This document shows positions 1-64,000 of a stretch of DNA of 64,000 nucleotides, in pieces. Both the position numbers and the translations under genes were made by a program. The DNA comes from Deltaproteobacteria bacterium HGW-Deltaproteobacteria-6 (lineage in GTDB: Bacteria; Desulfobacterota; Syntrophia; Syntrophales; Smithellaceae): assembly GCA_002840435.1 (NCBI GenBank), contig PHAT01000002.1, forward strand, positions 452,696 through 516,695, given 5' to 3'. Under the pieces are notes generated by a model, which worked only from the letters and a program-made list of their open reading frames with translations, had not been told where the DNA came from and searched no databases. Positions within the stretch are counted from its first letter, which is position 1. Each line of letters begins with the position of its first letter.

Positions 1-192
1 GCAGGTTTTGACAATCATGAGGCGGACTGGGGGGGGCTGCTCCTGACGGAGGATTACACCTATATGGGAAAGCTTGTCCGGGACACCGCCCTCGCCAACA
101 AAGGCGGCTGTTTCGGCATCCTGGAGGGCGGCTACAATCACGCCGTTCTGGGCAAAAACGTCCTGGCGTTTATTGAAGGATTGAGCGGCTGA
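1..192 (+). CDS. Histone deacetylase-family protein, C-terminal fragment
   Basis: The open frame enters from the left edge of the window and stops with TGA at 190-192, so only the last 63 residues are visible. They begin AGFDNHEADWGG, continue with LTEDYTYMGKLV and end near LEGGYNHAVLG. This matches the C-terminal part of the histone deacetylase/AcuC/acetylpolyamine amidohydrolase family, where an Asp in the SAGFD-type motif binds the catalytic zinc and a GG-x-LEGGY motif lies near the end. The substrate (acetyl-lysine protein, acetylpolyamine or other acetylamide) cannot be judged from this piece. The next gene is convergent. Confidence 0.8.
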   Translation, partial: AGFDNHEADWGGLLLTEDYTYMGKLVRDTALANKGGCFGILEGGYNHAVLGKNVLAFIEGLSG

Positions 193-274
193 CATCACCG
201 GGTAAATGATGATATCCGTGCATGCTGTTTGTCACGTCGACCCCCGCATGAGCAGGGTGATGCTCCGGGAGACC

Positions 275-691
275 TTACAGCGGCGTTTTTTTTGTTTTCA
301 GCCTGGCGATTTCCGAAAGCAGCCCGGAGCGGTCAAAATAGACTTCATTGCGGCGAATCTTGCCTTCACCGTTTAATTGGACGAAGCAAACCCCGACCAC
401 ATCCAGTGTTAAAGGTCCCACCGGAATTTTTGCCAGCCATTTGTTTAAAAAACCGTCTTCCATCGGAATGCCTTCAATCTGTGTCCAGATCCAATTGGGA
501 TTTACGGCCAGCAGTTTGCGAAAGTATGCCAGCAATTCCGCTTTTCCTTTTACCCCTCCGGGAATGCCCGGATCAAGGTAAATGGCATCATCGGAATAAA
601 AACTTGCCAGCAGTTCGGGATTATTGCCCGACCAGGCCGGCAGCCATTTTTCGGCAAACTGTCCGGCTTCCAGAGCAGTGAGGTATTTCAT
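275..691 (-). CDS. NTF2-like / SnoaL-like small protein
   Basis: A protein of about 138 residues with the cone-shaped NTF2-like pattern: an N-terminal helix (ALEAGQFAEKWLPAWSGNNPELLASFYSDDAIYLDPG), then GKAELLAYFRKLLAVNP and alternating strands. The WxxAWsgnnpexLasfYsdDAxYxDP pattern is typical of SnoaL/polyketide-cyclase-like folds, which range from isomerases to simple ligand binders, so no reaction can be assigned. ATG at 691 is preferred over GTG at 700, because the purine-rich AAAGGTGG lies about 11 nt before the ATG but almost touches the GTG. It is last in a leftward cluster behind the TfoX-like gene. Confidence 0.75.
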   Translation of the reverse strand: MKYLTALEAGQFAEKWLPAWSGNNPELLASFYSDDAIYLDPGIPGGVKGKAELLAYFRKLLAVNPNWIWTQIEGIPMEDGFLNKWLAKIPVGPLTLDVVGVCFVQLNGEGKIRRNEVYFDRSGLLSEIARLKTKKTPL

Positions 692-774
692 AAAGCACAC
701 GCCACCTTTCTTTAAACTTTAAATTTTAAACTTTGCACCTTGCCCATGTGTTTTCGTTTATTGTCAGTCAATCC

Positions 775-1173
775 TCAGGCTTCATGACGCGATTGACGGT
801 TTTTCGTCTTTACCGTTTTTGATGGATGCTTTCGGAGTTTGATTTCTTTATTTTTAATTCCCTTGGGTATGGGCATGGGAAGCTGCTGCGCCGTGATCCG
901 GATTAAGCTGCTGATCCATTCCGGATCTTCGTAAGCATCTTCGATCAGAAAATACATTCTGGCCCCGGGATACGGCGGCGCTTCACGGACATCGCCGATG
1001 TAGGCTCTTCCCTTTTCAGTCGGTTTTACATAAAGTTGATCATTGCAAATCAGCGCCACGACTTTGCCGTCACAGTAGACGGCATATTCCCCGAACATTT
1101 TCCGGTAGGAAATGCTGCCTGCCGCCCCCATTTGATCTGTGACAAATTCAACAAAACTCTGATCAGAAGACAC
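775..1173 (-). CDS. TfoX/Sxy N-terminal domain protein
   Basis: 132 residues. The first ~95 match the TfoX N-terminal domain: FVEFVTDQMGAAGSISYRKMFGEYAVYCDGKVVALICNDQLYVKPTEKGRAYIGD, then the hydrophobic-acidic YFLIEDAYEDPEWISSLI. The tail is short and very basic (KLRKHPSKTVKTKNRQSRHEA). In enterobacteria full-length TfoX/Sxy activates competence genes with CRP, but stand-alone N-terminal-domain proteins are common in bacteria with no known competence role, so that function should not be carried over. The start is GTG at 1173 with AGGTAAA just upstream. It lies 18 bp behind the M29 aminopeptidase and is probably cotranscribed. Confidence 0.8.
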   Translation of the reverse strand: MSSDQSFVEFVTDQMGAAGSISYRKMFGEYAVYCDGKVVALICNDQLYVKPTEKGRAYIGDVREAPPYPGARMYFLIEDAYEDPEWISSLIRITAQQLPMPIPKGIKNKEIKLRKHPSKTVKTKNRQSRHEA

Positions 1174-1191
1174 TTTACCTGCCCCCTTATC

Positions 1192-2391
1192 TTAAATTTT
1201 GAATATGCCCCGGTCGTATACGATTAGCTTTTTTCCGTCGGCCAAGTGCGCCGTTACCGTTTTGGGTTCGGTATTAACCAGATCCCAGTGAAGCGCGGAA
1301 TCATTGAACCCGAGTTTTTTCTTTAGCGCGGGCGTCAGTTTTGCCGGGTTGCCGCTGTAGGTGTCGCTGTACGATGAACCAAGCGCCACATGGCAATTGC
1401 CTTCTTTCCCGCCGAAGTTTTCATCAAAGAGCGTTTCCGCCATGAAACGGTCGATCCGTGAAAACCGTTTGTCGGTGAGCGAGAACTCGCCCAGCTGGCG
1501 CGCGCCCGCGTCCATGGCGAGTTGCTTTTTGATGAACGCGTCACCTTGCTTGGCTTCAATCTTGACGGCTTTGCCTTTGGCAAAAGTGATGCGGACATCC
1601 TCAACATAATTGCCGCTGCGGAAGGAGGGAAGGTTGGCGAAATAAACGCCTTCCGTCCCGCGCCAGTCGGGTGAGATAAAAATTTCGAAGCTGGGCACGT
1701 TATGGCCGGAAACGCCCGCCCATTTACGCTGTTCGCCCGGTGTAATCCGCAAATCCATGTTTGCCGATTCCAGATGAAAATATTTGACCAGGAGGGAACT
1801 GAGCCGCTTTTTGATGATTGTGACGTTTTTATGAATCTTTTGCCATTCGGCGATAGGATCATCACAGTCAAGGTAACAGCCTTTGACGACCTGCGCCGTA
1901 TATTGTTTCAACGACATTTTTGCCTGGCGCGCCAGTTCATCCGTGGGAACCATACAGAGCGTCCAGCTGTATTGGCGCAGTTCTTCGCGTTTATTGAGAA
2001 TATCCTTGAGAGGTTTGCGGGCGACCATGGCCCTGCCGATCCTGGCGGGGTCGATATCTTTGAGGTGGGTCAGCGACTGGGGCGCCATGAGAACAATGCG
2101 GCCGTTGATGTTTTTGAAGAGTTCCTTATCGCCGGGGGCAATGAAAGTCAGCTGCCGCGGATCGGCTTTCCGGTAAAAATTATTTTCCATGCCAAACGTG
2201 GCGATCAGCCGCTGCACGGGATGAACGCCCATATCCAGAAGACGACCATAGAGAATTTCGGCAAGCCGAAGCGCCGGCAGTTCATACTGGATGAGAACGA
2301 TTTCATTTTTCTTTAAAGAAACTTTTTTTGCCGTGGCGAGTCCCCACAAAAGCACGTCGGCATATTTTTCAAGATTTCTTTCAGTGAGCAT
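1192..2391 (-). CDS. M29-family metallo-aminopeptidase
   Basis: About 399 residues from the preferred ATG at 2391, which has AAAGGGAAAC upstream. Two further in-frame starts up to 2463 lack a ribosome-binding site. It matches the M29 (thermophilic aminopeptidase/AmpS) family: an N-terminal sugar-isomerase-like half, then metal-ligand regions recognisable as GHNVPSFEIFISP (Glu), RQLGEFSLTDK (Glu), GNCHVALGSSY (His) and SALHWDLVN (His and Asp). The family removes N-terminal residues using two divalent metals in the cytoplasm. The gene follows the acyl-CoA synthetase alpha subunit by about 80 bp on the same strand. Confidence 0.85.
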   Translation of the reverse strand: MLTERNLEKYADVLLWGLATAKKVSLKKNEIVLIQYELPALRLAEILYGRLLDMGVHPVQRLIATFGMENNFYRKADPRQLTFIAPGDKELFKNINGRIVLMAPQSLTHLKDIDPARIGRAMVARKPLKDILNKREELRQYSWTLCMVPTDELARQAKMSLKQYTAQVVKGCYLDCDDPIAEWQKIHKNVTIIKKRLSSLLVKYFHLESANMDLRITPGEQRKWAGVSGHNVPSFEIFISPDWRGTEGVYFANLPSFRSGNYVEDVRITFAKGKAVKIEAKQGDAFIKKQLAMDAGARQLGEFSLTDKRFSRIDRFMAETLFDENFGGKEGNCHVALGSSYSDTYSGNPAKLTPALKKKLGFNDSALHWDLVNTEPKTVTAHLADGKKLIVYDRGIFKI

Positions 2392-2469
2392 TTTTTTGTT
2401 TCCCTTTCGTTTGTTAAAATTGTTCATGCCGGTAATTTTACAGGACACGAGCGCAGGAATCAAGCGTCC

Positions 2470-3936
2470 TCAACTGTTCGTTCCCGCCATTCCATCGCGC
2501 ATCTTATAGTATTCCAGAACTGCCGCGATGGCCCGCGCGGCGCGCTCAGGGTCCTGATAAATGGGGACACCGCGGTCGAGCAGGCTCCGGACCATTGTTT
2601 CCTGAAGGCTCCGGTAGGTGAAGCCGACAATCAGTTTGTCGGGGTGGCGGCAAGTCAGACTGAAAAAAGCATCCGCGTGCTGCATAATCATTATATCCCT
2701 CTCAACCGGGATGGACTCTGCGGGAATCCCCATTTCTTTCATGATCCGTTCGATGAACATACCGGGGGAGAGGAAGTAAGCCAGCAGGATATCCGCGTTT
2801 TTTTCCTGAAGAAGAACATCGGGAATGTCGAAGAAGTTCTGCTCTGAATTCAGGCTGTAAGTTAAATCAAGCGGGTTGGCCGTGCTGGCTGTTTTGGGGA
2901 TCATCGGTTGAAGCCGTTTTACTGTTTCAGGCGATAGCGGCGGCAGGGTAAGGCCCGCCCGGCCGCAGGCATCGGCAGCCGTTGCGCCGGGTCCGCCGGA
3001 GTGCGTCTGGATGATCACCCGGTTTCCTTTCGGCCTGGGCAGCGTTCCCAGGGCAAGGGCGTAATCAAAAAGTTCGGCAATTGACTGCGCCCGGATGATG
3101 CCGCATTGCCTGAACACGCCGTCATAGATTTCGTTAGGTCCTGACAGAGAACCCGTATGCGAGCGGCCCGCGCGCCCGCCCGCCTCGGACCCGCCCGCGT
3201 AAAGGGCTACGATCGGCTTATGCGGTGTGATGGCCCGGGCCGTTTCGATGAACTCTCTGCCCCTGCTGATTCCTTCGATGTAAAGCGTAATGACCCTGGT
3301 GTGCGGGCATACGCCCAGGTATTCCAGGCAATCGACAATGTCGACGTTGGCTTCATTCCCCACGCTTACCGCCGCGCTGAAACCCAACCCGTGGCGATGC
3401 AGGTAATCAAACATCTGAGTGATAAAACTTCCGCTCTGGGACGCCAGGCCCACAAAACCGGGAGGACCTTCCGCCGTAATTGTTGTAGGATTGAGCTTGA
3501 GGCAAGGGTTGGCAATACCCAGGCAGTTCGGTCCGAGAAAACGGATGCCGTATTCCAGGGCAATGGCTTCCAGCTTCTTTTGCGCAGCGACGCCCTCAGG
3601 GCCCGCTTCGCGAAAGCCTCCGGACACGATGATGGCGTGCTTGACGCCTTTTTGGCCGCATGCTTCCAGGGTTTGGCAGACAATGTCCGTCGGCAGGACG
3701 ATAATCGCCAGGTCCGGAATTTCCGGCAGATCCATAATACTGACATAGGCCGTAAGCCCGCGCACTTCTTTTTCCTGCAGATGAATGGGGTACAGCCTGC
3801 CTTCGTAACCCAGGGCCTGAACGGATGAGAGCATCATGGAGCCCATGCGCATGAAATTATTGGAAGCGCCGAAAAAGGCGATGCTCTTCGGATTGATAAT
3901 GGGATAAAGAGGACTTTCGTAAATGGAATCGATCAT
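2470..3936 (-). CDS. ADP-forming acyl-CoA synthetase, alpha (CoA-binding/ligase) subunit
   Basis: 488 residues with the domain order of the ADP-forming acetyl/acyl-CoA synthetase alpha subunit: a CoA-binding Rossmann domain (NPKSIAFFGASNNFMRMGS near the N-terminus, VSGGFREAG, FLGPNCLGIANP), then succinyl-CoA-ligase-like domains (LASQSGSF, VSVGNEANVD) and the phosphohistidine region RSHTGSLSG, whose His is the likely phosphoryl carrier. The enzyme interconverts acyl-CoA, ADP and phosphate with the acid, CoA and ATP, and is a main ATP-conserving step in many anaerobes. The ATP-grasp beta subunit is encoded divergently 335 bp away, whereas these are often fused or adjacent in the same direction. 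The acyl group is unknown. Confidence 0.88.
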   Translation of the reverse strand: MIDSIYESPLYPIINPKSIAFFGASNNFMRMGSMMLSSVQALGYEGRLYPIHLQEKEVRGLTAYVSIMDLPEIPDLAIIVLPTDIVCQTLEACGQKGVKHAIIVSGGFREAGPEGVAAQKKLEAIALEYGIRFLGPNCLGIANPCLKLNPTTITAEGPPGFVGLASQSGSFITQMFDYLHRHGLGFSAAVSVGNEANVDIVDCLEYLGVCPHTRVITLYIEGISRGREFIETARAITPHKPIVALYAGGSEAGGRAGRSHTGSLSGPNEIYDGVFRQCGIIRAQSIAELFDYALALGTLPRPKGNRVIIQTHSGGPGATAADACGRAGLTLPPLSPETVKRLQPMIPKTASTANPLDLTYSLNSEQNFFDIPDVLLQEKNADILLAYFLSPGMFIERIMKEMGIPAESIPVERDIMIMQHADAFFSLTCRHPDKLIVGFTYRSLQETMVRSLLDRGVPIYQDPERAARAIAAVLEYYKMRDGMAGTNS

Positions 3937-4271
3937 GATTTGCTTTTCCTAAAATGGTTTGATGATCAGATAATGATTACTAACTCCGGCAAAAAAAATA
4001 CAATGTTCCTCCCGTGTGATAATCAGGATGAACACCGTTACGGGTCATCGTTAACAGATAATTGCCGATTAATCAACCATCGCGCAGCAAGCTGTCGAGA
4101 TATGAAATGAACGTATTTACATCGCGGCAAGCTGCGGCGATTAACGCTCGTCCCGCAACCGCGGGATTTAAGAAGCCATCCGCCGGTATTTTCAATATTA
4201 AGGGTTGACAGATCATGGTTTCTTAAAATATGAATCAGCAATAAAATGATTTTCAAACAGAGGAGCTGACC
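3937..4271. other. Divergent intergenic region between the two synthetase subunits
   Basis: 335 bp without a coding frame between the divergently transcribed alpha and beta genes. It is AT-rich near 3960-4010. At 4205-4234 there is a good rightward promoter match (separate entry). A paired CGCGGGA-like segment near 4155-4170 could form a short hairpin, but I see no clear operator. Confidence 0.5.
4205..4234 (+). promoter_or_regulatory. Sigma70-type promoter for the synthetase beta subunit
   Basis: TTGACA at 4205-4210, an 18-bp spacer and TATGAA at 4229-4234. It lies about 37 bp before the AGGAG ribosome-binding site and ATG of the beta-subunit gene. The -35 is a perfect consensus; the -10 has two mismatches. 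Confidence 0.5.
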
Positions 4272-4952
4272 ATGACTGATCCCCAATCTTTAATTCAAAA
4301 CGCGAAAGCCTGCGGCCGGAAAGCCTTGAATGAATCCGAATCCAAACAATTTCTTGCCGCTTTCGGCGTGCCCGTCTGCCGGGAGGTTCTGGCATCTTCT
4401 CCTGAGGCCGCGGCCGCGGAGGCCGCCCGGATGGGGGTTCCCGTTGTGCTCAAAGCGTCGGGTGAGAAAATGATGCATAAAACGGAAGCGGGCGGCGTTG
4501 TGCTGAATGTGAAGAATGAACAGGAAATTCTATCCGAAGGCCGGCGGCTTCTGGCGATTCCGGGATGCGAGTCTTTGTCCGTGCAGGAAATGGTGGTGGG
4601 CGCCCGGGAACTGGTCTGCGGCCTCACCCGCGACCCTTCCTTCGGCCCGGCGGTGATGTTCGGCCTCGGCGGCATTCTGACCGAAACGCTGAAAGACACG
4701 GTTTTCCGGATTGCTCCTCTTACGATGTATGATGCAAAGGATATGATGTCGGGGATTCGGGCCAATACCATCTTACAGCCCTTCAGGGGAGAAGCGGCAG
4801 TCGATACGGAGCTTCTGGCAAAGATCCTGATCACGGTAGGGGAAATCGGCCTGCAATACGAATCAATCACCGAAATTGATATCAATCCTCTGAAGATTCG
4901 CCGCGACGGAAAACCCATAGCCGTGGACGCGCTGATTGTACTTGCGGCCTGA
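4272..4952 (+). CDS. ADP-forming acyl-CoA synthetase, beta (ATP-grasp) subunit
   Basis: 226 residues, the usual size of a stand-alone beta subunit. The ATP-grasp_5 domain shows LNESESKQFLAAFGVPVCREVLA at the N-terminus, GVPVVLKASGEKMMHKTEAGGVVLNV (ATP-contacting Lys and the HKtEaGGV motif) and a C-terminal TEIDINPLKI motif with metal-binding Asp and Asn. GAGGAG sits 7 nt before the ATG. It binds ADP/ATP and exchanges phosphate with the phosphohistidine of the alpha subunit, whose gene lies divergently upstream. Together they would form the complete cytoplasmic enzyme. Confidence 0.88.
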   Translation: MTDPQSLIQNAKACGRKALNESESKQFLAAFGVPVCREVLASSPEAAAAEAARMGVPVVLKASGEKMMHKTEAGGVVLNVKNEQEILSEGRRLLAIPGCESLSVQEMVVGARELVCGLTRDPSFGPAVMFGLGGILTETLKDTVFRIAPLTMYDAKDMMSGIRANTILQPFRGEAAVDTELLAKILITVGEIGLQYESITEIDINPLKIRRDGKPIAVDALIVLAA

Positions 4953-5029
4953 TTCTATCATCGTTTGGCAGTGAGGATTTCCGACAGACAGATTACAACC
5001 CGTGCGGGGAAAAAAAGAGCAGGAGAAAA

Positions 5030-5362
5030 ATGATGCGAACGAAAAAATGGATAAGCGCGGCAATGTTTACGGTAGTGATCAGTTTTATGGGTCTGGGCAT
5101 GGCGATATCCGCCTATGCCAATTGTCCGGATAAAGTCGTATGCGAATATCCCGTTGCCACCTTTACGCAAGAGGCCGGGGTGCTCCGTGATGTGCCCACC
5201 TGCTACAAGTTTAATCACGGGTGCCGGCCCTGGCATTGCGACGGCAGGTACAAGGATACTAACCGGGATTACTGGACCGCAGAGTGTAGAAAAGCATTCC
5301 CGACGACTTGTACAGAGAGTAATAAGTGTGAAGCCACCTTTCCCGGCGCGGTAAAGGAATAG
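5030..5362 (+). CDS. Small exported cysteine-rich protein, unknown function
   Basis: 110 residues (the start may also be the second Met at 5033), with AGGAG about 7 nt before the ATG. Residues 1-31 form a clear Sec signal peptide (basic MMRTKKW, hydrophobic core, likely cleavage after AYA). The mature part of about 80 residues has eight cysteines (NCPDKVVC, PTC, HGC, WHC, AEC, TTC, KC), an even number consistent with four disulfides in an oxidising envelope. I do not recognise the family. It follows the acyl-CoA synthetase beta gene by about 80 bp but has no evident link to it. Confidence 0.7.
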   Translation: MMRTKKWISAAMFTVVISFMGLGMAISAYANCPDKVVCEYPVATFTQEAGVLRDVPTCYKFNHGCRPWHCDGRYKDTNRDYWTAECRKAFPTTCTESNKCEATFPGAVKE

Positions 5363-5444
5363 CGTCCGGACATTCAGTTGCAGGGCATTCTGAGCGAGCG
5401 GGATGCCCCGGCGCAACCGCTGCTTTATAGGGCTTTTATCCTGG

Positions 5445-5463
5445 ATTCCCGATCTGCGGGAAT
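5445..5463. repeat. Short palindrome ATTCCCG-N5-CGGGAAT (REP-like)
   Basis: A perfect 7-bp inverted repeat followed by GACAAAA, between a rightward and a leftward gene. Sequences of the form GGATTCCCG...CGGGAATGAC are commonly dispersed in intergenic DNA of many bacteria, so this may be one copy of a repeat family. It lacks a U-run on either strand, so it is a poor terminator. Confidence 0.4.
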
Positions 5464-5505
5464 GACAAAATTAGTTCAGATAATTTTTTTCGGTATTGGT
5501 TAATT

Positions 5506-6330
5506 TCAGAAGGCCAATGCTGCGGCTTCGGCCTTGCAGTCCATTGCCGGCTTCTGCCCTTGTGCCCGCGCTGTGGCTAGTTCTTTTTTTGTGGCGTCCA
5601 TTTGCGCCCGGAAAGCCGGGTCGGAGTGGAGTTTGGCGACAACGGCCGCCCCGATAATCCGGCCCGCCGTCACATCGCTAGGCCAGTGAACGCCGCAAAC
5701 CACCCGGCTCTGTCCAAACGCATAACCGCGGGATAAAACTGCGTCTGCCCGGTCAGGATCAATTTCCGCCAGAATCAATGCCCATGTCCAGCCGATAGAC
5801 GTATGACCGGATGGATAAGAACCGTCTTTGCTCATTTTTTCATCCCAGTCCGGTGTGCAGCTGGCCTGCTTGTTGACAACAAAGGGACGAATACGCTTAT
5901 AGTGATTTTTGGCGGCCAGGGTGGCCACGATCGCGTCGGTCCATGAGCGATGCATCAGCATGTAAAGGTTCGGCATGGCATCCCTGGTGATCGGTGCATT
6001 AAGCGCGCAGGAAAAAGCCTGCGGGGCTTCGGGAAAATTCAGATGGGCATCCTTGATAGCCTGCGTCCAGCGCGGCGTATTGATCAGGGAGCGCGTCGTT
6101 GCAAAAGCATCCTGATCGGCGGCAAATGCGGCGGAACCCTCAGCCGGAGGGGCCGGAAGCAGCATCAGGCTGTTGGGCGCTTTGTCCGTCGGCAGATAAC
6201 CCTGAAGAATGCCCGGACGAATTTCTTCAACTGTTGCCGGGATGGGGGAAGAGGTAAGACAGGCACAGCCGGCCATCACGATCAGATAGACCGCCATTAA
6301 AGCTATTAAAAATGTTTTCCCTGTTTTCAT
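5506..6330 (-). CDS. Class A acid phosphatase (PAP2 superfamily), exported
   Basis: 274 residues. The N-terminus (MKTGKTFLIALMAVYLIVMAGCAC) looks like a lipoprotein signal with lipobox MAGC. The three PAP2 motifs are present in order: KNHYKRIRP, GSYPSGHTS, and SRVVCGVHWPSD with catalytic His and Asp. GSYPSGHT is the signature of class A bacterial non-specific acid phosphatases (PhoN type), which hydrolyse phosphomonoesters in the periplasm through a phosphohistidine. Placement at a membrane via the lipid anchor is inferred. It stands alone, convergent with the preceding gene. Confidence 0.87.
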   Translation of the reverse strand: MKTGKTFLIALMAVYLIVMAGCACLTSSPIPATVEEIRPGILQGYLPTDKAPNSLMLLPAPPAEGSAAFAADQDAFATTRSLINTPRWTQAIKDAHLNFPEAPQAFSCALNAPITRDAMPNLYMLMHRSWTDAIVATLAAKNHYKRIRPFVVNKQASCTPDWDEKMSKDGSYPSGHTSIGWTWALILAEIDPDRADAVLSRGYAFGQSRVVCGVHWPSDVTAGRIIGAAVVAKLHSDPAFRAQMDATKKELATARAQGQKPAMDCKAEAAALAF

Positions 6331-6629
6331 TCTGCTCCACGCATCTTTATATTACGAATCCGATATTGAATATGTCCCTGACAGCGCTTTGGTGTTGGCA
6401 AAAACCATAAGCCGAAAGTACAGGCAATGTCAATGATGATTCATTGATTCAGGGTAGACAGGCGCAAAACAGAGACGATGAGCAGGGGGCGATGGTAACC
6501 GCCGTAAAAAAACCTGGCCCGATACCGCTGAAGAGACTGATTTGAAATGCCGTCCGGACACGATGGCTCTTGTGCAACATATGGGTAACATGCTAGAAGT
6601 AAACAAAAAGATTGGGCAGGTGAAAAGAG
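6331..6629. other. Divergent intergenic gap
   Basis: About 300 bp between the leftward acid phosphatase gene and the rightward DUF362 gene. It must hold both promoters, but I see no convincing -35/-10 pair, palindrome or RNA gene. Confidence 0.4.
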
Positions 6630-7739
6630 ATGGCTACTGTCATCATCCGTCATGCCGATTATCAATACGATCAGGTCAAAAAGATTATTTTTGAGATGAT
6701 TGAAATGCTGGCCGGAAACAGGATCAAACCCGGCAGCCTGGTGCTTATCAAACCCAATGTGCTTTCCGCCGCGCGTCCGGAAGACGCGGTCCTGACCCAT
6801 CCGCAGGTGATCCGGGCTGCCGTGGAGTACGTCCTGCAAAAGGGCGCCCGTCCTCAGGTATCCGACTCTCCGGCGATCGGTTCTTTTGAAAAGATTCTCC
6901 GGCAAAACGGCACAACGGAAGCACTCAAAGGGTTGCCGGTCCTCTGCGCGCCCTTCCAGGACGTGGTTGCCGTGGATATCGGGAAACCATACGGGCGCAT
7001 TGAAATCGCCCGCGACGCCGTGGAGGCGGATGTCATCATCAACCTTCCCAAGCTTAAAACGCACAGCCAGATGCTTTTAACGCTGGCCGTGAAAAATATG
7101 TTCGGCTGCATTGTCGGATTCAAGAAGTCCCAGTGGCACATGCGGGCAGGCGTAGATACAATGGCCTTTGCGAGGCTGCTGGTGGCCATTCATCAGGCGG
7201 TTAAACCCGCAGTATCCATTCTGGACGGCATTCTGGCGCTGGAAGGCGAGGGGCCGGGTAAAGGCGGCACGCCAAGGCCCGTCGGTGTGTTGATCGGCGC
7301 CGACGATTCTTTCGCTTTGGATATGGTCGTGTGCGAAATGCTCGGCGTGTATTATGAAAATGTTCCGATGCTGAAAATCGCTTACGGCGACGGGCTGATT
7401 CCTTCCTTTGATATTGACGGCGCTCTGCCAAAGGTCTCCAACTTCAAATTGCCGGGCGGCGGGCCCCTGATTTTCGGTCCGCCGGTTTTGCGGAATTTCC
7501 TGCGTCGCCACACGCTGGCCTGGCCCATCTGCGATGCATCCCTGTGCAAGATGTGCAGCCAGTGCTGGACGATTTGTCCGGCGGGGGCCATCCGGGAACA
7601 AACAGACAGCATCGAATTTGATTATCAGAAGTGCATCCGCTGCTATTGCTGTGTGGAGGTTTGCCCCTATGGCGCGCTCAAAACAAAAGAAACGCTGGGT
7701 GGCAGAATTACGCGAAAACTGGTGGACAGATTTTCCTGA
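6630..7739 (+). CDS. DUF362 domain protein with C-terminal two-cluster ferredoxin
   Basis: 369 residues. Residues 1 to about 290 form a DUF362 domain (IKPGSLVLIKPNVLSAARPEDAVLTHPQVIRAAVEY, INLPKLKTHSQMLLTLAVKNMFGCIVG, ILDGILALEGEGPGKGG). Residues of about 300-350 hold two 4Fe-4S motifs, CKMCSQCWTICP and CIRCYCCVEVCP. DUF362-ferredoxin proteins are frequent in anaerobes; their electron-transfer partners and substrates are unknown. A GGTGAAAAG ribosome-binding site precedes the ATG. No transmembrane segment is evident, so it is probably cytoplasmic. Confidence 0.85.
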   Translation: MATVIIRHADYQYDQVKKIIFEMIEMLAGNRIKPGSLVLIKPNVLSAARPEDAVLTHPQVIRAAVEYVLQKGARPQVSDSPAIGSFEKILRQNGTTEALKGLPVLCAPFQDVVAVDIGKPYGRIEIARDAVEADVIINLPKLKTHSQMLLTLAVKNMFGCIVGFKKSQWHMRAGVDTMAFARLLVAIHQAVKPAVSILDGILALEGEGPGKGGTPRPVGVLIGADDSFALDMVVCEMLGVYYENVPMLKIAYGDGLIPSFDIDGALPKVSNFKLPGGGPLIFGPPVLRNFLRRHTLAWPICDASLCKMCSQCWTICPAGAIREQTDSIEFDYQKCIRCYCCVEVCPYGALKTKETLGGRITRKLVDRFS

Positions 7740-7856
7740 CGGCGTCGGATCGTCTCGGTTGCACTGAAGCCGGGGTTGTGGTATATAAAAGTTACTCATT
7801 TATTTTTTTGCATTGCAAGTTGATTCCCCAAATATAACAAAGGAGGTCTATGCGCG

Positions 7857-8219
7857 ATGTCGGAAGAAACTCACCATAAAAAAAATCACGACGAAAAACA
7901 CCTGGACAAACTGACCGTTAAAGAACTGCGGGAGCTGGCCGCCGAGTTTCCCCATGAGCGGGCGGTCCACGACATGAAGAAAGAAGAGTTGGTCGCCTTC
8001 ATTAAGGAAGCCAAGGGCATCAAGGATGAAGGGCACGTGCACAAGCACAAACCCAAAGGAAAGATCAAAATGACCAAACCCGAAGTCAAAGCAAAAATCC
8101 GCGAATTGAAAGTCCTGCACTGGCAGGCAATGGAGGATAGCGAAACTGCAAAAGCCGTCCTGCTGCGCCACCAGATCAGCCGGTTGAAAAAAATCTCCCG
8201 CCGGGTGGCGGAAGCGTAA
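7857..8219 (+). CDS. Small basic, histidine-rich protein with Rho-N/SAP-like motif
   Basis: 120 residues, with AAGGAGG 10 nt before the ATG. The N-terminus is rich in His and charged residues (ETHHKKNHDEKHLDK). Next comes LTVKELRELAAEFPHERAVHDMKKEELVAFIKEA, which resembles the helix-extended-helix of the Rho N-terminal/SAP fold. The rest is a Lys/Arg-rich segment (HVHKHKPKGKIKM) and a charged helix. A nucleic-acid-binding role is plausible but not shown. It stands alone and is followed by a strong terminator. Confidence 0.7.
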   Translation: MSEETHHKKNHDEKHLDKLTVKELRELAAEFPHERAVHDMKKEELVAFIKEAKGIKDEGHVHKHKPKGKIKMTKPEVKAKIRELKVLHWQAMEDSETAKAVLLRHQISRLKKISRRVAEA

Positions 8220-8257
8220 GGGCAGAGGCTGAAGACTATAGACTGAAGGTTGAGAGG

Positions 8258-8302
8258 AAAGGGCAAGATGATTGCACGCAACATCTTGCCCTTATTTTTT
8301 AT
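8258..8302 (+). terminator. Rho-independent terminator
   Basis: Stem GGGCAAGATG (8261-8270) pairs perfectly with CATCTTGCCC (8282-8291) around an 11-nt loop and is followed by TTATTTTTTATTT. It ends the transcript of the small basic-protein gene. Confidence 0.85.
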
Positions 8303-8458
8303 TTCCCGACAATAATGAGTTTTTGTGAGAGTTAATAATTAAAATTTGTTTGATTTAAATGAGTCTTTATGTAGAAAGAAAACCATTCCTAAATTCGATT
8401 TTGTATAAAGAACCAGTTCCAATAAGGAAGAAAGAAACGAGATGGTAGCAGGTCTTTC

Positions 8459-9295
8459 ATGAAACGTAACAGAATAGATACACTATTTATTTTGATGACT
8501 TGGATGTTTTTAGGTTTGGTTTCCTGCTGTCCGGTTGCCGAAAGGATTAGCCTTGCAGATGCGGGACAAGTAATCAGGGCCAAGAGGTTTGTCGATCTCA
8601 CCCATGCTTTCGCGCCCGGAATCCCGCATTGGCCCGGCTTTCCTGATGAGAAGAGAGAAATTCTTTACGGGTATGAGCCTGGTGAGGGGCGATTGGGTCA
8701 CGGCTTTTATGCGCAATCCTTTACTTTCGTCGGCCAATGGGGAACCCATGTGGACGCTCCTGCACACTTCGTTTCCGGCATGCGGACTGTAGACCGGATC
8801 GATGTGAAAGAAATGATTATGCCGCTGGTTGTGATTGATGTTCACGAGAAGGTGGCGAAAAATCCGGACTATGTCATCTCAATGGAAGACGTAAAGCTAT
8901 GGGAAAAGCGGCATGGCAGAATCCCTGCGGGGGCTTTTGTGGCGATGCGCTCGGATTGGTGCAGGCGGTGGCCCGATATGAAAGCCATGCAGAACAAAGA
9001 TGCTGATGGTGTCGCCCATTACCCCGGCTGGAGTCTGGAAGTTCTTAGATATTTGTATGAAGATCGCAGGATCACTGCTTCCGGTCATGAGACGACCGAT
9101 ACGGACCCCGGCATGGCGACGTCCAAAAATGATTATTCACTGGAGAAATACATATTGCAGCAGAACCACTACCAAATTGAGCTTTTGACAAATTTATCCG
9201 AAGTGCCGGAGGCAGGCGCCCTGCTGGTCGCGGCCTTTCCCAAGCCGCTGGGCGGGTCCGGTTTTCCCGCCCGCGTTTTTGCCATCCTGCCGTAG
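8459..9295 (+). CDS. Cyclase-family (kynurenine formamidase-like) metal-dependent hydrolase, exported
   Basis: 278 residues. The N-terminus MKRNRIDTLFILMTWMFLGLVSCC is a lipoprotein-type signal (LVSC lipobox). The mature domain carries the cyclase-family hallmarks: FVDLTHAFAPGIPHWPG, GTHVDAPAHF (metal-binding His-x-Asp-x-x-x-His), GAFVAMRSDW, and SGHETTDTD before the C-terminal LLVAAFPKPLGGSGFPARVFAIL. The family hydrolyses amides or esters such as N-formylkynurenine or isatin. The substrate here is unknown, and the envelope location is unusual for a formamidase, so that name should not be taken literally. Confidence 0.85.
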   Translation: MKRNRIDTLFILMTWMFLGLVSCCPVAERISLADAGQVIRAKRFVDLTHAFAPGIPHWPGFPDEKREILYGYEPGEGRLGHGFYAQSFTFVGQWGTHVDAPAHFVSGMRTVDRIDVKEMIMPLVVIDVHEKVAKNPDYVISMEDVKLWEKRHGRIPAGAFVAMRSDWCRRWPDMKAMQNKDADGVAHYPGWSLEVLRYLYEDRRITASGHETTDTDPGMATSKNDYSLEKYILQQNHYQIELLTNLSEVPEAGALLVAAFPKPLGGSGFPARVFAILP

Positions 9296-9361
9296 ATGGC
9301 AGGCTGACCACCGCTTGCGTGGATCAACCCTCCGGATCGACACTCTCGTTATAATGCAAAC

Positions 9362-9401
9362 CAGGCTGGTTGCCGCAGCGAACGCCACGGCAACCAGCCT
9401 G
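9362..9401. terminator. Long GC-rich hairpin between convergent genes
   Basis: CAGGCTGGTTGCCG (9362-9375) is the exact reverse complement of CGGCAACCAGCCTG (9388-9401), giving a 14-bp stem with a 12-nt loop. It lies between the convergent cyclase and thiolase genes, with a weak T-run (CTGTCTTTTAATTAA) on the plus side. Likely a bidirectional transcription stop, possibly a repeat. Confidence 0.6.
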
Positions 9402-9494
9402 ATCCAATCTGTCTTTTAATTAATGATCCGTCCGGCATGCGCCGGATTCCGCTTTACCTTCAGCCCTCAGCCTAACAGCCTTCAGCCTTTTTCT

Positions 9495-10748
9495 CTAAAG
9501 CATCTCAATCGTGGTGGCCATTGAGACGCCGCCGCCGCCGCACAGGGTAGCCATGCCCAGTGTCTTGCCGTGTTTTTTCATGGCGTGAATCAGTGTGACC
9601 ATGATGCGGCAGCCGGTGGAACCGACCGGATGACCTAGGCCGATGCCGCTGCCGTTGATATTGGTAATTTCACGTTTTAAGCCAAGTTCCTTTTCACAAC
9701 CGAGATACTGGCCTGCGAATGCTTCGTTGACTTCCATTAATTCAAAGGCATCCAGTGAAAGCTTTGGATCGTTTTTAAGCAGGTTTTTGACAGCGGGAAC
9801 CGGGCTTAAGCCCATCACGGAAGGATGGCAACCGCCGCGCGCGGAGGATCGTATCCTGGCAATCGGTTTCAATCCCAGTTCTTTGGCTTTTTCAGCGGAC
9901 ATGAGGATCATGGCGGAAGCGCCGTCATTGAGCCCTGAGGAGTTGCCGGCGGTAACCTTGCCGACCTTGGGGATGAATGCCGGAGGCAACGCCTTCAATT
10001 GTTCCATGGTCATTCCGGGACGGAAATGTTCATCCTTGTCGAAGATGATGGGCGGTTTGCCTTTTTTCTGCGGGAGTTCAATCGGTACGATCTCTTCCTG
10101 GAAATCGCCGTTTTTGGTGGCGCGTTCGACGTTGTTGTGGCTGCGCAGGGCGACCTCATCCATTTCCTCGCGGCTGATGTTTAATAGCTGGGCAATCAAT
10201 TCCGTGGTGTGGCCCATGATATAGGGTTTGCCCTTTAAACTCTCGAAAGGCTGGCCTGATTTGAGGGGACCGTCGTCGGATAAGGGTTGGACATACGAGC
10301 CGCAGTGTAATGCGCGGATCATGGCATCGACAAAAACGCTGTCCTGAAGGCGGCAACCCCAGCGGGCGTCGAAACTCACATAGGGCACGCCGGACATGTG
10401 CTCAACACCGCCGGCCAGAATTACATCAGCCATGCCGGCTTTGATCATCGCAGCGCCGCTGAGTACAGCTTCCATGCCGGATATACATACACGGTTCACT
10501 GTAACAGCAGTCACGGATTCGGGAATGCCGGCTAGAAGGGCGCCTACACGAGCGGTGTTCAGTGTATTAGGGTGTTCGATACAACAGCCGAACCGGACAT
10601 CGTCAATGATGACCGGATCTATTCCGGCGCGCTTAACGGCTTCTTTCATGACGACAGCCGCAATGCGGGCTCCGATCATGTCCTTCAATGTTCCTCCGAA
10701 TGTTCCAATGGCTGTCCGGCATGCCGAAACAATGACTACATCTTTCAT
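9495..10748 (-). CDS. Acetyl-CoA acetyltransferase (thiolase)
   Basis: 417 residues, a full-length thiolase. The acylated cysteine is C88 in NRVCISGM. The C-terminal catalytic motifs are NEAFAGQ, GSGIGLGHPVGSTGCR and the cysteine loop CGGGGV. The enzyme condenses two acetyl-CoA, or in reverse cleaves 3-ketoacyl-CoA with CoA, in the cytoplasm. In a syntrophic-type anaerobe it would fit the last step of beta-oxidation or its reversal. It is monocistronic as far as visible, with a palindromic candidate operator about 50 bp upstream. Confidence 0.93.
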   Translation of the reverse strand: MKDVVIVSACRTAIGTFGGTLKDMIGARIAAVVMKEAVKRAGIDPVIIDDVRFGCCIEHPNTLNTARVGALLAGIPESVTAVTVNRVCISGMEAVLSGAAMIKAGMADVILAGGVEHMSGVPYVSFDARWGCRLQDSVFVDAMIRALHCGSYVQPLSDDGPLKSGQPFESLKGKPYIMGHTTELIAQLLNISREEMDEVALRSHNNVERATKNGDFQEEIVPIELPQKKGKPPIIFDKDEHFRPGMTMEQLKALPPAFIPKVGKVTAGNSSGLNDGASAMILMSAEKAKELGLKPIARIRSSARGGCHPSVMGLSPVPAVKNLLKNDPKLSLDAFELMEVNEAFAGQYLGCEKELGLKREITNINGSGIGLGHPVGSTGCRIMVTLIHAMKKHGKTLGMATLCGGGGVSMATTIEML

Positions 10749-10798
10749 CGCATAATCTCCTTTATAATTGAAATTAGTTACTCTTTGGTGCCGATCCG

Positions 10799-10820
10799 AA
10801 GGACATGAAAAAATGTCCTT
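10799..10820. promoter_or_regulatory. Perfect inverted repeat, candidate operator of the thiolase gene
   Basis: AAGGACAT-N6-ATGTCCTT, an exact 8-bp inverted repeat, lies about 50 bp before the leftward thiolase ATG, where a repressor or activator would bind. The spacer is A-rich (gaaaaa). No regulator gene is adjacent. Confidence 0.5.
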
Positions 10821-11173
10821 AATATGTGTCAGATCATGAGGGTTTGATCCGTTACCCTCAAAATAAACTTTCTTTTTGTAATGGGAGTGAATTGTGTTGT
10901 CAAGGAGTATTCAAAACTATCCCAGTATTCCTGTCTCAAGGTTATGGAATGATATTATTCAAGTATTTGTAATTACTTGTGTTGATGATATTTTATTCGT
11001 CCGCATGATATGCTTGAGAATTAAAAATATGATTTCGTCGACATATTTGATTGAAGTTGTTGACATCTTCTTCTTCTTGTATTATGTAGCCGCTGAAATT
11101 TTTTCCAAGTAGCTTGAGTCTGTCAGCAATCATCGGGTGAAGGGGAAGAAGAATCTTTTAAAATCAAATATGT
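10821..11173. other. Intergenic stretch before tRNA-Asn
   Basis: About 350 bp of AT-rich DNA between the thiolase promoter and the tRNA gene. A 72-codon open frame at 10894-11112 lacks a ribosome-binding site and has a composition like random AT-rich sequence, so I do not call it. The tRNA promoter must lie here but is not obvious. Confidence 0.4.
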
Positions 11174-11249
11174 TCCTCAGTAGCTCAGTCGGTAGAGCGG
11201 GTGGCTGTTAACCACCATGTCCGTGGTTCGAGTCCGCGCTGGGGAGCCA
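11174..11249 (+). tRNA. tRNA-Asn (GUU)
   Basis: A complete cloverleaf of 76 nt with encoded CCA. Acceptor TCCTCAG pairs with CTGGGGA, the D-arm contains AGCTCAGTCGGTAGAGC, the anticodon arm GGTGG-CTGTTAA-CCACC has anticodon GTT, and the T-arm CGTGG-TTCGAGT-CCGCG is intact. The gene is the integration site of the island that follows. From position 11205 (start of the anticodon loop) the sequence is shared exactly with the far end of the island, so the 3' half present here was probably supplied by the element. Confidence 0.97.
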
Positions 11250-11250
11250 A
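11205..11250. repeat. Left attachment site, 46-bp direct repeat
   Basis: From the first base of the anticodon loop through CCA plus one A, this 46-bp segment is identical to 33933-33978. Sequences on both sides of the two copies differ. This is the classic footprint of a tyrosine recombinase that integrates into a tRNA gene and restores it. Confidence 0.95.
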
Positions 11251-11256
11251 TACAAT

Positions 11257-11293
11257 AAAGGGTTTAGGCGATATTCGCTTAGACCCTTTTTGT
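11257..11293 (+). terminator. Terminator of tRNA-Asn, supplied by the island
   Basis: AAAGGGTTTAGGCG-atatt-CGCTTAGACCCTTTTT forms a stem with internal mismatches followed by T5. It lies just past the left att core, so it is on the element side. A different terminator (33987-34017) follows the right att copy and is presumably the chromosomal original. Confidence 0.75.
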
Positions 11294-11295
11294 TT

Positions 11296-11319
11296 ATGCC
11301 GTAATAAATGCCGTAATAA
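11296..11319 (+). repeat. Tandem ATGCCGTAATAA repeats, candidate integrase arm sites (left)
   Basis: Two perfect tandem copies of ATGCCGTAATAA (11296-11307 and 11308-11319), followed by ...AGTGCTGTAAT. The same GCCGTAATAA tandem, also followed by AGTGCTGT, occurs at 33770-33791 just inside the right end. Matching short direct repeats flanking both att cores are what arm-type integrase binding sites look like. Confidence 0.55.
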
Positions 11320-11445
11320 ATATCAGAATAGTGCTGTAATTTCTTGGTAGGAGATGAAGGTGGTTTGGTGAGGCTTTTGGAAGATTTTTATATTTTTTAT
11401 GCATAGGCATGCTCAATTGCCTTTCACAAGGTTTATGTGCTTCGT

Positions 11446-11490
11446 CTCTTAATCAGTAGATTGTCGATTCGACCCCGGCAGGGCTCACCA
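11446..11490 (+). pseudogene. 3' fragment of a tRNA-Lys (CUU), fossil attachment site
   Basis: Exactly 45 nt with the geometry of a tRNA from anticodon loop to CCA: loop CTCTTAA (anticodon CTT), stem strand TCAGT, 5-nt variable loop, T-arm GTCGA-TTCGACC-CCGGC, acceptor strand AGGGCTC, discriminator A, CCA. No matching 5' half precedes it. It has the same boundaries as the 45 tRNA bases in the island's own tRNA-Asn att core, so it is best read as an att core from an element that used a tRNA-Lys gene, not as a decayed complete tRNA. Confidence 0.7.
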
Positions 11491-12023
11491 AAACATCAAT
11501 GGGTCAGGCAGTTAAAGCTTAGCACCTTTTATTATATTTTACCGCTTTTAGGCATAGTTATTTACAAATTATTCCTACCTTAATGTAATAATATTTCAAT
11601 AAACTAACTATTTTATCATTAATAAATACGGTATAATTATACAGTAATAACAAAATGTTATTGCTGTTTATACTGTAACCTGTGTGGCTTTATTTGTGAC
11701 TGTGTTGGTAACAATTCGCGCATGTATCACCACTTCCTGTGGAAAATAGAAAATATTACGTCTTGCACAAATCCGCATGACGTAAAGCAATCAAATGCCC
11801 TAAAAAATGATGTATGAAATAAGTGGAATCTGAAAATATAATATTCCCTGCTCGTTTCAAACCACTAACCGTAATACATGACTGTTTTTGCGATTGTTTC
11901 CAAAGAATGTAAAATATCTTGACTTTTCATTTGGTTAAGTTTTTTAATTACTGCCCTATATATTTGAAAGAAGACATAGTATCTCTATTAGATCCGTATC
12001 AGACCACGTAATGCGGGGCTCGC
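11491..12023. other. Non-coding left end of the island
   Basis: About 530 bp of AT-rich DNA upstream of the WYL regulator gene with no credible coding frame. It contains the inverted repeat at 11641-11667 and presumably the promoter of the WYL gene. Nothing else stands out. Confidence 0.5.
11641..11667. promoter_or_regulatory. Inverted repeat ACAGTAATAACA-N3-TGTTATTGCTGT
   Basis: Two 12-bp arms with one mismatch around a 3-bp centre, in AT-rich DNA about 360 bp before the WYL regulator gene. The size and symmetry fit a dimeric regulator site. Autoregulation by the WYL protein is possible but the distance is long. Confidence 0.4.
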
Positions 12024-12992
12024 ATGTCATCTAAAATAATCTATGAACGATTTCTATGGTTTCACAACGAAATTAAACAAAACAGGCATCCTAATGCACA
12101 AACATTGGCCACCCAATTTGAAATCACAGGAAAGACGGCGCAGCGCAACATTGAATTTATGCGTGACCGACTTAACGCTCCTTTACGTTATGTTCCCCAT
12201 CTTCGCGGTTACGAATATCATGACAATACTTGGGAAATCCCAGGTTTTTGGCTTCATGAAGATGAAATAATTTCACTAGTACTTTCTTACCGATTGGCCT
12301 CAGCTGTTCCGGACAGCAGCGTTAAAACAGCCCTGCGAACATTTCTCAACCAGATCATTGCCAATCACGCTTCCGCCAATTTCAGTATTGATGAACTAAG
12401 CGATAAGATATCCGTCAAGAATATCGCTTATGCCCAGACCAGCGAAAACATCTTTCACGGGTTTTTAGAGGCATTGCTCCGGTCCCGTCCCATGCGGATA
12501 GAATACTACTCACCGCACAATGGTCAAACCACCACCCGTGACATTTTGCCGTTTCACCTGCTCAACTATATGGGCACCTGGCACATCATTGCGTATTGCA
12601 ATGTCAAAAAGGAGCTGCGTGATTTTGTCTTATCGCGAATCAAAACCATTTCGGTATGTGAAACCCCGGTTGACGTCCATGTACCTGCTACCCGTGTGAA
12701 GGAATATATCCGGCAGACCTTCGGCATTTTCCAGGGGAAAGAAACCATGGAAGTCTGCTTGCGGTTTGCAAAGGACATTGCCTCATGGATTGCCGAACAG
12801 AGCTGGCATCCCGCGCAGAAAGCATGGATGGAAAAAGACGGCAGACTATCCCTCACCATCCCCGTGGCTGATTTCCGGGAAATCAAACGGGAAATATTGC
12901 GTTACGGTTCACAGGTCGAAGTCGTCACCCCCGCCGCGCTGCGGAAAGAAGTAAAAAAAGAAATCGAAAAAATGAAAAAGGTTTACTCATAG
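12024..12992 (+). CDS. WYL-domain transcriptional regulator, CRISPR-associated
   Basis: 322 residues. The N-terminal winged helix-turn-helix (residues 1-60: TLATQFEITGKTAQRNIEFMRDRLNAPLRY) is of the DeoR/HTH_11 type. The middle holds a WYL domain (RSRPMRIEYYSPHNGQTTTRDILPFHLLNYMGTWHIIAYCNVKKELRDFVLSRIK), and a WCX-like C-terminal domain follows. WYL regulators commonly sit beside CRISPR-cas operons and other defence genes and sense nucleic-acid or nucleotide ligands. It is codirectional with cas5c, which begins 161 bp later. Control of the cas operon is inferred from position. Confidence 0.88.
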   Translation: MSSKIIYERFLWFHNEIKQNRHPNAQTLATQFEITGKTAQRNIEFMRDRLNAPLRYVPHLRGYEYHDNTWEIPGFWLHEDEIISLVLSYRLASAVPDSSVKTALRTFLNQIIANHASANFSIDELSDKISVKNIAYAQTSENIFHGFLEALLRSRPMRIEYYSPHNGQTTTRDILPFHLLNYMGTWHIIAYCNVKKELRDFVLSRIKTISVCETPVDVHVPATRVKEYIRQTFGIFQGKETMEVCLRFAKDIASWIAEQSWHPAQKAWMEKDGRLSLTIPVADFREIKREILRYGSQVEVVTPAALRKEVKKEIEKMKKVYS

Positions 12993-13153
12993 GACACGCT
13001 ATGGGGGTGGAGAAGGCGTAGAATTAAGGAATAAGGATTATGGTGGATGGTGTGCCGCGTTGGCGGGGAGTGAGTCCTGATAGTTGGGTGAAAAACACAC
13101 AGTAAAAATACCAAATAAAAATGAAATAAATATTACAGAAAGGAGGTGCTTTA

Positions 13154-13825
13154 ATGAACAAATATGAGATAGCGCTCGAAATTGCAGGCGCTACGGCTAT
13201 GTGGACAAGACCAGATACCGGTGATTGTCCGGTAAGTTATCCTACTCCCACATATTCTGCGGTAAAAGGGATATTTGAGTCAATACTATGGGGACCAGCC
13301 TTGCAAGTTACGCCATTACGGGTTGAGATTTGTGCGCCTGTCCAATATCACAACTATCAAACAAATTATGGTGGGCCTCTTCGAAAGCCCGGTGTTATAG
13401 CTACTGGCGGGGGATTCCAGTTACTGGCAACAGTACTCATCGATGTTTGTTATCGATTATACGCAGAGGTATTTCCCACCTTGAAGACGATGAAAGATCG
13501 TGTGCCAAATAAAGCACGACAGTGGGATAGTAAAACCACATCACCGGGGCATGCCTATAAGGACATCTTTTACCGACGTTTGAAGCGCGGCCAATGCTTC
13601 ACCATCCCGTTTTTGGGCTGGAAAGAATTTTGCCCAAGCTATATCGGCGAATTCCGTGAAACCACCAGGGTACAGACAGATATCAACATAGGAATTCCTT
13701 CAATGTTGAGAGAAGTATTTTCTGAAGGTTACGCATCCCAATGTGCCTTTACCTATGATCAAGATGTAAAGATAGTTGCGGGTGTGATGGAATATGCCAG
13801 ACAAGGAGTCCAATATGCTAAATGA
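13154..13825 (+). CDS. cas5c: Cas5c (type I-C), pre-crRNA processing and Cascade subunit
   Basis: 223 residues, with AAAGGAGG before the ATG. Cas5d/Cas5c features are YPTPTYSAVKGIFESILWGPALQVTPLRVEICAPVQY near the N-terminus, IFYRRLKRGQCFTIPFLGWKEFCPSYIGEF in the middle, and a TDINIGIPSMLREVF segment. In type I-C, which has no Cas6, Cas5c cleaves the CRISPR repeat and stays on the 5' handle of the crRNA in the Cascade complex. It is the first gene of the cas operon here, since cas3 is not upstream as in the usual I-C order, and overlaps cas8c by 11 bp. Confidence 0.92.
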   Translation: MNKYEIALEIAGATAMWTRPDTGDCPVSYPTPTYSAVKGIFESILWGPALQVTPLRVEICAPVQYHNYQTNYGGPLRKPGVIATGGGFQLLATVLIDVCYRLYAEVFPTLKTMKDRVPNKARQWDSKTTSPGHAYKDIFYRRLKRGQCFTIPFLGWKEFCPSYIGEFRETTRVQTDINIGIPSMLREVFSEGYASQCAFTYDQDVKIVAGVMEYARQGVQYAK

Positions 13826-15869
13826 GCTTTATCATCTCTCGGTAGCACTTGAAGATGCAGGCATCAAACCTCGTGACTGGCATAAAAACCTCAAGCCTTT
13901 GCCAAATGCTACACGAAAGAAACCATGCTATAAAATTCTGATTGACGTGAATGGCACTATATCTGGGCTTGAAACAATCAATGAAGACCTAGTAACTTGT
14001 CTTCGCAAATGGGAACCAAGCAATGGTAATTCTTTCCCTGGCTTCAATATTCAACCCCTTTACCGCATTACTGATGAAGTTACCAAGAAACGACTCAAGA
14101 AATGGCGGGAAGGCAAAGAATCAATTGATATTGAATTGCTAAAGGTATGGTGCACCGATAAGCAAATAAACTGGGACGCAAAATTTGACAAAAAAATGGG
14201 AAAATGCCTTGGAACGATTCCTGAAGACCTCAACAATATCTGCGCCAACATTCCACCTGAATTTGCAGCGATTAAGAATCTTTGTGGACGTGTCACACGT
14301 CTTGGCGATGGTGGTTCGGCTAGATTCTTTCAGGCGTTGGAATCCTTTATCTGGGACACTTTTGGCAAGGCAACTGTCCCTTCTTTACTTTCAGTGCTTA
14401 TCCATGAAGGCTCTTCAAGGAAGAAGGCTGAGGCGGATCGCGGCGCAGTTTCCGTATTCATGGATGTGCCAGATTGGAAAGAATATCCTATAGCAAGCAA
14501 AGATACAATTGATTGCATTAACAAGTGCCTAATGAATCTAATTAACAATGATGCTGTGGGAACCGAAAAAGGTTCTGAAGATGCATTTGGCGGTGGCATA
14601 AGCGGATTTGAAGAAAAACTTCCTGAGGTAAAGCTTCCTATTATTGGCGGGGTAAAACTGCGCGCCATGAGTAGCGAATTGCCATGCCAGGATCGCTATG
14701 GTACAATCGATGCAAAATCTTTTAATATCGGCAGTAACAGTCGGCGTCTCGCTAAGGGTGCATTGGAATGGCTTAGCGCTAGTGAAAGGGAAGGTTTGAC
14801 ATGGGGACGTGCTGATGGAAAAGAATTAATCTTTGCATACCCGGCAATTTTACCTAAAACACCGCCCAAGCTGGCAGCATGTTTTGGCGCACGCAAAGCG
14901 GATGATTCCGAAGAACGTTTCGCATACTATGCAAAAGATGTTCTGGATTGTCTGAGAGTTCTGGCACCATCACTTAAGGAATTGAAACTTCATGTCTTTT
15001 CACTGCGTAAAATGGATAAGGCGCGAACAAAGATCGTTTTTCACCGTAACTATTCAGCACAAAGACTAGCCGATGCGGCAAGCGAATGGCAAAAAGGATG
15101 TGCCAACATTCCAGTTATACGAATGAAGGCATGGGGGGAGGAAAAGGGTAAGACCATAATGGCAGAAACAGAAACGCCGTTTCCCCTCCAAATTGCAGAT
15201 TGTCTCAATCGGGTATGGAAATTGGACGGCACCAGTAAATGTGAAGTCAAATCTATTCCCAAGTCTGCCGGTATTGAACTCCTGCTTGATGAAGCCATCA
15301 CTCTACGCCATGTGCCTTATCTATTGACCGTAGCATTACAAAACAGCAGCGCACTCTTCGTTTCAATAGGCCAGGCATTGCACCGTAATGAAGTAATTCA
15401 TCTTGATGGATTTAATAAACATAAACAATTGATGCCTGCGATCCTGGGGATATTGCTTATGAAAATTGGCATCAGAAAGGAGAGCTACATGAATAATACA
15501 CCTTATCTTGTTGGACGTATGTTGAAAGTGGCCGATGAACTCCACGCCGTATATTGCAAGGAAGTACGTAAAGACAATCTACCGCCGCAATTGTTAGGGA
15601 ATGCCTTGATGTCGGCCGCGCTCGATAGTCCGACACAAGCACTTTCTCAACTGGCTTTACGTATCGTGCCGTATTTGGGTTGGGCGCGCACTAATTCTAC
15701 GGCCTCTGCTGGCCTATCGCGATATTTTTTAAAAGAGTTTGGCAATATCGAAGCCAAGCTACGTGATATAAATATGCCTCTACGGCTCGATGATGCAGCA
15801 AAAGCACAATTGCTTTTAGGCTATATTGCTGGCAACACACAAACAGAAGAACCGACTAATAAAATATGA
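13815..15869 (+). CDS. cas8c: Cas8c (Csd1)-like large subunit of type I-C Cascade, divergent
   Basis: 684 residues from ATG 13815, which has AAGGAG 7 nt upstream; an ATG at 13794 has none. Position between cas5c and cas7c and general layout fit Cas8c, the PAM-recognising large subunit. The C-terminal region NTPYLVGRMLKVADELHAVYC followed by a helical bundle ending LLLGYIAG matches the end of Csd1, where the usual motif reads yxLGRLFAvLE. The rest is weakly recognisable and the protein is longer than the common 570-630 residues, so it is probably a divergent branch. Confidence 0.82.
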   Translation: MLNELYHLSVALEDAGIKPRDWHKNLKPLPNATRKKPCYKILIDVNGTISGLETINEDLVTCLRKWEPSNGNSFPGFNIQPLYRITDEVTKKRLKKWREGKESIDIELLKVWCTDKQINWDAKFDKKMGKCLGTIPEDLNNICANIPPEFAAIKNLCGRVTRLGDGGSARFFQALESFIWDTFGKATVPSLLSVLIHEGSSRKKAEADRGAVSVFMDVPDWKEYPIASKDTIDCINKCLMNLINNDAVGTEKGSEDAFGGGISGFEEKLPEVKLPIIGGVKLRAMSSELPCQDRYGTIDAKSFNIGSNSRRLAKGALEWLSASEREGLTWGRADGKELIFAYPAILPKTPPKLAACFGARKADDSEERFAYYAKDVLDCLRVLAPSLKELKLHVFSLRKMDKARTKIVFHRNYSAQRLADAASEWQKGCANIPVIRMKAWGEEKGKTIMAETETPFPLQIADCLNRVWKLDGTSKCEVKSIPKSAGIELLLDEAITLRHVPYLLTVALQNSSALFVSIGQALHRNEVIHLDGFNKHKQLMPAILGILLMKIGIRKESYMNNTPYLVGRMLKVADELHAVYCKEVRKDNLPPQLLGNALMSAALDSPTQALSQLALRIVPYLGWARTNSTASAGLSRYFLKEFGNIEAKLRDINMPLRLDDAAKAQLLLGYIAGNTQTEEPTNKI

Positions 15870-15881
15870 AAGGACAATACT

Positions 15882-16754
15882 ATGAGCGATAATATCAAGC
15901 GAGCTACAGGCCTCTTAATCCTTGAAGTTGTTAATTCCAATCCAAATGGTGATCCAGACAGAGAAAGTGATCCCCGCCAGCGCCCTAATGGTCTTGGTGA
16001 AATTTCGCCCGTATCCTTCAAACGAAAGCTCAGGGATTTAGTAGAGGATATAGACGGACCTGTTTTTAAAGCGATCAAAGAAAAGTTGGGTCTAAAAACA
16101 GAGGACTATAAAATTCTTGAATCTCGTGATCGTGTCAGAAGTGCGATCAAGGAAGAAATGAAAAAAGTAAACGACAATTTTCTTGAGAGCGAATTTGTTA
16201 AGAAATACTGGGATGGCCGTCTTTTTGGAAATACTTTTCTCGAAGATGCTATGGACAAAGAGACGATCAAAACCGGTGTGGCTCAGTTTGTTTTGGGGCT
16301 TTCTATTGCACCAGTGCTTATTCAGCGCCACACAAATACTAATAAAGCCGGTGTGGAAGACGGCAAGAAGCAAGGGATGGCACCTTTGGCCTATCGTATT
16401 GTTGAGCATGGTGTTTACTGTATGCCTTTTTACATTAACCCAAGCCACGCTCACAAATCAGGTTGTACGCAAAAGGATGTGGATCTTCTTCAGGCACTAA
16501 TACCTTATGCATACGATCACACCCGTTCCGCAATCCGTCCAGATGTGCGTATTCGACATGCCTGGTATATGGAACACAAAAACTCTCTTGGTAGCTGCGC
16601 AGATTGGCGACTGATTGATGCACTCACGCCAAAACGGACGGGTGATGACCCAATGCAGCCTTCAACGTTATGGAGTGATTATGTTGTTCCAGTCGGGCTT
16701 CCGCCTGAACTGAAAGAAAAGGTCTCTTGCGTGGACTTGATGGAGAACATCTAA
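15882..16754 (+). CDS. cas7c: Cas7c (Csd2), crRNA backbone subunit
   Basis: 290 residues. The Cas7/Csd2 opening is clear: RATGLLILEVVNSNPNGDPDRESDPRQRPNGLGEISPVSFKRKLRDLV. Later features are YWDGRLFGNTF, TGVAQFVLGLSIAPVLIQRHTNTNKAG, and the C-terminal DHTRSAIRPDVRIRHAWYMEHK. Cas7c forms the helical filament along the crRNA spacer in the I-C Cascade. It starts 12 bp after cas8c and its stop codon overlaps the cas3 start codon, so translation is likely coupled. Confidence 0.93.
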   Translation: MSDNIKRATGLLILEVVNSNPNGDPDRESDPRQRPNGLGEISPVSFKRKLRDLVEDIDGPVFKAIKEKLGLKTEDYKILESRDRVRSAIKEEMKKVNDNFLESEFVKKYWDGRLFGNTFLEDAMDKETIKTGVAQFVLGLSIAPVLIQRHTNTNKAGVEDGKKQGMAPLAYRIVEHGVYCMPFYINPSHAHKSGCTQKDVDLLQALIPYAYDHTRSAIRPDVRIRHAWYMEHKNSLGSCADWRLIDALTPKRTGDDPMQPSTLWSDYVVPVGLPPELKEKVSCVDLMENI

Positions 16755-18940
16755 TGCTTTTTGCTCACAGCCCCGACCCAGATCGTGGCATTGCAGCACA
16801 AGAATATGTGACCCATGTCGGCGGTGTAATTAGGCGTGCTTCAGAGGCAGCAGACAAGGCTGGCCTGTATTCAACTTGCGATGGCGACTTATTGAGAAAG
16901 TTGGTGCGTCAGGCAGCGGAATATCACGACCTGGGGAAGTTGGATATGGCAAATCAGGACGTGCTATCAGGAAAAGTAAAGGCAAATAAGTTACCTGTTC
17001 AACACACCGATGCCGGAACTGCCTATCTGTTGGACAGTCTTAAAGTAGCCCCTAGCGCTGCTCTCGTCCGATCACATCATATCGGTTTGCCCGATTTCAT
17101 CAACGAACAGAATCGTTGCGAAGAAAGCATCCTTAGAGACGATTCTGTTCGTGAAAAGGTGAATAGGACACTTCCCGATTTGCTCAAATTACATGAAGGG
17201 GTTCTTCCATCTGCTCAAAAAGTAAATACTGATAGCTGCGAAGTAGCAGGTTCCCCATCACTGTTGTTTCGAATCGCCCTTTCCTGCCTTGCTGATGGTG
17301 ATCATACCGATACCGCCATACATTACGGCGATCAGATTGCTGACGAACGGCCCATTGAACTACGCCCGGCAGAACGACTTCTTGCCCTTGACAAGTATAT
17401 TGCCACATTGAAAGAAGACAGCGAGCGCTCACGACAACGTTCAGAGGTTTACGAAGCATGCCGCAATGCTGTCACCGAAGCAAATATCGTGTCTTGTGAT
17501 AGTCCGGTTGGAACAGGTAAGACAACAGCAGTTATGGCACATCTATTGTCTCAGGCAGAGAAACGACAACTTCGACGAATAATTATTGTCTTGCCCTTTA
17601 CAAATATTATTAGGCAATCTGTTGAAATATACCGTAAAGCCCTCTTGCTCCCCGGTGAGGATAATTCAGAACTTGTTGTGGCTGAATTACATCATCGTGC
17701 AGATTTTCAGGATATACAGAGTAGACAATTTACGGCGCTATGGAAAGCGCCTATAATTGTGACTACGGCAGTAACATTCTTTGAAACACTAGCATCAAAT
17801 ACACCCGCTAGGCTTCGGAGGCTCCATTCTTTGCCGGGAAGTGCCATTTTTATTGATGAATCACACGCAGCACTCCCGGCCAAACTTCTACCCCTAGCAT
17901 GGCAATGGATCAAAGGATTTGCTAAAGAATGGGGGTGCTACTGGGTAATGGCATCGGGATCACTCAATCGTTTTTGGAAGATTAAGGAATTCGACGATGC
18001 AGCTCTCGAAGTTCCCGAAATCATGCCGAACACATTGCGCAATCGCCTGGCAGTGTTTGAAAAACAACGAATTGTCTATCAGTTCCATGACACACCTTTT
18101 GGAACGGTCGATATTGTAGAATGGCTCGCCGCCCTACCCGGGCCAAGAATCGTTATTCTAAACACCGTGCAAAGTGCGGCGGTCGTTGCACGGGCGTATG
18201 AAAAACGCTTTAGTCGTTCTTCTGTCGAACATTTATCTACAGCACTCACGCCTATAGACCGGGATAAGACACTCAGTAGAATCAAATCCCGTTTGGAAAA
18301 CAAGAATGACTATGACTGGTCGCTCATTGCCACATCATGTGTTGAGGCCGGGGTTGACCTGTCTTTTCGGACGGGGGTGCGTGAAGCCGCTTCTTTGGTT
18401 TCTCTGCTTCAGACTGGTGGGCGAGTTAACCGCCATAATTATGTTAACGCCGAAAACGTTTGGACTATCACCCTCAAAGAAGGCGACCTCCTCAAGAAAC
18501 ATCCCGGAATGCGTGACTCATCGAAGGTACTGCTCGACCTGATATCGGAGGGCCTCGACATATCACCAGACCTTTGCACGGATGCCTTAAAGCGTGAAAT
18601 ACGATTTGCAGGAAACTTCTCAGAGAGTTTGCTGATAAAGGATAATCAGCTACGCTTTCCGCAAGTGGAAAAGGATTTTCAAGTTATTGCATCTGATACC
18701 AGGACAGTTGTTGTTGGGGATGAACTTATTGAGAGGCTAGAGAAAAATCTCCCGGTAAATTGGCGCGATATACAAAAGTCATCCGTACAAATATGGGGGT
18801 ACCGTCTCGATGCCTTGCACATCCCCGAAGTTATAAGGCATAATGGAATATATAAGTGGATATTCAACTACGATGACTTTATTGGTTATATGGCAGGTGT
18901 TTTAAGCATAGCGACTGATCCCGAATTTTATATCATTTAA
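16754..18940 (+). CDS. cas3: Cas3 HD nuclease-helicase
   Basis: 728 residues from ATG 16754, which shares its A with the cas7c stop codon. The HD nuclease domain has AAEYHDLGKLD (H58, D59), further His near QHTDAG and RSHHIGLP. The helicase domain has Walker A SPVGTGKT (residues 250-257), the DESH box (368-371), SGS in place of the more usual SAT motif, and motif VI QTGGRVNR (553-560). Cas3 is recruited by Cascade to unwind and degrade target DNA. In most I-C loci cas3 is the first gene; here it follows cas7c. The catalytic residues appear intact. Confidence 0.93.
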   Translation: MLFAHSPDPDRGIAAQEYVTHVGGVIRRASEAADKAGLYSTCDGDLLRKLVRQAAEYHDLGKLDMANQDVLSGKVKANKLPVQHTDAGTAYLLDSLKVAPSAALVRSHHIGLPDFINEQNRCEESILRDDSVREKVNRTLPDLLKLHEGVLPSAQKVNTDSCEVAGSPSLLFRIALSCLADGDHTDTAIHYGDQIADERPIELRPAERLLALDKYIATLKEDSERSRQRSEVYEACRNAVTEANIVSCDSPVGTGKTTAVMAHLLSQAEKRQLRRIIIVLPFTNIIRQSVEIYRKALLLPGEDNSELVVAELHHRADFQDIQSRQFTALWKAPIIVTTAVTFFETLASNTPARLRRLHSLPGSAIFIDESHAALPAKLLPLAWQWIKGFAKEWGCYWVMASGSLNRFWKIKEFDDAALEVPEIMPNTLRNRLAVFEKQRIVYQFHDTPFGTVDIVEWLAALPGPRIVILNTVQSAAVVARAYEKRFSRSSVEHLSTALTPIDRDKTLSRIKSRLENKNDYDWSLIATSCVEAGVDLSFRTGVREAASLVSLLQTGGRVNRHNYVNAENVWTITLKEGDLLKKHPGMRDSSKVLLDLISEGLDISPDLCTDALKREIRFAGNFSESLLIKDNQLRFPQVEKDFQVIASDTRTVVVGDELIERLEKNLPVNWRDIQKSSVQIWGYRLDALHIPEVIRHNGIYKWIFNYDDFIGYMAGVLSIATDPEFYII

Positions 18941-18960
18941 ACGCAATAGGAATTAGATAT

Positions 18961-19584
18961 ATGGATGATGAGTTAATTCCAATATCTGCTCTGACACATT
19001 ACGCTTATTGTCCACGTCGTTGCGCGCTTGTCCACATTGAGCAAATGTGGACTGAAAACCGTTTCACCGCCGAAGGCCGGATCATGCATGAGCACGTGCA
19101 TGAGGAAGGCGATGAATCGCGGGGGAATGTGCGCATTGAACGCGGCGCGTCATTGCGATCTTTGCGCCTGGGGCTGATCGGCAAGGCAGATGTCGTGGAA
19201 TATCACCACCAGTCTGACGGATCATGGCAGGCTTTTCCTGTTGAGTATAAACGGGGAAAGCCCAAACCGGATCATTCCGACAAAATCCAGCTTTGCGCGC
19301 AGGCGCTGTGCCTGGAAGAAATGCTTAATGCCACCATCCCGGCAGGCGCGCTTTTCTATGGCAAAACACGTCGGCGCCTGGATGTTGATTTTGACGAAGC
19401 GCTACGGCAGGAAACAAGCGAGGCTGCCCGGCTTACGCATGAATTGATTGAATCAGGCCAGACGCCAAAACCCGTTTATGGTAAGCGTTGTGAAAGCTGT
19501 TCGCTCATGGGTGAATGCATACCCAAAACGATTCAGAAAAAGCGGTCGGTTGAAAGTTACCTGAAACGCATACTGGAAGAGTAA
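18961..19584 (+). CDS. cas4: Cas4 exonuclease, prespacer processing
   Basis: 207 residues. The four cysteines for the iron-sulfur cluster are visible (YCPRRC at the N-terminus; CESCSLMGEC near the C-terminus). RecB-type nuclease motifs are GLIGKADVVE, FPVEYKRGKPK and the QLCAQALCLEE helix. Cas4 trims prespacers and helps choose those with a correct PAM during adaptation in I-C systems. It starts 20 bp after cas3 and overlaps cas1 by one base. By eye this gene and the next two are more GC-rich than cas5c-cas3. Confidence 0.93.
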   Translation: MDDELIPISALTHYAYCPRRCALVHIEQMWTENRFTAEGRIMHEHVHEEGDESRGNVRIERGASLRSLRLGLIGKADVVEYHHQSDGSWQAFPVEYKRGKPKPDHSDKIQLCAQALCLEEMLNATIPAGALFYGKTRRRLDVDFDEALRQETSEAARLTHELIESGQTPKPVYGKRCESCSLMGECIPKTIQKKRSVESYLKRILEE

Positions 19585-20615
19585 TGAAGAAGCATCTTAA
19601 TACGTTATTTGTGACTACTCAAGGCGCATACCTGGCTAAGGAAGGCGAAACTGTAGTGGTCAAGATAAATCAGGAAGTCAGGCTGCGTGTGCCGGTGCAC
19701 ACCATCGGCGGCATTGTCTGTTTCGGCAATGTGTCTTGCAGCCCCTTTCTGATGGGTTTTTGCGGCGAAAACGGGGTCGGCATCAGCTTTTTGACGGAAT
19801 ATGGCCGCTTTCTAGCACGGGTGCAGGGGCCGGTATCCGGCAATGTGCTTCTGCGCCGTGAACAATATCGTCGTGCCGACGATCAGGTTTATTGCGCGCA
19901 AATGGCTAAAGCATTTGTGATAGGCAAGATTGCCAACTGCCGGACAGTGCTCCAGCGGGTACTTAGAGATCATCCACAAAAGCTGGATGTGGATGCGTTG
20001 CATCGCGGCGTTGATGATATGAGTCGGTCGCTGCAATCACTCGAATTGAATCAGTCCCTCGATTGTGTGCGTGGTTTGGAAGGTGATGCTGCACATACCT
20101 ATTTCAGTGCTTTTAACCATTTGATTGTCACACAGAAAGAATGTTTTTCATTTCAGGAGCGCAATCGTCGTCCGCCGCTGGATAATGTGAATTGCCTGCT
20201 GTCTTTCCTTTATATGCTGCTGATGCATGATTGCCGTTCTGCCCTGGAATCCGTCGGTCTTGATCCGGCAGTCGGCTTCTTGCATCGGGATCGGCCCGGC
20301 AGACCGAGTCTGGCACTGGACTTGATGGAAGAGTTCCGGCCATTTCTCGCAGATCGCCTGGCATTATCGCTCATTAATCTTCGTCAGGTACAGAGCAAAG
20401 GCTTTAACCAAACGGAAGCAGGCGCAGTCATGATGAATGATGAAACAAGAAAAACATTGCTTGTTGCCTATCAGGAGAGAAAGCAGGAAGAAATTCAGCA
20501 TCCATTTCTGGATGAAAAAGTAACGATTGGCTTGCTCTTTCATGTGCAGGCGTTGCTTCTCGCGCGTTGTCTGCGGGGTGATCTGGATGGCTATCCACCA
20601 TTTATCTGGAAATAA
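19584..20615 (+). CDS. cas1: Cas1 integrase
   Basis: 343 residues, full length for I-C Cas1. The metal-binding catalytic triad is present: E166 (GLEGDAA), H234 (GFLHRDRPGRPSLALDL) and E249 (LMEEFRP). Cas1 with Cas2 inserts new spacers next to the leader. The gene starts with ATG overlapping the cas4 stop and precedes cas2 by 11 bp. Nothing suggests inactivation, so the adaptation module is probably functional. Confidence 0.96.
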   Translation: MKKHLNTLFVTTQGAYLAKEGETVVVKINQEVRLRVPVHTIGGIVCFGNVSCSPFLMGFCGENGVGISFLTEYGRFLARVQGPVSGNVLLRREQYRRADDQVYCAQMAKAFVIGKIANCRTVLQRVLRDHPQKLDVDALHRGVDDMSRSLQSLELNQSLDCVRGLEGDAAHTYFSAFNHLIVTQKECFSFQERNRRPPLDNVNCLLSFLYMLLMHDCRSALESVGLDPAVGFLHRDRPGRPSLALDLMEEFRPFLADRLALSLINLRQVQSKGFNQTEAGAVMMNDETRKTLLVAYQERKQEEIQHPFLDEKVTIGLLFHVQALLLARCLRGDLDGYPPFIWK

Positions 20616-20626
20616 GGAGGAGAAAA

Positions 20627-20917
20627 TTGCTCATTTTAGTCAGTTACGACGTTGCCATGCAAGATGAAAAAGGGCCAAGGCGTTTACGACGTGTGGCCAA
20701 GGCTTGTCAGGACTATGGCCAGCGCGTCCAGTATTCTGTTTTTGAATGCATTGTCGATCCTGCACAATGGACGGTTTTGCGTGAACGCCTTATTAAGGAA
20801 ATTAATTCGGAAGAAGACAGCCTGCGATTTTATTTTCTAGGATCCAACTGGCGAAGGCGTGTGGAGCATATCGGAGCTAAAAAATCGATAGATCAGGAGG
20901 GGCCTCTCATTGTGTGA
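20627..20917 (+). CDS. cas2: Cas2
   Basis: 96 residues starting at TTG 20627, with AAGGAGGAG 5 nt upstream. The ferredoxin-like fold pattern is clear: MLILVSYDVAMQDEKGPRRLRRVAKACQDYGQRVQYSVFECIVD, with the conserved Asp after VSYD. Cas2 bridges two Cas1 dimers in the spacer-integration complex. It is the last protein gene of the cas operon, followed by the leader and array. Confidence 0.95.
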   Translation: MLILVSYDVAMQDEKGPRRLRRVAKACQDYGQRVQYSVFECIVDPAQWTVLRERLIKEINSEEDSLRFYFLGSNWRRRVEHIGAKKSIDQEGPLIV

Positions 20918-21102
20918 AAATACTTCCGCGAACCTCAAGCTGACGATAATTTGCGTGGAGGTTCGCGGACTTGATAAATATCAGTTATAAATAGTGTTTT
21001 TAAAATGCTCTTTGAAAATTGAATAAGGATCGTGGCCGAAAAAGCAAAATTCGCGGCGAGTAAGCAATAAACTAAATATTTGCAATTGATTAGCAGTAAA
21101 TA
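20918..21102 (+). promoter_or_regulatory. CRISPR leader with 11-bp inverted repeat
   Basis: 185 bp, AT-rich towards the array, between cas2 and the first repeat. CCGCGAACCTC (20926-20936) and GAGGTTCGCGG (20958-20968) form a perfect 11-bp stem with a 21-nt loop just after the cas2 stop. The array-proximal part (ATTTGCAATTGATTAGCAGTAAATA) would hold the promoter and integration signals. The leader end is assigned because cas2 and the downstream transcription direction both point to this side. Confidence 0.75.
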
Positions 21103-23310
<2,208 letters not shown>

Positions 23311-23463
23311 AAAGATACACTATCGTTTACAATCATTTCATTCATCTTTAAGCTTTACTATTGATGTATCTATGATCACGGGATTTAAATGTTTTTGCTC
23401 GTTCCTCTGAGTCAGTGGATTTTCCAACCCCTGCAAGGTTTAATCATTCGTTTAATGATTGTT

Positions 23464-23865
23464 TTACTTTTCATCGTTAGAATTCCCTTTTTTGGATAAT
23501 ATTGGGACACGATGGAACGTCCCAATTTCATAATGGTTTAGTTTCTTAAGTTCTTCCTCTGTGTAATGCGTAGCTTTTATTCGCTTCGCTTCTACAGGTT
23601 TAATCTGATCTTTACTCTGTGAACTTTTAGGAAACGATTGCTCATTAGCGCACCTCTGTGCCAGCGCTTTGGGCCCTTGAATGTTGAGCGGGATGCCCAA
23701 CTTTTTCGCATCACCCAAGAATTGTGTCTGTTCTGGTGTCGTTGCTTTATCCGCTAAAAGTCCGGCTTTCTCGAATTGCTCGATACAGACTTTTTTAAAT
23801 TCCTCGAAAGACATTCCTTTTGACTTCTGAATAAAAACTGGTTTTCCTGTTGTTTTAGATTCCAT
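23464..23865 (-). CDS. Small unknown protein beside the CRISPR array
   Basis: 133 residues, hydrophilic and Lys/Glu-rich, with AGGAGG about 7 nt before the ATG. It contains MSFEEFKKVCIEQFEKAGLLADKATTPEQTQFLGDAKKLGIPLNI and a C-terminal YTEEELKKLNHYEIGTFHRVPILSKKGN. No signal peptide or membrane segment. I do not recognise the family. It follows the 23931-24347 gene by 65 bp on the same strand and converges on the array, and is probably in one operon with that gene. Confidence 0.65.
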   Translation of the reverse strand: MESKTTGKPVFIQKSKGMSFEEFKKVCIEQFEKAGLLADKATTPEQTQFLGDAKKLGIPLNIQGPKALAQRCANEQSFPKSSQSKDQIKPVEAKRIKATHYTEEELKKLNHYEIGTFHRVPILSKKGNSNDEK

Positions 23866-23930
23866 TCTATGCCTCCTTCTTCTATGAAATAATGTACCAG
23901 CAAATAACTTTTAATATTCTTTATATCCCT

Positions 23931-24347
23931 CTATGAGTTATATATCGGGTCACCCCACAATGATGGATCACCGTTTTTACTAAGACGAATACCAATCTCT
24001 TTATCTTTTGATCCTTTAAGCCAGCAGGTAGATACTTTTATTTTATTGTTCTTCTGTGGGCAGTAGATACTCGTTTCAAGCCATTTGCATGGTAAAGTCA
24101 ATCCTCTAAGCATATCAACTACGGCAATATCAACAAACTCGTTATTGACAACATATGTAAAACCAAAATCGATCAGATCATCAATAAAACTATCAACATC
24201 GTACATATTCATAAATATAGCGCCAACCAGTTCTTTGTCGTGCAACACAGTGTAGTATTTTACAAAAGCATCGACACCTCCCGGATAGTACTTTTCAATG
24301 GTATCGATCCGGATAACTACTGTGTAAAATCTTATCATAAGAGCCAT
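23931..24347 (-). CDS. Small unknown acidic protein behind an RNA hairpin leader
   Basis: 138 residues from ATG 24347, which has GGAAGGAG 8 nt upstream. A longer reading frame to 24401 would run through a terminator-like hairpin and is rejected. The protein reads MALMIRFYTVVIRIDTIEKYYPGGVDAF, then YTVLHDKELVGAIFMNMYDVDSFIDDLIDFGFTY, then DIAVVDMLRGLTLPCKWLE. This IeKYPGG ... DIAVVD...PCxWLE layout recalls small soluble proteins of unknown function, some found with toxin or immunity genes, but I cannot name the family. It is likely cotranscribed with the next small gene. Confidence 0.65.
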   Translation of the reverse strand: MALMIRFYTVVIRIDTIEKYYPGGVDAFVKYYTVLHDKELVGAIFMNMYDVDSFIDDLIDFGFTYVVNNEFVDIAVVDMLRGLTLPCKWLETSIYCPQKNNKIKVSTCWLKGSKDKEIGIRLSKNGDPSLWGDPIYNS

Positions 24348-24369
24348 GATAGTAATTCTCCTTCCCGCC

Positions 24370-24421
24370 AATAAAAAACCCACGGCTAAACAAATAACCA
24401 TGGGATGATTGGCTGTTTAGC
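24370..24421 (-). promoter_or_regulatory. Candidate transcription attenuator upstream of the small gene pair
   Basis: On the minus strand the RNA reads segment a (GCTAAACA, 24421-24414), b (CCCATGG, 24404-24398), a' (TGTTTAGC, 24392-24385), b' (CCGTGGG, 24385-24379), then TTTTTTATT (24378-24370) and the ribosome-binding site. b/b' plus the U-run is an intrinsic terminator; a/a' is a perfect 8-bp alternative that overlaps b' by one base. The a-b-a'-b' order means the two pairings compete or form a pseudoknot, as in an attenuator. No aptamer or leader peptide is evident. Confidence 0.5.
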
Positions 24422-24477
24422 AATTTGTTGAGGCGGTTGCAATTCACCGTAAATTCCGCCTTTCTATTCACTTTCTA

Positions 24478-24511
24478 AAAAACAAAAAACCCGCGCCAAA
24501 AGGCTACGGGT
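24478..24511 (-). terminator. Intrinsic terminator on the minus strand
   Basis: Minus-strand stem ACCCGtAGCC with loop TTTT and GGCgCGGGT, followed by TTTTTGTTTTT. It could end transcripts from the xre gene or, with the promoter at 24591-24618, define a separate RNA of about 105 nt. Confidence 0.75.
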
Positions 24512-24590
24512 TCATTAGAAACATTACACCGGCCTTTAGCACATTTATATAGCGGAGCAAGTAACCTATTTAACTCGCCGCTTTGATCTT

Positions 24591-24618
24591 AAAATATCAC
24601 TACGTTAGGTTTTGTCAA
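24591..24618 (-). promoter_or_regulatory. Minus-strand promoter between xre and the attenuator
   Basis: Reading leftwards, TTGACA (24618-24613), a 16-bp spacer and TATTTT (24596-24591). It would start an RNA near 24584 that first meets the terminator at 24478-24511 and, if read through, the attenuator and the two small genes. The RNA start region can fold as AGCGG...CCGCT. Confidence 0.45.
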
Positions 24619-24652
24619 GACAAATTCAAAGCTCCCTAATTGTTTCAGCACA

Positions 24653-24976
24653 TCAATAATCCTGAAATGCCTGCACAATCTTGTAGACTATTCTTTGGTG
24701 CTCCTCCTTCATTCCTTTCACGATCTCTTTAATGTTTTTTGCACGAACATCAGGATTTGTCAGGTGCATGAAATCGAAAAAATCTTTTAGTGGGACATTC
24801 AGAACCGCTGCAATTTTTTCTAGGCGATCAATTGTTGGATAGCTACTGCCAACTTCAAGTCTGCTTACGTGGCGTGGTTCCACACCAATCAAATCAGCCA
24901 ACTGCTCCTGCGACAAGTTCCGCGATTTTCGTAACTCGCGAATCCGTGCCCCCAAAAGCTTTTTGGTATTATTCAT
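24653..24976 (-). CDS. Xre/Cro-type HTH regulator
   Basis: 107 residues. Residues 7-62 are a textbook HTH_3 domain (LGARIRELRKSRNLSQEQLADLIGVEPRHVSRLEVGSSYPTIDRLEKIAAVLNVPLKDFFDF). The C-terminal about 40 residues are charged and helical, probably for dimerisation (VRAKNIKEIVKGMKEEHQRIVYKIVQAF). It is divergent from the caspase gene across a 190-bp AT-rich region, and upstream on the same strand of the small gene pair, so it could control either or itself. Confidence 0.88.
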   Translation of the reverse strand: MNNTKKLLGARIRELRKSRNLSQEQLADLIGVEPRHVSRLEVGSSYPTIDRLEKIAAVLNVPLKDFFDFMHLTNPDVRAKNIKEIVKGMKEEHQRIVYKIVQAFQDY

Positions 24977-25168
24977 GCCGTGTCTCTCCCTGATTAATAA
25001 TTATCAGTTTAGGGATGGTTTTTACATGCTATCGAATGACTAATATTTATTTACATTAGACATAATATGATGTATTTATGATCATTAATGCTGTCATTAC
25101 TCCTTTGATAAGACGTTTAATGTCTATTTCAAGAGTTCAAATACACTCATGCTAATCCGGAGCAGGCG

Positions 25169-28100
25169 ATGAATCGAACACTATTCAATATCCTGATTGT
25201 AATAATAAGTCTTTTGCTTGCGGCTGGTGGCGCTTTCTGTGTCGACAAAGAAACAAAGCCAATCCTCCGAATCGAAACCGGGCGGCATACCGCAACTATC
25301 ACATCCCTCGATAGTGATGCCAAAGGCCGCTATTTAGTTACCTCGTCAACAGACAAGACCTTGCGACTGTGGGACGCCGACAGCGGGAAGATGATTCAGA
25401 CCATACGGCCTTACGTTGGCGAAAAGCCCAATGAAGGAATAGTTTATTCATCCGCAATATCTCCGGACGGTTCTCTCATTGCATGCAACTATTCAACCGC
25501 ACCTATAACGATAGCGGGAAACTTCAATGATGATAAAACACCCACGCTCTTCGCGCATTTTAAATTGGCCGTATTCGAGAATGGCACATGGAAACGTCGC
25601 TTTGCCCGAGGAGGTTTCGAGCCATTCGTTTTAAAATTTTCAAACGACGGCAAATATTTGGTGGCAGTTAGCAGAGAATATATCATCGTTTATAATGTTA
25701 AAGACTGGAGTATTCAGGCGGCAACGAAGGACAAAATCGAGATTCAATATGCTGATATACTTAACGACCAAATAGGTGTGCTGAGCAAAAGTAATGAGCT
25801 CAAGTTCTTCAAGATCCTTGACAAAAAAATACCCACAAATGCTGCCAATCAATATTTGAATATTATGTTGGCAGAGGAGAATCTTAAAACTATATCTAAA
25901 CAAAAGCTGCCATATAAAGACATGCAGCCTCACAGCCTGAAGCTCTCGCCTGACGGTAAGAACTTTGCCATTGGCTATAAAAACGGTGGACGAGTTATCA
26001 TCGGAAGCGTTATCAATAATAAAGCCTACATAGAGCTTGACACACATTGGGTCAAAGATTTCAATTTCGTTTCTAAGGCAAACTTCGCGAATGTCGCTTG
26101 GTCGAAAGACGGCAAGTATCTTTACGCTGGCGGTCTCGCAAAAAAAGAAACACACTCGGCCTCAGAATCGGATTCGACTATAATCAGGCGTTGGGACATG
26201 ACCAAGAAGAAGCCAACTTATATAGACATCCCGTCTGGAATCAGCAAACCAATAGGTCCGATCGTTCCGATTGAGAACAGGGGGTCTGTTTTTACGACTG
26301 ACTTAGATATTGGTATAATTAACAAGAACGAGACTAGACTTTTGTCGCCATTCCTGTCTCACTCAAATCAGCGTTCTGTTAGTATAGACGGTAGCGGTGG
26401 CACAATCGGGTTTTATTACCAGAGAAGGCCTGACGATATATTGGGAGATGATTACACCTTCAACATAATAAGCAGGAGCCTCTCACCTGAACAACAGGCA
26501 TCCGGCTTGAATGCTGCACCCTTCAGTGCGCTTTACCCTTCGATCTATGTTCCGGGAATGGAATTGGTTAGCGGTCACCGCGGCATTACCCCTTCGCTTA
26601 ACGGAGTCAAGCTTAATATCCAGGGACGGATCATGTCATCCACCTTCTCTGAGTCCTTAGATTCATGCATCGTTGGCACAGACCTCTGGGAGCTGATTCG
26701 CTTTGACAGAAACGCCAACGTGATATGGTCAAAACTCATGCCCGAAATGGCGGTTGGAGTAAATATCTCGAAAGACAGGCGCATTGTCGTTGCCAGTATA
26801 GCCGATGGGACGATCCGCTGGTATAATCATGCTAGTGGTGAAGAACTGCTAGCGCTCTTCCCCTCAAATGACCGCAAACGATGGGTTCTTTGGACACCGA
26901 GCGGATACTACGATGCGTCACCTCAAGGGGATGAACTGATTGGCTGGTATTTCAAGGATGAAAAGGATAAATCTGGGAATTTCTATCCGGCTTCACGCTT
27001 TAAAAGCCTTTATTACCGCCCCGATATTATCAGCAAAGTCCTTGAAACTCTGAGCGAAAGCCAGGCTGTCATTGCGGCAAATAGTGATTCCGGACGCAAA
27101 CCGGAACAGGCTCTGGCCATCGCATCCCTTCTGCCACCGTCCGTTTCGATCCTTTCGCCGACGAGCGGTAGTGGATTTTCATCTGGCAGTGTATCAGTCC
27201 GCTACCAGGTCAGCTCGCCGTCCAACGAATCGGTGACTAACGTGAAGATCATAGTCGATGGTCGTCCGGTCGCTTCCAGCCGTGGTCTAAAAATTATCGG
27301 AAAGGACATCTCCGAACAGACGGTTTCGGTCACCTTGCCAAGCAAGGACAGTGAAATCGGCATAATCGCCGAGAACCGTTATTCATCGTCAGAACCAGCG
27401 ACAATCAAGCTAAAGTGGATTGGCAAGAAGATCGACGCTTTCGTCATTAAACCGAAGATGTACTTGCTGGCTGTTGGTGTCAGTGACTACAGTCAGAGCG
27501 ACCTGAAACTCAAGTACGCGGCAAAAGACGCACAGGACTTTGCCAAGGTGATGAATGGCCAGAAAGGCCGACTGTACCGAGACGTAATCTCTCGCGTGCT
27601 CGTGAATGGGGCGGCTACGAAGGATAGCATTCTTGACGGGCTCGAGTGGGTCCAGAAGGAAACAACAAGCAACGATGTCGCTGTCATATTCATCGCAGGT
27701 CATGGAGTCAACGACAGCAATGGCACTTACTATTTTTTACCGGAGAACGCAGAACCAGATAAGCTGAAACGAACCGGGGTTTCGCTCGCAGATCTGAAAC
27801 AGACTATTTCGTCCTTGGCTGGTAAAGTGTTACTATTCGTTGACACCTGTCACTCCGGGAATATTTTCGGCGGTCGTCGAACCGTCGTCGATATTAACGC
27901 TATAGTGAACGACCTATCCTCGGCCGAGAACGGCGCAGTTGTATTTGCTTCGTCAACAGGAAGGCAATACAGCCTTGAGAAAGACGAATGGGCAAATGGC
28001 GCATTCACGAAGGCACTTATAGAAGGACTCAACGGGGGGGCTGACTATACAAAAAAAGGTAGTATCACGGTCAATATGCTCGACCTGTTCGTTTCAGAAC

Positions 28101-28192
28101 GAGTCAAGGAGCTATCAGCAGGGACGCAGACTCCTGCGACGGCCAAACCAGCCTCCGTTCCGGATTTTCCGTTCGCTATCAGGCCAATGTAG
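25169..28192 (+). CDS. Exported WD40-repeat caspase-like protease (peptidase C14)
   Basis: 1007 residues. Residues 1-25 are a signal peptide or membrane anchor (MNRTLFN, then ILIVIISLLLAAGGAFC). From about 35 to 600 come WD40-like repeats (TATITSLDSDAKGRYLVTSSTDKTLRLWD; SPDGKNFAIGY; ASIADGTIRWYNHASG). A linker with an Ig-like stretch (about 650-740) follows, then a caspase/C14 domain from about 765 (MYLLAVGVSDYSQ). The catalytic dyad is intact: H845 in IAGHGVND and C894 in FVDTCHSGN. Such prokaryotic caspase homologues cleave after basic residues and some act in cell death. Role and substrate here are unknown. It is an unusual cargo beside CRISPR-Cas, and its export argues against a simple cytoplasmic suicide role. 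Confidence 0.87.
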   Translation: MNRTLFNILIVIISLLLAAGGAFCVDKETKPILRIETGRHTATITSLDSDAKGRYLVTSSTDKTLRLWDADSGKMIQTIRPYVGEKPNEGIVYSSAISPDGSLIACNYSTAPITIAGNFNDDKTPTLFAHFKLAVFENGTWKRRFARGGFEPFVLKFSNDGKYLVAVSREYIIVYNVKDWSIQAATKDKIEIQYADILNDQIGVLSKSNELKFFKILDKKIPTNAANQYLNIMLAEENLKTISKQKLPYKDMQPHSLKLSPDGKNFAIGYKNGGRVIIGSVINNKAYIELDTHWVKDFNFVSKANFANVAWSKDGKYLYAGGLAKKETHSASESDSTIIRRWDMTKKKPTYIDIPSGISKPIGPIVPIENRGSVFTTDLDIGIINKNETRLLSPFLSHSNQRSVSIDGSGGTIGFYYQRRPDDILGDDYTFNIISRSLSPEQQASGLNAAPFSALYPSIYVPGMELVSGHRGITPSLNGVKLNIQGRIMSSTFSESLDSCIVGTDLWELIRFDRNANVIWSKLMPEMAVGVNISKDRRIVVASIADGTIRWYNHASGEELLALFPSNDRKRWVLWTPSGYYDASPQGDELIGWYFKDEKDKSGNFYPASRFKSLYYRPDIISKVLETLSESQAVIAANSDSGRKPEQALAIASLLPPSVSILSPTSGSGFSSGSVSVRYQVSSPSNESVTNVKIIVDGRPVASSRGLKIIGKDISEQTVSVTLPSKDSEIGIIAENRYSSSEPATIKLKWIGKKIDAFVIKPKMYLLAVGVSDYSQSDLKLKYAAKDAQDFAKVMNGQKGRLYRDVISRVLVNGAATKDSILDGLEWVQKETTSNDVAVIFIAGHGVNDSNGTYYFLPENAEPDKLKRTGVSLADLKQTISSLAGKVLLFVDTCHSGNIFGGRRTVVDINAIVNDLSSAENGAVVFASSTGRQYSLEKDEWANGAFTKALIEGLNGGADYTKKGSITVNMLDLFVSERVKELSAGTQTPATAKPASVPDFPFAIRPM

Positions 28193-28274
28193 CTATATCG
28201 GCTACCAGATTTGGCGCGGATTGGCTTTCAATTCTTATGAATTGTGTCACGTTATGTCACACCTTACCGCGACT

Positions 28275-28544
28275 TCATGGGGTTTGGTTCCCGCGCCTGC
28301 CATTTGGGCCATTACGAGATGAGCGTTCCTTCCCTTGCGGTGTCTTTGGGCCGGTCGATAACCCACCGTGGAGAGCACACCGTCCGGAAGTATAACGGCT
28401 CATCCGTTTACAGGGGGTGCCGCTCCTTGTTCGAGCCATGCAGGTGTGTCCACTATTTTTCTTTTTGCTCGAACGTCTGGCATTTCCCTGATCGACATTA
28501 CCGGCACCCATTATCCGTCGCCATTCTTCCAAGGTCATTGTCAT
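28275..28544 (-). CDS. Small cysteine/basic protein of phage- and island-borne type
   Basis: 89 residues. It contains GHTCMARTRSGTPCKRMSRYTSGRCALHGGLSTGPKTPQGKERSSRNG. The C-x8-C ... GRCxLHGGxSTGPKTPxGKxR pattern is a recurrent small protein of prophages and genomic islands, with three Cys and one His that may bind zinc. Function unknown. It follows the 90-residue gene by 9 bp and converges with the caspase gene. Confidence 0.7.
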   Translation of the reverse strand: MTMTLEEWRRIMGAGNVDQGNARRSSKKKNSGHTCMARTRSGTPCKRMSRYTSGRCALHGGLSTGPKTPQGKERSSRNGPNGRRGNQTP

Positions 28545-28553
28545 AGGCTTCCC

Positions 28554-28826
28554 TCATCGCGCATGGCCGAAACGCTCCTTCGATCTGCATACTCCTCTAA
28601 GTCCGTCGAGTTTCAGACAATCTGTGAAATGGTCCTCAATCTGGGCGTAGTAAGGAGGACGCAAAATAAAAAAAACGTCACTGCTTCTTACTGCCTGCTC
28701 CAAAATATCAAGGAAAAAATCTTGTGCTTCACCAGATGCCATGCCACTATCGTCAAAGCGGTAGAAAATGTTGATGGTGGACTTGTCCGAAAAATATAGT
28801 GTAGTAATCAGTTCTGCGTTTCTCAT
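28554..28826 (-). CDS. Hypothetical small protein
   Basis: 90 residues, with AAAGGAGC about 6 nt before the ATG. Opens MRNAELITTLYFSDKSTINIFYRFDDSGM and continues with a helical QDFFLDILEQAVRSSDVFFILRPPYYAQIEDHF. No recognised domain, signal or membrane segment. It lies downstream of the candidate origin and helicase on the same strand, so it may belong to the replication module transcript. Confidence 0.55.
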   Translation of the reverse strand: MRNAELITTLYFSDKSTINIFYRFDDSGMASGEAQDFFLDILEQAVRSSDVFFILRPPYYAQIEDHFTDCLKLDGLRGVCRSKERFGHAR

Positions 28827-28910
28827 TTAATAGCTCCTTTCGTATGTGTTTACAGTTTCGTTGAGCCGAGCTTTCCGCCGGTGTAAATATTTCATGGTGA
28901 CACCAGAGCA

Positions 28911-29130
28911 GGACATGGACAGGACATTGGGACAATGGACACCCCTACGGGGTGTGTCCATGTCTGTCCCGCTTTGTCGATGATGCTTGTCTGTCCCGAT
29001 TCTTGTCCCTCTGGTGTCCATAATGCGTTCGGCGGTCCCCCCCTCAAATCCGATAATCATTGGTGTCACCTGCATTTAGCGATACGTCATAACTTCATCC
29101 CCAACATGCTTGTTTGTCCCGCACATGTCC
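28911..29130. repeat. Cluster of GGACA / TGTCC repeats, candidate origin of the island
   Basis: Five GGACA copies lie at 28911, 28917, 28922, 28930 and 28937, then a palindrome GGACACCCC-TAC-GGGGTGTGTCC (28937-28959), then TGTCC copies at 28955, 28965, 28992, 29004, 29015, 29115 and 29126. The two halves are in inverted orientation around the palindrome. They lie beside or at the end of the helicase gene. P4-like elements replicate from short repeats bound by their own primase-helicase, so this is a plausible origin. A competing 82-codon frame (28827-29075) through the repeats is not convincing. Confidence 0.5.
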
Positions 29131-30050
29131 ATCTGCTATTTCCATAATGCTAAGGGTGTTGTCGCGGATGTAGGTACCTTCGATACGGATCATCCCAGCT
29201 TTGAGCAAGGCCTCTTCAGCCCGATTAAATTTCTTGTTTTTGGTGCCGGTTAGCACATCAGCCCCTAACGCGCTATAGAACCGTTCGCACCATTCGCTTC
29301 GGGTGAAGTTGCTGTCAGATTCGGATATCCCCATCTGTAAAATAGAAAGGAGATGTCGCGCGTCACCCGACAGGTTTGGTGCCTTCCCGTGTGTCGGATC
29401 ATACTGACATCTGATCGGTACAGCACTGTCTCCTACCTTTTCGAGTTTGAAACCGAATGGTGGAGGTAGCTCTTCTTCTTTCATTTTCGTGAATAAGATT
29501 TCGTTCCGTGCCACCTTAACTTCCCAGTCGAGAGCACCGCGAATAGCGGAAGAACCCCGGCTGACTTCCTTGTTCCCTTTGCCGGAATGGTGGAGCGTTC
29601 CGACAGTGCATTGATATTTATCCCTCAGATAGTCCACGGCGTTAAGGTAGCCACCTATGTCCTTTGCGCTGTTTTCGTCTGCCGCCGCAGAGATATGCTT
29701 CGCTAGAGTATCGATATGCATCAAGGTGATGGGGCCGTATTTGGATATAATGGCCTTTATGTGTGGCTCCAACTTCATTACGGACTGCTCAGTTATCTCA
29801 ACGCGGCGCTGGGTAACAGTGAGCTGCCCTTTGGGGATGTCGTCATACCTGTAATACTGAAGCCAGGCCTTAATGCGCCGGGGTATGCCACCATGTCCCT
29901 CGCCGTTGAAATACAATACGTTCCCCCGCCTGGCCGCGGCACTCATCCAGGATGTCCCGAACGCAACCGCCAGCGCCATGTCGATGGCCACAAAAGATTT
30001 GCCCGCGGTAGAGTCACCAAAGAACAGGCCAGTGGTTGAGGTTTCGATCA
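29095..30050 (-). CDS. RepA-like replicative helicase, lacks its own start (frameshifted from primase)
   Basis: RecA-fold AAA_25/RepA-type helicase. Walker A GDSTAGKS is encoded near 29997-30020, upstream of the first in-frame ATG (29991), so that ATG cannot be the true start. Walker B is ITLMHIDTLAKH, followed by TLHHSGKGNKEVSRGSSAIRGALDW. No ATG, GTG or TTG was found in the reading frame just before the P-loop. Instead the frame joins the end of the primase gene: one extra G in the GGG at the primase stop would read ...LFVGLIETSTTGLFFGDSTAGKS. Most likely one primase-helicase split by a frameshift, real, programmed or a sequencing error. Confidence 0.75.
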
Positions 30051-31064
30051 GCCCACAAACAGGTCCAGGTAGGGGTCGCGGGATTTGCTGTGGGTGGGGT
30101 CTGGGTCGTTGAATTCTTCGAAAATATCCACCGCGGAAACCTTGTCTCTAATTGCCTTCAGTGCCTGGTACTGGTAAGCCCATTGGTAGGCACTGTCTAC
30201 GTTGTCATTTCTGTTTCGCAATGCTTTCTCGGATACCGCAAGGCCCGGCTCTGATAATAAACATGCGATTTCCGAGGCTTCGAGTCCTTCTTTCCTAAGT
30301 CCTTTCGCGGCTTCACGAGCAACTGCCGAAGCATCTCCAGAACATTCGGGGTATCCATGTTCCATTTGCTCTTGCATCTCTGTCCGCAATTTCGACCAAA
30401 CATCCGCAAAACCCGGTCGGGGTGGAATATTTCGAAAATCCCCGGTGACAACACCGGGGGTACTTGTCCCGTTGTGATAGTGTGAATAAATCTCATCCAG
30501 CATATTTTGGATATTGACATTTGGATCGCCCAACCCCGCGGTTCCATCAAGCCAGCGGTTGTCGTCTTCGGGCATGACACCCGTCAGCGTGATAAAGGTG
30601 CCCGGAAGATCAATCGGTTGATCTTTACCGGCGGTTGCTTTATTCCGACCCAGTCCGATAATGTGCAGGCCCCGACCGGAAGGGGAACGTTGGATGTAAC
30701 ACCCTCTCCTGCGCGCTTCGGCAAGGATCTCCAACGCGAATGGGTCGCTCGGATCATCAATGTCGATAGCTCCGTATGGTGTCCCTGTTGCAGAATGCAG
30801 AGCTAGGCCGATCCCATTAGCACTGCCGTCACGAACAATGGCGATAGCCTCATTGAAAGTCATCAGTTTGTTAGGTTTGGCGACGCTGACCGGGATGATT
30901 TGTCCGTGATCGTCACGGCGACCTGGCTTTTTAGATATTTTGTTTGTTTGGGGCTTGCTCTCTGCGCACCACGTTATGATAAAACGCTGATCGTCGCGCC
31001 TGAATTCATCGGGGATGCCTTCCGTGTTGAAAAGGAGAGGGGTTTTTGCGTTAGTCGTTTCCAT
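30048..31064 (-). CDS. Prim-Pol-type primase domain protein of the island
   Basis: 338 residues. The N-terminal half resembles a bifunctional primase/polymerase fold: GIGLALHSATGTPYGAIDIDDP, with the Asp-x-Asp metal site, and CYIQRSPSGRGLHIIGLG, the usual xSPSGxGLHI motif. PGTFITLTGVMPEDDNRWLDGT follows. The C-terminal part is helical and charged, and ends KSRDPYLDLFVG at TGA 30048-30050, where a RepA-like helicase continues in the next frame. It would prime and help start replication of the excised island. Confidence 0.8.
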   Translation of the reverse strand: METTNAKTPLLFNTEGIPDEFRRDDQRFIITWCAESKPQTNKISKKPGRRDDHGQIIPVSVAKPNKLMTFNEAIAIVRDGSANGIGLALHSATGTPYGAIDIDDPSDPFALEILAEARRRGCYIQRSPSGRGLHIIGLGRNKATAGKDQPIDLPGTFITLTGVMPEDDNRWLDGTAGLGDPNVNIQNMLDEIYSHYHNGTSTPGVVTGDFRNIPPRPGFADVWSKLRTEMQEQMEHGYPECSGDASAVAREAAKGLRKEGLEASEIACLLSEPGLAVSEKALRNRNDNVDSAYQWAYQYQALKAIRDKVSAVDIFEEFNDPDPTHSKSRDPYLDLFVG

Positions 31065-31065
31065 G

Positions 31066-31317
31066 TCAACACCCCCTTAATGCCCGGATGCGGCGATACA
31101 AGGCCGCCCGGTTCTTCTCAAATTGCACGGCATTGACAGTAACGGTGCCTGCCGCCCATGCCATTGCAACTTGCCGGATTTCGGGAGTATCAGGGAAGCA
31201 GAACCTGGCAAGCGATTCACCGGACTGTAAGCTAAGATCGGGAGTGTGTCCGGTGATTGTTGCGATTGTGGCAACAATACCGATTTCCTGAAAGCTGAAT
31301 TTGTCTGTGGTGGTCAT
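31066..31317 (-). CDS. Small conserved island protein
   Basis: 83 residues from ATG 31317, with GAGGTGA 6 nt upstream; an upstream GTG/ATG giving 94 residues is less likely. Reads MTTTDKFSFQEIGIVATIATITGHTP, then SLARFCFPDTPEIRQVAMAWAAGTVTVNAVQFEKNRAALYRRIRAL. A hydrophobic N-terminal helix followed by FxFPDTPEIrqvamaW and a basic C-terminal helix occurs in small proteins between AlpA and primase genes of P4-like islands. Function unknown. It abuts the primase gene. Confidence 0.6.
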   Translation of the reverse strand: MTTTDKFSFQEIGIVATIATITGHTPDLSLQSGESLARFCFPDTPEIRQVAMAWAAGTVTVNAVQFEKNRAALYRRIRALRGC

Positions 31318-31319
31318 GG

Positions 31320-31526
31320 TTATTTCACCTCCTCGCGGGAAGCGAGCCACGACTCAATGTCGGTGCGTCGATACCCAACGGCACCGGGGGAAAGTCGGAG
31401 TCGTCTCGGGAATTTTCCGATACGCTCGAGACGCCAGATCGTTGTTTTGGAAAGACACGTGATTATTGGAAGGGCAGCAGGACGGATTATTTCTGCCGCG
31501 ATGTCATTGATGTTAGTTTTGCTCAT
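31320..31526 (-). CDS. AlpA-like / excisionase-type HTH protein
   Basis: 68 residues from ATG 31526, with GGAGG about 5 nt upstream. Core: AALPIITCLSKTTIWRLERIGKFPRRLRLSPGAVGYRRTDIESWLASREE, the winged MerR-like fold of the AlpA/phage excisionase family. These proteins regulate the integrase promoter or promote excision in P4-type elements. It lies in the leftward replication module behind the 231-residue gene and 2 bp before the next gene. A role in excision is inferred from family and position. Confidence 0.82.
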   Translation of the reverse strand: MSKTNINDIAAEIIRPAALPIITCLSKTTIWRLERIGKFPRRLRLSPGAVGYRRTDIESWLASREEVK

Positions 31527-31623
31527 TGCAACCTCCAGTATGTTGAATTTTTTCAAGTGGCCGCTTGATGGTCCAACTTATAGCGTGGAGGTTCAAAGTT
31601 GTCAGGGGAGCTAATCGGACTAG

Positions 31624-32319
31624 TTAACTTCTCCTGTGGCGTGACGGTGGTGGGATTGTTTCTCCTTCCTTTCTGAGTTGCTCAAAAAGTATTTTCCATT
31701 GAGGGCTATTACGTTCCCAAGCTTCTTTGTATTCTTTTTTTGTTTTGTTAAATGCAGCCTTACCTGCCCATTTCTTGTAATTCGTTAAAAGAGTTTCTAA
31801 GGTCATGGCTTTACGATCACGCGCGCTTTTTCCCTTTCTATCCCGTTCATGGAGAAGGTGAACGATGAAAGTCGCGTTTTCTACAGAATACCCATCGAAT
31901 ACATTCAGCATCCGTATCCATGTATAGAGCCGTTCATGGCCTAGTAGTTGTAGTCGTCGCGCATTCTTGAACTCATGGCCCTGTCCGCTTCGCCTGCCGG
32001 GTCCAGCCGTGAAGCCAAGCCCGCGTTCAAAATGCTCTTCGCCTTCTGCCTGGTGAAACTCAACAGCTCCTCGATAAAGCCAATCCATAACAAACGATAA
32101 CTGAGGGTGACCGGATGCGTGCGACTTTATAAAAAGCTCAAGGAGGAGAGTTGGCGGGAGAGGTATTCCTTTCTTCAGATAGCCTCCGGCAATTATCATA
32201 TGATCAAACAACTGAGCTTCATCAACTGATAATTCACCATGAGCAAGGTTGAAAAGACGTTCGAGTCGAAATCTTTGGATTTCATCCAAATGCTTTTTGG
32301 TTAATTCTTCTATAGTCAT
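31624..32319 (-). CDS. Hypothetical protein between integrase and AlpA
   Basis: 231 residues, soluble and helical, with no recognised domain. Visible segments are FRLERLFNLAHGELSVDEAQLFDHMIIAGGYLKKGIPLPPTLLLELFIKSHASGHPQL and AMTLETLLTNYKKWAGKAAFNKTKKEYKEAWER. An AGGAGGCAT ribosome-binding site precedes the ATG. Codirectional with the integrase (90-bp gap) and AlpA. Possibly an element-specific accessory factor. Confidence 0.65.
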   Translation of the reverse strand: MTIEELTKKHLDEIQRFRLERLFNLAHGELSVDEAQLFDHMIIAGGYLKKGIPLPPTLLLELFIKSHASGHPQLSFVMDWLYRGAVEFHQAEGEEHFERGLGFTAGPGRRSGQGHEFKNARRLQLLGHERLYTWIRMLNVFDGYSVENATFIVHLLHERDRKGKSARDRKAMTLETLLTNYKKWAGKAAFNKTKKEYKEAWERNSPQWKILFEQLRKEGETIPPPSRHRRS

Positions 32320-32410
32320 TTTATGCCTCCTGTAAAGTCCTGAAGTGATAGCGGAAAATCGATTCAGGATGCCCCGCTTGTCGTTCTGGCCGAATTATCT
32401 CTTGAAATGA

Positions 32411-33733
32411 TTATTTGTCATGTCTGATACTACTTCTTCCTGCCGAAATAGGAATGACGTTGGCTTTGGTGCCGGTGACGATGCTGGTCAGCTTGCGTTC
32501 CCATGTTTCGAGTGCGGACTTTTTTTCCTTATCATACCGATATTGATTGTAAACCTTTATGACCCCCTGTTTGTTATGGTTCAACACCGCATCAATCACC
32601 TCATCCATTTCACCGGCTTTTGCCATAAACGTCGCAGCAGTGCGCCGGAGATCGTGGGGTGTGAAGTGATCCATCCCGAAGCAGTTCTTTGTAGCCGGGT
32701 TACCTTCTTTATCAAACAGCGTCCTGCCGTCCTTGTCTGTTATTGGAGAGCGCAGGTTACGTCGTACCGTCACTGATAAAGCATTACAAGCTATGGGGTT
32801 GGTGATCTCTTCGCCGGGGTGCTTCTTTGATTGCCTGACCGGGGACGGAAATATGTAACCATTGCTTTCAGGGCTACTAATTAGATCAAGTGCTGTGTCG
32901 GTCAAATATACTCGGTGAGCTTTTCCGTTTTTTGCCCTGTCACTTGGAATTGTCCACCAACGGCCATCAATCTCTCTGGAATGCATGGCTGTCACTTCTC
33001 CGGGGCGTTGTGCAGTTACAAGAATCAGTTTAAGAGCACGGCGGGACTCTGCCGACATGCCCAGGTCGCTAAGATCAAGGGCCTGCCAAAAAGTTTTGAT
33101 TTCTTCTTCTGATAGTACCCGTTCGCGTGCCAGTTTCGGCGAAGGTAGCTTTACTCCGGAGCATGGTGTGTGTTGAAGAATATCTTTCTCAATCGCCCAA
33201 TTGAACATTTTACGAATAATCTGAAAGCAGTTGTTTGCCATCGCAGGAGCGTTGCGATTGACAATTCCTTCAAGTAGCAGCACCACGTCGCGCTTGGCGA
33301 TGTCAGCGGCTTTGCGTTTACCCCATACCGGCACCACATCACGGTTCAAAATACTCTCATCTTTTGCCCATGAACGTTTGAATCTTTTAGCGTGGCGTTC
33401 TATGTAATCCGTGCAGAGATCGGAAACAGTGGGTGCCTTGCGACGTTTTTCTGCCGCTTCTTCTTTTTCTCTCAGTGGGTCAATACCGTTCTTTACTTTG
33501 CGTCTGGCGTCTTCGAATTTGTGCCTGGCCGTCTCAAGGGTGACATCAGGATAATTTCCGAGATTCATCTCCCGGCGCTTGCCATCGATGCCATATATAT
33601 AAAGCCATGTTTTTGAGCCGGATGGCAGGATTCGGATGGTGAAGCCGTTCCCTTCTGAACGGATATATTTTTGACTTTCGGCGCGAAGTTTCTTCACCAT
33701 AGAGTCGGTAAATGTGATCTGCTTTTTGCTCAT
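32411..33733 (-). CDS. int: P4-type tyrosine integrase
   Basis: 440 residues from ATG 33733 (GGGGGTG 7 nt upstream); a GTG 9 nt further upstream is less likely. The N-terminal arm-binding/DUF4102 domain reads GNGFTIRILPSGSKTWLYIYGIDGKRREMNLGNYPDVTLETAR, followed by a SAM-like core-binding domain and the catalytic domain. The tyrosine-recombinase residues are R243 (AQRPGEV), H360-x-x-R363 (HDLRRTA), H386 (LNHN) and Y395 (VIKVYNQY). This is the enzyme expected to integrate the island into tRNA-Asn and to excise it. It lies 200 bp inside the right att copy and is transcribed inward. Confidence 0.95.
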   Translation of the reverse strand: MSKKQITFTDSMVKKLRAESQKYIRSEGNGFTIRILPSGSKTWLYIYGIDGKRREMNLGNYPDVTLETARHKFEDARRKVKNGIDPLREKEEAAEKRRKAPTVSDLCTDYIERHAKRFKRSWAKDESILNRDVVPVWGKRKAADIAKRDVVLLLEGIVNRNAPAMANNCFQIIRKMFNWAIEKDILQHTPCSGVKLPSPKLARERVLSEEEIKTFWQALDLSDLGMSAESRRALKLILVTAQRPGEVTAMHSREIDGRWWTIPSDRAKNGKAHRVYLTDTALDLISSPESNGYIFPSPVRQSKKHPGEEITNPIACNALSVTVRRNLRSPITDKDGRTLFDKEGNPATKNCFGMDHFTPHDLRRTAATFMAKAGEMDEVIDAVLNHNKQGVIKVYNQYRYDKEKKSALETWERKLTSIVTGTKANVIPISAGRSSIRHDK

Positions 33734-33769
33734 TGTAATCACCCCCTAGGCTAGTACATTGTAGCGTTG

Positions 33770-33791
33770 TGCCGTAATAATGCCGTAATAA
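33770..33791 (+). repeat. Tandem TGCCGTAATAA repeats, candidate integrase arm sites (right)
   Basis: Two perfect tandem copies of TGCCGTAATAA (33770-33780 and 33781-33791), followed by AGTGCTGTGCT. This mirrors the left-end tandem in sequence and order. It lies between the integrase start and the right att core, where arm-type sites and the int promoter usually are. Confidence 0.55.
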
Positions 33792-33932
33792 AGTGCTGTG
33801 CTTAAATGAAATTGTTTGAAACAACCTGAATTCGTAAATATACTAAAGATGTTTATTTGTCAATATGTTGAGTGATAATTATGGGATGAGGTGAAGAGAG
33901 TTGAAATCGATTGAAATTGCCAGAATAGGTTA

Positions 33933-33978
33933 CTGTTAACCACCATGTCCGTGGTTCGAGTCCGCGCTGGGGAGCCAA
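33933..33978. repeat. Right attachment site, partial tRNA-Asn duplicate
   Basis: 46 bp identical to 11205-11250, covering the tRNA-Asn from the anticodon loop to CCA plus A. The preceding sequence (CAGAATAGGTTA) is unrelated to the tRNA 5' half, so this is not a tRNA gene but the displaced chromosomal 3' end. Confidence 0.95.
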
Positions 33979-33986
33979 AACAAAAA

Positions 33987-34017
33987 GGGGTTAAGCTTAA
34001 TGCTTACCCCTTTTTTT
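33987..34017 (+). terminator. Chromosomal terminator of the original tRNA-Asn
   Basis: GGGGTTAAGC-ttaat-GCTTACCCC (one bulged base) followed by T7. Lies 8 bp after the right att copy, at the same distance as the island-supplied terminator lies after the left copy, so it is probably the original tRNA terminator. Confidence 0.85.
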
Positions 34018-34218
34018 ATTTAGTCAATATTTTTCAAAAATGCGATTTTATGCTATAGGACAAACAGTAATGATTGAAGCACTTTGACAATGCCGGGAAA
34101 CCGGTTGGCAAAGAGATAAAACCAGCATCAAACGGTGTATAAAGAAGCCGGCCTGCTTAATCAAATTGCCGGAGAACATGTCTTCATCGGTGGATAAAAA
34201 GAAAACGGAAATCTGCTC

Positions 34219-34893
34219 ATGCCTGTTGCCAAGGAAATAAAATACTTCTTATTAAACAATTTACTGACGTCGATCATTTTTTACCTGTCAACTCTCTACA
34301 CGAAGACTCTCCGTGTACGATTCGAAGGCACTGAGAAGGTTCAGAAGCATCTGGAAAACGGAGGACGGGTCATCATTTCCAGCTGGCATCAACGGTTTTT
34401 TGGAGGCTTTTTCCTGCCGCGGATTTTTAAATGGTCGCCCTGCATCATGATCAGCCAGAGCCGGGACGGGGATTTCGTTTCCAGGATCGTCCTGCATATC
34501 GGATGGATTCCCGTGCGGGGATCTAGTTCCCGGGGCGGTAAGGAGGCTCTTCGTGTCATGGTACAGGGGGTGATCGAAAACCACATCGGCGGCCACATTG
34601 TAGACGGTCCTACCGGTCCGCCCCGCGTTATCAAGCCGGGCTTGATTTCATTGGCCCAAAACGCTGACGCCGTTATCTGTCCCGGCATCGTCTCTTATGA
34701 AAACGCCTGGATCATGAACAGCTGGGACCGGTTTATGGTTCCCAAACCATTCAGCAGGGTTCTTTTTCGATTTGGTGAAATCTTTTCCGTGCCCGAAATA
34801 ACCGGCAACGATCAGTTTGAAGCATTCCGGAAGGAATTGGAAAACGACATGATTAAAGAATACGAGGCGGCAGACAATTACTGGAAAAAATGA
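34219..34893 (+). CDS. DUF374 lysophospholipid acyltransferase-family protein
   Basis: 224 residues. A hydrophobic N-terminal segment (YFLLNNLLTSIIFYLSTLY) precedes a DUF374 domain: VIISSWHQRFFGGFFLP, MISQSRDGDFVSRIV, GWIPVRGSSSRGGKEALRVM, HIVDGPTGPPRVIKPGLI. The family belongs to the LPLAT acyltransferase superfamily and is thought to work on lipid A or another membrane lipid at the inner membrane. The substrate is not known. First gene after the island; about 110 bp before the patatin-like gene. Confidence 0.85.
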   Translation: MPVAKEIKYFLLNNLLTSIIFYLSTLYTKTLRVRFEGTEKVQKHLENGGRVIISSWHQRFFGGFFLPRIFKWSPCIMISQSRDGDFVSRIVLHIGWIPVRGSSSRGGKEALRVMVQGVIENHIGGHIVDGPTGPPRVIKPGLISLAQNADAVICPGIVSYENAWIMNSWDRFMVPKPFSRVLFRFGEIFSVPEITGNDQFEAFRKELENDMIKEYEAADNYWKK

Positions 34894-35002
34894 CGGTGGA
34901 ATCCTGTCGCACGGCAGAAATATTCCAAAGTTTATCCTGTCTTTATTCTTGACAAATTGTCACTTTGTTCGTTATTGTAAGAGAAAACGTATCCGTGATG
35001 AA

Positions 35003-36058
35003 ATGCTTATGAAGAAATCGCCAGTACGCTTACCATCAGGAACCAAAACAAAAAAAATTAATTTGGCTTTGCAGGGTGGCGGCGCCCATGGCGCCTTTAC
35101 CTGGGGAGTATTGGACCGATTGCTCGATGATGAGCGCATTGACATTGAAGGAATTGTAGGAACCAGCGCCGGCGCCGTCAATGCAGCAATCCTTGCCTAT
35201 GGCCTGGAAGCAGGCGGACGTAAAAAGGCGAAGGAACTTCTTCACCAGTTTTGGAAATTTAATTCGGAAAATTGCAAATGCTCGCCTTTTCAACCGACAG
35301 TCTTCGATAAAATCCTTGGCAGTAAAGGATCTATAGAATTTTCCCCTTACTGGCAGATGTTTGATATTCTTTCGCGCATGTTTTCGCCCTATCAGTGGAA
35401 TCCCAATAATACGAATGTATTTAAAGATATTCTCGAAGAGCTGATCGACTTTTCAATTCTGCAGAAGTCACGCAACATCAGACTTTACCTTTGTGCCACC
35501 AACGTATTAACCGGTCGCTTAAAAGTTTTCGACCATAGCGACATAACGCCGGAAATGATTCTGGCTTCCGCCTGTCTGCCTTACCTGTATCAGGCTCCCG
35601 AAATCAACGGGGAGTATTACTGGGATGGCGGTTATATGGGTAATCCGCCGATTTTTCCTGTTATTTATAATACGGATTGCCACGATGTCCTGATTGTCCA
35701 GATCAATCCGATCAATATTCCCCAAGTTCCCCGGAGTACGAATGAGATTTTCGACCGGATCAACACTTTGAGCTTCAATTCCAGCCTGATGCGTGAAATG
35801 AGAGCTATTTACTTTGTTACTTCTTTAATCGAAAAGGGTGAACTTGATTCCTCCAAATACAAGCATACGTTCATTCACACGATTGATGCCGAGGAGGAAA
35901 TGTCTAAACTGACCGCGTCGAGCAAAATGAATCTGGATATGGAATTTCTGAAATATTTATTTGATACCGGCAAAGCAAAAGCCGATGAATTTCTCACCAA
36001 TCATTTTGACGAAATAGGCCAAAAATCGTCAACTGATATCGTCGCAAAATTTTTCTAA
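35003..36058 (+). CDS. Patatin-like phospholipase
   Basis: About 351 residues from ATG 35003 (an upstream start at 34949 adds 18 residues of poor quality). The patatin features are NLALQGGGAHGAFTWGVLDRLLDD (oxyanion-hole GGGxxG), GIVGTSAGAVNAAIL (nucleophile Ser in GTSAG) and YYWDGGYMGNPP (Asp of the catalytic dyad in DGG). The family hydrolyses acyl esters of phospholipids or lysophospholipids by a Ser-Asp dyad. It follows the acyltransferase-like gene, so lipid remodelling is a reasonable guess. No signal peptide. Confidence 0.9.
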   Translation: MLMKKSPVRLPSGTKTKKINLALQGGGAHGAFTWGVLDRLLDDERIDIEGIVGTSAGAVNAAILAYGLEAGGRKKAKELLHQFWKFNSENCKCSPFQPTVFDKILGSKGSIEFSPYWQMFDILSRMFSPYQWNPNNTNVFKDILEELIDFSILQKSRNIRLYLCATNVLTGRLKVFDHSDITPEMILASACLPYLYQAPEINGEYYWDGGYMGNPPIFPVIYNTDCHDVLIVQINPINIPQVPRSTNEIFDRINTLSFNSSLMREMRAIYFVTSLIEKGELDSSKYKHTFIHTIDAEEEMSKLTASSKMNLDMEFLKYLFDTGKAKADEFLTNHFDEIGQKSSTDIVAKFF

Positions 36059-36229
36059 CGCTTATCCAAGAGGCGTTATGCAGACAGCATACATCATTCC
36101 CTTTGTCCGCCAACTTCCGGGCCAGCCGGAATTTTATCAAAGCAATCATAATTATTAATCCGTTCATCATTATCTTGCCTCAAAATCCGGGATGCGATAT
36201 AAACGCAAATCCAAAATTTGGGATGTCCG

Positions 36230-37360
36230 ATGAAAAAGAAGCCCGGTAGTCAGACAAAACTGAAAAAAGATGTATTAGAACAAAGCCTTTGTACGGGCTG
36301 CGGGGCTTGTGTCGGCCTGTGCCCATACCAGGTTGTCTATGCGGACCGGACAGTCCAGCTTTTTGACTGCGACTTGCAGGATGGCAAGTGCTACGCTTTT
36401 TGCCCCCGGACGCCTGCCGACTATCAGCAAATTCGGGAAAAACTTTTTGATGTTGATGATTTAACGCCGGAAATCGGCGCGGTGAAAGGCTATTATTTAT
36501 CGCGGGCTGCCGATCCTCAGGTGCGCGCAAAGGCCCAGCACGGCGGCACGGTTACGGCGCTTTTGGAACTGGCGATGGCCGAAGGATTGATCGGCTCCGC
36601 GATTGTGTCTTCACATCATGAGGAACAGGCGCAGGAGGGCCGGCTGATCGAAGCTCAAGGTCAGTTGCGCGATTATGCAAAAAGCAGATTTACCGTATCG
36701 CCGACCGTTGCCGCTCTCCATCGTCTGTCTTCCGGGACAACCACTAAAGTAGGCATTGTTGCGACGCCCTGCCAGGCGCTGGCGCTGGCTAAAATGAAGA
36801 CGGCAAAAATTTCCGGCTATACCAGAGCCGAATCGATTGGTCTCGTGATCGGTCTCTTTTGCGGCTGGACGCTTTCCATGGAAAAATTTCAGAACCTCCT
36901 TAAAAAATATCATCTATCCCCTGAAGCGCTGACCGGTATGGATATTCCGGCAGGGAAAAATATTCTGGAACTTCAGATACCGCAGGGCAGGGCAGGCATA
37001 CCAATGGCCGAAGTGGATGCCTGTGTGCGGACGGCTTGCCGGTATTGCATCGACAGCACAGCCGAGTTTGCCGATCTGTCTGTCGGAGCGGCGCGTTACG
37101 GAGGCGACTGTGATGAAATGCGCGGCTGGAACCAGATCATTGTGCGATCCGCTTCGGGCAGGGGTTTGATCGAGCTGGCGCAGAAAAAAGGTGTTCTGGA
37201 AGTCCGCGAAGCCCCGGCGTCAGCCTTGCAGGCGTTGAAAAACGCGGCAGCGGAAAAAAAGAGAAAAGCATTAAAAAATATTGTGGAAAAAAGCCGTTCG
37301 GTAAAAAAATTATTGTATCTGAACAGCGACGATCCGGTGGTAAAGAAGTATTTAAAATAA
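36230..37360 (+). CDS. FrhB-like coenzyme F420 hydrogenase/dehydrogenase beta-subunit family protein
   Basis: 376 residues from ATG 36230; an ATG at 36218 is possible. An N-terminal ferredoxin-like motif CTGCGACVGLCPYQV is followed by CDLQDGKCYAFCPRTP, then the FrhB N- and C-terminal domains (AQHGGTVTALLELAMAEGLI; IVATPCQALALAKM; LFCGWTLSMEKF; CRTACRYCIDSTAEFADLSVGAAR). Members move electrons between flavin or F420 and ferredoxin-type partners. In a non-methanogen the partner is uncertain. It lies about 95 bp before iorA, so it may belong to that electron-transfer unit. Confidence 0.85.
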   Translation: MKKKPGSQTKLKKDVLEQSLCTGCGACVGLCPYQVVYADRTVQLFDCDLQDGKCYAFCPRTPADYQQIREKLFDVDDLTPEIGAVKGYYLSRAADPQVRAKAQHGGTVTALLELAMAEGLIGSAIVSSHHEEQAQEGRLIEAQGQLRDYAKSRFTVSPTVAALHRLSSGTTTKVGIVATPCQALALAKMKTAKISGYTRAESIGLVIGLFCGWTLSMEKFQNLLKKYHLSPEALTGMDIPAGKNILELQIPQGRAGIPMAEVDACVRTACRYCIDSTAEFADLSVGAARYGGDCDEMRGWNQIIVRSASGRGLIELAQKKGVLEVREAPASALQALKNAAAEKKRKALKNIVEKSRSVKKLLYLNSDDPVVKKYLK

Positions 37361-37417
37361 GTATAGGGAAAAGTCTTGCTATCCGCAGGAATGGTTTTTA
37401 ACCGTTCCCCACGAAAT

Positions 37418-37455
37418 ACGAAATAAGAGATACGAACGACGAAATAAGAGATACG
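37418..37455 (+). repeat. 17-bp direct repeat just before iorA
   Basis: ACGAAATAAGAGATACG occurs at 37418-37434 and again at 37439-37455 (period 21), ending 1 bp before the iorA ATG. The second copy supplies the AAGAGA purine stretch that may act as the ribosome-binding site, so the duplication affects the translation-start region. Confidence 0.6.
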
Positions 37456-37456
37456 T

Positions 37457-39400
37457 ATGACAAAATTATTACAACCGGCCAAATCAAAGGTTTTATTTCT
37501 GGGCAATGAAGCAATTGCGCGGGGAGCGCTGGAAGCAGGCCTTTCGGTAGCCACGGGCTATCCGGGAACGCCGTCTTCCGAAGTAATCGAGTCGCTGGCG
37601 CCGGTTGCCCGTGAAAGAAATCTTTACGTGGAATGGTCGGTCAATGAAAAGGTGGCCCTCGAAGTGGCCGCCGCCGCTTCTTTTGCCGGTCTGCGTTCGA
37701 TGGCTGTTATGAAACAAAACGGCGTGAACGTGGCCTCTGATTTTCTGCTGCATCTGACCGCCTCCGGTACGCGCGGGGGGCTGGTGCTGGTCTCCTGCGA
37801 AGATCCCGGTGCCTTGTCGAGTGTCAATGAGGGGGAATCACGCTATTTCGCAAGGATGCTGGAAATGCCGCTTCTGGAACCGGCGGATTTTCAGGAAGCC
37901 AAGGATCTGACAAAGTGGGCGTTTGAATTGTCGGAGCAAATCGGCAATGTCGTGATGCTGCGTTCGGTGACGCGCATGTCACATGCCAGCGGCAATGTTA
38001 TTTGCGGGAAGCTGCCCGCCAAATCAAGGCAGGCGAGGTTTGAATACAACGGGTCGGTGATGGATTCGAGCCGCGGACCGATGATCAGCACGCCGGTTGT
38101 GGCCAAGCATCTGCTGCATCAGCAAAAACTTAAAGTCGTTGAAGACCTGTTTGAAAAGAGTTCTTTCAACCGGTATATCGGTCCGGCAAAACCCGAATTG
38201 CTGATTATGACCAGCAGCGCCTGTTTTCTTTACTCCGGAGAAGCTGTTGAAATACTGGGACTGCAAAAAAAAGTCGGCATTTTGAAACTTGCTACGACCT
38301 GGCCTCTGCCTCCCAAGCTGCTTAAAAAACATTTGCTCAAGACGGATAAGGTTTTAATCGTCGAAGAAGTCATGCCGTTTCTGGAAGAAAACATCAAGGT
38401 TCTGGCGGCGGGGATGATCAGTCAGATGAGCGGTAAAACCTTTTACGGCAAAATGGATCAAACGCTTCCGGCCGCCGGAGAGTTGAACCCGGATATCGTG
38501 GCCGATGCGCTTTGCAAAATATTGAAGGTCAAACGAAAAATGCTGCCTGCCGGTTATGCCGCTGAATTAAAGAAAGCCGCAGCATTGATTCCGGTGAGGG
38601 AACAAACATTCTGCGCCGGATGTCCGCACCGCGCGTCGTTCTGGAATATCCACAATGCCATAGCACTCGATGGCCGCAAAGGGTTTGTCTGCGGTGATAT
38701 CGGCTGTTATTCGATGGCGGCTTTATCGCCTGCGACCGGTTATCACACGATGCCCACGCTGCATTCGATGGGGTCCGGCACGGGACTGGCCAGCGGCTTT
38801 GCCAAGCTGACGCAGTTTGGTCTGGATCAACCCATTCTGACGGTTTGCGGTGATTCCACGTTTTATCATGCGGTGATTCCGGCGCTCATCAACGCGCAGC
38901 ACAACCGGGCGGACATTACCTTTATTGTTCTGGACAACGCCGGTACTGCCATGACGGGCTTTCAGCCGCATCCGGGACTGGCGGTAAGCGCGATTAAAGA
39001 AACAGTGCCTGCCGTGGACATTGCGGCGATCTGTACCGCGATCGGCGCAAAAGTGGCGGTGAGCGATCCGTTTGACCTTGCGGCCACCGGTAAAATATTA
39101 ACGTCGTTTCTGGCGGAAAAAGGATCGGTCAAAGTCTTGATCCTGAGACAGGCCTGCGCGCTCAGTCCCCAGAAAAAAGGCAGCAAGCCGTTCGATGTGA
39201 AGGTCAATGAAACCCTGTGTCTGGGCGATGCGTGTGGCTGCAACCGCTTGTGTACAAGGATTTTCCGTTGTCCGGCTCTGACCTGGGACCGGAGCAAAAA
39301 GAAGGCGGTGGTTGACGAGGTAATCTGCGCCGGCTGCGGTGTGTGCACGTCGATCTGTCCGCAGAAAGCCATTATAAAAACGGAGGTGACCCGCACCTGA
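37457..39400 (+). CDS. iorA: Indolepyruvate:ferredoxin oxidoreductase, alpha subunit
   Basis: 647 residues. N-terminal pyrimidine-binding half (FLGNEAIARGALEAGLSVATGYPGTPSSEVIE); TPP-binding half with FCAGCPHRASFWNIHNAI, FVCGDIGCYSMA and VCGDSTFYHAVIPALINA. The C-terminal iron-sulfur region has CLGDACGCNRLCTRIFRCP and the ferredoxin motif CAGCGVCTSICPQKAI. The enzyme oxidatively decarboxylates aryl-pyruvates to aryl-acyl-CoA, reducing ferredoxin, and works during amino-acid fermentation. Its product can be used by ADP-forming acyl-CoA synthetases such as the one at the left of the window. Overlaps iorB by one base. Confidence 0.93.
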   Translation: MTKLLQPAKSKVLFLGNEAIARGALEAGLSVATGYPGTPSSEVIESLAPVARERNLYVEWSVNEKVALEVAAAASFAGLRSMAVMKQNGVNVASDFLLHLTASGTRGGLVLVSCEDPGALSSVNEGESRYFARMLEMPLLEPADFQEAKDLTKWAFELSEQIGNVVMLRSVTRMSHASGNVICGKLPAKSRQARFEYNGSVMDSSRGPMISTPVVAKHLLHQQKLKVVEDLFEKSSFNRYIGPAKPELLIMTSSACFLYSGEAVEILGLQKKVGILKLATTWPLPPKLLKKHLLKTDKVLIVEEVMPFLEENIKVLAAGMISQMSGKTFYGKMDQTLPAAGELNPDIVADALCKILKVKRKMLPAGYAAELKKAAALIPVREQTFCAGCPHRASFWNIHNAIALDGRKGFVCGDIGCYSMAALSPATGYHTMPTLHSMGSGTGLASGFAKLTQFGLDQPILTVCGDSTFYHAVIPALINAQHNRADITFIVLDNAGTAMTGFQPHPGLAVSAIKETVPAVDIAAICTAIGAKVAVSDPFDLAATGKILTSFLAEKGSVKVLILRQACALSPQKKGSKPFDVKVNETLCLGDACGCNRLCTRIFRCPALTWDRSKKKAVVDEVICAGCGVCTSICPQKAIIKTEVTRT

Positions 39401-40020
39401 TGAAAACGCGAATCCCTTCAAAAACAATCAATGTCATATTAACCGGTGTCGGCGGTCAGGGCAATGTCATGGCTTCGCGCGTTCTGGCGGGCATGCTGGT
39501 GGATGCAGGCTATGTTGTTACCATCGGCGAGACGTTCGGCATGTCGCAGCGCGGCGGCTCGGTGATGAGCCATCTGCGCATTTCGTCCGACTCGGTGAGA
39601 AGTCCGCAGATTCCGAAGGGCGGAGCGGATGTGATTATTGCGCTGGAGCCTCTGGAAGCACTTCGTGTTCTGACGGTTTATGGTAATCCCCGGGTCAGTG
39701 TTTTGTCCAATTCCCGTCCTGTCTATCCGATTGGCGTCATTACCGGCGAATTGGCTTATCCATCCGATGAAGCCGTCAGGACGGCGTTTGACAAGTTAAC
39801 CGCTCGATCATGGATGATTGACGCAACATCCGTCGGCCTGCAACTGGGCAATCCTGTTTTAAGCAATATCGTCATGATCGGAGCGCTGGCGCAAACCGGC
39901 CTTCTGCCCTTGGACCGCCGGATGTTTGAAGATGAAATTAAAAAAACGTTGCCGGCTGACAAACGGGCCGTGAATTTGAAGGCCTTTGATGAAGGCGCGG
40001 CACTGATAAAAAACAGTTGA
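39400..40020 (+). CDS. iorB: Indolepyruvate:ferredoxin oxidoreductase, beta subunit
   Basis: 206 residues from ATG 39400, which overlaps the iorA stop (TGATG), with GGAGGTGA 11 nt upstream. The 2-oxoacid:ferredoxin oxidoreductase gamma-type domain is clear: NVILTGVGGQGNVMASRVLAGMLVDAGYVVTIGETFGMSQRGGSVMSHLR, then EPLEALRVL and NIVMIGALAQTGLLP. Forms the active enzyme with IorA. Confidence 0.93.
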   Translation: MKTRIPSKTINVILTGVGGQGNVMASRVLAGMLVDAGYVVTIGETFGMSQRGGSVMSHLRISSDSVRSPQIPKGGADVIIALEPLEALRVLTVYGNPRVSVLSNSRPVYPIGVITGELAYPSDEAVRTAFDKLTARSWMIDATSVGLQLGNPVLSNIVMIGALAQTGLLPLDRRMFEDEIKKTLPADKRAVNLKAFDEGAALIKNS

Positions 40021-40078
40021 CGACTTATCGTTGAAGCTTATATTAAAACTTCTAAATCATTGTTTGAGGTGAAAGTGC

Positions 40079-41287
40079 ATGGGAGATATCTACTCCGCGA
40101 TTAAAGTAAGCGATCATGTCTACTGGGTGGGCGCCATCGATTGGACCATCCGTGATTTTCACGGCTACACCACCCCCCATGGCAGTACCTATAACGCTTA
40201 CCTGGTGATGGCGGACAAAATTACGCTGATCGACACGGTCAAAGCGCCGTTCATGGATGAAATGCTGGATCGCATTGCGTCTGTTGTTGATCCGTCTAAA
40301 ATTGACTATGTTGTTTCCAATCATTCCGAACAGGATCATTCCGGATGTCTTTTTGAAGTGATTGATCGCATCAAGCCGGAAAAAGTATTTGCGTCCCCGA
40401 TGGGTGTTAAAAACCTGAAAGACATTTTTCACAACGACTATAATATTCTGCCGGTCAAAGACGGTGAGATACTCAGTCTGGGCAATATGGATTTAAAGTT
40501 TATGGAAACCAGGATGATTCATTGGCCGGATTCCATGTTTTCGTATCTGGAAAAAGACGGCCTTTTGTTTTCACAGGACGCCTTCGGCATGCACCTGGCG
40601 ACGCTTGAGCGGTTCGCCGACGAGCTGCCGGCCGAACAGCTTGCCTACGAAGCGGCGACGTATTACGCCAACATTGTTTTGCCCTACTCGCCGGTTGTGC
40701 TTAAAACCCTGGAGAAGGTTGCGGCAACGGGCTGGGCCATTAAAATATTCGCGCCGGATCATGGTCCCATCTGGCGAAAAGATTTAGGGTTCATCCTTGG
40801 TCTTTATCAAAGGTGGGCACAGCAGAAACCCGCGAACAAGGCCGTGGTGGTTTACGCCACCATGTGGCATTCGACGGAAATGATGGCCAGGGCGATTGCC
40901 GAATCAATGGCGCGGGAAGGCGTCCAGGTGAGGCTTCTTTCCATGAATGAAACACACCGCAGCGAGGTGGTTTATGAAGTGCTGGAGGCGGGCGCGCTCA
41001 TTGTCGGGTCCCCTACACTCAACAACAACATCCTGCCGCAGATGGCGGACGTTATGACGTATCTCAAAGGCTTGAAGCCCGTCAATTTAATCGGGACGGC
41101 CTTCGGGTCATTCGGCTGGAGCGGTGAATCGGTTAAAGATCTGGAAGCAATTCTCAAAGAGATGAAAGTGGAAATCGTCGCCGAACCGGTTTCCGTCAAG
41201 CACGTTCCCGGCAAAGACGTTCTCGAAAAATGTTCCGACCTGGGGAAATCGATTGCATCTGAACTGAAAAAGAAGCTATCCCACTAA
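40079..41287 (+). CDS. fprA: Flavodiiron protein (FprA family)
   Basis: 402 residues. The N-terminal beta-lactamase-like domain has the diiron ligands H82-x-E84-x-D86-H87 (NHSEQDHSG) and later His and Asp ([15 protein letters not shown]). The C-terminal flavodoxin domain from about 255 begins [23 protein letters not shown] and binds FMN. The enzyme reduces O2 to water or NO to N2O in the cytoplasm, protecting anaerobes. It is followed by rubredoxin (28 bp) and rubrerythrin, its usual electron donor and a peroxide reductase. Confidence 0.93.
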
Positions 41288-41315
41288 TCTATCAAACCTT
41301 CAAGGAGGCTGGAAA

Positions 41316-41474
41316 ATGAAAAAGTATGTTTGCGGTGTCTGCGGTTATGTATATGATCCGGTCAATGGCGATCCGGAAAATGGTGTAGCGAAAGGCACGG
41401 AATTCAGAGACTTGCCGGAGGACTGGTCATGTCCGGTTTGCGGCGCCGATAAGAGTGAGTTTGCTCCGGAATAA
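41316..41474 (+). CDS. Rubredoxin
   Basis: 52 residues, a complete small rubredoxin. Begins [15 protein letters not shown]; the iron-binding cysteines are C6, C9, C39 and C42 ([12 protein letters not shown]). AAGGAGG lies 10 nt before the ATG. Carries single electrons from a reductase to the flavodiiron protein or rubrerythrin encoded on each side. Confidence 0.97.
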
Positions 41475-41499
41475 CAATTTTCAATAGAGGTCAGGGACT

Positions 41500-42000
41500 A
41501 TGGACGAAAAAATTCGTGAAGCCTTGCAGCAAGCCTACACCGGAGAAGCGAAAGCCGCCCTGCGGCTCAAATTATTTGCGGATAAAGCGGATGCGGAAGG
41601 CTACAAACAGATCGCGCGCCTGTTTCGCGTGATTTCTTTTTCCGAAGAAATTCACGGTAAGCGTGCGCTCCGCGTACTCAAGGAAATTAAAACGACGGAA
41701 GAAAATCTGGCTGAAAGTTTTGAATCGGAAAAAAAAGTTGCGGAAATTGCTTACGACAGTTTTGTGAGAATGGCGGAACAGGCGGGGGACAAACCGGCGC
41801 TTTTACATTTCAGTCAGAGCCGGGACGTGGAAGAGACGCATGCCAACCTTTATAAACAGGCGATGAATCATTTCATGGAAGAACGCGAAACGGTTTATCA
41901 TGTTTGCAAAGTCTGCGGGTATGTGTCGGACGGTGTGCTGCCGGATGAATGCCCCATCTGCGGCGCGAAAAAAGATCAGTTTACAACTTTTGATCAGTAA
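41500..42000 (+). CDS. Rubrerythrin
   Basis: 166 residues. An N-terminal four-helix diiron domain (AYTGEAKAALRLKLFADKADAEGY; FSEEIHGKRALRVL; DVEETHANLY) supplies the Glu and His ligands, and a C-terminal rubredoxin-like domain has CKVCGYVSDGVLPDECPICGA. Reduces hydrogen peroxide to water using rubredoxin electrons. Third gene of the oxygen-defence run. Confidence 0.95.
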   Translation: MDEKIREALQQAYTGEAKAALRLKLFADKADAEGYKQIARLFRVISFSEEIHGKRALRVLKEIKTTEENLAESFESEKKVAEIAYDSFVRMAEQAGDKPALLHFSQSRDVEETHANLYKQAMNHFMEERETVYHVCKVCGYVSDGVLPDECPICGAKKDQFTTFDQ

Positions 42001-42044
42001 GAGGTTGTTTTCTGAACGGTAAAAGGGGCGGTGATGGGAGCACG

Positions 42045-42899
42045 ATGATGATTGCAAGGCGCGTAGTCTTCTTTATGCTGGTGCTTTTATTTCTGGTATT
42101 GCCTCAAAAATCCTTCAGTGCGGAAAAGCCGTTGTGGGAGTTAGGCGTCGGCGGCGGATTTCTGCTGATGCCGGATTATCGCGGTTCGGATAAAACCCGG
42201 GCTTATGTTCTGCCGTTTCCTTACGCGGTGTATCGCGGGGGGATCTTCCGGCTGGAAGATAAGCGAATATCGGCACGGCTGTTTGCAACCGACCGGGTGA
42301 TACTGGATGCGAGCGGATACGGCGCGGTACCGGTGCGCAGCAGCGACAACGATGCGCGGTCAGGCATGCCGGATCTGGACCCTACCTTTGAGTTTGGGCC
42401 GGCGATCCGCATCAAACTATTGGATTCCAAAGAAGACAAATATCGTTTGAATCTTTCGCTGCCGGTCCGGGCGGTCTTTTCCACGGATTTCAGCTCCGTG
42501 CGTTACGAGGGCTTTGTTTTCAGCCCCAGATTGAATTATGAGAAGGGTGATGTGATCCCCGACACAGGCGTTCGCCTGGGTATATCCGCGGGTCCGATGA
42601 TTGCCAATCGCGGCTATCATGAATATTTCTACCGGGTCGAACCGGCATATGCCACGGTGACCCGTCCGGCTTACGCGCCGAGCGGTGGTTACAGCGGTTC
42701 AACGATGACGGTTGGTCTGAGTAAAAAATACAAACAATTTATTTTTAACACTTTTGTCAGCGCTGATTATCTAAAGGGCGCCGCGTTTGAGGACAGCCCG
42801 CTGGTCAAAACCGAGACGTCCTGGATGGGCGGCTTCAGCATTACCTGGGTCTTTTTGAAATCGGAAAAGACGGTTACTGACGAATCAAAGCTTCAATAG
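42045..42899 (+). CDS. MipA/OmpV-family outer-membrane protein
   Basis: 284 residues. Signal peptide in residues 1-26 (RRVVFFMLVLLFLVLPQKSFSAEK). The mature part is a beta-barrel pattern of alternating hydrophobic strands: WELGVGGGFLLMPDYRGSDKTRAYVLPFPYAVYRGGIFRLEDKRI at the start and ETSWMGGFSITWVF at the end. MipA/OmpV proteins are outer-membrane barrels; MipA is a scaffold for murein enzymes in E. coli, but most homologues have no assigned role. Starts 45 bp after rubrerythrin. Confidence 0.85.
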   Translation: MMIARRVVFFMLVLLFLVLPQKSFSAEKPLWELGVGGGFLLMPDYRGSDKTRAYVLPFPYAVYRGGIFRLEDKRISARLFATDRVILDASGYGAVPVRSSDNDARSGMPDLDPTFEFGPAIRIKLLDSKEDKYRLNLSLPVRAVFSTDFSSVRYEGFVFSPRLNYEKGDVIPDTGVRLGISAGPMIANRGYHEYFYRVEPAYATVTRPAYAPSGGYSGSTMTVGLSKKYKQFIFNTFVSADYLKGAAFEDSPLVKTETSWMGGFSITWVFLKSEKTVTDESKLQ

Positions 42900-42928
42900 T
42901 TATGCAATTTGCTGAAAAGGGAAAATTC

Positions 42929-43351
42929 ATGCTGGTTCTCATCACGCGCTGGCTGGTCATTACCGTGGCCATATTAATTGCGTCCAATATTGTTCCCGGA
43001 ATTTCCGTGGATTCTTTGAAAACAGCCATTATCGCCGCCGCCATCCTGGGGATCATTAATGTCTTTTTGCGTCCTGTTTTGCTGATTCTGACGCTGCCGT
43101 TGACCATTCTGACGCTGGGTGTTTTTGCTTTTGTCATCAATGCGTTAATGCTGCTTCTAGTGTCCCATTTTGTTCCGGAATTTAAAGTCGATGGTTTTTT
43201 ATCTGCATTTCTGGGCACGTTGATCATCAGCCTGGTCAGTTGGATTGCCAATCGCTTTATTAACAAATCCAATAACAAGCCTGACGTGAACAATCGTCAA
43301 AAACCCGATTATATTGATCTGGAGCAGGGGGACGACGGGAAATGGCGCTAG
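42929..43351 (+). CDS. Phage-holin-like DUF360 membrane protein (YvlD type)
   Basis: About 140 residues from ATG 42929; an ATG at 42902 is also possible. Four membrane segments: [60 protein letters not shown] and [14 protein letters not shown]. The (I)[36 protein letters not shown] signature identifies the YvlD/DUF360 family. Called holin-like by fold, but these are chromosomal inner-membrane proteins, not lysis proteins. Overlaps mutS by 10 bp. Confidence 0.85.
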
Positions 43352-45966
43352 ACGCGACACTCAACCTCACGCCCGCGATGAAGCAGTATGTCGAAATCAA
43401 GGGAAAATATCCCGACTGCATTTTATTTTACCGGATGGGCGACTTTTATGAGATGTTTTTTGAAGACGCCCTGACGGCTGCCCCCATTCTGGAAATCACC
43501 CTGACATCGAGAAATAAAACAAAAGAAGACGCTGTTCCGTTATGCGGGTTTCCCTATCACGCCGCCTCCGCCTATATTACCAAACTGGTGGAGAAGGGGT
43601 TCAAAGTGGCCATCTGCGAGCAGGTGGAAGATCCGAAGAACGCCAGGGGAATTGTCAAACGCGATGTGATCCGTGTGATCACGCCCGGTCTGGTGCTGGA
43701 TGAAGAGAATCTGAAAGCGGGAGAAAATAATTATCTGGCCTGTATTGCTTCCGGCCGTGACACGCTGGGACTGGCTTTTCTCGATCTGTCCGTAGGCGAG
43801 TTTCAAATTGGCGAGTTCGCAAGCCGCGACGCGCTTATTTCCGCAATGGGCGGTCTGGATTTCAAGGAATTACTGATCAGTAAATCATTTCCTGATCCGG
43901 TATTGACGAAAATGCTGGAGGCGCAAATGCCGGCGGGTTGCGTTAATTATATCGATGCCGCATCCTTTGAACCGGGTATGGCCGATGAAATCCTGGATCG
44001 TGAACTTGCAGCATCGGTTCTGGAAAAATCAAGAATAAAAGACCGGTTGGCGGCCAAAACCGCGGCAGCTGCCATACTGCGTTATGTCAATTCCACGCAG
44101 ATGATTCGCGCCAGTCATATTTCTGAAATCAAATATTACTCACCGGAAAATTACCTGATTCTGGATGAGACAGCCCGACGGAATCTGGAATTGTTTTCAA
44201 CCATTCAGGACAGCGCCCGCGCCGGTTCTCTTTTCTCTATGGTCAATGAAACGCTCACCCCGATGGGTGCAAGGCGTCTGCGCTGGTGGATGGGCTATCC
44301 TCTGGTTGCGCCCGAGAAAATCCGCGCAAGGCTTGCGGCTGTTGCCGAAATCAAGGACAATCATCCGGTACGGTCCAATCTTCGCAAGACGCTTTCGCGC
44401 ATCTATGATCTGGAAAGATTGGCCGGACGCGTCGCACTCCGGGTGGCAACGCCGCGCGACCTGATTGCGCTTAAATCATCACTGGCCGTTTTACCCCAGC
44501 TCCAATCTCTGTTGGCTGATTTTACCGCGCCCGCGCTGGCTGCGATTCGCAAAGAGACGACCGACATGTCCGCTTTGGTGGATCTGCTTTCCCGCGCGAT
44601 TGTTGCTGATCCGCCGCCCCGCACCCAGGATGGCGACTTTATTGCTTCCGGTTTCGATGACGGGCTTGACCAATTGCGCTCGATCAGCCGTGACGGCAAA
44701 AAATGGATTGCCCAGCTGGAGGCCAAGGAAAAGCAGGCCACAGGCATCAATTCACTCAAGGTCGGATTTAATAATGTCTTTGGCTACTACATTGAAGTGA
44801 CCAAGGCTAATGCCTCGCAAGTGCCGGCCTCTTATGTGCGCAAGCAAACGCTGGTCAACGCCGAACGCTATATCAATCAGGAACTGAAGGAATTTGAACA
44901 GACGGTGCTCAATGCCGAAGAAAAGATCCGTGAACGCGAAAATCAACTTTTTGATCAGCTTCGCGATGAACTGATGCCGTATGTCTCCGATATTCAGTTC
45001 AATGCTTTTCGCGTGGCTGAGCTTGACGCGTTTGGCGCGCTTGCGGAAGTGGCTGAAAAGTTTTCCTATACCTGTCCGGAAATCGATGAGGAAGATATCA
45101 TCAGCATCAGAGACGGACGCCATCCGGTGGTCGAGGCGGCTTTAAAAAAAGAAGGTTTTGTGCCCAACGATACGCTGCTGGATTTGCAGGGCAACCGTCT
45201 GCTGGTCATTACCGGCCCCAACATGGCGGGCAAATCCACTTATATCCGGCAGGTTGCTTTAATCGTGCTTCTGGCCCAGATGGGCAGTTTTGTGCCGGCG
45301 ACCCACGCCCGGATCGGCGTGGTGGATAAAATTTTCACGCGCATCGGCGCATCGGACAGTTTGATTAAAGGTCAGAGCACCTTTATGGTGGAAATGATGG
45401 AGACGGCGCAGATCCTGACGGACGCGACGTCCCGCAGCCTGGTTATTCTCGATGAGGTGGGCAGAGGCACATCGACTTTTGATGGTTTGAGCATTGCCTG
45501 GGCGGTAGCCGAATACATTCATGATTTCAACGGGCGCGGTATTCGCACGTTGTTTGCAACCCATTATCACCAGTTGACCGATCTGGCGGCATCCAAAGAA
45601 GGCGCTAAAAATTACAATATTGCCGTGAAGGAGTGGGGCGAAAAGATTATTTTCCTGCGCAAGATCATGGAGGGCGGGACGAGCCGCAGCTACGGCATTG
45701 AAGTGGCGCGGATCGCCGGTGTGCCGGCCGATGTTATTGCCCGGGCCAAGGAAATTTTGCAGAATCTGGAAAAAGGGGAATTCGACGAGATCGGCATGCC
45801 GCGTATTGCCCGCGGCAAGAACGCCTTGATGCCGGGTAATCCCCAGTTAAATTTGTTTGTGGAAAGCGAAGATGTCATTCTGGACGAGCTTCGCCAAATC
45901 GATATTTCTTCCATGACGCCGCTCGATGCACTCAATAAACTCAGTGAATTAAAAAGCAAGATATAA
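43342..45966 (+). CDS. mutS: DNA mismatch repair protein MutS
   Basis: 874 residues, full length. The N-terminal mismatch-binding domain has the [15 protein letters not shown] motif, in which the Phe wedge stacks on the mispaired base. The C-terminal ATPase has Walker [10 protein letters not shown] (residues 625-633), followed by [13 protein letters not shown] and the Walker B region [26 protein letters not shown]. Starts mismatch repair by recognising mispairs and loops. It begins inside the DUF360 gene, so the two are translationally coupled. Confidence 0.97.
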
Positions 45967-46202
45967 AGCCGTGAATCACAGTCTCCGGCATGACGGCATG
46001 AAGAGTTATCCAAATTTTTTTCATGACGGGCAGCAGGTGTCCTTGTGTTTGCGGCATCACACATGGTTTAAACACAACCCTTAAAGATAGCGCTTTGATT
46101 TAGAATTGGAATAAGATATATTTATAGTCCAAGCGGGCAATGCGGCTCGGGTCGGTATTTTATTTTGAAGTAAATAATCACCTGTGATGTCGGGGATATT
46201 TC

Positions 46203-46799
46203 GTGCAGACCTTAAAAAAAATCATACTGATTCTGCTGATTGTTATGGCCGTTTTCGCATCCGGGATGTTCTATGCTCCGGGATTTCTAGCCTATTCGAC
46301 AAATTATTCTAAAGTGGACGCCGTCATTCTATTGTTAGGCCCCGATTTTAACGCCCGCCAGAAACATGCCCGTGATTTGATGGATAAGGGGATGGCCGGC
46401 TATCTTATTATCCCCGCATACAACAAGGCTTATTTTGTCGATCAGGGAAAGATGAAACCATTACCCGGCAAAACGAACAAAAACCCTGTCACTGGAATCA
46501 ATGATCCAATGGCGTTCCGATATTACGAAGACACGCATCTTGAATTAATTGAAGCAAAAAAGACCATGACGATGTTTGGACAAAAATCGGCGATATTTGT
46601 CAGCTCACCCTATCATATGCGCCGTATCCAAATCATGGTGGACAAGGAGTTTGATCCCCATTTCCAATATTATTTTTCACCGACGCCTTATGAAGCGGCT
46701 CCGCTTGCTGCCTGGGAGCTGAAGGCATCTGACTGGAAAAAGATTTGGAGAGAATACGTAAAAATTTTATGGTTTATGATCTATCACCCATGGACATAA
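46203..46799 (+). CDS. DUF218/YdcF-SanA-like envelope protein
   Basis: 198 residues starting at GTG 46203. One N-terminal membrane segment or signal (KKIILILLIVMAVFASGMFYAPGFLAYS). The domain has DAVILLLGPDFNARQKHARDLMDKGMAGYLIIPA, THLELIEAKKTM and SAIFVSSPYHMRRIQIMVD, the layout of the DUF218 family (SanA, ElyC, YdcF). These have Rossmann-like folds at the inner membrane facing outwards and affect envelope integrity; their reaction is unknown. Monocistronic. Confidence 0.75.
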   Translation: MQTLKKIILILLIVMAVFASGMFYAPGFLAYSTNYSKVDAVILLLGPDFNARQKHARDLMDKGMAGYLIIPAYNKAYFVDQGKMKPLPGKTNKNPVTGINDPMAFRYYEDTHLELIEAKKTMTMFGQKSAIFVSSPYHMRRIQIMVDKEFDPHFQYYFSPTPYEAAPLAAWELKASDWKKIWREYVKILWFMIYHPWT

Positions 46800-46899
46800 A
46801 AAAAGGAAAGGGCTGAATCGCGCCGGTTTGATTTATGGCTTCTCTTTATGATCCACGGGCTTATTCCATTTTCAAATACCCTGAAGGGCACGCATCACA

Positions 46900-46927
46900 A
46901 ATGATCCCTCCGCAATGATCCCTCCGC
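46900..46927. repeat. 14-bp tandem duplication
   Basis: AATGATCCCTCCGC occurs twice in direct tandem (46900-46913 and 46914-46927) in the 268-bp gap between the DUF218 gene and rpoH. The gap otherwise shows no gene or clear terminator. Confidence 0.6.
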
Positions 46928-47067
46928 GGCCAGGAGAAGGCGGGCAGGCGTATTTTATACGCGTGACTTCGCGCCGCGTTTAGGCGATTAAGCTATGCGT
47001 CTATGAAGCCGGCAATCCCGATGTTTGCCCAACGCCGACAAACGTAGCGCTCGACAGAGGAATGGAA

Positions 47068-47913
47068 TTAGTTGTCCGGTTTCAGATACGGCAGCGCCAG
47101 TTGTACTTTTTTGAGGGCCTGTTTTTCAATCTGACGGGCGCGTTCGCGGGTAATGTTGTATTTGTCGCCGATTTCCTGAAGGGTCAACGGGTCATCCGCC
47201 ATGACGCGGTGCTGGATGATGTAGCTTTCCCGTTCGTTAAGTTTGGTCAGGGCGCCGGCAATATCACGCTTGACCAGACTTCGTTCCTCATGTTTAATCA
47301 ATGATACTTCCTGGTTATCCCCGTCATGCGTGAGAAAATCCATATGGGAGGTATCGCCGTCATCATTGATTAATTCATTGAGGGATAGATCGCGCGTACC
47401 CATGCGCAAATCCATCTCAGCCACTTCGGAGCCCTTTACGCCCAGAGATTCCGCTATTTCACTGAACTCGGGATTTTTTTTGGAAATCGTTTCCAGCTGC
47501 TTTTTGGCCTGACTCAACTTGAAAAAAAGTTTTCTCTGAGCCTGCGTCGTCCCGATTTTGACAATGCTCCAGGACTTGATCAGGTAATTCTGAATGTAGG
47601 CGCGAATCCACCAGACAGCATAAGAAATCAGGCGATAGCCTTTTTCAGGATCAAATTTTTTCACGGCATGGATCAGACCGATATTGCCTTCCTGAATCAG
47701 ATCAGCCAGCTTGAATCCGTAATTACGGTATTCATGGGCGATTTTAACGACAAACCGCAGATTGGAAACAATGAGTTTTTCCGCCGCTGCCATGTCATTA
47801 TTTTTCTTCAGGCTCATGGCCAGTTTGAATTCTTCCTCGGGGCTTAAGAGCGGAAAACGGTTGATCTCGGTAATATATAGGTCAAGAGTGCCTGTAACAA
47901 GGGGTAACTTCAA
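47068..47913 (-). CDS. rpoH: RNA polymerase sigma factor RpoH (sigma32 type)
   Basis: 281 residues from TTG 47913, with GGAGG about 8 nt upstream. Region 2: VSNLRFVVKIAHEYRNYGFKLADLIQEGNIGLIHAVKKFDPEKGYRLISYAVWWIRAYIQNYL. The RpoH box is recognisable as AQRKLFFKL. Region 4.2: LTLQEIGDKYNITRERARQIEKQALKKVQ. Directs RNA polymerase to heat-shock promoters. The neighbouring clpB is a typical member of that regulon. A perfect 6-bp inverted repeat lies about 25 bp upstream of the start. Confidence 0.93.
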   Translation of the reverse strand: MKLPLVTGTLDLYITEINRFPLLSPEEEFKLAMSLKKNNDMAAAEKLIVSNLRFVVKIAHEYRNYGFKLADLIQEGNIGLIHAVKKFDPEKGYRLISYAVWWIRAYIQNYLIKSWSIVKIGTTQAQRKLFFKLSQAKKQLETISKKNPEFSEIAESLGVKGSEVAEMDLRMGTRDLSLNELINDDGDTSHMDFLTHDGDNQEVSLIKHEERSLVKRDIAGALTKLNERESYIIQHRVMADDPLTLQEIGDKYNITRERARQIEKQALKKVQLALPYLKPDN

Positions 47914-47938
47914 CGTTCGGGCCTCCTAGATATAATAA

Positions 47939-47953
47939 ACATAGAGCCTATGT
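47939..47953. promoter_or_regulatory. Inverted repeat ACATAG-N3-CTATGT upstream of rpoH
   Basis: A perfect 6-bp inverted repeat with 3-bp centre in the promoter region of leftward rpoH, near an AT-rich -10-like stretch (TATTATA on the minus strand). Candidate operator. Confidence 0.35.
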
Positions 47954-47994
47954 ATCGAAGAGTGCATGCCCGGTCAAGTAAATATTTCCACTTC

Positions 47995-48023
47995 TTGACA
48001 GGCAAACCTTCAATGTTTATTCT
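47995..48023 (+). promoter_or_regulatory. Promoter of the diadenylate cyclase-clpB unit
   Basis: TTGACA (47995-48000), a 17-bp spacer and TATTCT (48018-48023), 25 bp before the diadenylate cyclase ATG. It has the sigma70 form; I see no sigma32-type CCCCAT -10 here, so heat control of clpB would need another promoter inside the upstream gene. Confidence 0.5.
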
Positions 48024-48047
48024 ATAAGAAAAATCTGAGGAATTGAA

Positions 48048-48920
48048 ATGAAATCAGTTAATAAGACGATGATCGAATCGGCCGTTAAACTGGCAAAAGA
48101 GTTTAATGCCGGCTGTATTCTGGTATGCGTGGACGTCAAAAGCGAGCTTGCGGATTTATCGGAAGACGTCAGGACATCCGTTCATTTCATTCTGGTCACC
48201 AGAGAGGATGAAGAGGTGTCGGAGAAATTGGCGGAGTTCGTACAAAAGCTGGACGTTCCCAATGTGAATCTGACACGGGTGGGTAAAATAAAAATAGCAA
48301 TAGCCAAGGGCATCGTTTCCGGATTGTTCAAAAAAGGAGACAAAATCGTCTGCCTTTCCGGCGTGCCGAAGTTTGGTTATGCAGACAGCATTTTTTTTAT
48401 TGATGTCGGCCGCGAATTTGAAATCCTGACCTCCGATTTCATCAACGATGTTGTAGAGGCTGTGCAGCCCGAAGTTTTTAACGCAGCTTTGAACATTGCC
48501 TGTGAATTGGCCGCGCAGGGCAGGGAAAACCGGAAGGTCGGAACAATCTTTGTGCTGGGGGATGAAGAAAAAGTTTTGCAGCTTTCCCGGCAGATGATTA
48601 TGAATCCGTTTTCCGGCTATTCCGAAAACGAGCGCAATATTTTGAATCCGGAACTGGAGGAAACGATCAAAGAATTTTCCGCCATTGACGGTGCGTTTGT
48701 CATCAAGTCCAATGGCGTCATTGTTACAGCCGGCAGGCATCTGAGCGCTGCACTCGAAAGCAAGGATTTTCCGTCGGGACTGGGCAGCCGGCATATTGCC
48801 GCGGCAGGCATTACCAATGTCACAAAAGCTGTGGCCATGGTGATTTCTGAATCTTCGGGAAATGTCAGTGTCTTCAAAAACGGTAAATTGTTTGTGACGA
48901 TTGAAAAACCGGTGGAATAG
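48048..48920 (+). CDS. Diadenylate cyclase (DisA-N/DacZ-like) with N-terminal PK-C-like domain
   Basis: 290 residues. The C-terminal DAC domain has the two signature motifs: D214-G215-A216 in [20 protein letters not shown], and R248-H249 in [13 protein letters not shown], close to the canonical RHR. These place ATP in the cyclase, which makes c-di-AMP from two ATP. The N-terminal about 150 residues ([49 protein letters not shown]) resemble the pyruvate-kinase C-terminal-like domain of archaeal-type DacZ proteins. Soluble, with no membrane helices, unlike CdaA. It lies 13 bp before clpB. Confidence 0.83.
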
Positions 48921-48933
48921 AAAGGGGTCGATG

Positions 48934-51522
48934 ATGAGATTTGATAAATTTACATTAAAAGTTCAGGAAGCCATCCAGGATGCGCAGTCGCTGGCCGGTT
49001 CCATGGGACATCAGTCCATTGAACCTGAGCATCTTTTGATATGTTTTTTACGTCAGGAAGACGGCATTGCCGGCGCCGTCATGAATAAGCTGAACGCTTC
49101 GCCGCAGCAGACGGAGCAGGAGCTCGAACGGTATTTAAAGAAACAGCCAAGTGTTCAGGGCGCCGGTTCAGGCCAGGTATATATGGGCGGAAGGCTCAAT
49201 AAAATATTTGACAAGGCGATGACGGAAGCGGCGCAGCTCAAGGACGAATATGTCAGCGCCGAGCACGTGCTGGTCGTGATCGCTGAAGAAAAAGAAGGAC
49301 AGGCCGGGAAAATCCTGCGTCAGGCGGGGGTGACCAGGGACAATATCTTTAAAGTGCTGGTCGATATTCGCGGCAATCAGCGAGTGACCGATCCGAATCC
49401 GGAAGGCAAATATCAGGCCCTGGAACGCTATGCCAGGGATTTCAACGAGCTGGCGAAAAAAGGTTTGTTCGATCCGGTGATCGGCCGCGATGAGGAAATT
49501 CGCCGCATCATGCAGGTGCTCTCACGGCGCACCAAGAATAATCCGGTGCTCATCGGTGAACCGGGCGTAGGCAAGACGGCTATCGTGGAGGGGCTGGCGC
49601 AGCGGATTGTCAATGGTGACGTTCCTGAAAACCTGAAGAACAAACGCGTGATCGGACTGGATGTCGGAGCGTTGATCGCCGGCGCGAAGTACCGCGGCGA
49701 GTTTGAAGAACGTCTGAAAGCGGTTTTAAAGGAGGTCATCAGTTCCGAAGGGGAGATCATTCTCTTTATCGATGAAATCCATACCGTTGTCGGAGCCGGT
49801 GCGGCGGAAGGATCGATGGACGCGTCCAACATGCTTAAACCTGCGCTGGCTCGGGGCGAACTGCGCTGCGTGGGCGCGACGACGCTCAATGAATACCGTA
49901 AATACATCGAGAAGGACGCGGCGCTGGAACGGCGTTTTCAGCCTGTTTTAGTCAAGGAGCCAACGGTGGAAGATACGATCGCCATCCTGCGCGGCCTCAA
50001 AGAACGCTATGAAGTGCATCACGGGGTGCGCATCAAGGATTCGGCCATCGTGGCTGCCGCCACGCTGTCGCATCGCTACATTACCGACCGGTTTTTGCCG
50101 GACAAAGCAGTGGATCTCATCGATGAAGCCGCATCTAGGCTGAGGATAGAGCTCGACTCCATGCCATCCGAGATCGACACGATTGACCGGAAAATTATTC
50201 AGCTGGAAATTGAAAAGCAATCGCTCAAGAAGGATACGGATAAGGCCGCAAAAGAGCGGCGTGACAAGATCGAAAAGGAACTGGCTGAACTCAAATCCAG
50301 TATGGATCAAATGAAAGTGCACTGGTCTTTGGAAAAAGATATTATTAAAAAAATTCAGCATATCAAAAGCCAGACGGAATCACTGAAAACAGAGGAGGTC
50401 AATGCCCAGCGGGAAGGCAATCTGGCGAAAGCCGCGGAGATCCGCTACGGCAAACTGGTTGCGCTGGATCGCGAACTTCTGGAAGAGCAGAAAAAACTGG
50501 AAGAAACGCAGAAGAACAACCAGATGCTCAAGGAAGAAGTGGATGCCGAAGATGTGGCGGAAGTCGTTGCCAACTGGACGGGCATTCCGCTTTCCCGCAT
50601 GATGGAAAGCGATGTGCAAAAGCTCATCCACATGGACGAACGGCTCAAACTGCGCGTGATCGGTCAGGATGACGGAATTGGAGCGGTATCCGCCGCGTTA
50701 AGGAGGGCGCGTTCCGGCTTGCAGGACCCCAACCGTCCGATCGGATCTTTTATTTTTCTGGGGCCGACCGGTGTCGGCAAAACCGAGCTGGCCCGGGCGC
50801 TGGCGGAATTCATGTTCGATAATGAACAGGCCATGATCCGCATCGATATGTCCGAGTATATGGAGAAGCATGCGGTGGCGCGTCTGATTGGCGCTCCGCC
50901 CGGTTATGTCGGTTATGACGAGGGCGGTTATCTGACGGAAGCCGTTCGACGGAAGCCATACAGTGTTTTACTTTTCGATGAAATTGAAAAGGCGCATCCG
51001 GATGTGTTCAATATTCTGCTGCAGATTCTGGATGACGGCAGGCTTACCGACGGTCATGGCCGCACGGTCGATTTCAAGAATACCGTGGTGATCATGACGT
51101 CCAATGTGGGCAGTCAGTGGATTCAGGATCCGGCGCTCGACGATGAAGAGAAGCAGAATCGCTCGATGGAAGTGCTGCGTGCGACGTTTAAGCCTGAATT
51201 TTTAAACCGTATCGACGACATTATTATGTTCCACGCGCTGGCTTTGGAAGATCTCTATCGAATCGTCGATATTCAACTGGGCCTGATCGATAAGCGGCTC
51301 AAGGAACGCAAACTCAGCATCGAATTGACAGACACGGCGAAAAAATATATAGCCGAACAGGGTTACAGTCCGGTTTACGGGGCGCGGCCGCTCAAGCGCT
51401 CGCTGCAAAAACTTATTTTGGATCCATTGGCGCTGGATATTCTGGGCGGGAAATTCTCCGAAGGAGACCACATCGTCATCGGCGTGTCCAAAGGTGCTAT
51501 TACCTTCAGCAAGAAAAGTTAA
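48934..51522 (+). CDS. clpB: ClpB disaggregase chaperone
   Basis: 862 residues from ATG 48934; the ATG immediately before at 48931 is equivalent. N-terminal Clp repeat domain ([35 protein letters not shown]), AAA-1 with Walker [10 protein letters not shown] (from residue 208), a middle coiled-coil domain of about 120 residues, and AAA-2 with Walker [10 protein letters not shown] (from residue 610) and the [14 protein letters not shown] segment. The hexamer works with DnaK to dissolve aggregates after heat stress. It follows the diadenylate cyclase closely and rpoH lies divergently nearby. Confidence 0.97.
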
Positions 51523-51527
51523 AGAGG

Positions 51528-51552
51528 CAGGGGCGGGTTTAGCCCGCCCCTG
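51528..51552. terminator. GC-rich hairpin after clpB
   Basis: CAGGGGCGGG-TTTAG-CCCGCCCCTG, a perfect 10-bp stem 5 bp after the clpB stop, without a T-run. It lies 27 bp before the next gene, so it may be a partial terminator, an mRNA-stability hairpin, or a dispersed repeat. Confidence 0.5.
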
Positions 51553-51579
51553 TAAACAGAAAACCAGGGGGGTGGTGTC

Positions 51580-51969
51580 ATGGCAGAAGAGAAGAAAGGC
51601 GAAGGATTTGTCATTAAAGATAAACGTTTTTCGGAAGAATCGGAGAGCAAAGAGGAACCAGTGGTCCGGAGCGGACCGGATGTGAAAGAAAAAATGGAAA
51701 AACATACCACTGAACCGTTGGACTATCCTCAGGTCAATTTCACAAATTTTGTCATATCACTCAGCACGTCCGCTCTTTTTCAGTTCGGCGATTTTCCCGA
51801 ATATGAAGGAGGCAAGGCTGAGAAAAATCTTCCGGCCGCCAAACAGACAATCGACATTCTGGACATGCTCAATGAAAAAACCAAAGGTAATCTGGATCAA
51901 AATGAAGCCAGCCTGATCCAGGGCGTGCTTTACGAACTGAAAATGCGTTATGTCAAAGAAAAAGTTTGA
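51580..51969 (+). CDS. DUF1844 domain protein
   Basis: 129 residues. A charged N-terminal tail of about 50 residues precedes the DUF1844 core: VNFTNFVISLSTSALFQFGDFPEYEGGKAEKNLPAAKQTIDILDMLNEKTKGNLDQNEASLIQGVLYELKMRYV. The family is conserved in Deltaproteobacteria and some other phyla and is of unknown function. No signal peptide. It overlaps the longer of two possible ispE starts. Confidence 0.85.
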   Translation: MAEEKKGEGFVIKDKRFSEESESKEEPVVRSGPDVKEKMEKHTTEPLDYPQVNFTNFVISLSTSALFQFGDFPEYEGGKAEKNLPAAKQTIDILDMLNEKTKGNLDQNEASLIQGVLYELKMRYVKEKV

Positions 51970-52810
51970 CATGCGCAGTCAGGCCCCGGCGAAAATCAAC
52001 CTTTTGCTGCGCATTCTTCGGAAGCGTCCAGATGGTTACCACGATCTGGCTTCCGTGATGCAGCAGATATCCATCTATGATGAATTGACCTATTCCCTCC
52101 GCCCGGAGGGAATAGTGCTTCATTGCCCAGGCACAGATCTTCCCGTCAATGAAGACAACTTGGTATACCGTGCCACCCGCGCACTTTTTAATTTCACAGG
52201 CTACAAGGGCGGCGTCGAAATAATTCTGGATAAAAAAATTCCCTCGGCTGCCGGGTTGGGCGGCGGGAGTTCCGATGCCGCAGCAACCCTTATGGCGTTA
52301 AATGACTTATGTTCACTGAACGTCAGTCAGGCTGATCTGATGCAAATTGGCGCAAAACTCGGAGCGGATGTTCCTTTTTTTATTTTTGGGCGAAACGCCT
52401 TTGCAACGGGCATCGGCGATGAACTCCAAGTCCTCCCTGAGATGCCAAAACTTAACATGATTTTAATAAATCCCGCCTTCCCGCTCTCCACAAAAACGGT
52501 TTATGAAGGTCTTAATTTAACATTGACAAAGAATAAAAATAATTATAGCATTCCGCGATTTTACGCACTAGGTGACGTAATTCGGGAATTGCATAATGAT
52601 TTAGAGTCTGTGTCGATTCAGATGCATCCCGAATTAAACGATTTCAAGCGAATGCTGGTGAAAGAAGGCGCCCTGGGTGCATTGATGTCGGGCAGTGGCC
52701 CCACGCTGTTTGGTATTTTTAAAGATGAAAAAAAAGCCAAAGAAGCGCGGGATGCCATATTGAAAAAAGTTTCCGGAGAATGTCTGGTTTTCTTTGCCCA
52801 ATCACTGTAA
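51950..52810 (+). CDS. ispE: 4-diphosphocytidyl-2-C-methyl-D-erythritol kinase (IspE)
   Basis: 286 residues from ATG 51950; ATG 51971, just after the DUF1844 stop, would give 279 and is equally plausible. GHMP kinase features: RSQAPAKINLLLRILRKRPDGYHDL (AKxNLxLxvxxkRxDGYH), the ATP loop IPSAAGLGGGSSDAAATLMALN, and the C-terminal GALGALMSGSGPTLFGIF. It phosphorylates CDP-methylerythritol in the non-mevalonate isoprenoid pathway. Followed by tRNA-Gln and prs, a common order in many bacteria (ispE-prs-rplY-pth). Confidence 0.95.
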   Translation: MSKKKFDMRSQAPAKINLLLRILRKRPDGYHDLASVMQQISIYDELTYSLRPEGIVLHCPGTDLPVNEDNLVYRATRALFNFTGYKGGVEIILDKKIPSAAGLGGGSSDAAATLMALNDLCSLNVSQADLMQIGAKLGADVPFFIFGRNAFATGIGDELQVLPEMPKLNMILINPAFPLSTKTVYEGLNLTLTKNKNNYSIPRFYALGDVIRELHNDLESVSIQMHPELNDFKRMLVKEGALGALMSGSGPTLFGIFKDEKKAKEARDAILKKVSGECLVFFAQSL

Positions 52811-52850
52811 TAGCTGAATTTATTCGGTATTATAATTAATAGAGGGACGA

Positions 52851-52925
52851 TGGGGCGTCGTCAAGCGGTAAGACACAGGATTTTGGTTCCTGCACTCGGA
52901 GGTTCGAATCCTCCCGCCCCAGCCA
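52851..52925 (+). tRNA. tRNA-Gln (UUG)
   Basis: 75 nt with encoded CCA. Acceptor TGGGGCG pairs with CGCCCCA; the anticodon arm CAGGA-TTTTGGT-TCCTG has anticodon TTG; the T-arm GGAGG-TTCGAAT-CCTCC is perfect. It lies between ispE and prs, within the operon-like run. Confidence 0.97.
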
Positions 52926-52950
52926 AAAATGACTGCGGAGAAATATTTAA

Positions 52951-53892
52951 ATGCTAGAAAGAATTAGGATTTTTTCCGGTAACGCCAATATATCACTGGC
53001 GCAGAAAATATGCGAAAAATTGGGCGTACCCTTGGGAAAAGCCAACGTTACCACCTTCAGTGATGGAGAAACGCGCGTCGAGATTAATGAAAACGTGCGA
53101 GGGATGGATGTTTTCATTATCCAGTCCACCTGCACGCCGGTGAACGTCACCTTAATGGAATTGCTCATCATGAGTGATGCCATGAAAAGGGCCTCGGCCG
53201 ACCGCATTACCGCCGTCGTTCCTTATTATGGATATGCCAGACAGGATCGAAAAGTTGCTCCCCGCGCACCGATTTCGGCAAAATTAGTAGCGGATCTGAT
53301 TACCACCGCAGGCGCCCAACGCCTTTTATCCATGGATTTGCATGCCGGCCAGATTCAGGGGTTTTTCAATATCCCTGTGGATAATCTTTTTGCCACACCG
53401 GTTTTGATTGATTACATGAAAAAGAATTATGAGGATAATGTAGTGGTTGTATCGCCGGATACCGGCGGCGTGGAAAGAGCCAGAGCATTCGGCAAAAGGT
53501 TGGGGGCGTCTCTGGCCATTATCGATAAAAGAAGAGAAGGTCCCAATGAAGCTCAGGTGATGAATATCATTGGTAATATTAAGGGAAAACGCGTCATTAT
53601 TCTGGATGATATGGTTGATACGGCAGGAACCGTCGTTCAGGCGGCCAATGCTCTGACGGACGCTGGTGCTCTGGAAGTATCGGTTTGCTGTACCCATCCG
53701 GTTTTATCGGGTCCGGCGATTGATCGCATTGAAAGCTCCAATATCAAGGAATTTGTTGTAACGGATACGATTCCATTGAGTGAGAGAGCGTCCAATTGTA
53801 ACAGAATAAAGATATTGTCGGTGTCCGGCCTGTTATCCGAGGCTGTGCGCCGCATATACTATAACGATTCAGTAAGCTCATTATTTATTTAG
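52951..53892 (+). CDS. prs: Ribose-phosphate pyrophosphokinase
   Basis: 313 residues, full length. Motifs: [17 protein letters not shown] at the N-terminus, the catalytic/flag region [34 protein letters not shown] (PRPP synthetase signature), [16 protein letters not shown] and the PRPP-binding loop [13 protein letters not shown]. Makes PRPP from ribose 5-phosphate and ATP. Followed by rplY 14 bp later. Confidence 0.96.
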
Positions 53893-53906
53893 GAGGAGAG
53901 GGGTAA

Positions 53907-54560
53907 ATGGAAATAACCGATTTAGCGGCACAGGTCCGTAAAGAACAGAAAAAAGGTCCAGCCCGCCGATTGCGGCAGCAAGGATTTGTGCCGGCTATTT
54001 TTTACGGCGGATCTACAGAAAACATTCAGCTGGCCGTAAAGAGCATTGATCTGCTGAAGCTGCGCAAAGAGAAGAAAGTTCACTCCTTCATCAAGCTGAT
54101 TATTGATGACGGTGGCAAGAAACTGGAAAAACTTTCTTTGATTAAGGAATTGCAGATTCAGCCCTTGACCGGCAAGATGTTTCACGCTGATTTCTACGAA
54201 GTGGATATGAAAAAGAAGCTGGAATTTGACGTTACTCTGAATTTTACGGGTAAATCCATCGGCGTGGAAAACGGCGGAGAACTCCAGCATATCAAACGCG
54301 AAGTGAAGGTTTTGTGTCTACCGGCGGATCTGCCTGATCATATTGATGTGGATATTACAGCCATTGATATTGGTCATTCCATTAAAGTCAAAGACATCAA
54401 GATTCCTGATGGTCTGATCCATCTGGATCCTCCGGATGCCGCTGTTGTATCAGTTGCCGCAGTCAAAGTCGTTAAGATAGAAGCTGCTGAAGCAGTTGCG
54501 GCGGAAGGTGCAGCTGCTGCTGAACCCGCAAAAGAAGAGAAGAAAGAAAAGGAAAAGTAA
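53907..54560 (+). CDS. rplY: 50S ribosomal protein L25 (general stress protein Ctc type)
   Basis: 217 residues, the long Ctc form. The N-terminal L25 domain has KEQKKGPARRLRQQGFVPAIFYGG and IDLLKLRKEKKVHSFIKL; the TL5/CTC C-terminal domain has EFDVTLNFTGKSIGVENGGELQHIKREVKVLCLPADLPDHIDVDI. The tail of about 30 residues is Ala/Glu/Lys-rich. Binds 5S rRNA. AGGAGAGG precedes the ATG. Confidence 0.95.
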   Translation: MEITDLAAQVRKEQKKGPARRLRQQGFVPAIFYGGSTENIQLAVKSIDLLKLRKEKKVHSFIKLIIDDGGKKLEKLSLIKELQIQPLTGKMFHADFYEVDMKKKLEFDVTLNFTGKSIGVENGGELQHIKREVKVLCLPADLPDHIDVDITAIDIGHSIKVKDIKIPDGLIHLDPPDAAVVSVAAVKVVKIEAAEAVAAEGAAAAEPAKEEKKEKEK

Positions 54561-54644
54561 AGTTTATCTAGAATTGGGCGGGAGATCATGCTTCCCTCTG
54601 CTTTGGCAAAAATATTTTTTCGTTTTCGAAGAGAGAGGGAGCAA

Positions 54645-55238
54645 ATGTCGCATCTGATTGTAGGCTTGGGTAATCCGGGCAAACGCTACGAGCCGACCCG
54701 GCACAACATCGGGTTCATGGCTCTGGATGCACTGGCCGCTCAATTGGAAATAGCATTGAAACAGAAGAGCTTCAATGCATTGTGGGGCAAGGGAACCATC
54801 GCCGGGAACAATGTTCTGCTGGCCCAGCCTCAAACATTCATGAATTTGAGTGGTACTGCGGTAAGGCAGTTACAGTCGTTCTTTAAAACTGAAATCAGCA
54901 ATCTCATCGTTATTCACGATGATCTCGACTTGCCTTTTGGTGCAATCCGACTGAAGGCGGGAGGAGGGACTGCCGGTCATAAAGGGCTGGCATCTATCGA
55001 GTCTAACTTGGGAACTTCTGAATTTATCAGGGTGAGACTGGGTATTGGCAAACCAGTTGACAAATCCCGAATTGAGGGTTATGTGTTGGAGCCCTTTCGG
55101 AAGGAAGAGCAAATCGTGTTGCCAGAATTGCTTCAGCGGGCAGCCGATGCGAGTGCTGAAATTGTTTTGAACGGTCTGCAGAAAGCCATAGGCAAGTACC
55201 AGACAAAAAATATAAATTTTTTAAAGAAGGAGGACTAG
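54645..55238 (+). CDS. pth: Peptidyl-tRNA hydrolase
   Basis: 197 residues from ATG 54645 with GAGAGGGAG upstream; a longer frame from 54588 adds 19 residues before the conserved start and is rejected. Motifs: MSHLIVGLGNPGKRYEPTRHNIGFM (catalytic His in TRHN), LAQPQTFMNLSGTAV and IVIHDDLDLPFGAIRLKAGGGTAGHKGLASI. Recycles peptidyl-tRNAs released from stalled ribosomes. Three bp before hppA. Confidence 0.96.
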   Translation: MSHLIVGLGNPGKRYEPTRHNIGFMALDALAAQLEIALKQKSFNALWGKGTIAGNNVLLAQPQTFMNLSGTAVRQLQSFFKTEISNLIVIHDDLDLPFGAIRLKAGGGTAGHKGLASIESNLGTSEFIRVRLGIGKPVDKSRIEGYVLEPFRKEEQIVLPELLQRAADASAEIVLNGLQKAIGKYQTKNINFLKKED

Positions 55239-55241
55239 TTA

Positions 55242-57683
55242 ATGTTTAAAGAAAAAAGAAGTATTTGGACATTTTTACTGAGCACCTTGATGACGCTGCT
55301 CATGGCTGGCACGGCGTTTGCCAGTGAGGCGGACATCAAGTTGCCGGATCTGACTCAGGTCAGTTTTTTGGGCGGCCAGCTTTCCGGCATGATGATTTTA
55401 AATGTCGGCCTGCTCATCTGTGTCATTGGTCTGGCATTCGGTATTATGCAGTATGTGCAAACCAAGAATCTGCCGGCTCACCAGGCTATGCTCGATGTTT
55501 CCCAGACCATTTGGGAAACCTGCAAGACCTATTTGTTCCAGCAGGGTAAATTCCTTATCGGTTTATGGATCCTGATCGCCATTTGTATGATTTACTACTT
55601 TGGCGCTCTGTCCCACATGCCCGCGGGAAACATCATAATCATTCTGATTTGCTCGATTCTGGGTATCCTGGGATCTTACTCGGTGGCCTGGTTCGGTATC
55701 CGCATCAACACCGTGGCCAACTCCCGCGCCGCCTTCTCTTCCTTAAGCGGCAATCCCATGAATATCGTGAACATCTGTCTGCGTTCCGGCATGAGCGTCG
55801 GCCTTCTTCTGGTCAGCATTGAACTTTTCTTCATGATCATGATCCTCGGCTATATTCCCAAAGAATTGGTCGGCCCAAGCTTCATTGGTTTTGCTATCGG
55901 TGAATCTCTAGGCGCTTCCGCTCTGCGTATCTGCGGTGGTATCTTCACCAAGATTGCCGACATCGGTTCCGACCTGATGAAAATCGTCTTCCATCTTCCC
56001 GAAGACGACCCGAAAAACCCGGGTGTTATCGCCGACTGTACGGGCGACAACGCGGGTGACAGCGTCGGCCCCACGGCAGACGGTTTTGAAACCTACGGTG
56101 TAACCGGTGTTGCTCTGATCACGTTCCTGGCGCTGGCTCTGGCCGGCAATCCTGAAATGGGCGGCAAACTCATCATCTGGATCTTCGCCATGAGAATCCT
56201 CATGATCCTCACGTCTCTGCTTTCCTATTTCGTCAACGACGGTATTTGCAAGGCTGCATTTGCCGGTAAAAAAGAATTTAATTTTGAGCATCCCTTAACC
56301 TATCTGGTTTGGATCACCTCGATCGTTTCTATCGTTGTTACTTTCGTGGCCAGTTATGTTCTGCTGGGTTCCGGTCTTGATCCCAAGTACGCTGAATTGT
56401 GGTGGGCCCTCTCCGTGATCATCAGCTGCGGAACCATCGCCGGTGCATTGATTCCGGAATTCACCAAAATATTCACCAGCACCTCGTCCCGTCACTGCGA
56501 AGAAGTTGTTAATGCTTCCAAACAGGGCGGTCCGTCGCTGAACATTCTGTCCGGCCTGGTTGCCGGTAACTTCTCCGCTTTCTGGCTCGGCCTGGTTATC
56601 GCGTTCTTAATGTTCGTTTCTTACATGGTATCAAAAAACCCCTCCGTCATGGCTTTGATGCCGCCCGCATTCGCTTTTGCGGCGCCGGTGTTTGCCTTCG
56701 GTCTGGTCGCCTTCGGTTTCCTGGGCATGGGCCCCGTTACCATCGCGGTGGACAGCTTCGGACCGGTTTCCGACAATGCACAGTCCATTTATGAACTGTC
56801 GTTGATCGAATCCCGCAAGGATGCTGCAGAAGTAGTTAAGAAAGCATACGGTATTGCACCTGACTTTGAGCTGGCCAAACATTATCTGGAATCCGGCGAC
56901 GGCGCAGGTAATACCTTCAAAGCAACAGCCAAACCCGTGCTGATCGGCACCGCCGTTGTCGGCGCCACCACCATGGTATTCGGCATCATCATTCTGCTCG
57001 AAGGTCTCTTCGGCAATGTTATCGCTAAACTGTCCCTGGTTCAGCCGGAAATCATTCTGGGCCTGATCATGGGCGGCGCGGTCATTTACTGGTTCTGCGG
57101 CGCTTCGATTCAGGCCGTCACCACCGGTTCTTATCAGGCCGTTGTGTTCATCAAAAAGAACATCAACCTGGATAAAGCGGAAGCTTCCATTGAAGACTCC
57201 AAGAAAGTCGTTCAGATTTGCACCCAGTACGCTCAGAAGGGCATGATCAACATCTTCATCGTGATTTTCTTCATGTGTCTGGCGCTGGCCTTCTTTAACC
57301 CCTACTTCTTCATCGGTTATCTGATCGGCATCGCTTTCTTCGGTCTGTTCCAGGCGATCTTCATGGCCAATGCCGGCGGTTGCTGGGATAACGCCAAGAA
57401 GATTGTTGAAGTCGACCTCAAAATGAAAAACACCCCGCTGCATGAAGCAAGCGTAGTCGGCGACACCGTCGGCGACCCCTTCAAAGATACATCTTCCGTC
57501 TCTTTGAACCCGGTTATCAAATTCACGACCCTGTTTGGTCTTTTGGCAACAGAAATTGCCGTCACCATGAAGGATCAGAATTTGAAGTATGGTGTGGCAG
57601 TTGTTTGCTTCGCTATCGCTCTGATCTTCGTGTATCGTTCTTTCTACGGCATGAGAATCGCCAGCGAAAAACTGGGTGAATAA
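55242..57683 (+). CDS. hppA: Membrane-bound H+-translocating pyrophosphatase
   Basis: 813 residues with an N-terminal signal-like helix and about 16 membrane segments. Pyrophosphate-binding regions are visible (DIGSDLMKIVFHLPEDDPKNPGVIADCTGDNAGDSVGPTADGFE at about 239-283; DPFKDTSSVSLNPVIKF near the end). The canonical DVGADLVGKVE motif is altered here to DIGSDLMKIVF. The segment GAGNTFKATAKP has Lys at residue 560, where K+-independent H+-PPases carry Lys and K+-dependent ones Ala. It would use pyrophosphate to pump protons, or make pyrophosphate from the gradient, useful at low energy yield. AAGGAGG precedes the ATG. Confidence 0.92.
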   Translation: MFKEKRSIWTFLLSTLMTLLMAGTAFASEADIKLPDLTQVSFLGGQLSGMMILNVGLLICVIGLAFGIMQYVQTKNLPAHQAMLDVSQTIWETCKTYLFQQGKFLIGLWILIAICMIYYFGALSHMPAGNIIIILICSILGILGSYSVAWFGIRINTVANSRAAFSSLSGNPMNIVNICLRSGMSVGLLLVSIELFFMIMILGYIPKELVGPSFIGFAIGESLGASALRICGGIFTKIADIGSDLMKIVFHLPEDDPKNPGVIADCTGDNAGDSVGPTADGFETYGVTGVALITFLALALAGNPEMGGKLIIWIFAMRILMILTSLLSYFVNDGICKAAFAGKKEFNFEHPLTYLVWITSIVSIVVTFVASYVLLGSGLDPKYAELWWALSVIISCGTIAGALIPEFTKIFTSTSSRHCEEVVNASKQGGPSLNILSGLVAGNFSAFWLGLVIAFLMFVSYMVSKNPSVMALMPPAFAFAAPVFAFGLVAFGFLGMGPVTIAVDSFGPVSDNAQSIYELSLIESRKDAAEVVKKAYGIAPDFELAKHYLESGDGAGNTFKATAKPVLIGTAVVGATTMVFGIIILLEGLFGNVIAKLSLVQPEIILGLIMGGAVIYWFCGASIQAVTTGSYQAVVFIKKNINLDKAEASIEDSKKVVQICTQYAQKGMINIFIVIFFMCLALAFFNPYFFIGYLIGIAFFGLFQAIFMANAGGCWDNAKKIVEVDLKMKNTPLHEASVVGDTVGDPFKDTSSVSLNPVIKFTTLFGLLATEIAVTMKDQNLKYGVAVVCFAIALIFVYRSFYGMRIASEKLGE

Positions 57684-57704
57684 TTTAAGATAACCCTTAA
57701 CCTT

Positions 57705-57738
57705 AAAAGGCGCTCCCGAAACGGAGCGCCTTTTTTTT
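57705..57738 (+). terminator. Rho-independent terminator of hppA
   Basis: AAGGCGCTCC (57707-57716), a 6-nt loop, GGAGCGCCTT (57723-57732) and further Ts. A strong intrinsic terminator 24 bp after the hppA stop. Confidence 0.95.
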
Positions 57739-57853
57739 CTCAGATCAGGAAAGCATTCTAATCTGCACGTCCATTATCTGATATCCAATATGGTGTGAGG
57801 GGACGCAAATCTGGCTGCCTTGCTCTATTAAGGATTGTGGGCTTAATGTTTTT

Positions 57854-59704
57854 CTAAGCAAGATTAAAAATGTAATCTATTTCATCTTCCTCTTCTAAAA
57901 TTTCCGGTTTAATCACTGCAGTTTCGAAAACTTTGGCCATGCGGTTGTTTTTGGCCATGACGGTGGCGGAGAGCGCCTTGATTTTCCGTTCTCTGGCAAT
58001 GATGATCAGATAGTTGAGCATGAACTTCGCAATGCCGATGCCCTGAAATTCATCATCCACAACAAACGCCATCTCATACTTATCCCTCTTCTTGTCAAAG
58101 GAGTAGCGGGCCTCGGAGATGATCCTTTCCCTGCCTTTGTGCTGGATGGTTCCCACGATGGAAACGACCGTGTCGTAATCGACGTTGACATAGGGCTGCA
58201 TCTTGATGTGCGGCATGATGCGAATCGGCGTGAAGTACCTCATAAACTTTGATTCATCGGAAAAATCATAGAACAGCCGCCGCATCATATCTTCATCCGA
58301 CGGTTTGATGGGTCTGAACTTGATCTCCTGGTTGTTGGCGAAGGTTTTAACCGTTTCCATGGAGAACGGGTAATTGGCGGCATATTCCGTCACATAAATC
58401 TGGTCCGCGTAAATGTAGCCGTTTTCTTTTGCCTGCCTGATCAGAGCGTCTCTGTGGCTGGGGTGGGCGATATCGATGATGGCCAAGGTCCTCTCTCTGA
58501 TGGACTTGCCGGCAATATTGGCGATTCCGTATTCGGTTACCACATAACGGGTTGTTCCCAGTGTTGAGCGGACGTTTTCGGGGCTGTTGTGACTAATGAC
58601 AATGTTGCTATTCCCGTTTTGGTCCAGTGATCTGACGGCAACGATGGACTTTCCGCCTCTGGACAGGGCGGATGCCGTGGAAAAATTAAGTTTTCCTTCA
58701 AAACCCGGGGGGAAGTGGTCGCCGGAATTTAACAAGACGGCATTGCCCGTGATATCCACTTTATCGACATCGATGACGCTGACGAGACGTGATATCTTCG
58801 GCAGCGAGGACTGATAGCTGGCGCGAAGCAAAGGGACGAATGAGAAAAAAGGGTTATGATTGACATAATCATAGAGCCTTTGGGTGCCGAAACAGGCACT
58901 GGCCATGATGATCCCCTGATGCTCAATTCCCCGATCCAGGGCCAGAGCGCCGGACTCAGCCAGATCGATGGCCCAGTCCGATATCATATGAGAGCAGATC
59001 CGCAGGTTACTTTTCGATTTGAGATGTCTGGCGATAGCGCTGAAGACGCTTCCAACGCTCAGGGCAACCGTTGAATCGTTTTCAATAAGATTGGCGATGT
59101 GCCAGCCGATGCGGTCCGTGATATCATCAATGGCGATGCTGTTCCCGACCAGCAGGGGTTGATCACTTTCAATATAGCCGTCAAACTGATCGATATGCAC
59201 GGATGTTGCGCCATGGGTGATAGGGACATTGGGGTTGATCTCGGCAATGGTAATAGGGGCGTGCTTAATGACCAGGTCCGCAACATCTGATACCACTCCC
59301 AGATTTAAGAAGCCTTTAGAATCGGGTGGAGATGTTTGAATGACAGCCACTTTCACATCCAGCGCATTGGAATGAAACAGATAAGGAATTTCGGCGAAAT
59401 TGGAAGGGATGAAATCCACATTATCCTTCTGGATGCCGTAAGCCACGGCTTCGCCGACATTGAATGTTTTCCACCGGCATTTGTTTGGATGGCCATTGGT
59501 CTGGAAAAACGGCGTTTCCGGCAGAACCAGCTGGATGATTTCCAGATCAAAAAGATTGGAGTGATCCGAGTCCATAATCAGGGAGATGGTTTTTAATGGT
59601 GTTGCAGGTCCGCTGGAGATAAAGATTCGATCACCGGGTCTGATCATTTCACAGAGAGATTCAAAAGGCATTTTCCGATACATCTTGCTACATTTAGCAG
59701 TCAT
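57854..59704 (-). CDS. CoA-transferase / acetyl-CoA hydrolase fused to a GNAT acetyltransferase domain
   Basis: About 616 residues from ATG 59704, with GAGGTGG upstream; the reading frame to 59782 lacks a ribosome-binding site. Residues 1 to about 440 form an acetyl-CoA hydrolase/transferase (4-hydroxybutyrate CoA-transferase-like) domain, with VTEYGIANIAGKSIRERTLAIIDIAHPSHRDALI (catalytic Glu in TEYG). From about 450 a GNAT domain follows (IKFRPIKPSDEDMMRRLFYDFSDESKFMRYF; AFVVDDEFQGIGIAKFMLNYLIIIAR with the Q/R-x-x-G-x-A acetyl-CoA loop). Such fusions may couple CoA transfer to lysine acetylation. The acyl substrate is unknown. Confidence 0.88.
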   Translation of the reverse strand: MTAKCSKMYRKMPFESLCEMIRPGDRIFISSGPATPLKTISLIMDSDHSNLFDLEIIQLVLPETPFFQTNGHPNKCRWKTFNVGEAVAYGIQKDNVDFIPSNFAEIPYLFHSNALDVKVAVIQTSPPDSKGFLNLGVVSDVADLVIKHAPITIAEINPNVPITHGATSVHIDQFDGYIESDQPLLVGNSIAIDDITDRIGWHIANLIENDSTVALSVGSVFSAIARHLKSKSNLRICSHMISDWAIDLAESGALALDRGIEHQGIIMASACFGTQRLYDYVNHNPFFSFVPLLRASYQSSLPKISRLVSVIDVDKVDITGNAVLLNSGDHFPPGFEGKLNFSTASALSRGGKSIVAVRSLDQNGNSNIVISHNSPENVRSTLGTTRYVVTEYGIANIAGKSIRERTLAIIDIAHPSHRDALIRQAKENGYIYADQIYVTEYAANYPFSMETVKTFANNQEIKFRPIKPSDEDMMRRLFYDFSDESKFMRYFTPIRIMPHIKMQPYVNVDYDTVVSIVGTIQHKGRERIISEARYSFDKKRDKYEMAFVVDDEFQGIGIAKFMLNYLIIIARERKIKALSATVMAKNNRMAKVFETAVIKPEILEEEDEIDYIFNLA

Positions 59705-59830
59705 AAATCCACCTCTGGGCCGGATTTGATCAGAATTCCTTATGCTGCTCTGAACTATAAGAAAAGCGGTTCCGTATGTCAATTACTATTAGCACAATGA
59801 AGAAAAGATGCAGCATTTCATCAGGAGAAG

Positions 59831-59872
59831 AAAGGCGTTTCCTTTCCGGGCAGCGATACAGGAAACGCCTTT
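59831..59872 (-). terminator. Intrinsic terminator of the phosphotriesterase-like gene
   Basis: AAAGGCGTTTCC and GGAAACGCCTTT form a 12-bp perfect stem around an 18-nt loop, followed on the minus strand by TTTCTTCT. Lies 30 bp after the stop of the leftward 59903-60988 gene. Confidence 0.8.
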
Positions 59873-59902
59873 CAGTTGTTGTTGATATTTTTTCAGAGCA
59901 TG

Positions 59903-60988
59903 TTATTTACCCAAAAACAAATTCCGGGGATTATCCACCATCATGGTTTTAATCTGCTCGTCCGTTACGCCCTGGGCTTTCAGCGCGGGGAGGACATTCT
60001 GGGAAATATGATCGATCCGCCAATTGGCGAGCATTTTCATGACCGGTTGCGGTGCTTCCAGAAAACGTCCCAGCCAGACGTTGACGGTGTCATGGGAAAG
60101 CATGATTTTGCCTGCATAGCCAAGCTTGCACAGTTCGGCGATATTCTTTACATTGGCATCAGTCGGCGTGATGATGTCCAGGCCGATGCGATCAAAAGCA
60201 ATATAGACGCCTTTGGCGAGGATCGCTTTATGATATTCAATGTCTCTGGAATTCGACACATGACCAATCATAACCTTCCTGGGGTCCGCCCCCTCTTTAA
60301 GCAGTAAATCGGCCTCTTCAACCCCGCCGGTCGGGCCTTCCGTATGGGTGATGATGGGCACGCCCGTGGCCTTTTGGGCAACGACCGCCGCCTTGTGGAC
60401 CGATATTTCATAATCGGTCATTTTGGGGCTGGTGCCGATCTTGATGACCCCCGCCTTGATGCCGGTTTTGCGGATACCCTGGGTAATTTCTTTAATGAAA
60501 AGATCGGACATCATCTTTGTAATATCGGTTCCGAACACGACTCTTGTTTTCCAATAGGCAGGCGATCCCTCATGCTCCGTGTAAAGGCCTGTGGAACAGA
60601 TGATATTGAGCCCCGTCTTTTTGGCAAGGGCTTTGTACAATTCGGGATTGCGGCCGCCTGTATCATTGGGGGTGGCATCAATAATGGTTTTGATGCCGTA
60701 TTTTTGCGCCGCCTTAATGACTCCCAGATTTGTTTTGAGTGCGGCCTTGTTATCCTCCGGAGCAATCGTTGCGTCGGCAAACCAGCCGGGGTAAGCAAAG
60801 GTGAAATGTTCATGCACCAGAGTGGTTCCCAGCTTGTCGGGGGAAATCGGCCCCAGTACCGAGTTGATCATTCCCGGCGGCGTGGCTTTCACTGCGGCAT
60901 ACAATGGTGATGATACAAATAAAAGCGAGACCAACAACAAAGGCAGGATAACAAAAAATGATACTTTACTTCTGCTGCGCTGATACAT
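59903..60988 (-). CDS. Exported phosphotriesterase-family metallohydrolase
   Basis: About 361 residues from ATG 60988, with AAAGGAGG about 9 nt upstream. Signal peptide in residues 1-31 (SKVSFFVILPLLLVSLLFVSSPLYA). The amidohydrolase/PTE barrel shows the binuclear metal site: TLVHEHF (His-x-His), the bridging Lys in IKAGVIKIG, ITHTEG, IGHVSNS and LSHDTVNVW (Asp). The family hydrolyses lactones, phosphotriesters and related esters. Native substrates are often acyl-homoserine or other lactones, but nothing here selects one. Probably periplasmic. Confidence 0.87.
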   Translation of the reverse strand: MYQRSRSKVSFFVILPLLLVSLLFVSSPLYAAVKATPPGMINSVLGPISPDKLGTTLVHEHFTFAYPGWFADATIAPEDNKAALKTNLGVIKAAQKYGIKTIIDATPNDTGGRNPELYKALAKKTGLNIICSTGLYTEHEGSPAYWKTRVVFGTDITKMMSDLFIKEITQGIRKTGIKAGVIKIGTSPKMTDYEISVHKAAVVAQKATGVPIITHTEGPTGGVEEADLLLKEGADPRKVMIGHVSNSRDIEYHKAILAKGVYIAFDRIGLDIITPTDANVKNIAELCKLGYAGKIMLSHDTVNVWLGRFLEAPQPVMKMLANWRIDHISQNVLPALKAQGVTDEQIKTMMVDNPRNLFLGK

Positions 60989-61088
60989 GGTGTGTCCTCC
61001 TTTATGAGAATCTAACTTGCCTTGATGCAAGCTGAAAAACAGAAGGATGTTCAGGAGCAAATGCTGACCGTCCTGCAGCCTGTCATTT

Positions 61089-61595
61089 TTACATCTTACG
61101 GCTGTCGTAAGCCCAGTGCAGCAGGGCTTGACGTTGTTTGCGGCGGCAGTGCAGGTCTCCCGCCGGGCAGTGTTTGGTGAGTTGGGCGATGTGTCTTTTC
61201 ATGGCTTTCCAGCGTTTGATCTGCCGTTCATCATCGGGGCAGCGTCTTCCCAGATAATAGCGGCAATACCATTGAAACCAGCCGCGGGGATCTTCCGGAT
61301 AAATCCAGCCTTTATCAATCCAGTAGGAGAGGGGCTTGGAGGCGTTGACGCCAAAACAGTTAAGTTTCGGATCGTGGCGCAACGGACATAGTTTGGCTTT
61401 GGTAAACCAGGAGGAAGGGAATTCCTTGCGGCAATCGGTCATGTATTTTCCGCCGAAGACGCCCATCGCAAGCATTTGTCCGGGCGTCAATTGGGGCTGG
61501 AATTCCGGATCAAAATCACGGCCTTCCGGTTTTGTCAGAAAGTAATGATAGCCTTTTTGCATCCGGTCGTTGACGATAATTTCCTTGTGTTTCAT
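61089..61595 (-). CDS. Conserved hypothetical protein
   Basis: About 168 residues from ATG 61595, with AGGTAAG upstream; an ATG at 61631 would add 12 residues. Distinctive segments: GYHYFLTKPEGRDFDPEFQPQLTPGQMLAMGVFGGKYMTDCRKEFPSSWF, then LNCFGVNASKPLSYWIDKGWIYPEDPRGWFQWYCRYYLGRR and QRQALLHWAYDSRK. The pattern is that of a family found in bacteria and fungi with no assigned function. Rich in Trp, Tyr and Cys, with no signal peptide. Monocistronic. Confidence 0.8.
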   Translation of the reverse strand: MKHKEIIVNDRMQKGYHYFLTKPEGRDFDPEFQPQLTPGQMLAMGVFGGKYMTDCRKEFPSSWFTKAKLCPLRHDPKLNCFGVNASKPLSYWIDKGWIYPEDPRGWFQWYCRYYLGRRCPDDERQIKRWKAMKRHIAQLTKHCPAGDLHCRRKQRQALLHWAYDSRKM

Positions 61596-61779
61596 ACTTA
61601 CCTGCGCCGAATTAACAGGGTGGTGTTTCAAAAATATCTATACCATATGTCATTTCGAAGAAGCGATAAATCTTAATGGTTTTATAAGGTTCAAGATATC
61701 TCCCGCTGGTCGCTACGATAAGATTATACCCAGGTGTTGATGCTTCTCAATCCGCTGTTCAGGTATGACGGCTCCATTT

Positions 61780-63135
61780 CTATGAATGGCCATCCGGACG
61801 CGCCAGATTTTCAAAGGTCGTGAATTTATCCAGAAAAGCCAGCCTCACAGCACCGGTGGGACCGTTACGCTGTTTACCGATAATGATTTCCGCAACGCCT
61901 TTATTGGGATTCTCATCAGACTTGTTGTAAACTTCGTCCCGGTAGATAAAGGCAATGACGTCCGCGTCCTGCTCGATCGCGCCTGATTCCCGCAGATCCG
62001 CCATCTGCGGACGGCGGTCGGTCCTGTCTTCCACTTTCCGGTTGAGCTGGGACAGTGCAATCACCGGCACCTTAAGTTCCTTGGCCAGCGCTTTGAGCGA
62101 ACGGCTGATTTCGGAAATTTCCTGCTCGCGCGAGTTTGTGTAGCCGCCGCCTCGCATTAACTGAATATAGTCCACAACAATTAAACCCAGACCCTGATCG
62201 GCTTTCAATCGTCTTGACTTTGCTTTCATTTCCAAAACGGTGATGGCGGGTGTATCGTCGATAAAAAGCGGTGCTTCGGACAGTCTTCCTGCTGCCGTGG
62301 TCAGCTTCGGCCAGTCGGTTTCCCCGAGGAAGCCTTTGCGCAGCCGCTGTGAATCTACTTTTGCTTCCGAAGCGAGCATTCTGAAGGCCAGTTGCTCCTT
62401 GGACATTTCGAGCGAGAAAATGGCCACGGGTGTCTGGGTTTCCAGCGCGGCAAACTGCGCGATATTGAGTGCGAATGCGGTCTTGCCCATGCTGGGGCGC
62501 CCGGCGATGATGATCAGGTCTGAATTTTGCAAACCGGAGGTCATATCGTCGAATTTTTCAAATCCGGTTGCGACGCCGGTAATGAGTTCCTTGCGCGTAA
62601 AGAGGTCTTCAATCGCGCGGAAGCTTTCCCTGACAATGTCTTTAATGGGATAAAAAGAAGGCCGGACTTTATTTTCGGAAATTTCAAAAATGTTGTGCTC
62701 GGCTTTATCCAGCACCTGATCAACATCAGAGCCTGTTTCATAGCAGCTGTTGATGATCTCGGTGGCTGACCCGATCAGACCGCGCAAAATAGCCTTCTCT
62801 TTGACGATTTTGGCATAGTTGGCCACATTGGCGGCTGACGGAACGTTATCCGCCAATGACGCCAGATAGGCGGTGCCGCCTATCGAATCCAGCAGGCTCC
62901 GGTCTTTAAGCGCATTGCTGAGCGTGATAAGATCAACCGGTTCGTTTTTTTCCGACATTTCCACAATGACGGAAAAAATTTTGCGGTGAGACTCACTGTA
63001 AAAATCCCCCTTATTGATAATCTCCAGTGCGGCGTTGATCGAACCGTTTTCCAGAAGAATACTGCCCAGAATGGACTGCTCGGCCTCGGTATTCTGCGGG
63101 GGGAGTTTATAGAGGGACGGATCGATATCTTTCAT
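61780..63135 (-). CDS. dnaB: Replicative DNA helicase DnaB
   Basis: 451 residues. The N-terminal domain opens PPQNTEAEQSILGSILLENGSI; the RecA-like C-terminal domain has TGFEKFDDMTSGLQNSDLIIIAGRPSMGKTAFALNIA (Walker A), VAIFSLEMSKEQLAFRML, LIVVDYIQLM (Walker B), LSQLNRKVEDRTDRRPQMADLRESGAIEQDADVI and the GKQRNGPTG loop. It unwinds DNA ahead of the replisome. Overlaps rplI by 4 bp, the common rplI-dnaB arrangement. Confidence 0.97.
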   Translation of the reverse strand: MKDIDPSLYKLPPQNTEAEQSILGSILLENGSINAALEIINKGDFYSESHRKIFSVIVEMSEKNEPVDLITLSNALKDRSLLDSIGGTAYLASLADNVPSAANVANYAKIVKEKAILRGLIGSATEIINSCYETGSDVDQVLDKAEHNIFEISENKVRPSFYPIKDIVRESFRAIEDLFTRKELITGVATGFEKFDDMTSGLQNSDLIIIAGRPSMGKTAFALNIAQFAALETQTPVAIFSLEMSKEQLAFRMLASEAKVDSQRLRKGFLGETDWPKLTTAAGRLSEAPLFIDDTPAITVLEMKAKSRRLKADQGLGLIVVDYIQLMRGGGYTNSREQEISEISRSLKALAKELKVPVIALSQLNRKVEDRTDRRPQMADLRESGAIEQDADVIAFIYRDEVYNKSDENPNKGVAEIIIGKQRNGPTGAVRLAFLDKFTTFENLARPDGHS

Positions 63136-63581
63136 GATTCCTCGCCGACAACATTCAGCTTCAGTTCCGCTTCGATGCCTGAATGCAGTTTAATTCTGAC
63201 TTTAAATTCGCCCAAGTGTTTGATCTGCTCATCATGCACAATCATTTTGCGGTCGATGACAAAGCCCTTTTCTTTGAGAGCGGTTTCAATATCCTTGGAG
63301 GTGACGGAACCGAAAATCTTGTGCTGATCGCCGACTTTTCGGGACAAGGTCAGCGTAACCTGAGACAGGCGGGCTGCCAGATCCTGCGCGCCTGCTTTTT
63401 CTTTTTGTGCCTTCTGCAGAGTGTTCTTTTTTTCTAATTCGAAGGCTTTAATATTACTAACGTCCGCCTCGACAACCAGACCTTTGGGAATCAGCAAATT
63501 ACGGGCGTAACCGTCGTTGACTTTAACCAAATCTCCGGCTTTGCCCAGGGAAGGTACGTTTTGCTTTAAAATAACCTTCAT
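63132..63581 (-). CDS. rplI: 50S ribosomal protein L9
   Basis: 149 residues. MKVILKQNVPSLGKAGDLVKVNDGYARNLLIPKGLVVEA is the L9 N-terminal signature, then the long connecting helix, and a C-terminal domain. Binds domain V of 23S rRNA. AGGAGG lies 8 nt before the ATG. Confidence 0.97.
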   Translation of the reverse strand: MKVILKQNVPSLGKAGDLVKVNDGYARNLLIPKGLVVEADVSNIKAFELEKKNTLQKAQKEKAGAQDLAARLSQVTLTLSRKVGDQHKIFGSVTSKDIETALKEKGFVIDRKMIVHDEQIKHLGEFKVRIKLHSGIEAELKLNVVGEES

Positions 63582-63617
63582 AGAAAACCTCCTGTTAGCA
63601 TTGAATAATATATGAAA

Positions 63618-64000
63618 TTAATCCGTTTTTTCCTGGTCTTTATGGAAATATTTACGAAAATCAATCCAGATGTCGAAGAATCCTACTGCCGCTATTGCTA
63701 TCATAAGCATTTGCTGAATCGCAATTAAAAAATAAAAAAACCAGCGGAAAAAAATCGAGAGGTTTCTATGGTTAAAAAAGAAGCTAACAATAGCAAGCCC
63801 TTGCAGAAGATAAATGAATGAAGCAACCATAAACAGGTTAATGCCGGTATAACTGATATGGGTTTGAGGGACAAAGCTCAAGCCGCCGCCGGCAATAAAA
63901 ATCCAGACCAGCCAATCAGGCGCCTTCCATTCGGACAGCGTCGAAAGATTGGGCAGATCCATGCCGCGTCTGCGCAGCAGTTTATTTCCCATTAGAACAT
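63618..64000 (-). CDS. DUF2232 membrane protein, partial
   Basis: At least 124 residues. The frame stays open past the right edge, so the N-terminus is missing. Three hydrophobic segments are visible (APDWLVWIFIAGGGLSFVP; INLFMVASFIYLLQGLAIVSFFF; WFFYFLIAIQQMLMIAIAAVGFFDIWIDFR), as in the C-terminal part of YybS/DUF2232 proteins. In many bacteria this gene stands between rpsR and rplI, which fits rplI following 37 bp later. Function unknown. Confidence 0.75.
   Translation of the reverse strand, partial: VLMGNKLLRRRGMDLPNLSTLSEWKAPDWLVWIFIAGGGLSFVPQTHISYTGINLFMVASFIYLLQGLAIVSFFFNHRNLSIFFRWFFYFLIAIQQMLMIAIAAVGFFDIWIDFRKYFHKDQEKTD

Follow-up and report, generated by a model that had tools for sequence, protein, structure and literature searches.

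Within the window, by which we mean the whole 64,000-nt stretch of DNA analysed, a segment of 22,728 bp from att to att (~22.7 kb) begins in the only tRNA-Asn gene that ARAGORN called there; no tRNA was called at its right end. Its features are listed in Table 1. Both ends carry the same 46-bp direct repeat, which is exact, is delimited on both sides by mismatches and retains 91% identity over a wider 68 bp. The perfect 46-bp att repeats at the 3′ end of tRNA-Asn, as originally predicted, were confirmed. The 11-bp word TGCCGTAATAA occurs four times in the window, against 0.016 expected on the same strand. The copies form two pairs, one inside each end of the island, and look like integrase arm sites. 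A relic tRNA-Lys att site also sits within the left end. When the island was searched with Rfam, the tRNA was the single match.

Table 1. Features of the island, with window coordinates and the basis of each assignment.
Feature	Coordinates	Strand	Basis
tRNA-Asn(gtt), insertion site, 3′ part is attL	11174..11249	+	ARAGORN; Rfam RF00005
attL core, 46 bp	11205..11250	+	exact repeat
Paired arm-like words, TGCCGTAATAA x2	11297..11319	+	exact word count
tRNA-Lys(ctt) 3′-end relic	11446..11492	+	44/47 to genome's own tRNA-Lys
WYL-domain regulator of cas locus	12024..12992	+	Pfam, PADLOC
cas5c	13154..13825	+	Pfam, PADLOC
cas8c, rare I-C kind	13794..15869	+	PADLOC PDLC01562, 599 bits
cas7	15882..16754	+	Pfam, PADLOC
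cas3, HD nuclease-helicase	16727..18940	+	Pfam, PADLOC; HD and Walker A motifs
cas4	18961..19584	+	Pfam, PADLOC
cas1, I-C type	19584..20615	+	Pfam, NCBIfam
cas2	20627..20917	+	Pfam, PADLOC
Leader	20918..21102	+	falls within stretches of DNA matching family loci G013 and G053
CRISPR array, 34 identical 32-nt repeats, 33 spacers	21103..23310	+	repeat analysis
Spacer 17, matches resident prophage 33/34	22187..22220	+	spacer search of genomes
ORF133, accessory, homologue in sister element	23464..23865	-	two short matches
ORF156, accessory, homologue in sister element	23931..24401	-	sequence search
XRE-type regulator, 96% to sister element	24653..24976	-	Pfam, comparison
WD40-caspase-like protein, second cargo	25169..28192	+	Pfam; PADLOC caspase
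Candidate origin, 10 GGACA/TGTCC words and inverted repeats	28890..29069		word count
RepA-like helicase frame (AAA_25), Walker A not preceded by ATG/GTG/TTG	29095..30060	-	Pfam, PHROG, ORF reading
Primase-type ORF, other frame than helicase	30048..31064	-	PHROG; motifs AIDID, SPSGRGLH
Small ORF, no family	31066..31350	-	Pfam, PHROG
AlpA-like excisionase/regulator	31323..31526	-	PHROG similarity
ORF231, no family found	31624..32319	-	Pfam, PHROG, PADLOC
Tyrosine integrase, R-HxxR-H-Y residues present	32411..33742	-	Pfam, motif check
Paired arm-like words, TGCCGTAATAA x2	33770..33791	+	exact word count
attR core, 46 bp, tRNA-Asn 3′ end only	33933..33978	+	exact repeat; no tRNA called by ARAGORN

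The left half of the island is a type I-C CRISPR-Cas locus with the gene order cas5-cas8c-cas7-cas3-cas4-cas1-cas2, plus the WYL gene. No Cas6 family was matched among the ORFs searched with Pfam and PADLOC, and the I-C gene set is complete. This agrees with the predicted full system of interference, adaptation, leader and array. The Cas1c model of NCBIfam scored 537 against a cut-off of 385. The NCBIfam I-C models for Cas5, Cas7 and Cas8c scored below their cut-offs, with Cas8c reaching 24.8 bits against TIGR01863 (cut-off 218.65). Cas8c alone undercounts I-C loci, as it finds 4 of 155 genomes at 1e-30, whereas Cas1 finds 41 of 155 at 1e-100. Rfam returned nothing over four cas loci.

At the right end, the predicted full-length tyrosine integrase was borne out by three Pfam domains (Arm-DNA-bind_3, Phage_int_M and Phage_integrase) together with the catalytic residues. 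The AlpA-like protein was likewise recovered, matching a PHROG excisionase/regulator family (3.9e-9) and no NCBIfam model; by this PHROG similarity it is a putative recombination directionality factor. Neither a capsid nor a relaxase family was found among the 20 island ORFs searched with Pfam, in line with the expected lack of capsid and conjugation genes.

A replication module of the island's own had also been proposed. Its parts are present as primase and helicase ORFs and a candidate origin, but an intact, working module was not supported, as the two ORFs are out of frame. The primase-type ORF has no match in Pfam or NCBIfam, and searches of solved structures with primase and helicase gave none. 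No primase relatives were detected at 1e-25 in 154 other genomes of the order, at 1e-12 in 394 other genomes of the phylum, or in a genome-contig scan that reaches close relatives only. Matches were obtained to one plasmid and five phage records, at 27–34% identity over about half of the query. The start of the Halfdan primase/helicase matches the primase ORF; the helicase ORF does not match that protein significantly, and no single PHROG is common to both ORFs. Both results argue against one gene simply split by a frameshift. As the ORFs are out of frame and the helicase lacks a usual start, self-replication of the island appears doubtful. The candidate origin repeats gained support: ten GGACA/TGTCC words fall within 180 bp, against a mean of 0.39 and at most four per 180 bp elsewhere in the window, and none of 5000 mononucleotide shuffles reached this count.

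The CRISPR locus appears to be a hybrid, with cutting and memory genes of two lineages. The effectors are 63–79% identical to those of three loci of the same rare kind and 22–41% to those of the other 23 compared; by this measure the cas5-cas8c-cas7-cas3 cassette groups with the rare kind from other families. In a tree of Cas4, Cas1 and Cas2 (29 rows), the window falls inside the 13 host-family rows with support 100/97.8, which places cas4-cas1-cas2 with the family's I-C loci. AU tests rejected a single clade of the window and the three same-effector loci, both with all rows (p 4.06e-87) and when the long-branched G079 was left out (p 2.12e-56). A WYL match was present in 10 of 26 I-C loci compared, with 64–80% identity in four family loci (two over part only) and 26–63% in six others. 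The CRISPR repeat is identical to that of G007. Contiguous DNA homology with G006 ends at 12986 and restarts at 18997. With G034, homology spans 13131 to 19589; identity is ~70% both for the effector genes and for the adaptation genes, an even level that would by itself be compatible with joint descent.

We consider it likely that the WYL gene and leader (by identity), cas4-cas1-cas2 (by the tree) and the repeat (by identity with that of G007) belong to the host family's own I-C kind, and that the rare-kind cassette was exchanged in between WYL and cas4. With an effector cassette next to adaptation genes of different ancestry, the locus allows a test of whether cassettes are exchanged while the array and the acquisition machinery remain in place. 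A wider conjecture, which we hold to be rather unlikely, is that I-C loci of this order trade whole effector cassettes at fixed WYL/cas4 junctions and keep local adaptation genes, leader and repeat. Inherited spacers would then be read by a new effector, and small self-replicating, satellite-like islands would spread such hybrids between hosts, hence effectors that escape anti-CRISPRs.

A target was found for one of the 33 spacers. Spacer 17 matches an ORF of a prophage in the same genome at 33 of 34 bases, and this prophage carries head, tail-completion and lysis genes. The 5′ flank of the protospacer is AAT rather than the TTC PAM, although one target, which has possibly escaped, cannot define a PAM. 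For spacer 29, a match of 22 of 23 bases in one family genome was dropped, as an E-value of 0.004 in one of 155 genomes is at chance level. The 155-genome search scored only two first-look candidates per genome, so that protospacers elsewhere can have been missed. With the whole array as query, two phage and 15 plasmid records were matched. The matches listed are at least 98 nt long with 65–74% identity; as they span two or more repeats, we read them as other CRISPR arrays and rejected them as protospacers. Pattern scans of viral contigs with six of the 33 spacers gave no matches; the patterns were 28 nt from spacer 1, 32 nt from spacer 17, and spacers 3, 9, 10 and 26 with N at every sixth base. 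The proposed anti-phage immunity has the prophage match of spacer 17 as its sole support.

Of the 19 other genus genomes, six have tRNA-Asn on one contig with the window's left-flank gene, no more than 1.5 kb away and without the island; in four of these six the tRNA is inverted. The DNA right of attR (33979–36160) does not lie beside tRNA-Asn in the loci compared, the right flank is not syntenic, and no relative compared has an empty site bearing both flanks. At 1e-60 the integrase was found in one of 20 genus genomes (none of the 19 others) and in two of 51 family genomes. The primase was not found in other genus genomes.

The second integrase-bearing family genome, the Smithella sp. PtaU1.Bin162 MAG, holds a sister element of 10.6 kb at tRNA-Arg (MVRV01000142; L034/L076). 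It too has tRNA att repeats (49 bp, 92%) and paired arm-like words at both ends. Counterparts are shared for the integrase (49% identity), the AlpA-like gene (46%), an AAA_25 Rep gene and the XRE-ORF156-ORF133 module (XRE 96%, ORF156 51%). The sister differs in its tRNA site, its size, its other Rep protein and the lack of any cas match, and helps to separate core genes from cargo. Of the seven loci outside the window that hold an ORF156 homologue, none but the sister shows the integrase (three also checked by ORF list), and none of 43 integrase relatives in genome contigs has cas matches in the stretch examined.

There is good support for an integrated island of mobile type that carries CRISPR-Cas as cargo: the tRNA att repeats, the arm-like end words, the unoccupied tRNA-Asn in relatives, the lack of integrase matches in the 19 other genus genomes at 1e-60, and the CRISPR-free sister. 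As a whole, we consider it likely that the segment is a non-conjugative integrative genomic island of a Smithella-type bacterium with hybrid I-C cargo. At the 46-bp core, the integrase would join a circular form to the 3′ end of tRNA-Asn by recombination and leave the tRNA gene whole; the paired arm sites would probably assist, and the AlpA-like protein would steer excision. CRISPR-Cas and the WD40-caspase gene would be cargo, and the spacers would be directed at temperate phages, including a relative of the resident prophage. Excision and active interference are inferred, as is transfer, whether by a helper phage, through helper conjugation or by uptake.

Possible, if clearly less probable, is a domesticated or decaying island that arrived by integration and can no longer leave, its CRISPR kept by the host; the shared island origin makes its likelihood overlap with that of our preferred reading. 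The out-of-frame primase and helicase, the latter without a usual start, the tRNA-Lys relic inside the left end and the adaptation genes of the host family point this way, but no damage is apparent in the integrase, the AlpA-like gene, the att cores or the arm-like words, and the Vibrio cholerae island GI-24 excises, at low rates, as described in PMC6360697.

The original prediction called the island P4-like, and we dropped this label. P4 carries an AlpA-like regulator and replication genes, as the island does. However, judged by the make-up of the P4 alpha primase-helicase, the replicase is of a different type, its helicase frame being of the AAA_25 kind and its primase a separate ORF, and no Psu, Sid or Delta capsid and transactivation genes were found in 20 ORFs (Pfam) or 10 ORFs (PHROGs). 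At 22,728 bp the island is also about twice the size, the P4 packaging limit being ~12 kb, and PMC9122126 notes that large systems, CRISPR-Cas among them, are missing from P4-like and P2-like elements; the likeness is an integrase beside variable defence cargo. A P4- or PICI-type phage satellite, packaged by a helper phage and using CRISPR-Cas against rivals, is quite unlikely: integrase, AlpA-like gene, primase/helicase ORFs, candidate origin and missing capsid and conjugation families would suit it, as would the prophage in the same genome that has genes for head, tail completion and lysis, yet no Psu, capsid-size, small terminase or other packaging family appeared in the same 20 and 10 ORFs. 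Very unlikely is a mobilizable remnant of a conjugative element, for which there is precedent in type I-C on the integrative conjugative island pKLC102 (PMC7913775), since Pfam matched neither a relaxase nor a type IV secretion family among the 20 ORFs. That a chance or tandem tRNA duplication flanks an ordinary chromosomal region is scarcely credible despite tRNA-Asn sequence in both copies, because the right copy is the 3′ 46 bp only and thus no tandem tRNA, the integrase adjoins it, and neither integrase nor primase was detected in the other genus genomes.

CRISPR-Cas on non-conjugative genomic islands is already known. GI-24 (type I-E) and VPI-6 (type I-F) of V. cholerae are islands of 17 and 29 kb; excision was detected by nested PCR for GI-24 and in earlier work cited there for VPI-6 (PMC6360697). 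They share integrase (in VPI-6 a tyrosine recombinase), attL/attR and CRISPR-Cas with the present island, which differs in its hybrid I-C system, host, sister element at another tRNA and primase/helicase ORFs. With it, a syntrophic, uncultured lineage joins those whose small mobile-type islands carry complete adaptive immunity. The pKLC102-type island of Pseudomonas aeruginosa is conjugative, whereas no conjugation family was found here. Both are integrative elements with type I-C, a likeness at the level of type, and both have a self-targeting spacer; in the pKLC102 systems, 114 of 131 matched spacers aim at phages or prophages (PMC7913775).

The reading frames of all seven cas genes and of the WYL regulator gene upstream of cas5 are open, and in its own genome Cas1 has one match only. 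We compared 26 I-C loci of the order side by side with the window. In 22 of them cas3 comes first and cas4-cas1-cas2 last; their effectors are 22–41% identical to the window's and they have no Cas8c match. One further locus (G043) is cut, with a Cas7 28% identical to the window's. The other three (genomes G034, G079 and G135; families f12, f20 and f14) have the cas5-cas8c-cas7-cas3 order of the window, at 63–79% identity. Cas1 of the window, however, is 77–93% identical to the classic loci of its own family versus 70–78% to these three. In a Cas4+Cas1+Cas2 tree of 28 of the 43 Cas1 places plus the window, the latter groups with G007 and G043 (98/95), inside its own family (100/97.8). Grouping it with G034, G079 and G135, a group fixed ahead of tree building, was rejected (AU p 4.06e-87), and the same holds without the long-branched G079 (AU p 2.12e-56). 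The exchange is shown by the tree and would not be apparent from the comparison with G034 by itself, in which DNA identity is ∼70% for the effector genes as well as for the adaptation genes. G034 and G135 fall in a supported grouping with one of the classic loci, and G079 is separate. To account for the three loci the tree requires three changes, and well-supported branches make two of these unavoidable; effector cassettes have thus probably been exchanged more than once. Effector and adaptation modules are known in general to be independent of each other (PMC3150331).

Contiguous DNA homology with G034 spans window 13131 to 19589. In G006 it covers 12023–12986 and begins again from 18997; in G007 it also stops at 12986 and restarts at 19037, and a 63-nt piece (window 12982–13044) is present twice further along. 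The WYL gene has a match in 10 of the 26 loci, and the best matches are those within the family (G007, 80% over 155 aa; G006, 68%). No match was found in G034, G079 and G135, the contig of the last ending just upstream. Some relatives have extra genes between cas4 and cas1 (see table).

The draft genome measures 4.09 Mb, with the window on contig 2, and the host is Smithella-like, since the window's family includes G022 (Smithella sp. PtaU1.Bin162, MVRV01000142). tRNA-Asn is single-copy in the window, and its 46-bp 3′-terminal sequence has an exact second copy at attR. One island unit is 22,728 bp long, and the 5′ end of the integrase gene lies 190 bp inward of attR. Four copies of the word TGCCGTAATAA are present in the 64 kb (0.016 expected by a first-order estimate), as one tandem pair immediately inside each island end. 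Elsewhere in the genome, a genuine tRNA-Lys has a displaced copy 1464 bp off, apparently the mark of a very small island whose att boundary is the same. The original prediction called the island “P4-like”, a label we drop. It is of a known kind, CRISPR-Cas on a genomic island, already described for an excisable island (PMC6360697) and, for type I-C, an integrative one (PMC7913775). Particular to this island are the host group, the sister element, the hybrid cassette and the possible replicon.

The sister element in G022, at tRNA-Arg, is 10.6 kb long, bounded by a 49-bp repeat of tRNA-Arg sequence (92%), and has GGTTACA words in pairs close to both ends. Identity to the window is 49% for the integrase, 46% for AlpA, 96% for XRE and 51% for ORF156, and DNA identity is 86.5% across a 601-bp block around XRE. 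ORF133 is represented by two short matches, the AAA_25 Rep protein is a single 592-aa ORF, and cas genes gave no match in the element. With this one sister element as the basis, we assign the integrase, AlpA, a Rep gene and the XRE module to a putative core; putative cargo would be CRISPR-Cas, located between ORF133 and the att end, together with the WD40-caspase gene adjoining XRE. None of the 43 integrase relatives in genome_contigs has cas matches within the contig stretch available; judged by their titles, about half belong to Geobacteraceae and other desulfuromonads, and the G022 record is among the 43. ORF156 homologues occur in 8 of 155 order genomes, its own included. The WD40-caspase-like protein could act in defence or as a cell-death effector.

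The primase ORF matches PHROG primases (2.2e-13) and gave no match in Pfam or NCBIfam; it contains AIDID and SPSGRGLH, which we take to be archaeo-eukaryotic primase motifs. The helicase frame overlaps it in a different phase, and its earliest ATG, GTG or TTG lies downstream of its Walker A motif (GDSTAGKS). We read the two as what would be one gene, interrupted by a frameshift or through an assembly error: most of the matching PHROGs are long (747–872 positions in several), and the primase match in phage Halfdan sits within a single 768-aa gene. However, no PHROG is common to both ORFs, and the helicase ORF has no significant match to the Halfdan protein. Alternatively, these could be two genes, the helicase having an unusual start codon. 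Programmed frameshifting could also join the frames, but no classic slippery heptamer was seen by eye.

A non-exhaustive search located the target of one of the 33 spacers. Spacer 17 is identical to the host's own chromosome at 33 of 34 bases, with the mismatch at spacer position 6 and AAT as 5′ flank. The target lies within an 861-aa ORF (PHROG without known function) next to a tail-completion gene and an endolysin-like gene; major head, protease, portal and large terminase genes follow ∼14 to 19 kb further, and the region is a resident prophage. It probably escapes interference, judged by analogy with P. aeruginosa type I-C, the PAM of which is given as TTC (PMC7913775). The array thus appears to draw its spacers from temperate phages that infect this host, interference itself being putative.

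At 1e-60 the integrase was found only in the window's own genome, one of 20 of the genus. Six genomes (G004, G007, G008, G014, G015, G016) have the left-flank gene and tRNA-Asn at most 1.5 kb apart on one contig. In five of them a homologue of the gene at 36218 lies further along that contig (rechecked in three), with tRNA-Asn inverted in four of these five; the G016 contig stops 1.5 kb past tRNA-Asn. No perfect pre-integration site was seen among the eight loci compared, because the DUF374 and patatin genes to the right of attR were found beside tRNA-Asn in none of the eight; their segment is possibly another insertion. In G014, tRNA-Asn and the 36218 homologue are ∼5 kb apart, with Fic and AbiEii genes in between. 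Since Fic and AbiEi/AbiEii-type genes follow the tRNA-Asn there, this site is possibly a hotspot for defence genes.

Coordinates of features in the window, the rest of its genome and compared loci
Feature	Location	Remark
tRNA-Asn	window 11174-11249
Second copy of tRNA-Asn 3′ end	window 33933-33978
Degenerate tRNA-Lys 3′ end	window 11446-11492	within left end of island
XRE-ORF156-ORF133 module	window 23464-24976; L034:12041-13687	island; sister element
WD40-caspase-like protein	window 25169-28192	beside XRE regulator
Plausible replication origin	window 28890-29069
Primase ORF	window 30048-31064
DUF374 and patatin genes	window 33979-36160
Sister element (G022)	L034:3284 to 13915
tRNA-Lys and displaced copy	C1 646576 and 648040 (L005)	own genome
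Spacer 17 target	C1:781776-781809	own genome
Bro-N + RhuM	L123:2783-4801	between cas4 and cas1
Bro-N	L122:8043-8906	between cas4 and cas1
Fic	L052:16800-17852	between cas4 and cas1; part of cas4 end repeated
Fic and AbiEi/AbiEii-type genes (G014)	L028:6430-9424	AbiEi under Pfam cut-off

Follow-up and report, generated by a model that had tools for sequence, protein, structure and literature searches.

Probable relic of an older tRNA-Lys attachment site inside the left end of a tRNA-Asn island

Introduction

Why should an island that resides in a tRNA-Asn gene hold, just inside its left end, a piece of a different tRNA gene cut to the exact dimensions of an attachment core? The question is raised by a stretch of 64,000 nucleotides (hereafter the window) from contig PHAT01000002.1 (positions 452,696 to 516,695) of Deltaproteobacteria bacterium HGW-Deltaproteobacteria-6, a member of the Smithellaceae whose assembly comprises 4.09 Mb in 53 contigs. 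A sequence-only reading of the window had proposed that a 45-nt segment with a CTT anticodon was a fossil core from tRNA-Lys, and that either the island had absorbed an element targeting that gene or its integrase had switched targets. A-site tRNA islands and their frequent target switching are established (Islander, PMC4383910), tRNA fragments left by integration are widespread (PMC9897764), composite islands are known, for example CGI48/GI21 in Shewanella (PMC8978831), and the exchange of integration modules and target switching in tyrosine integrases have been reviewed for the archaea (PMC8371274). The relatives used for comparison below are mostly draft assemblies.

Results

The resident tRNA-Asn island

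The island has a flanking tRNA gene with its displaced 3' fragment, an adjacent tyrosine integrase and matching arm-type motifs at its two ends, as A-site tRNA islands do. Its parts are as follows.

11174..11249, + strand: intact tRNA-Asn(GTT), the target of the island, called by ARAGORN and Rfam and in direct repeat with the right end
about 11258..11292, + strand: resident left-end terminator, a strong hairpin with a T run
11297..11319, + strand: likely resident P' arm, two copies of TGCCGTAATAA (11297-11307 and 11309-11319), doubled at the right end too
11320..11445, no strand: junction sequence from the resident P' arm to the fossil Lys core, one AT-rich 28-mer aside without a match in the fetched loci
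29095..31064, - strand: primase-like and AAA/helicase-like genes beside the integrase, a satellite-like module (PHROGs and Pfam)
32411..33742, - strand: resident tyrosine integrase with Arm-DNA-bind_3, Phage_int_M and Phage_integrase domains (Pfam PF00589, PF13356, PF22022; PHROG 1)
33770..33791, + strand: likely resident P arm, two copies of TGCCGTAATAA, doubled at the left end too
33933..33977, + strand: displaced tRNA-Asn 3' half at the island's right end

The resident attachment core is the 3' 45 nt of tRNA-Asn (11205-11249), its distal copy is identical at 45/45 positions, and the integrase gene adjoins that displaced copy. The doubled 11-mer at both ends probably represents the arm-type sites of this integrase, and the terminator at the left end is strong (minimum free energy, MFE, of -21.5 kcal/mol for 11250-11292). 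These assignments account for about 70 of the 195 bp between the two cores, all of which had earlier been suggested to be a relic; that portion is the terminator and double arm site of an ordinary attL, and the remainder is the junction sequence 11320-11445. The latter matched none of the fetched loci except through one AT-rich 28-mer, and comparison with the right ends of Lys islands gave nothing convincing.

The cargo of the island includes a WYL regulator with type I-C cas genes (12024-20917) and a CRISPR array of 34 copies (repeats from 21103). A protein of 1007 aa that combines WD40 repeats with a caspase-like domain at its C terminus (25169-28192) is a possible defence or signalling protein, and the primase-like and helicase-like genes resemble the replication module of a P4-like satellite. 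In the sister genome (G012) the WYL-cas I-C genes are located elsewhere; its WYL gene is 89% identical and lies at a locus whose flank corresponds to host contig C9 near 104.4 kb, and no WYL gene was found in the fetched stretch of that host contig. A link between this cargo and tRNA-Lys was rejected, since the relatives' fetched neighbourhoods contained neither a tRNA nor a Lys core. Because the sister genome's assembly breaks off within tRNA-Asn, it offers no pair of sequences from before and after the arrival of the island, and a search for the left and right flanks of an empty tRNA-Asn site did not find both on one relative's contig.

A decayed tRNA-Lys core

The segment in question and the features that follow it all lie on the same strand.

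11446..11490, + strand: fossil tRNA-Lys(CTT) attachment core, anticodon loop to CCA
11500..11531, + strand: predicted decayed terminator of a former Lys element
11535..11585, + strand: P' sequence in common with the element end after tRNA-Gln(CTG) of genome G003
11536..11546, + strand: putative fossil arm-type site ATTTTACCGCT, 11 bp, in one recognisable copy

The segment, CTCTTAATCAGTAGATTGTCGATTCGACCCCGGCAGGGCTCACCA, shares 42/45 positions with the last 45 nt of tRNA-Lys(CTT) in the same genome (C1:648042-648117), a match with an E value of about 3e-13 in a search of the whole genome; the second-best placement of the tRNA-Lys 3' half in the window, the Asn cores aside, reaches 24/45. The boundaries and anticodon given in the sequence-only reading were thus exact. 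The segment runs from the first base of the anticodon loop to CCA, the same span as the Asn core, and, as had also been claimed, no 5' half precedes it: the 31 bases before 11446 match the tRNA-Lys 5' half at 8/31 positions, and the best placement anywhere in 11201-11446 is 13/31. Neither ARAGORN nor Rfam calls a tRNA at 11446-11490. A full tRNA-Lys with intervening sequence was rejected on the failure to find the 5' half, and ancestral chromosomal sequence downstream of tRNA-Asn was rejected because the sequence rightward of the distal core holds no Lys fragment. No second Lys core occurs in the window, including the vicinity of the right end.

The three substitutions relative to tRNA-Lys are all transitions. 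The universal G53-C61 pair is lost through one of them (now A53.C61) and another weakens the T-stem pair U50-A64 to U.G, and because of these two changes the segment is decayed rather than maintained or selected as a tRNA. Comparison with the host's tRNA-Lys 3' half, which the earlier reading had recommended, also bore out the affiliation, in that the segment has the GACCCC variant shared by the host and by several members of its genus (G004, G007, G008 and G015) in place of GATCCC. This fits capture from the present host or from a close relation.

A decayed terminator and a putative arm site beyond the core

A decayed terminator directly follows the CCA of the segment. Over 85 nt from 11446 the window is 87% identical to the tRNA-Lys core and terminator of G004, and the predicted hairpin is weaker, with an MFE of -6.2 kcal/mol as compared with -20.6 kcal/mol in that genome. 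Beyond the terminator lies a single recognisable copy of ATTTTACCGCT, a motif that is doubled in relatives, and the 11535-11585 sequence is 81% identical over 52 nt (E 8.7e-6, in one genome) to the DNA just past tRNA-Gln(CTG) in G003, where the motif itself is doubled. The sister genome has one copy past its tRNA-Gln(CTG), together with the start of the 11535-11585 sequence; the host's own tRNA-Gln(CTG) site has no copy, and no second copy occurs near the right end of the island. The position and repetition of the motif suggest that it served as an arm site.

Doubled TTTACCGC was sought across 155 genomes of the order. The double TTTACCGCTATTTTACCGC and close variants stand at eight tRNA left ends (Gln CTG twice, Leu CAA twice, Thr CGT twice, Arg CCT and Arg ACG), in 8/8 cases on the tRNA strand, with the first copy 79-95 nt from the T loop and about 60 nt past CCA; the fossil copy is 70 nt from the T loop. 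At a right end in G044:C18 the double motif is flanked on one side by the integrase P0001 and on the other by a displaced Leu(CAA) core. The motif thus marks, by its sequence and placement, the ends of elements in other tRNA genes. Arms of the TTTACCGC type accompany Gln, Leu, Arg and Thr targets in relatives and Lys only at the fossil segment. Across the order the doubled form was observed with at least five tRNA targets (L235, L237, L238, L241, L243, L244, L246-L248), and from this breadth it appears that arm type is exchanged independently of tRNA target.

tRNA-Lys(CTT) as a site of integration

The tRNA-Lys(CTT) gene is a frequent site of islands, in roughly 200 relatives, and constitutes a hotspot in the order. 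Examples in which an island separates tRNA-Lys from a distal 45-nt core come from G006, G017, G024, G033, G034, G048 and G096. The earlier reading had suggested that islands in tRNA-Lys be searched for similar left ends, and islands there with the same 45-nt core proved common. About 50 distinct Lys cores in relatives are followed by a terminator, and the left ends of the examples named hold a constant order of core, terminator of about 40 nt and, in most, a doubled motif of 10-12 bp, which is doubled again at the right ends upstream of the distal core. An exact double 8-mer occurs 41-125 nt past CCA at 18 of the 50 distinct Lys cores as compared with 1.55% of random windows. Among the relatives, no intact counterpart of this island, of its fossil end or of the Lys element with these arms was found.

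The host's own tRNA-Lys(CTT) (G000:C1:646576-648117; L002, L005) is followed by a 1.46-kb insert, in which no integrase was found, and then by a perfect distal core; a further decayed core-like piece lies in between, and TTATCTGTTTA is doubled past the terminator. A second decayed tRNA-Lys core (38/45) is present at 1669-1713 of L065 (G022:C59), about 1.5 kb from an intact distal core, and is a fossil of the same identity in another genus of the family.

The resident integrase and its relatives

The affinities of the resident integrase suggest Desulfobacterota. Support in the integrase tree is weak around this protein, and the branch of one Lys row is very long; for these reasons pairwise identities alone were used. 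The resident integrase is 23% identical to P0001 over 337 residues and 22-23% identical to the Lys integrases of relatives. Those relatives at 45-64% identity whose targets were mapped use Arg, Ser and probably Pro tRNAs, none of them Lys, and relatives carry TGCCGTAGTxx twice at the same place as the resident arms; where a Lys(CTT)-like core is nearby, the closest relatives (L017/L018) come from other phyla and are about 35% identical. Members of the P0001 family adjoin Lys(CTT) cores (L268, L270), Asn cores (L264, L278) and Gln, Thr and other cores; a search of the present genome at E<=1e-50 returned no member of this family. In both sequence and orientation, the motif next to the Lys core differs from the resident integrase's arm sites. 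Because the arms differ (ATTTTACCGCT as against TGCCGTAATAA), the integrases share about 23% identity and the mapped relatives have targets other than Lys, the segment is best read as the left end of an older Lys element with an integrase of another family.

Discussion

Core, terminator and putative arm-type site follow one another in the expected order on one strand, all decayed; the resident island has different arm sites and an unrelated integrase. We consider it probable that the segment is the relic left (P') half of the attP of an older tRNA-Lys(CTT) element, belonging to the integrase family of G044:C18 (P0001), and that replacement or fusion of integration modules left it behind. The claim of the sequence-only reading that the island absorbed an element targeting tRNA-Lys gains support from the Lys match within the genus, the abundance of Lys islands, and the terminator and arm-type site beyond the core. 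An element of the P0001 family would have resided in tRNA-Lys(CTT), its terminator supplied to the rebuilt tRNA gene and ATTTTACCGCT serving its own integrase as an arm-type site. In a circular ancestor a new module, consisting of an integrase, P arm, tRNA-Asn core and P' arm, may then have replaced, or been fused beside, the old integrase and P arm, so placed that it directly preceded the old core; the old core and P' arm would then have remained behind, immediately interior to the new left end. The element would next have integrated in tRNA-Asn, after which the relic drifted. The order expected from these steps is the one observed: tRNA-Asn, new P' arm, old Lys core, old terminator, old P' arm, cargo, new integrase, new P arm and Asn core. 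The replacement or fusion by a new integration module is itself a step deduced from this arrangement, which suggests that the present landing machinery of the island is that of a second, unrelated element; the relic probably has no present function. Weighing against this account are the single recognisable arm copy where two are expected, its shorter spacing from the T loop, the failure to find an intact relative, and the pairing of TTTACCGC arms with targets other than Lys everywhere else. Somewhat more tentatively, the left end may be viewed as a stratified attP, in which a complete foreign module of integrase, core and arms was captured and the target moved from tRNA-Lys to tRNA-Asn in one step.

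A composite island, in which a whole Lys-type element was fused with or inserted into the Asn island and later lost its integrase and right end, would yield nearly the same end product. Such islands are documented (PMC8978831), the route could pass through a cointegrate or through capture of an attP from a tandem array, and tandem Lys cores and decayed internal cores exist in relatives (G096, L065) and at the host's own tRNA-Lys. It requires, however, that the Asn element offered a Lys target or underwent a fusion, and that a deletion then ended within 130 bp of the Lys core, and the island genes examined contained nothing else recognisable as part of a second element; we judge this course of events unlikely. 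That the resident integrase or its direct ancestor switched from tRNA-Lys to tRNA-Asn, the Lys core being its old attP core, was the other route offered earlier and gained no support from comparison. Integrase families do change targets (Islander, PMC4383910), and several tRNAs are used by relatives of this one, but a switch leaves unexplained why the foreign arm ATTTTACCGCT and not TGCCGTAATAA stands beside the Lys core, the Asn core has a complete arm set of its own, and relatives with TGCCGTA-type arms map to Arg, Ser and probably Pro; the closest relatives near a Lys(CTT)-like core are about 35% identical. A switch by the resident integrase is accordingly very improbable.

The proximity of two equally long cores at the left end might also suggest a working second attachment site that lets the island integrate in either tRNA-Asn or tRNA-Lys. 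Integration at the Lys core would however rebuild a damaged tRNA-Lys (A53.C61), its terminator is broken and one arm copy is missing, the genome yielded no P0001-family integrase at E<=1e-50, and the decay of the sequence argues against recombination there, all of which leaves dual targeting the least credible of the alternatives. Hardly more plausible is a stray tRNA-Lys fragment from an unrelated duplication or off-target event, with the motif beyond it a coincidence. Fragments of tRNA genes are common in prokaryotic genomes (PMC9897764), but the boundaries here are those of an anticodon-loop attachment core, and behind them come a terminator and an arm motif in the proper sequence. An 18-mer match with one mismatch is found in 5 of 247 genomes (3 for a reversed control), so that chance is a very unlikely explanation for one within 60 nt of the core. 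In G033 and G040, matches to TTTTACCGCTTTTAGGCA had no tRNA nearby and were dismissed as chance.

The probable relic attP half can be set beside several known systems. As in the class A islands of Islander (PMC4383910), the resident island has a core from anticodon loop to CCA, a displaced fragment and a tyrosine integrase at the far end; unlike them, it has at one end two cores that derive from different tRNAs, of which one is a fossil with neither integrase nor partner. The CGI48/GI21 composites (PMC8978831) likewise hold attachment material of one element inside another with a different target gene, whereas here an attP half alone survives and the integrase and second end of the absorbed element are gone. 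In module exchange (PMC8371274) the landing site is also changed by exchanging or evolving the integration module; the difference is that here the old half-site lies physically beside the new one, making the order of events readable. In a limited search of the open-access literature, no earlier description emerged of cores from different tRNAs stacked together with arm sites that do not match.

Changes of landing gene in islands are usually inferred from trees. An old half-site preserved beside a new one separates evolution of the integrase from replacement of the whole module, and in this island it points to replacement. If this interpretation is correct, stacked cores of different tRNA identity could be sought systematically as fossils of target switching by module capture, and other genomes can easily be scanned for the three-part signature of core, terminator and double arm repeat, by which the frequencies of the different routes would become measurable.
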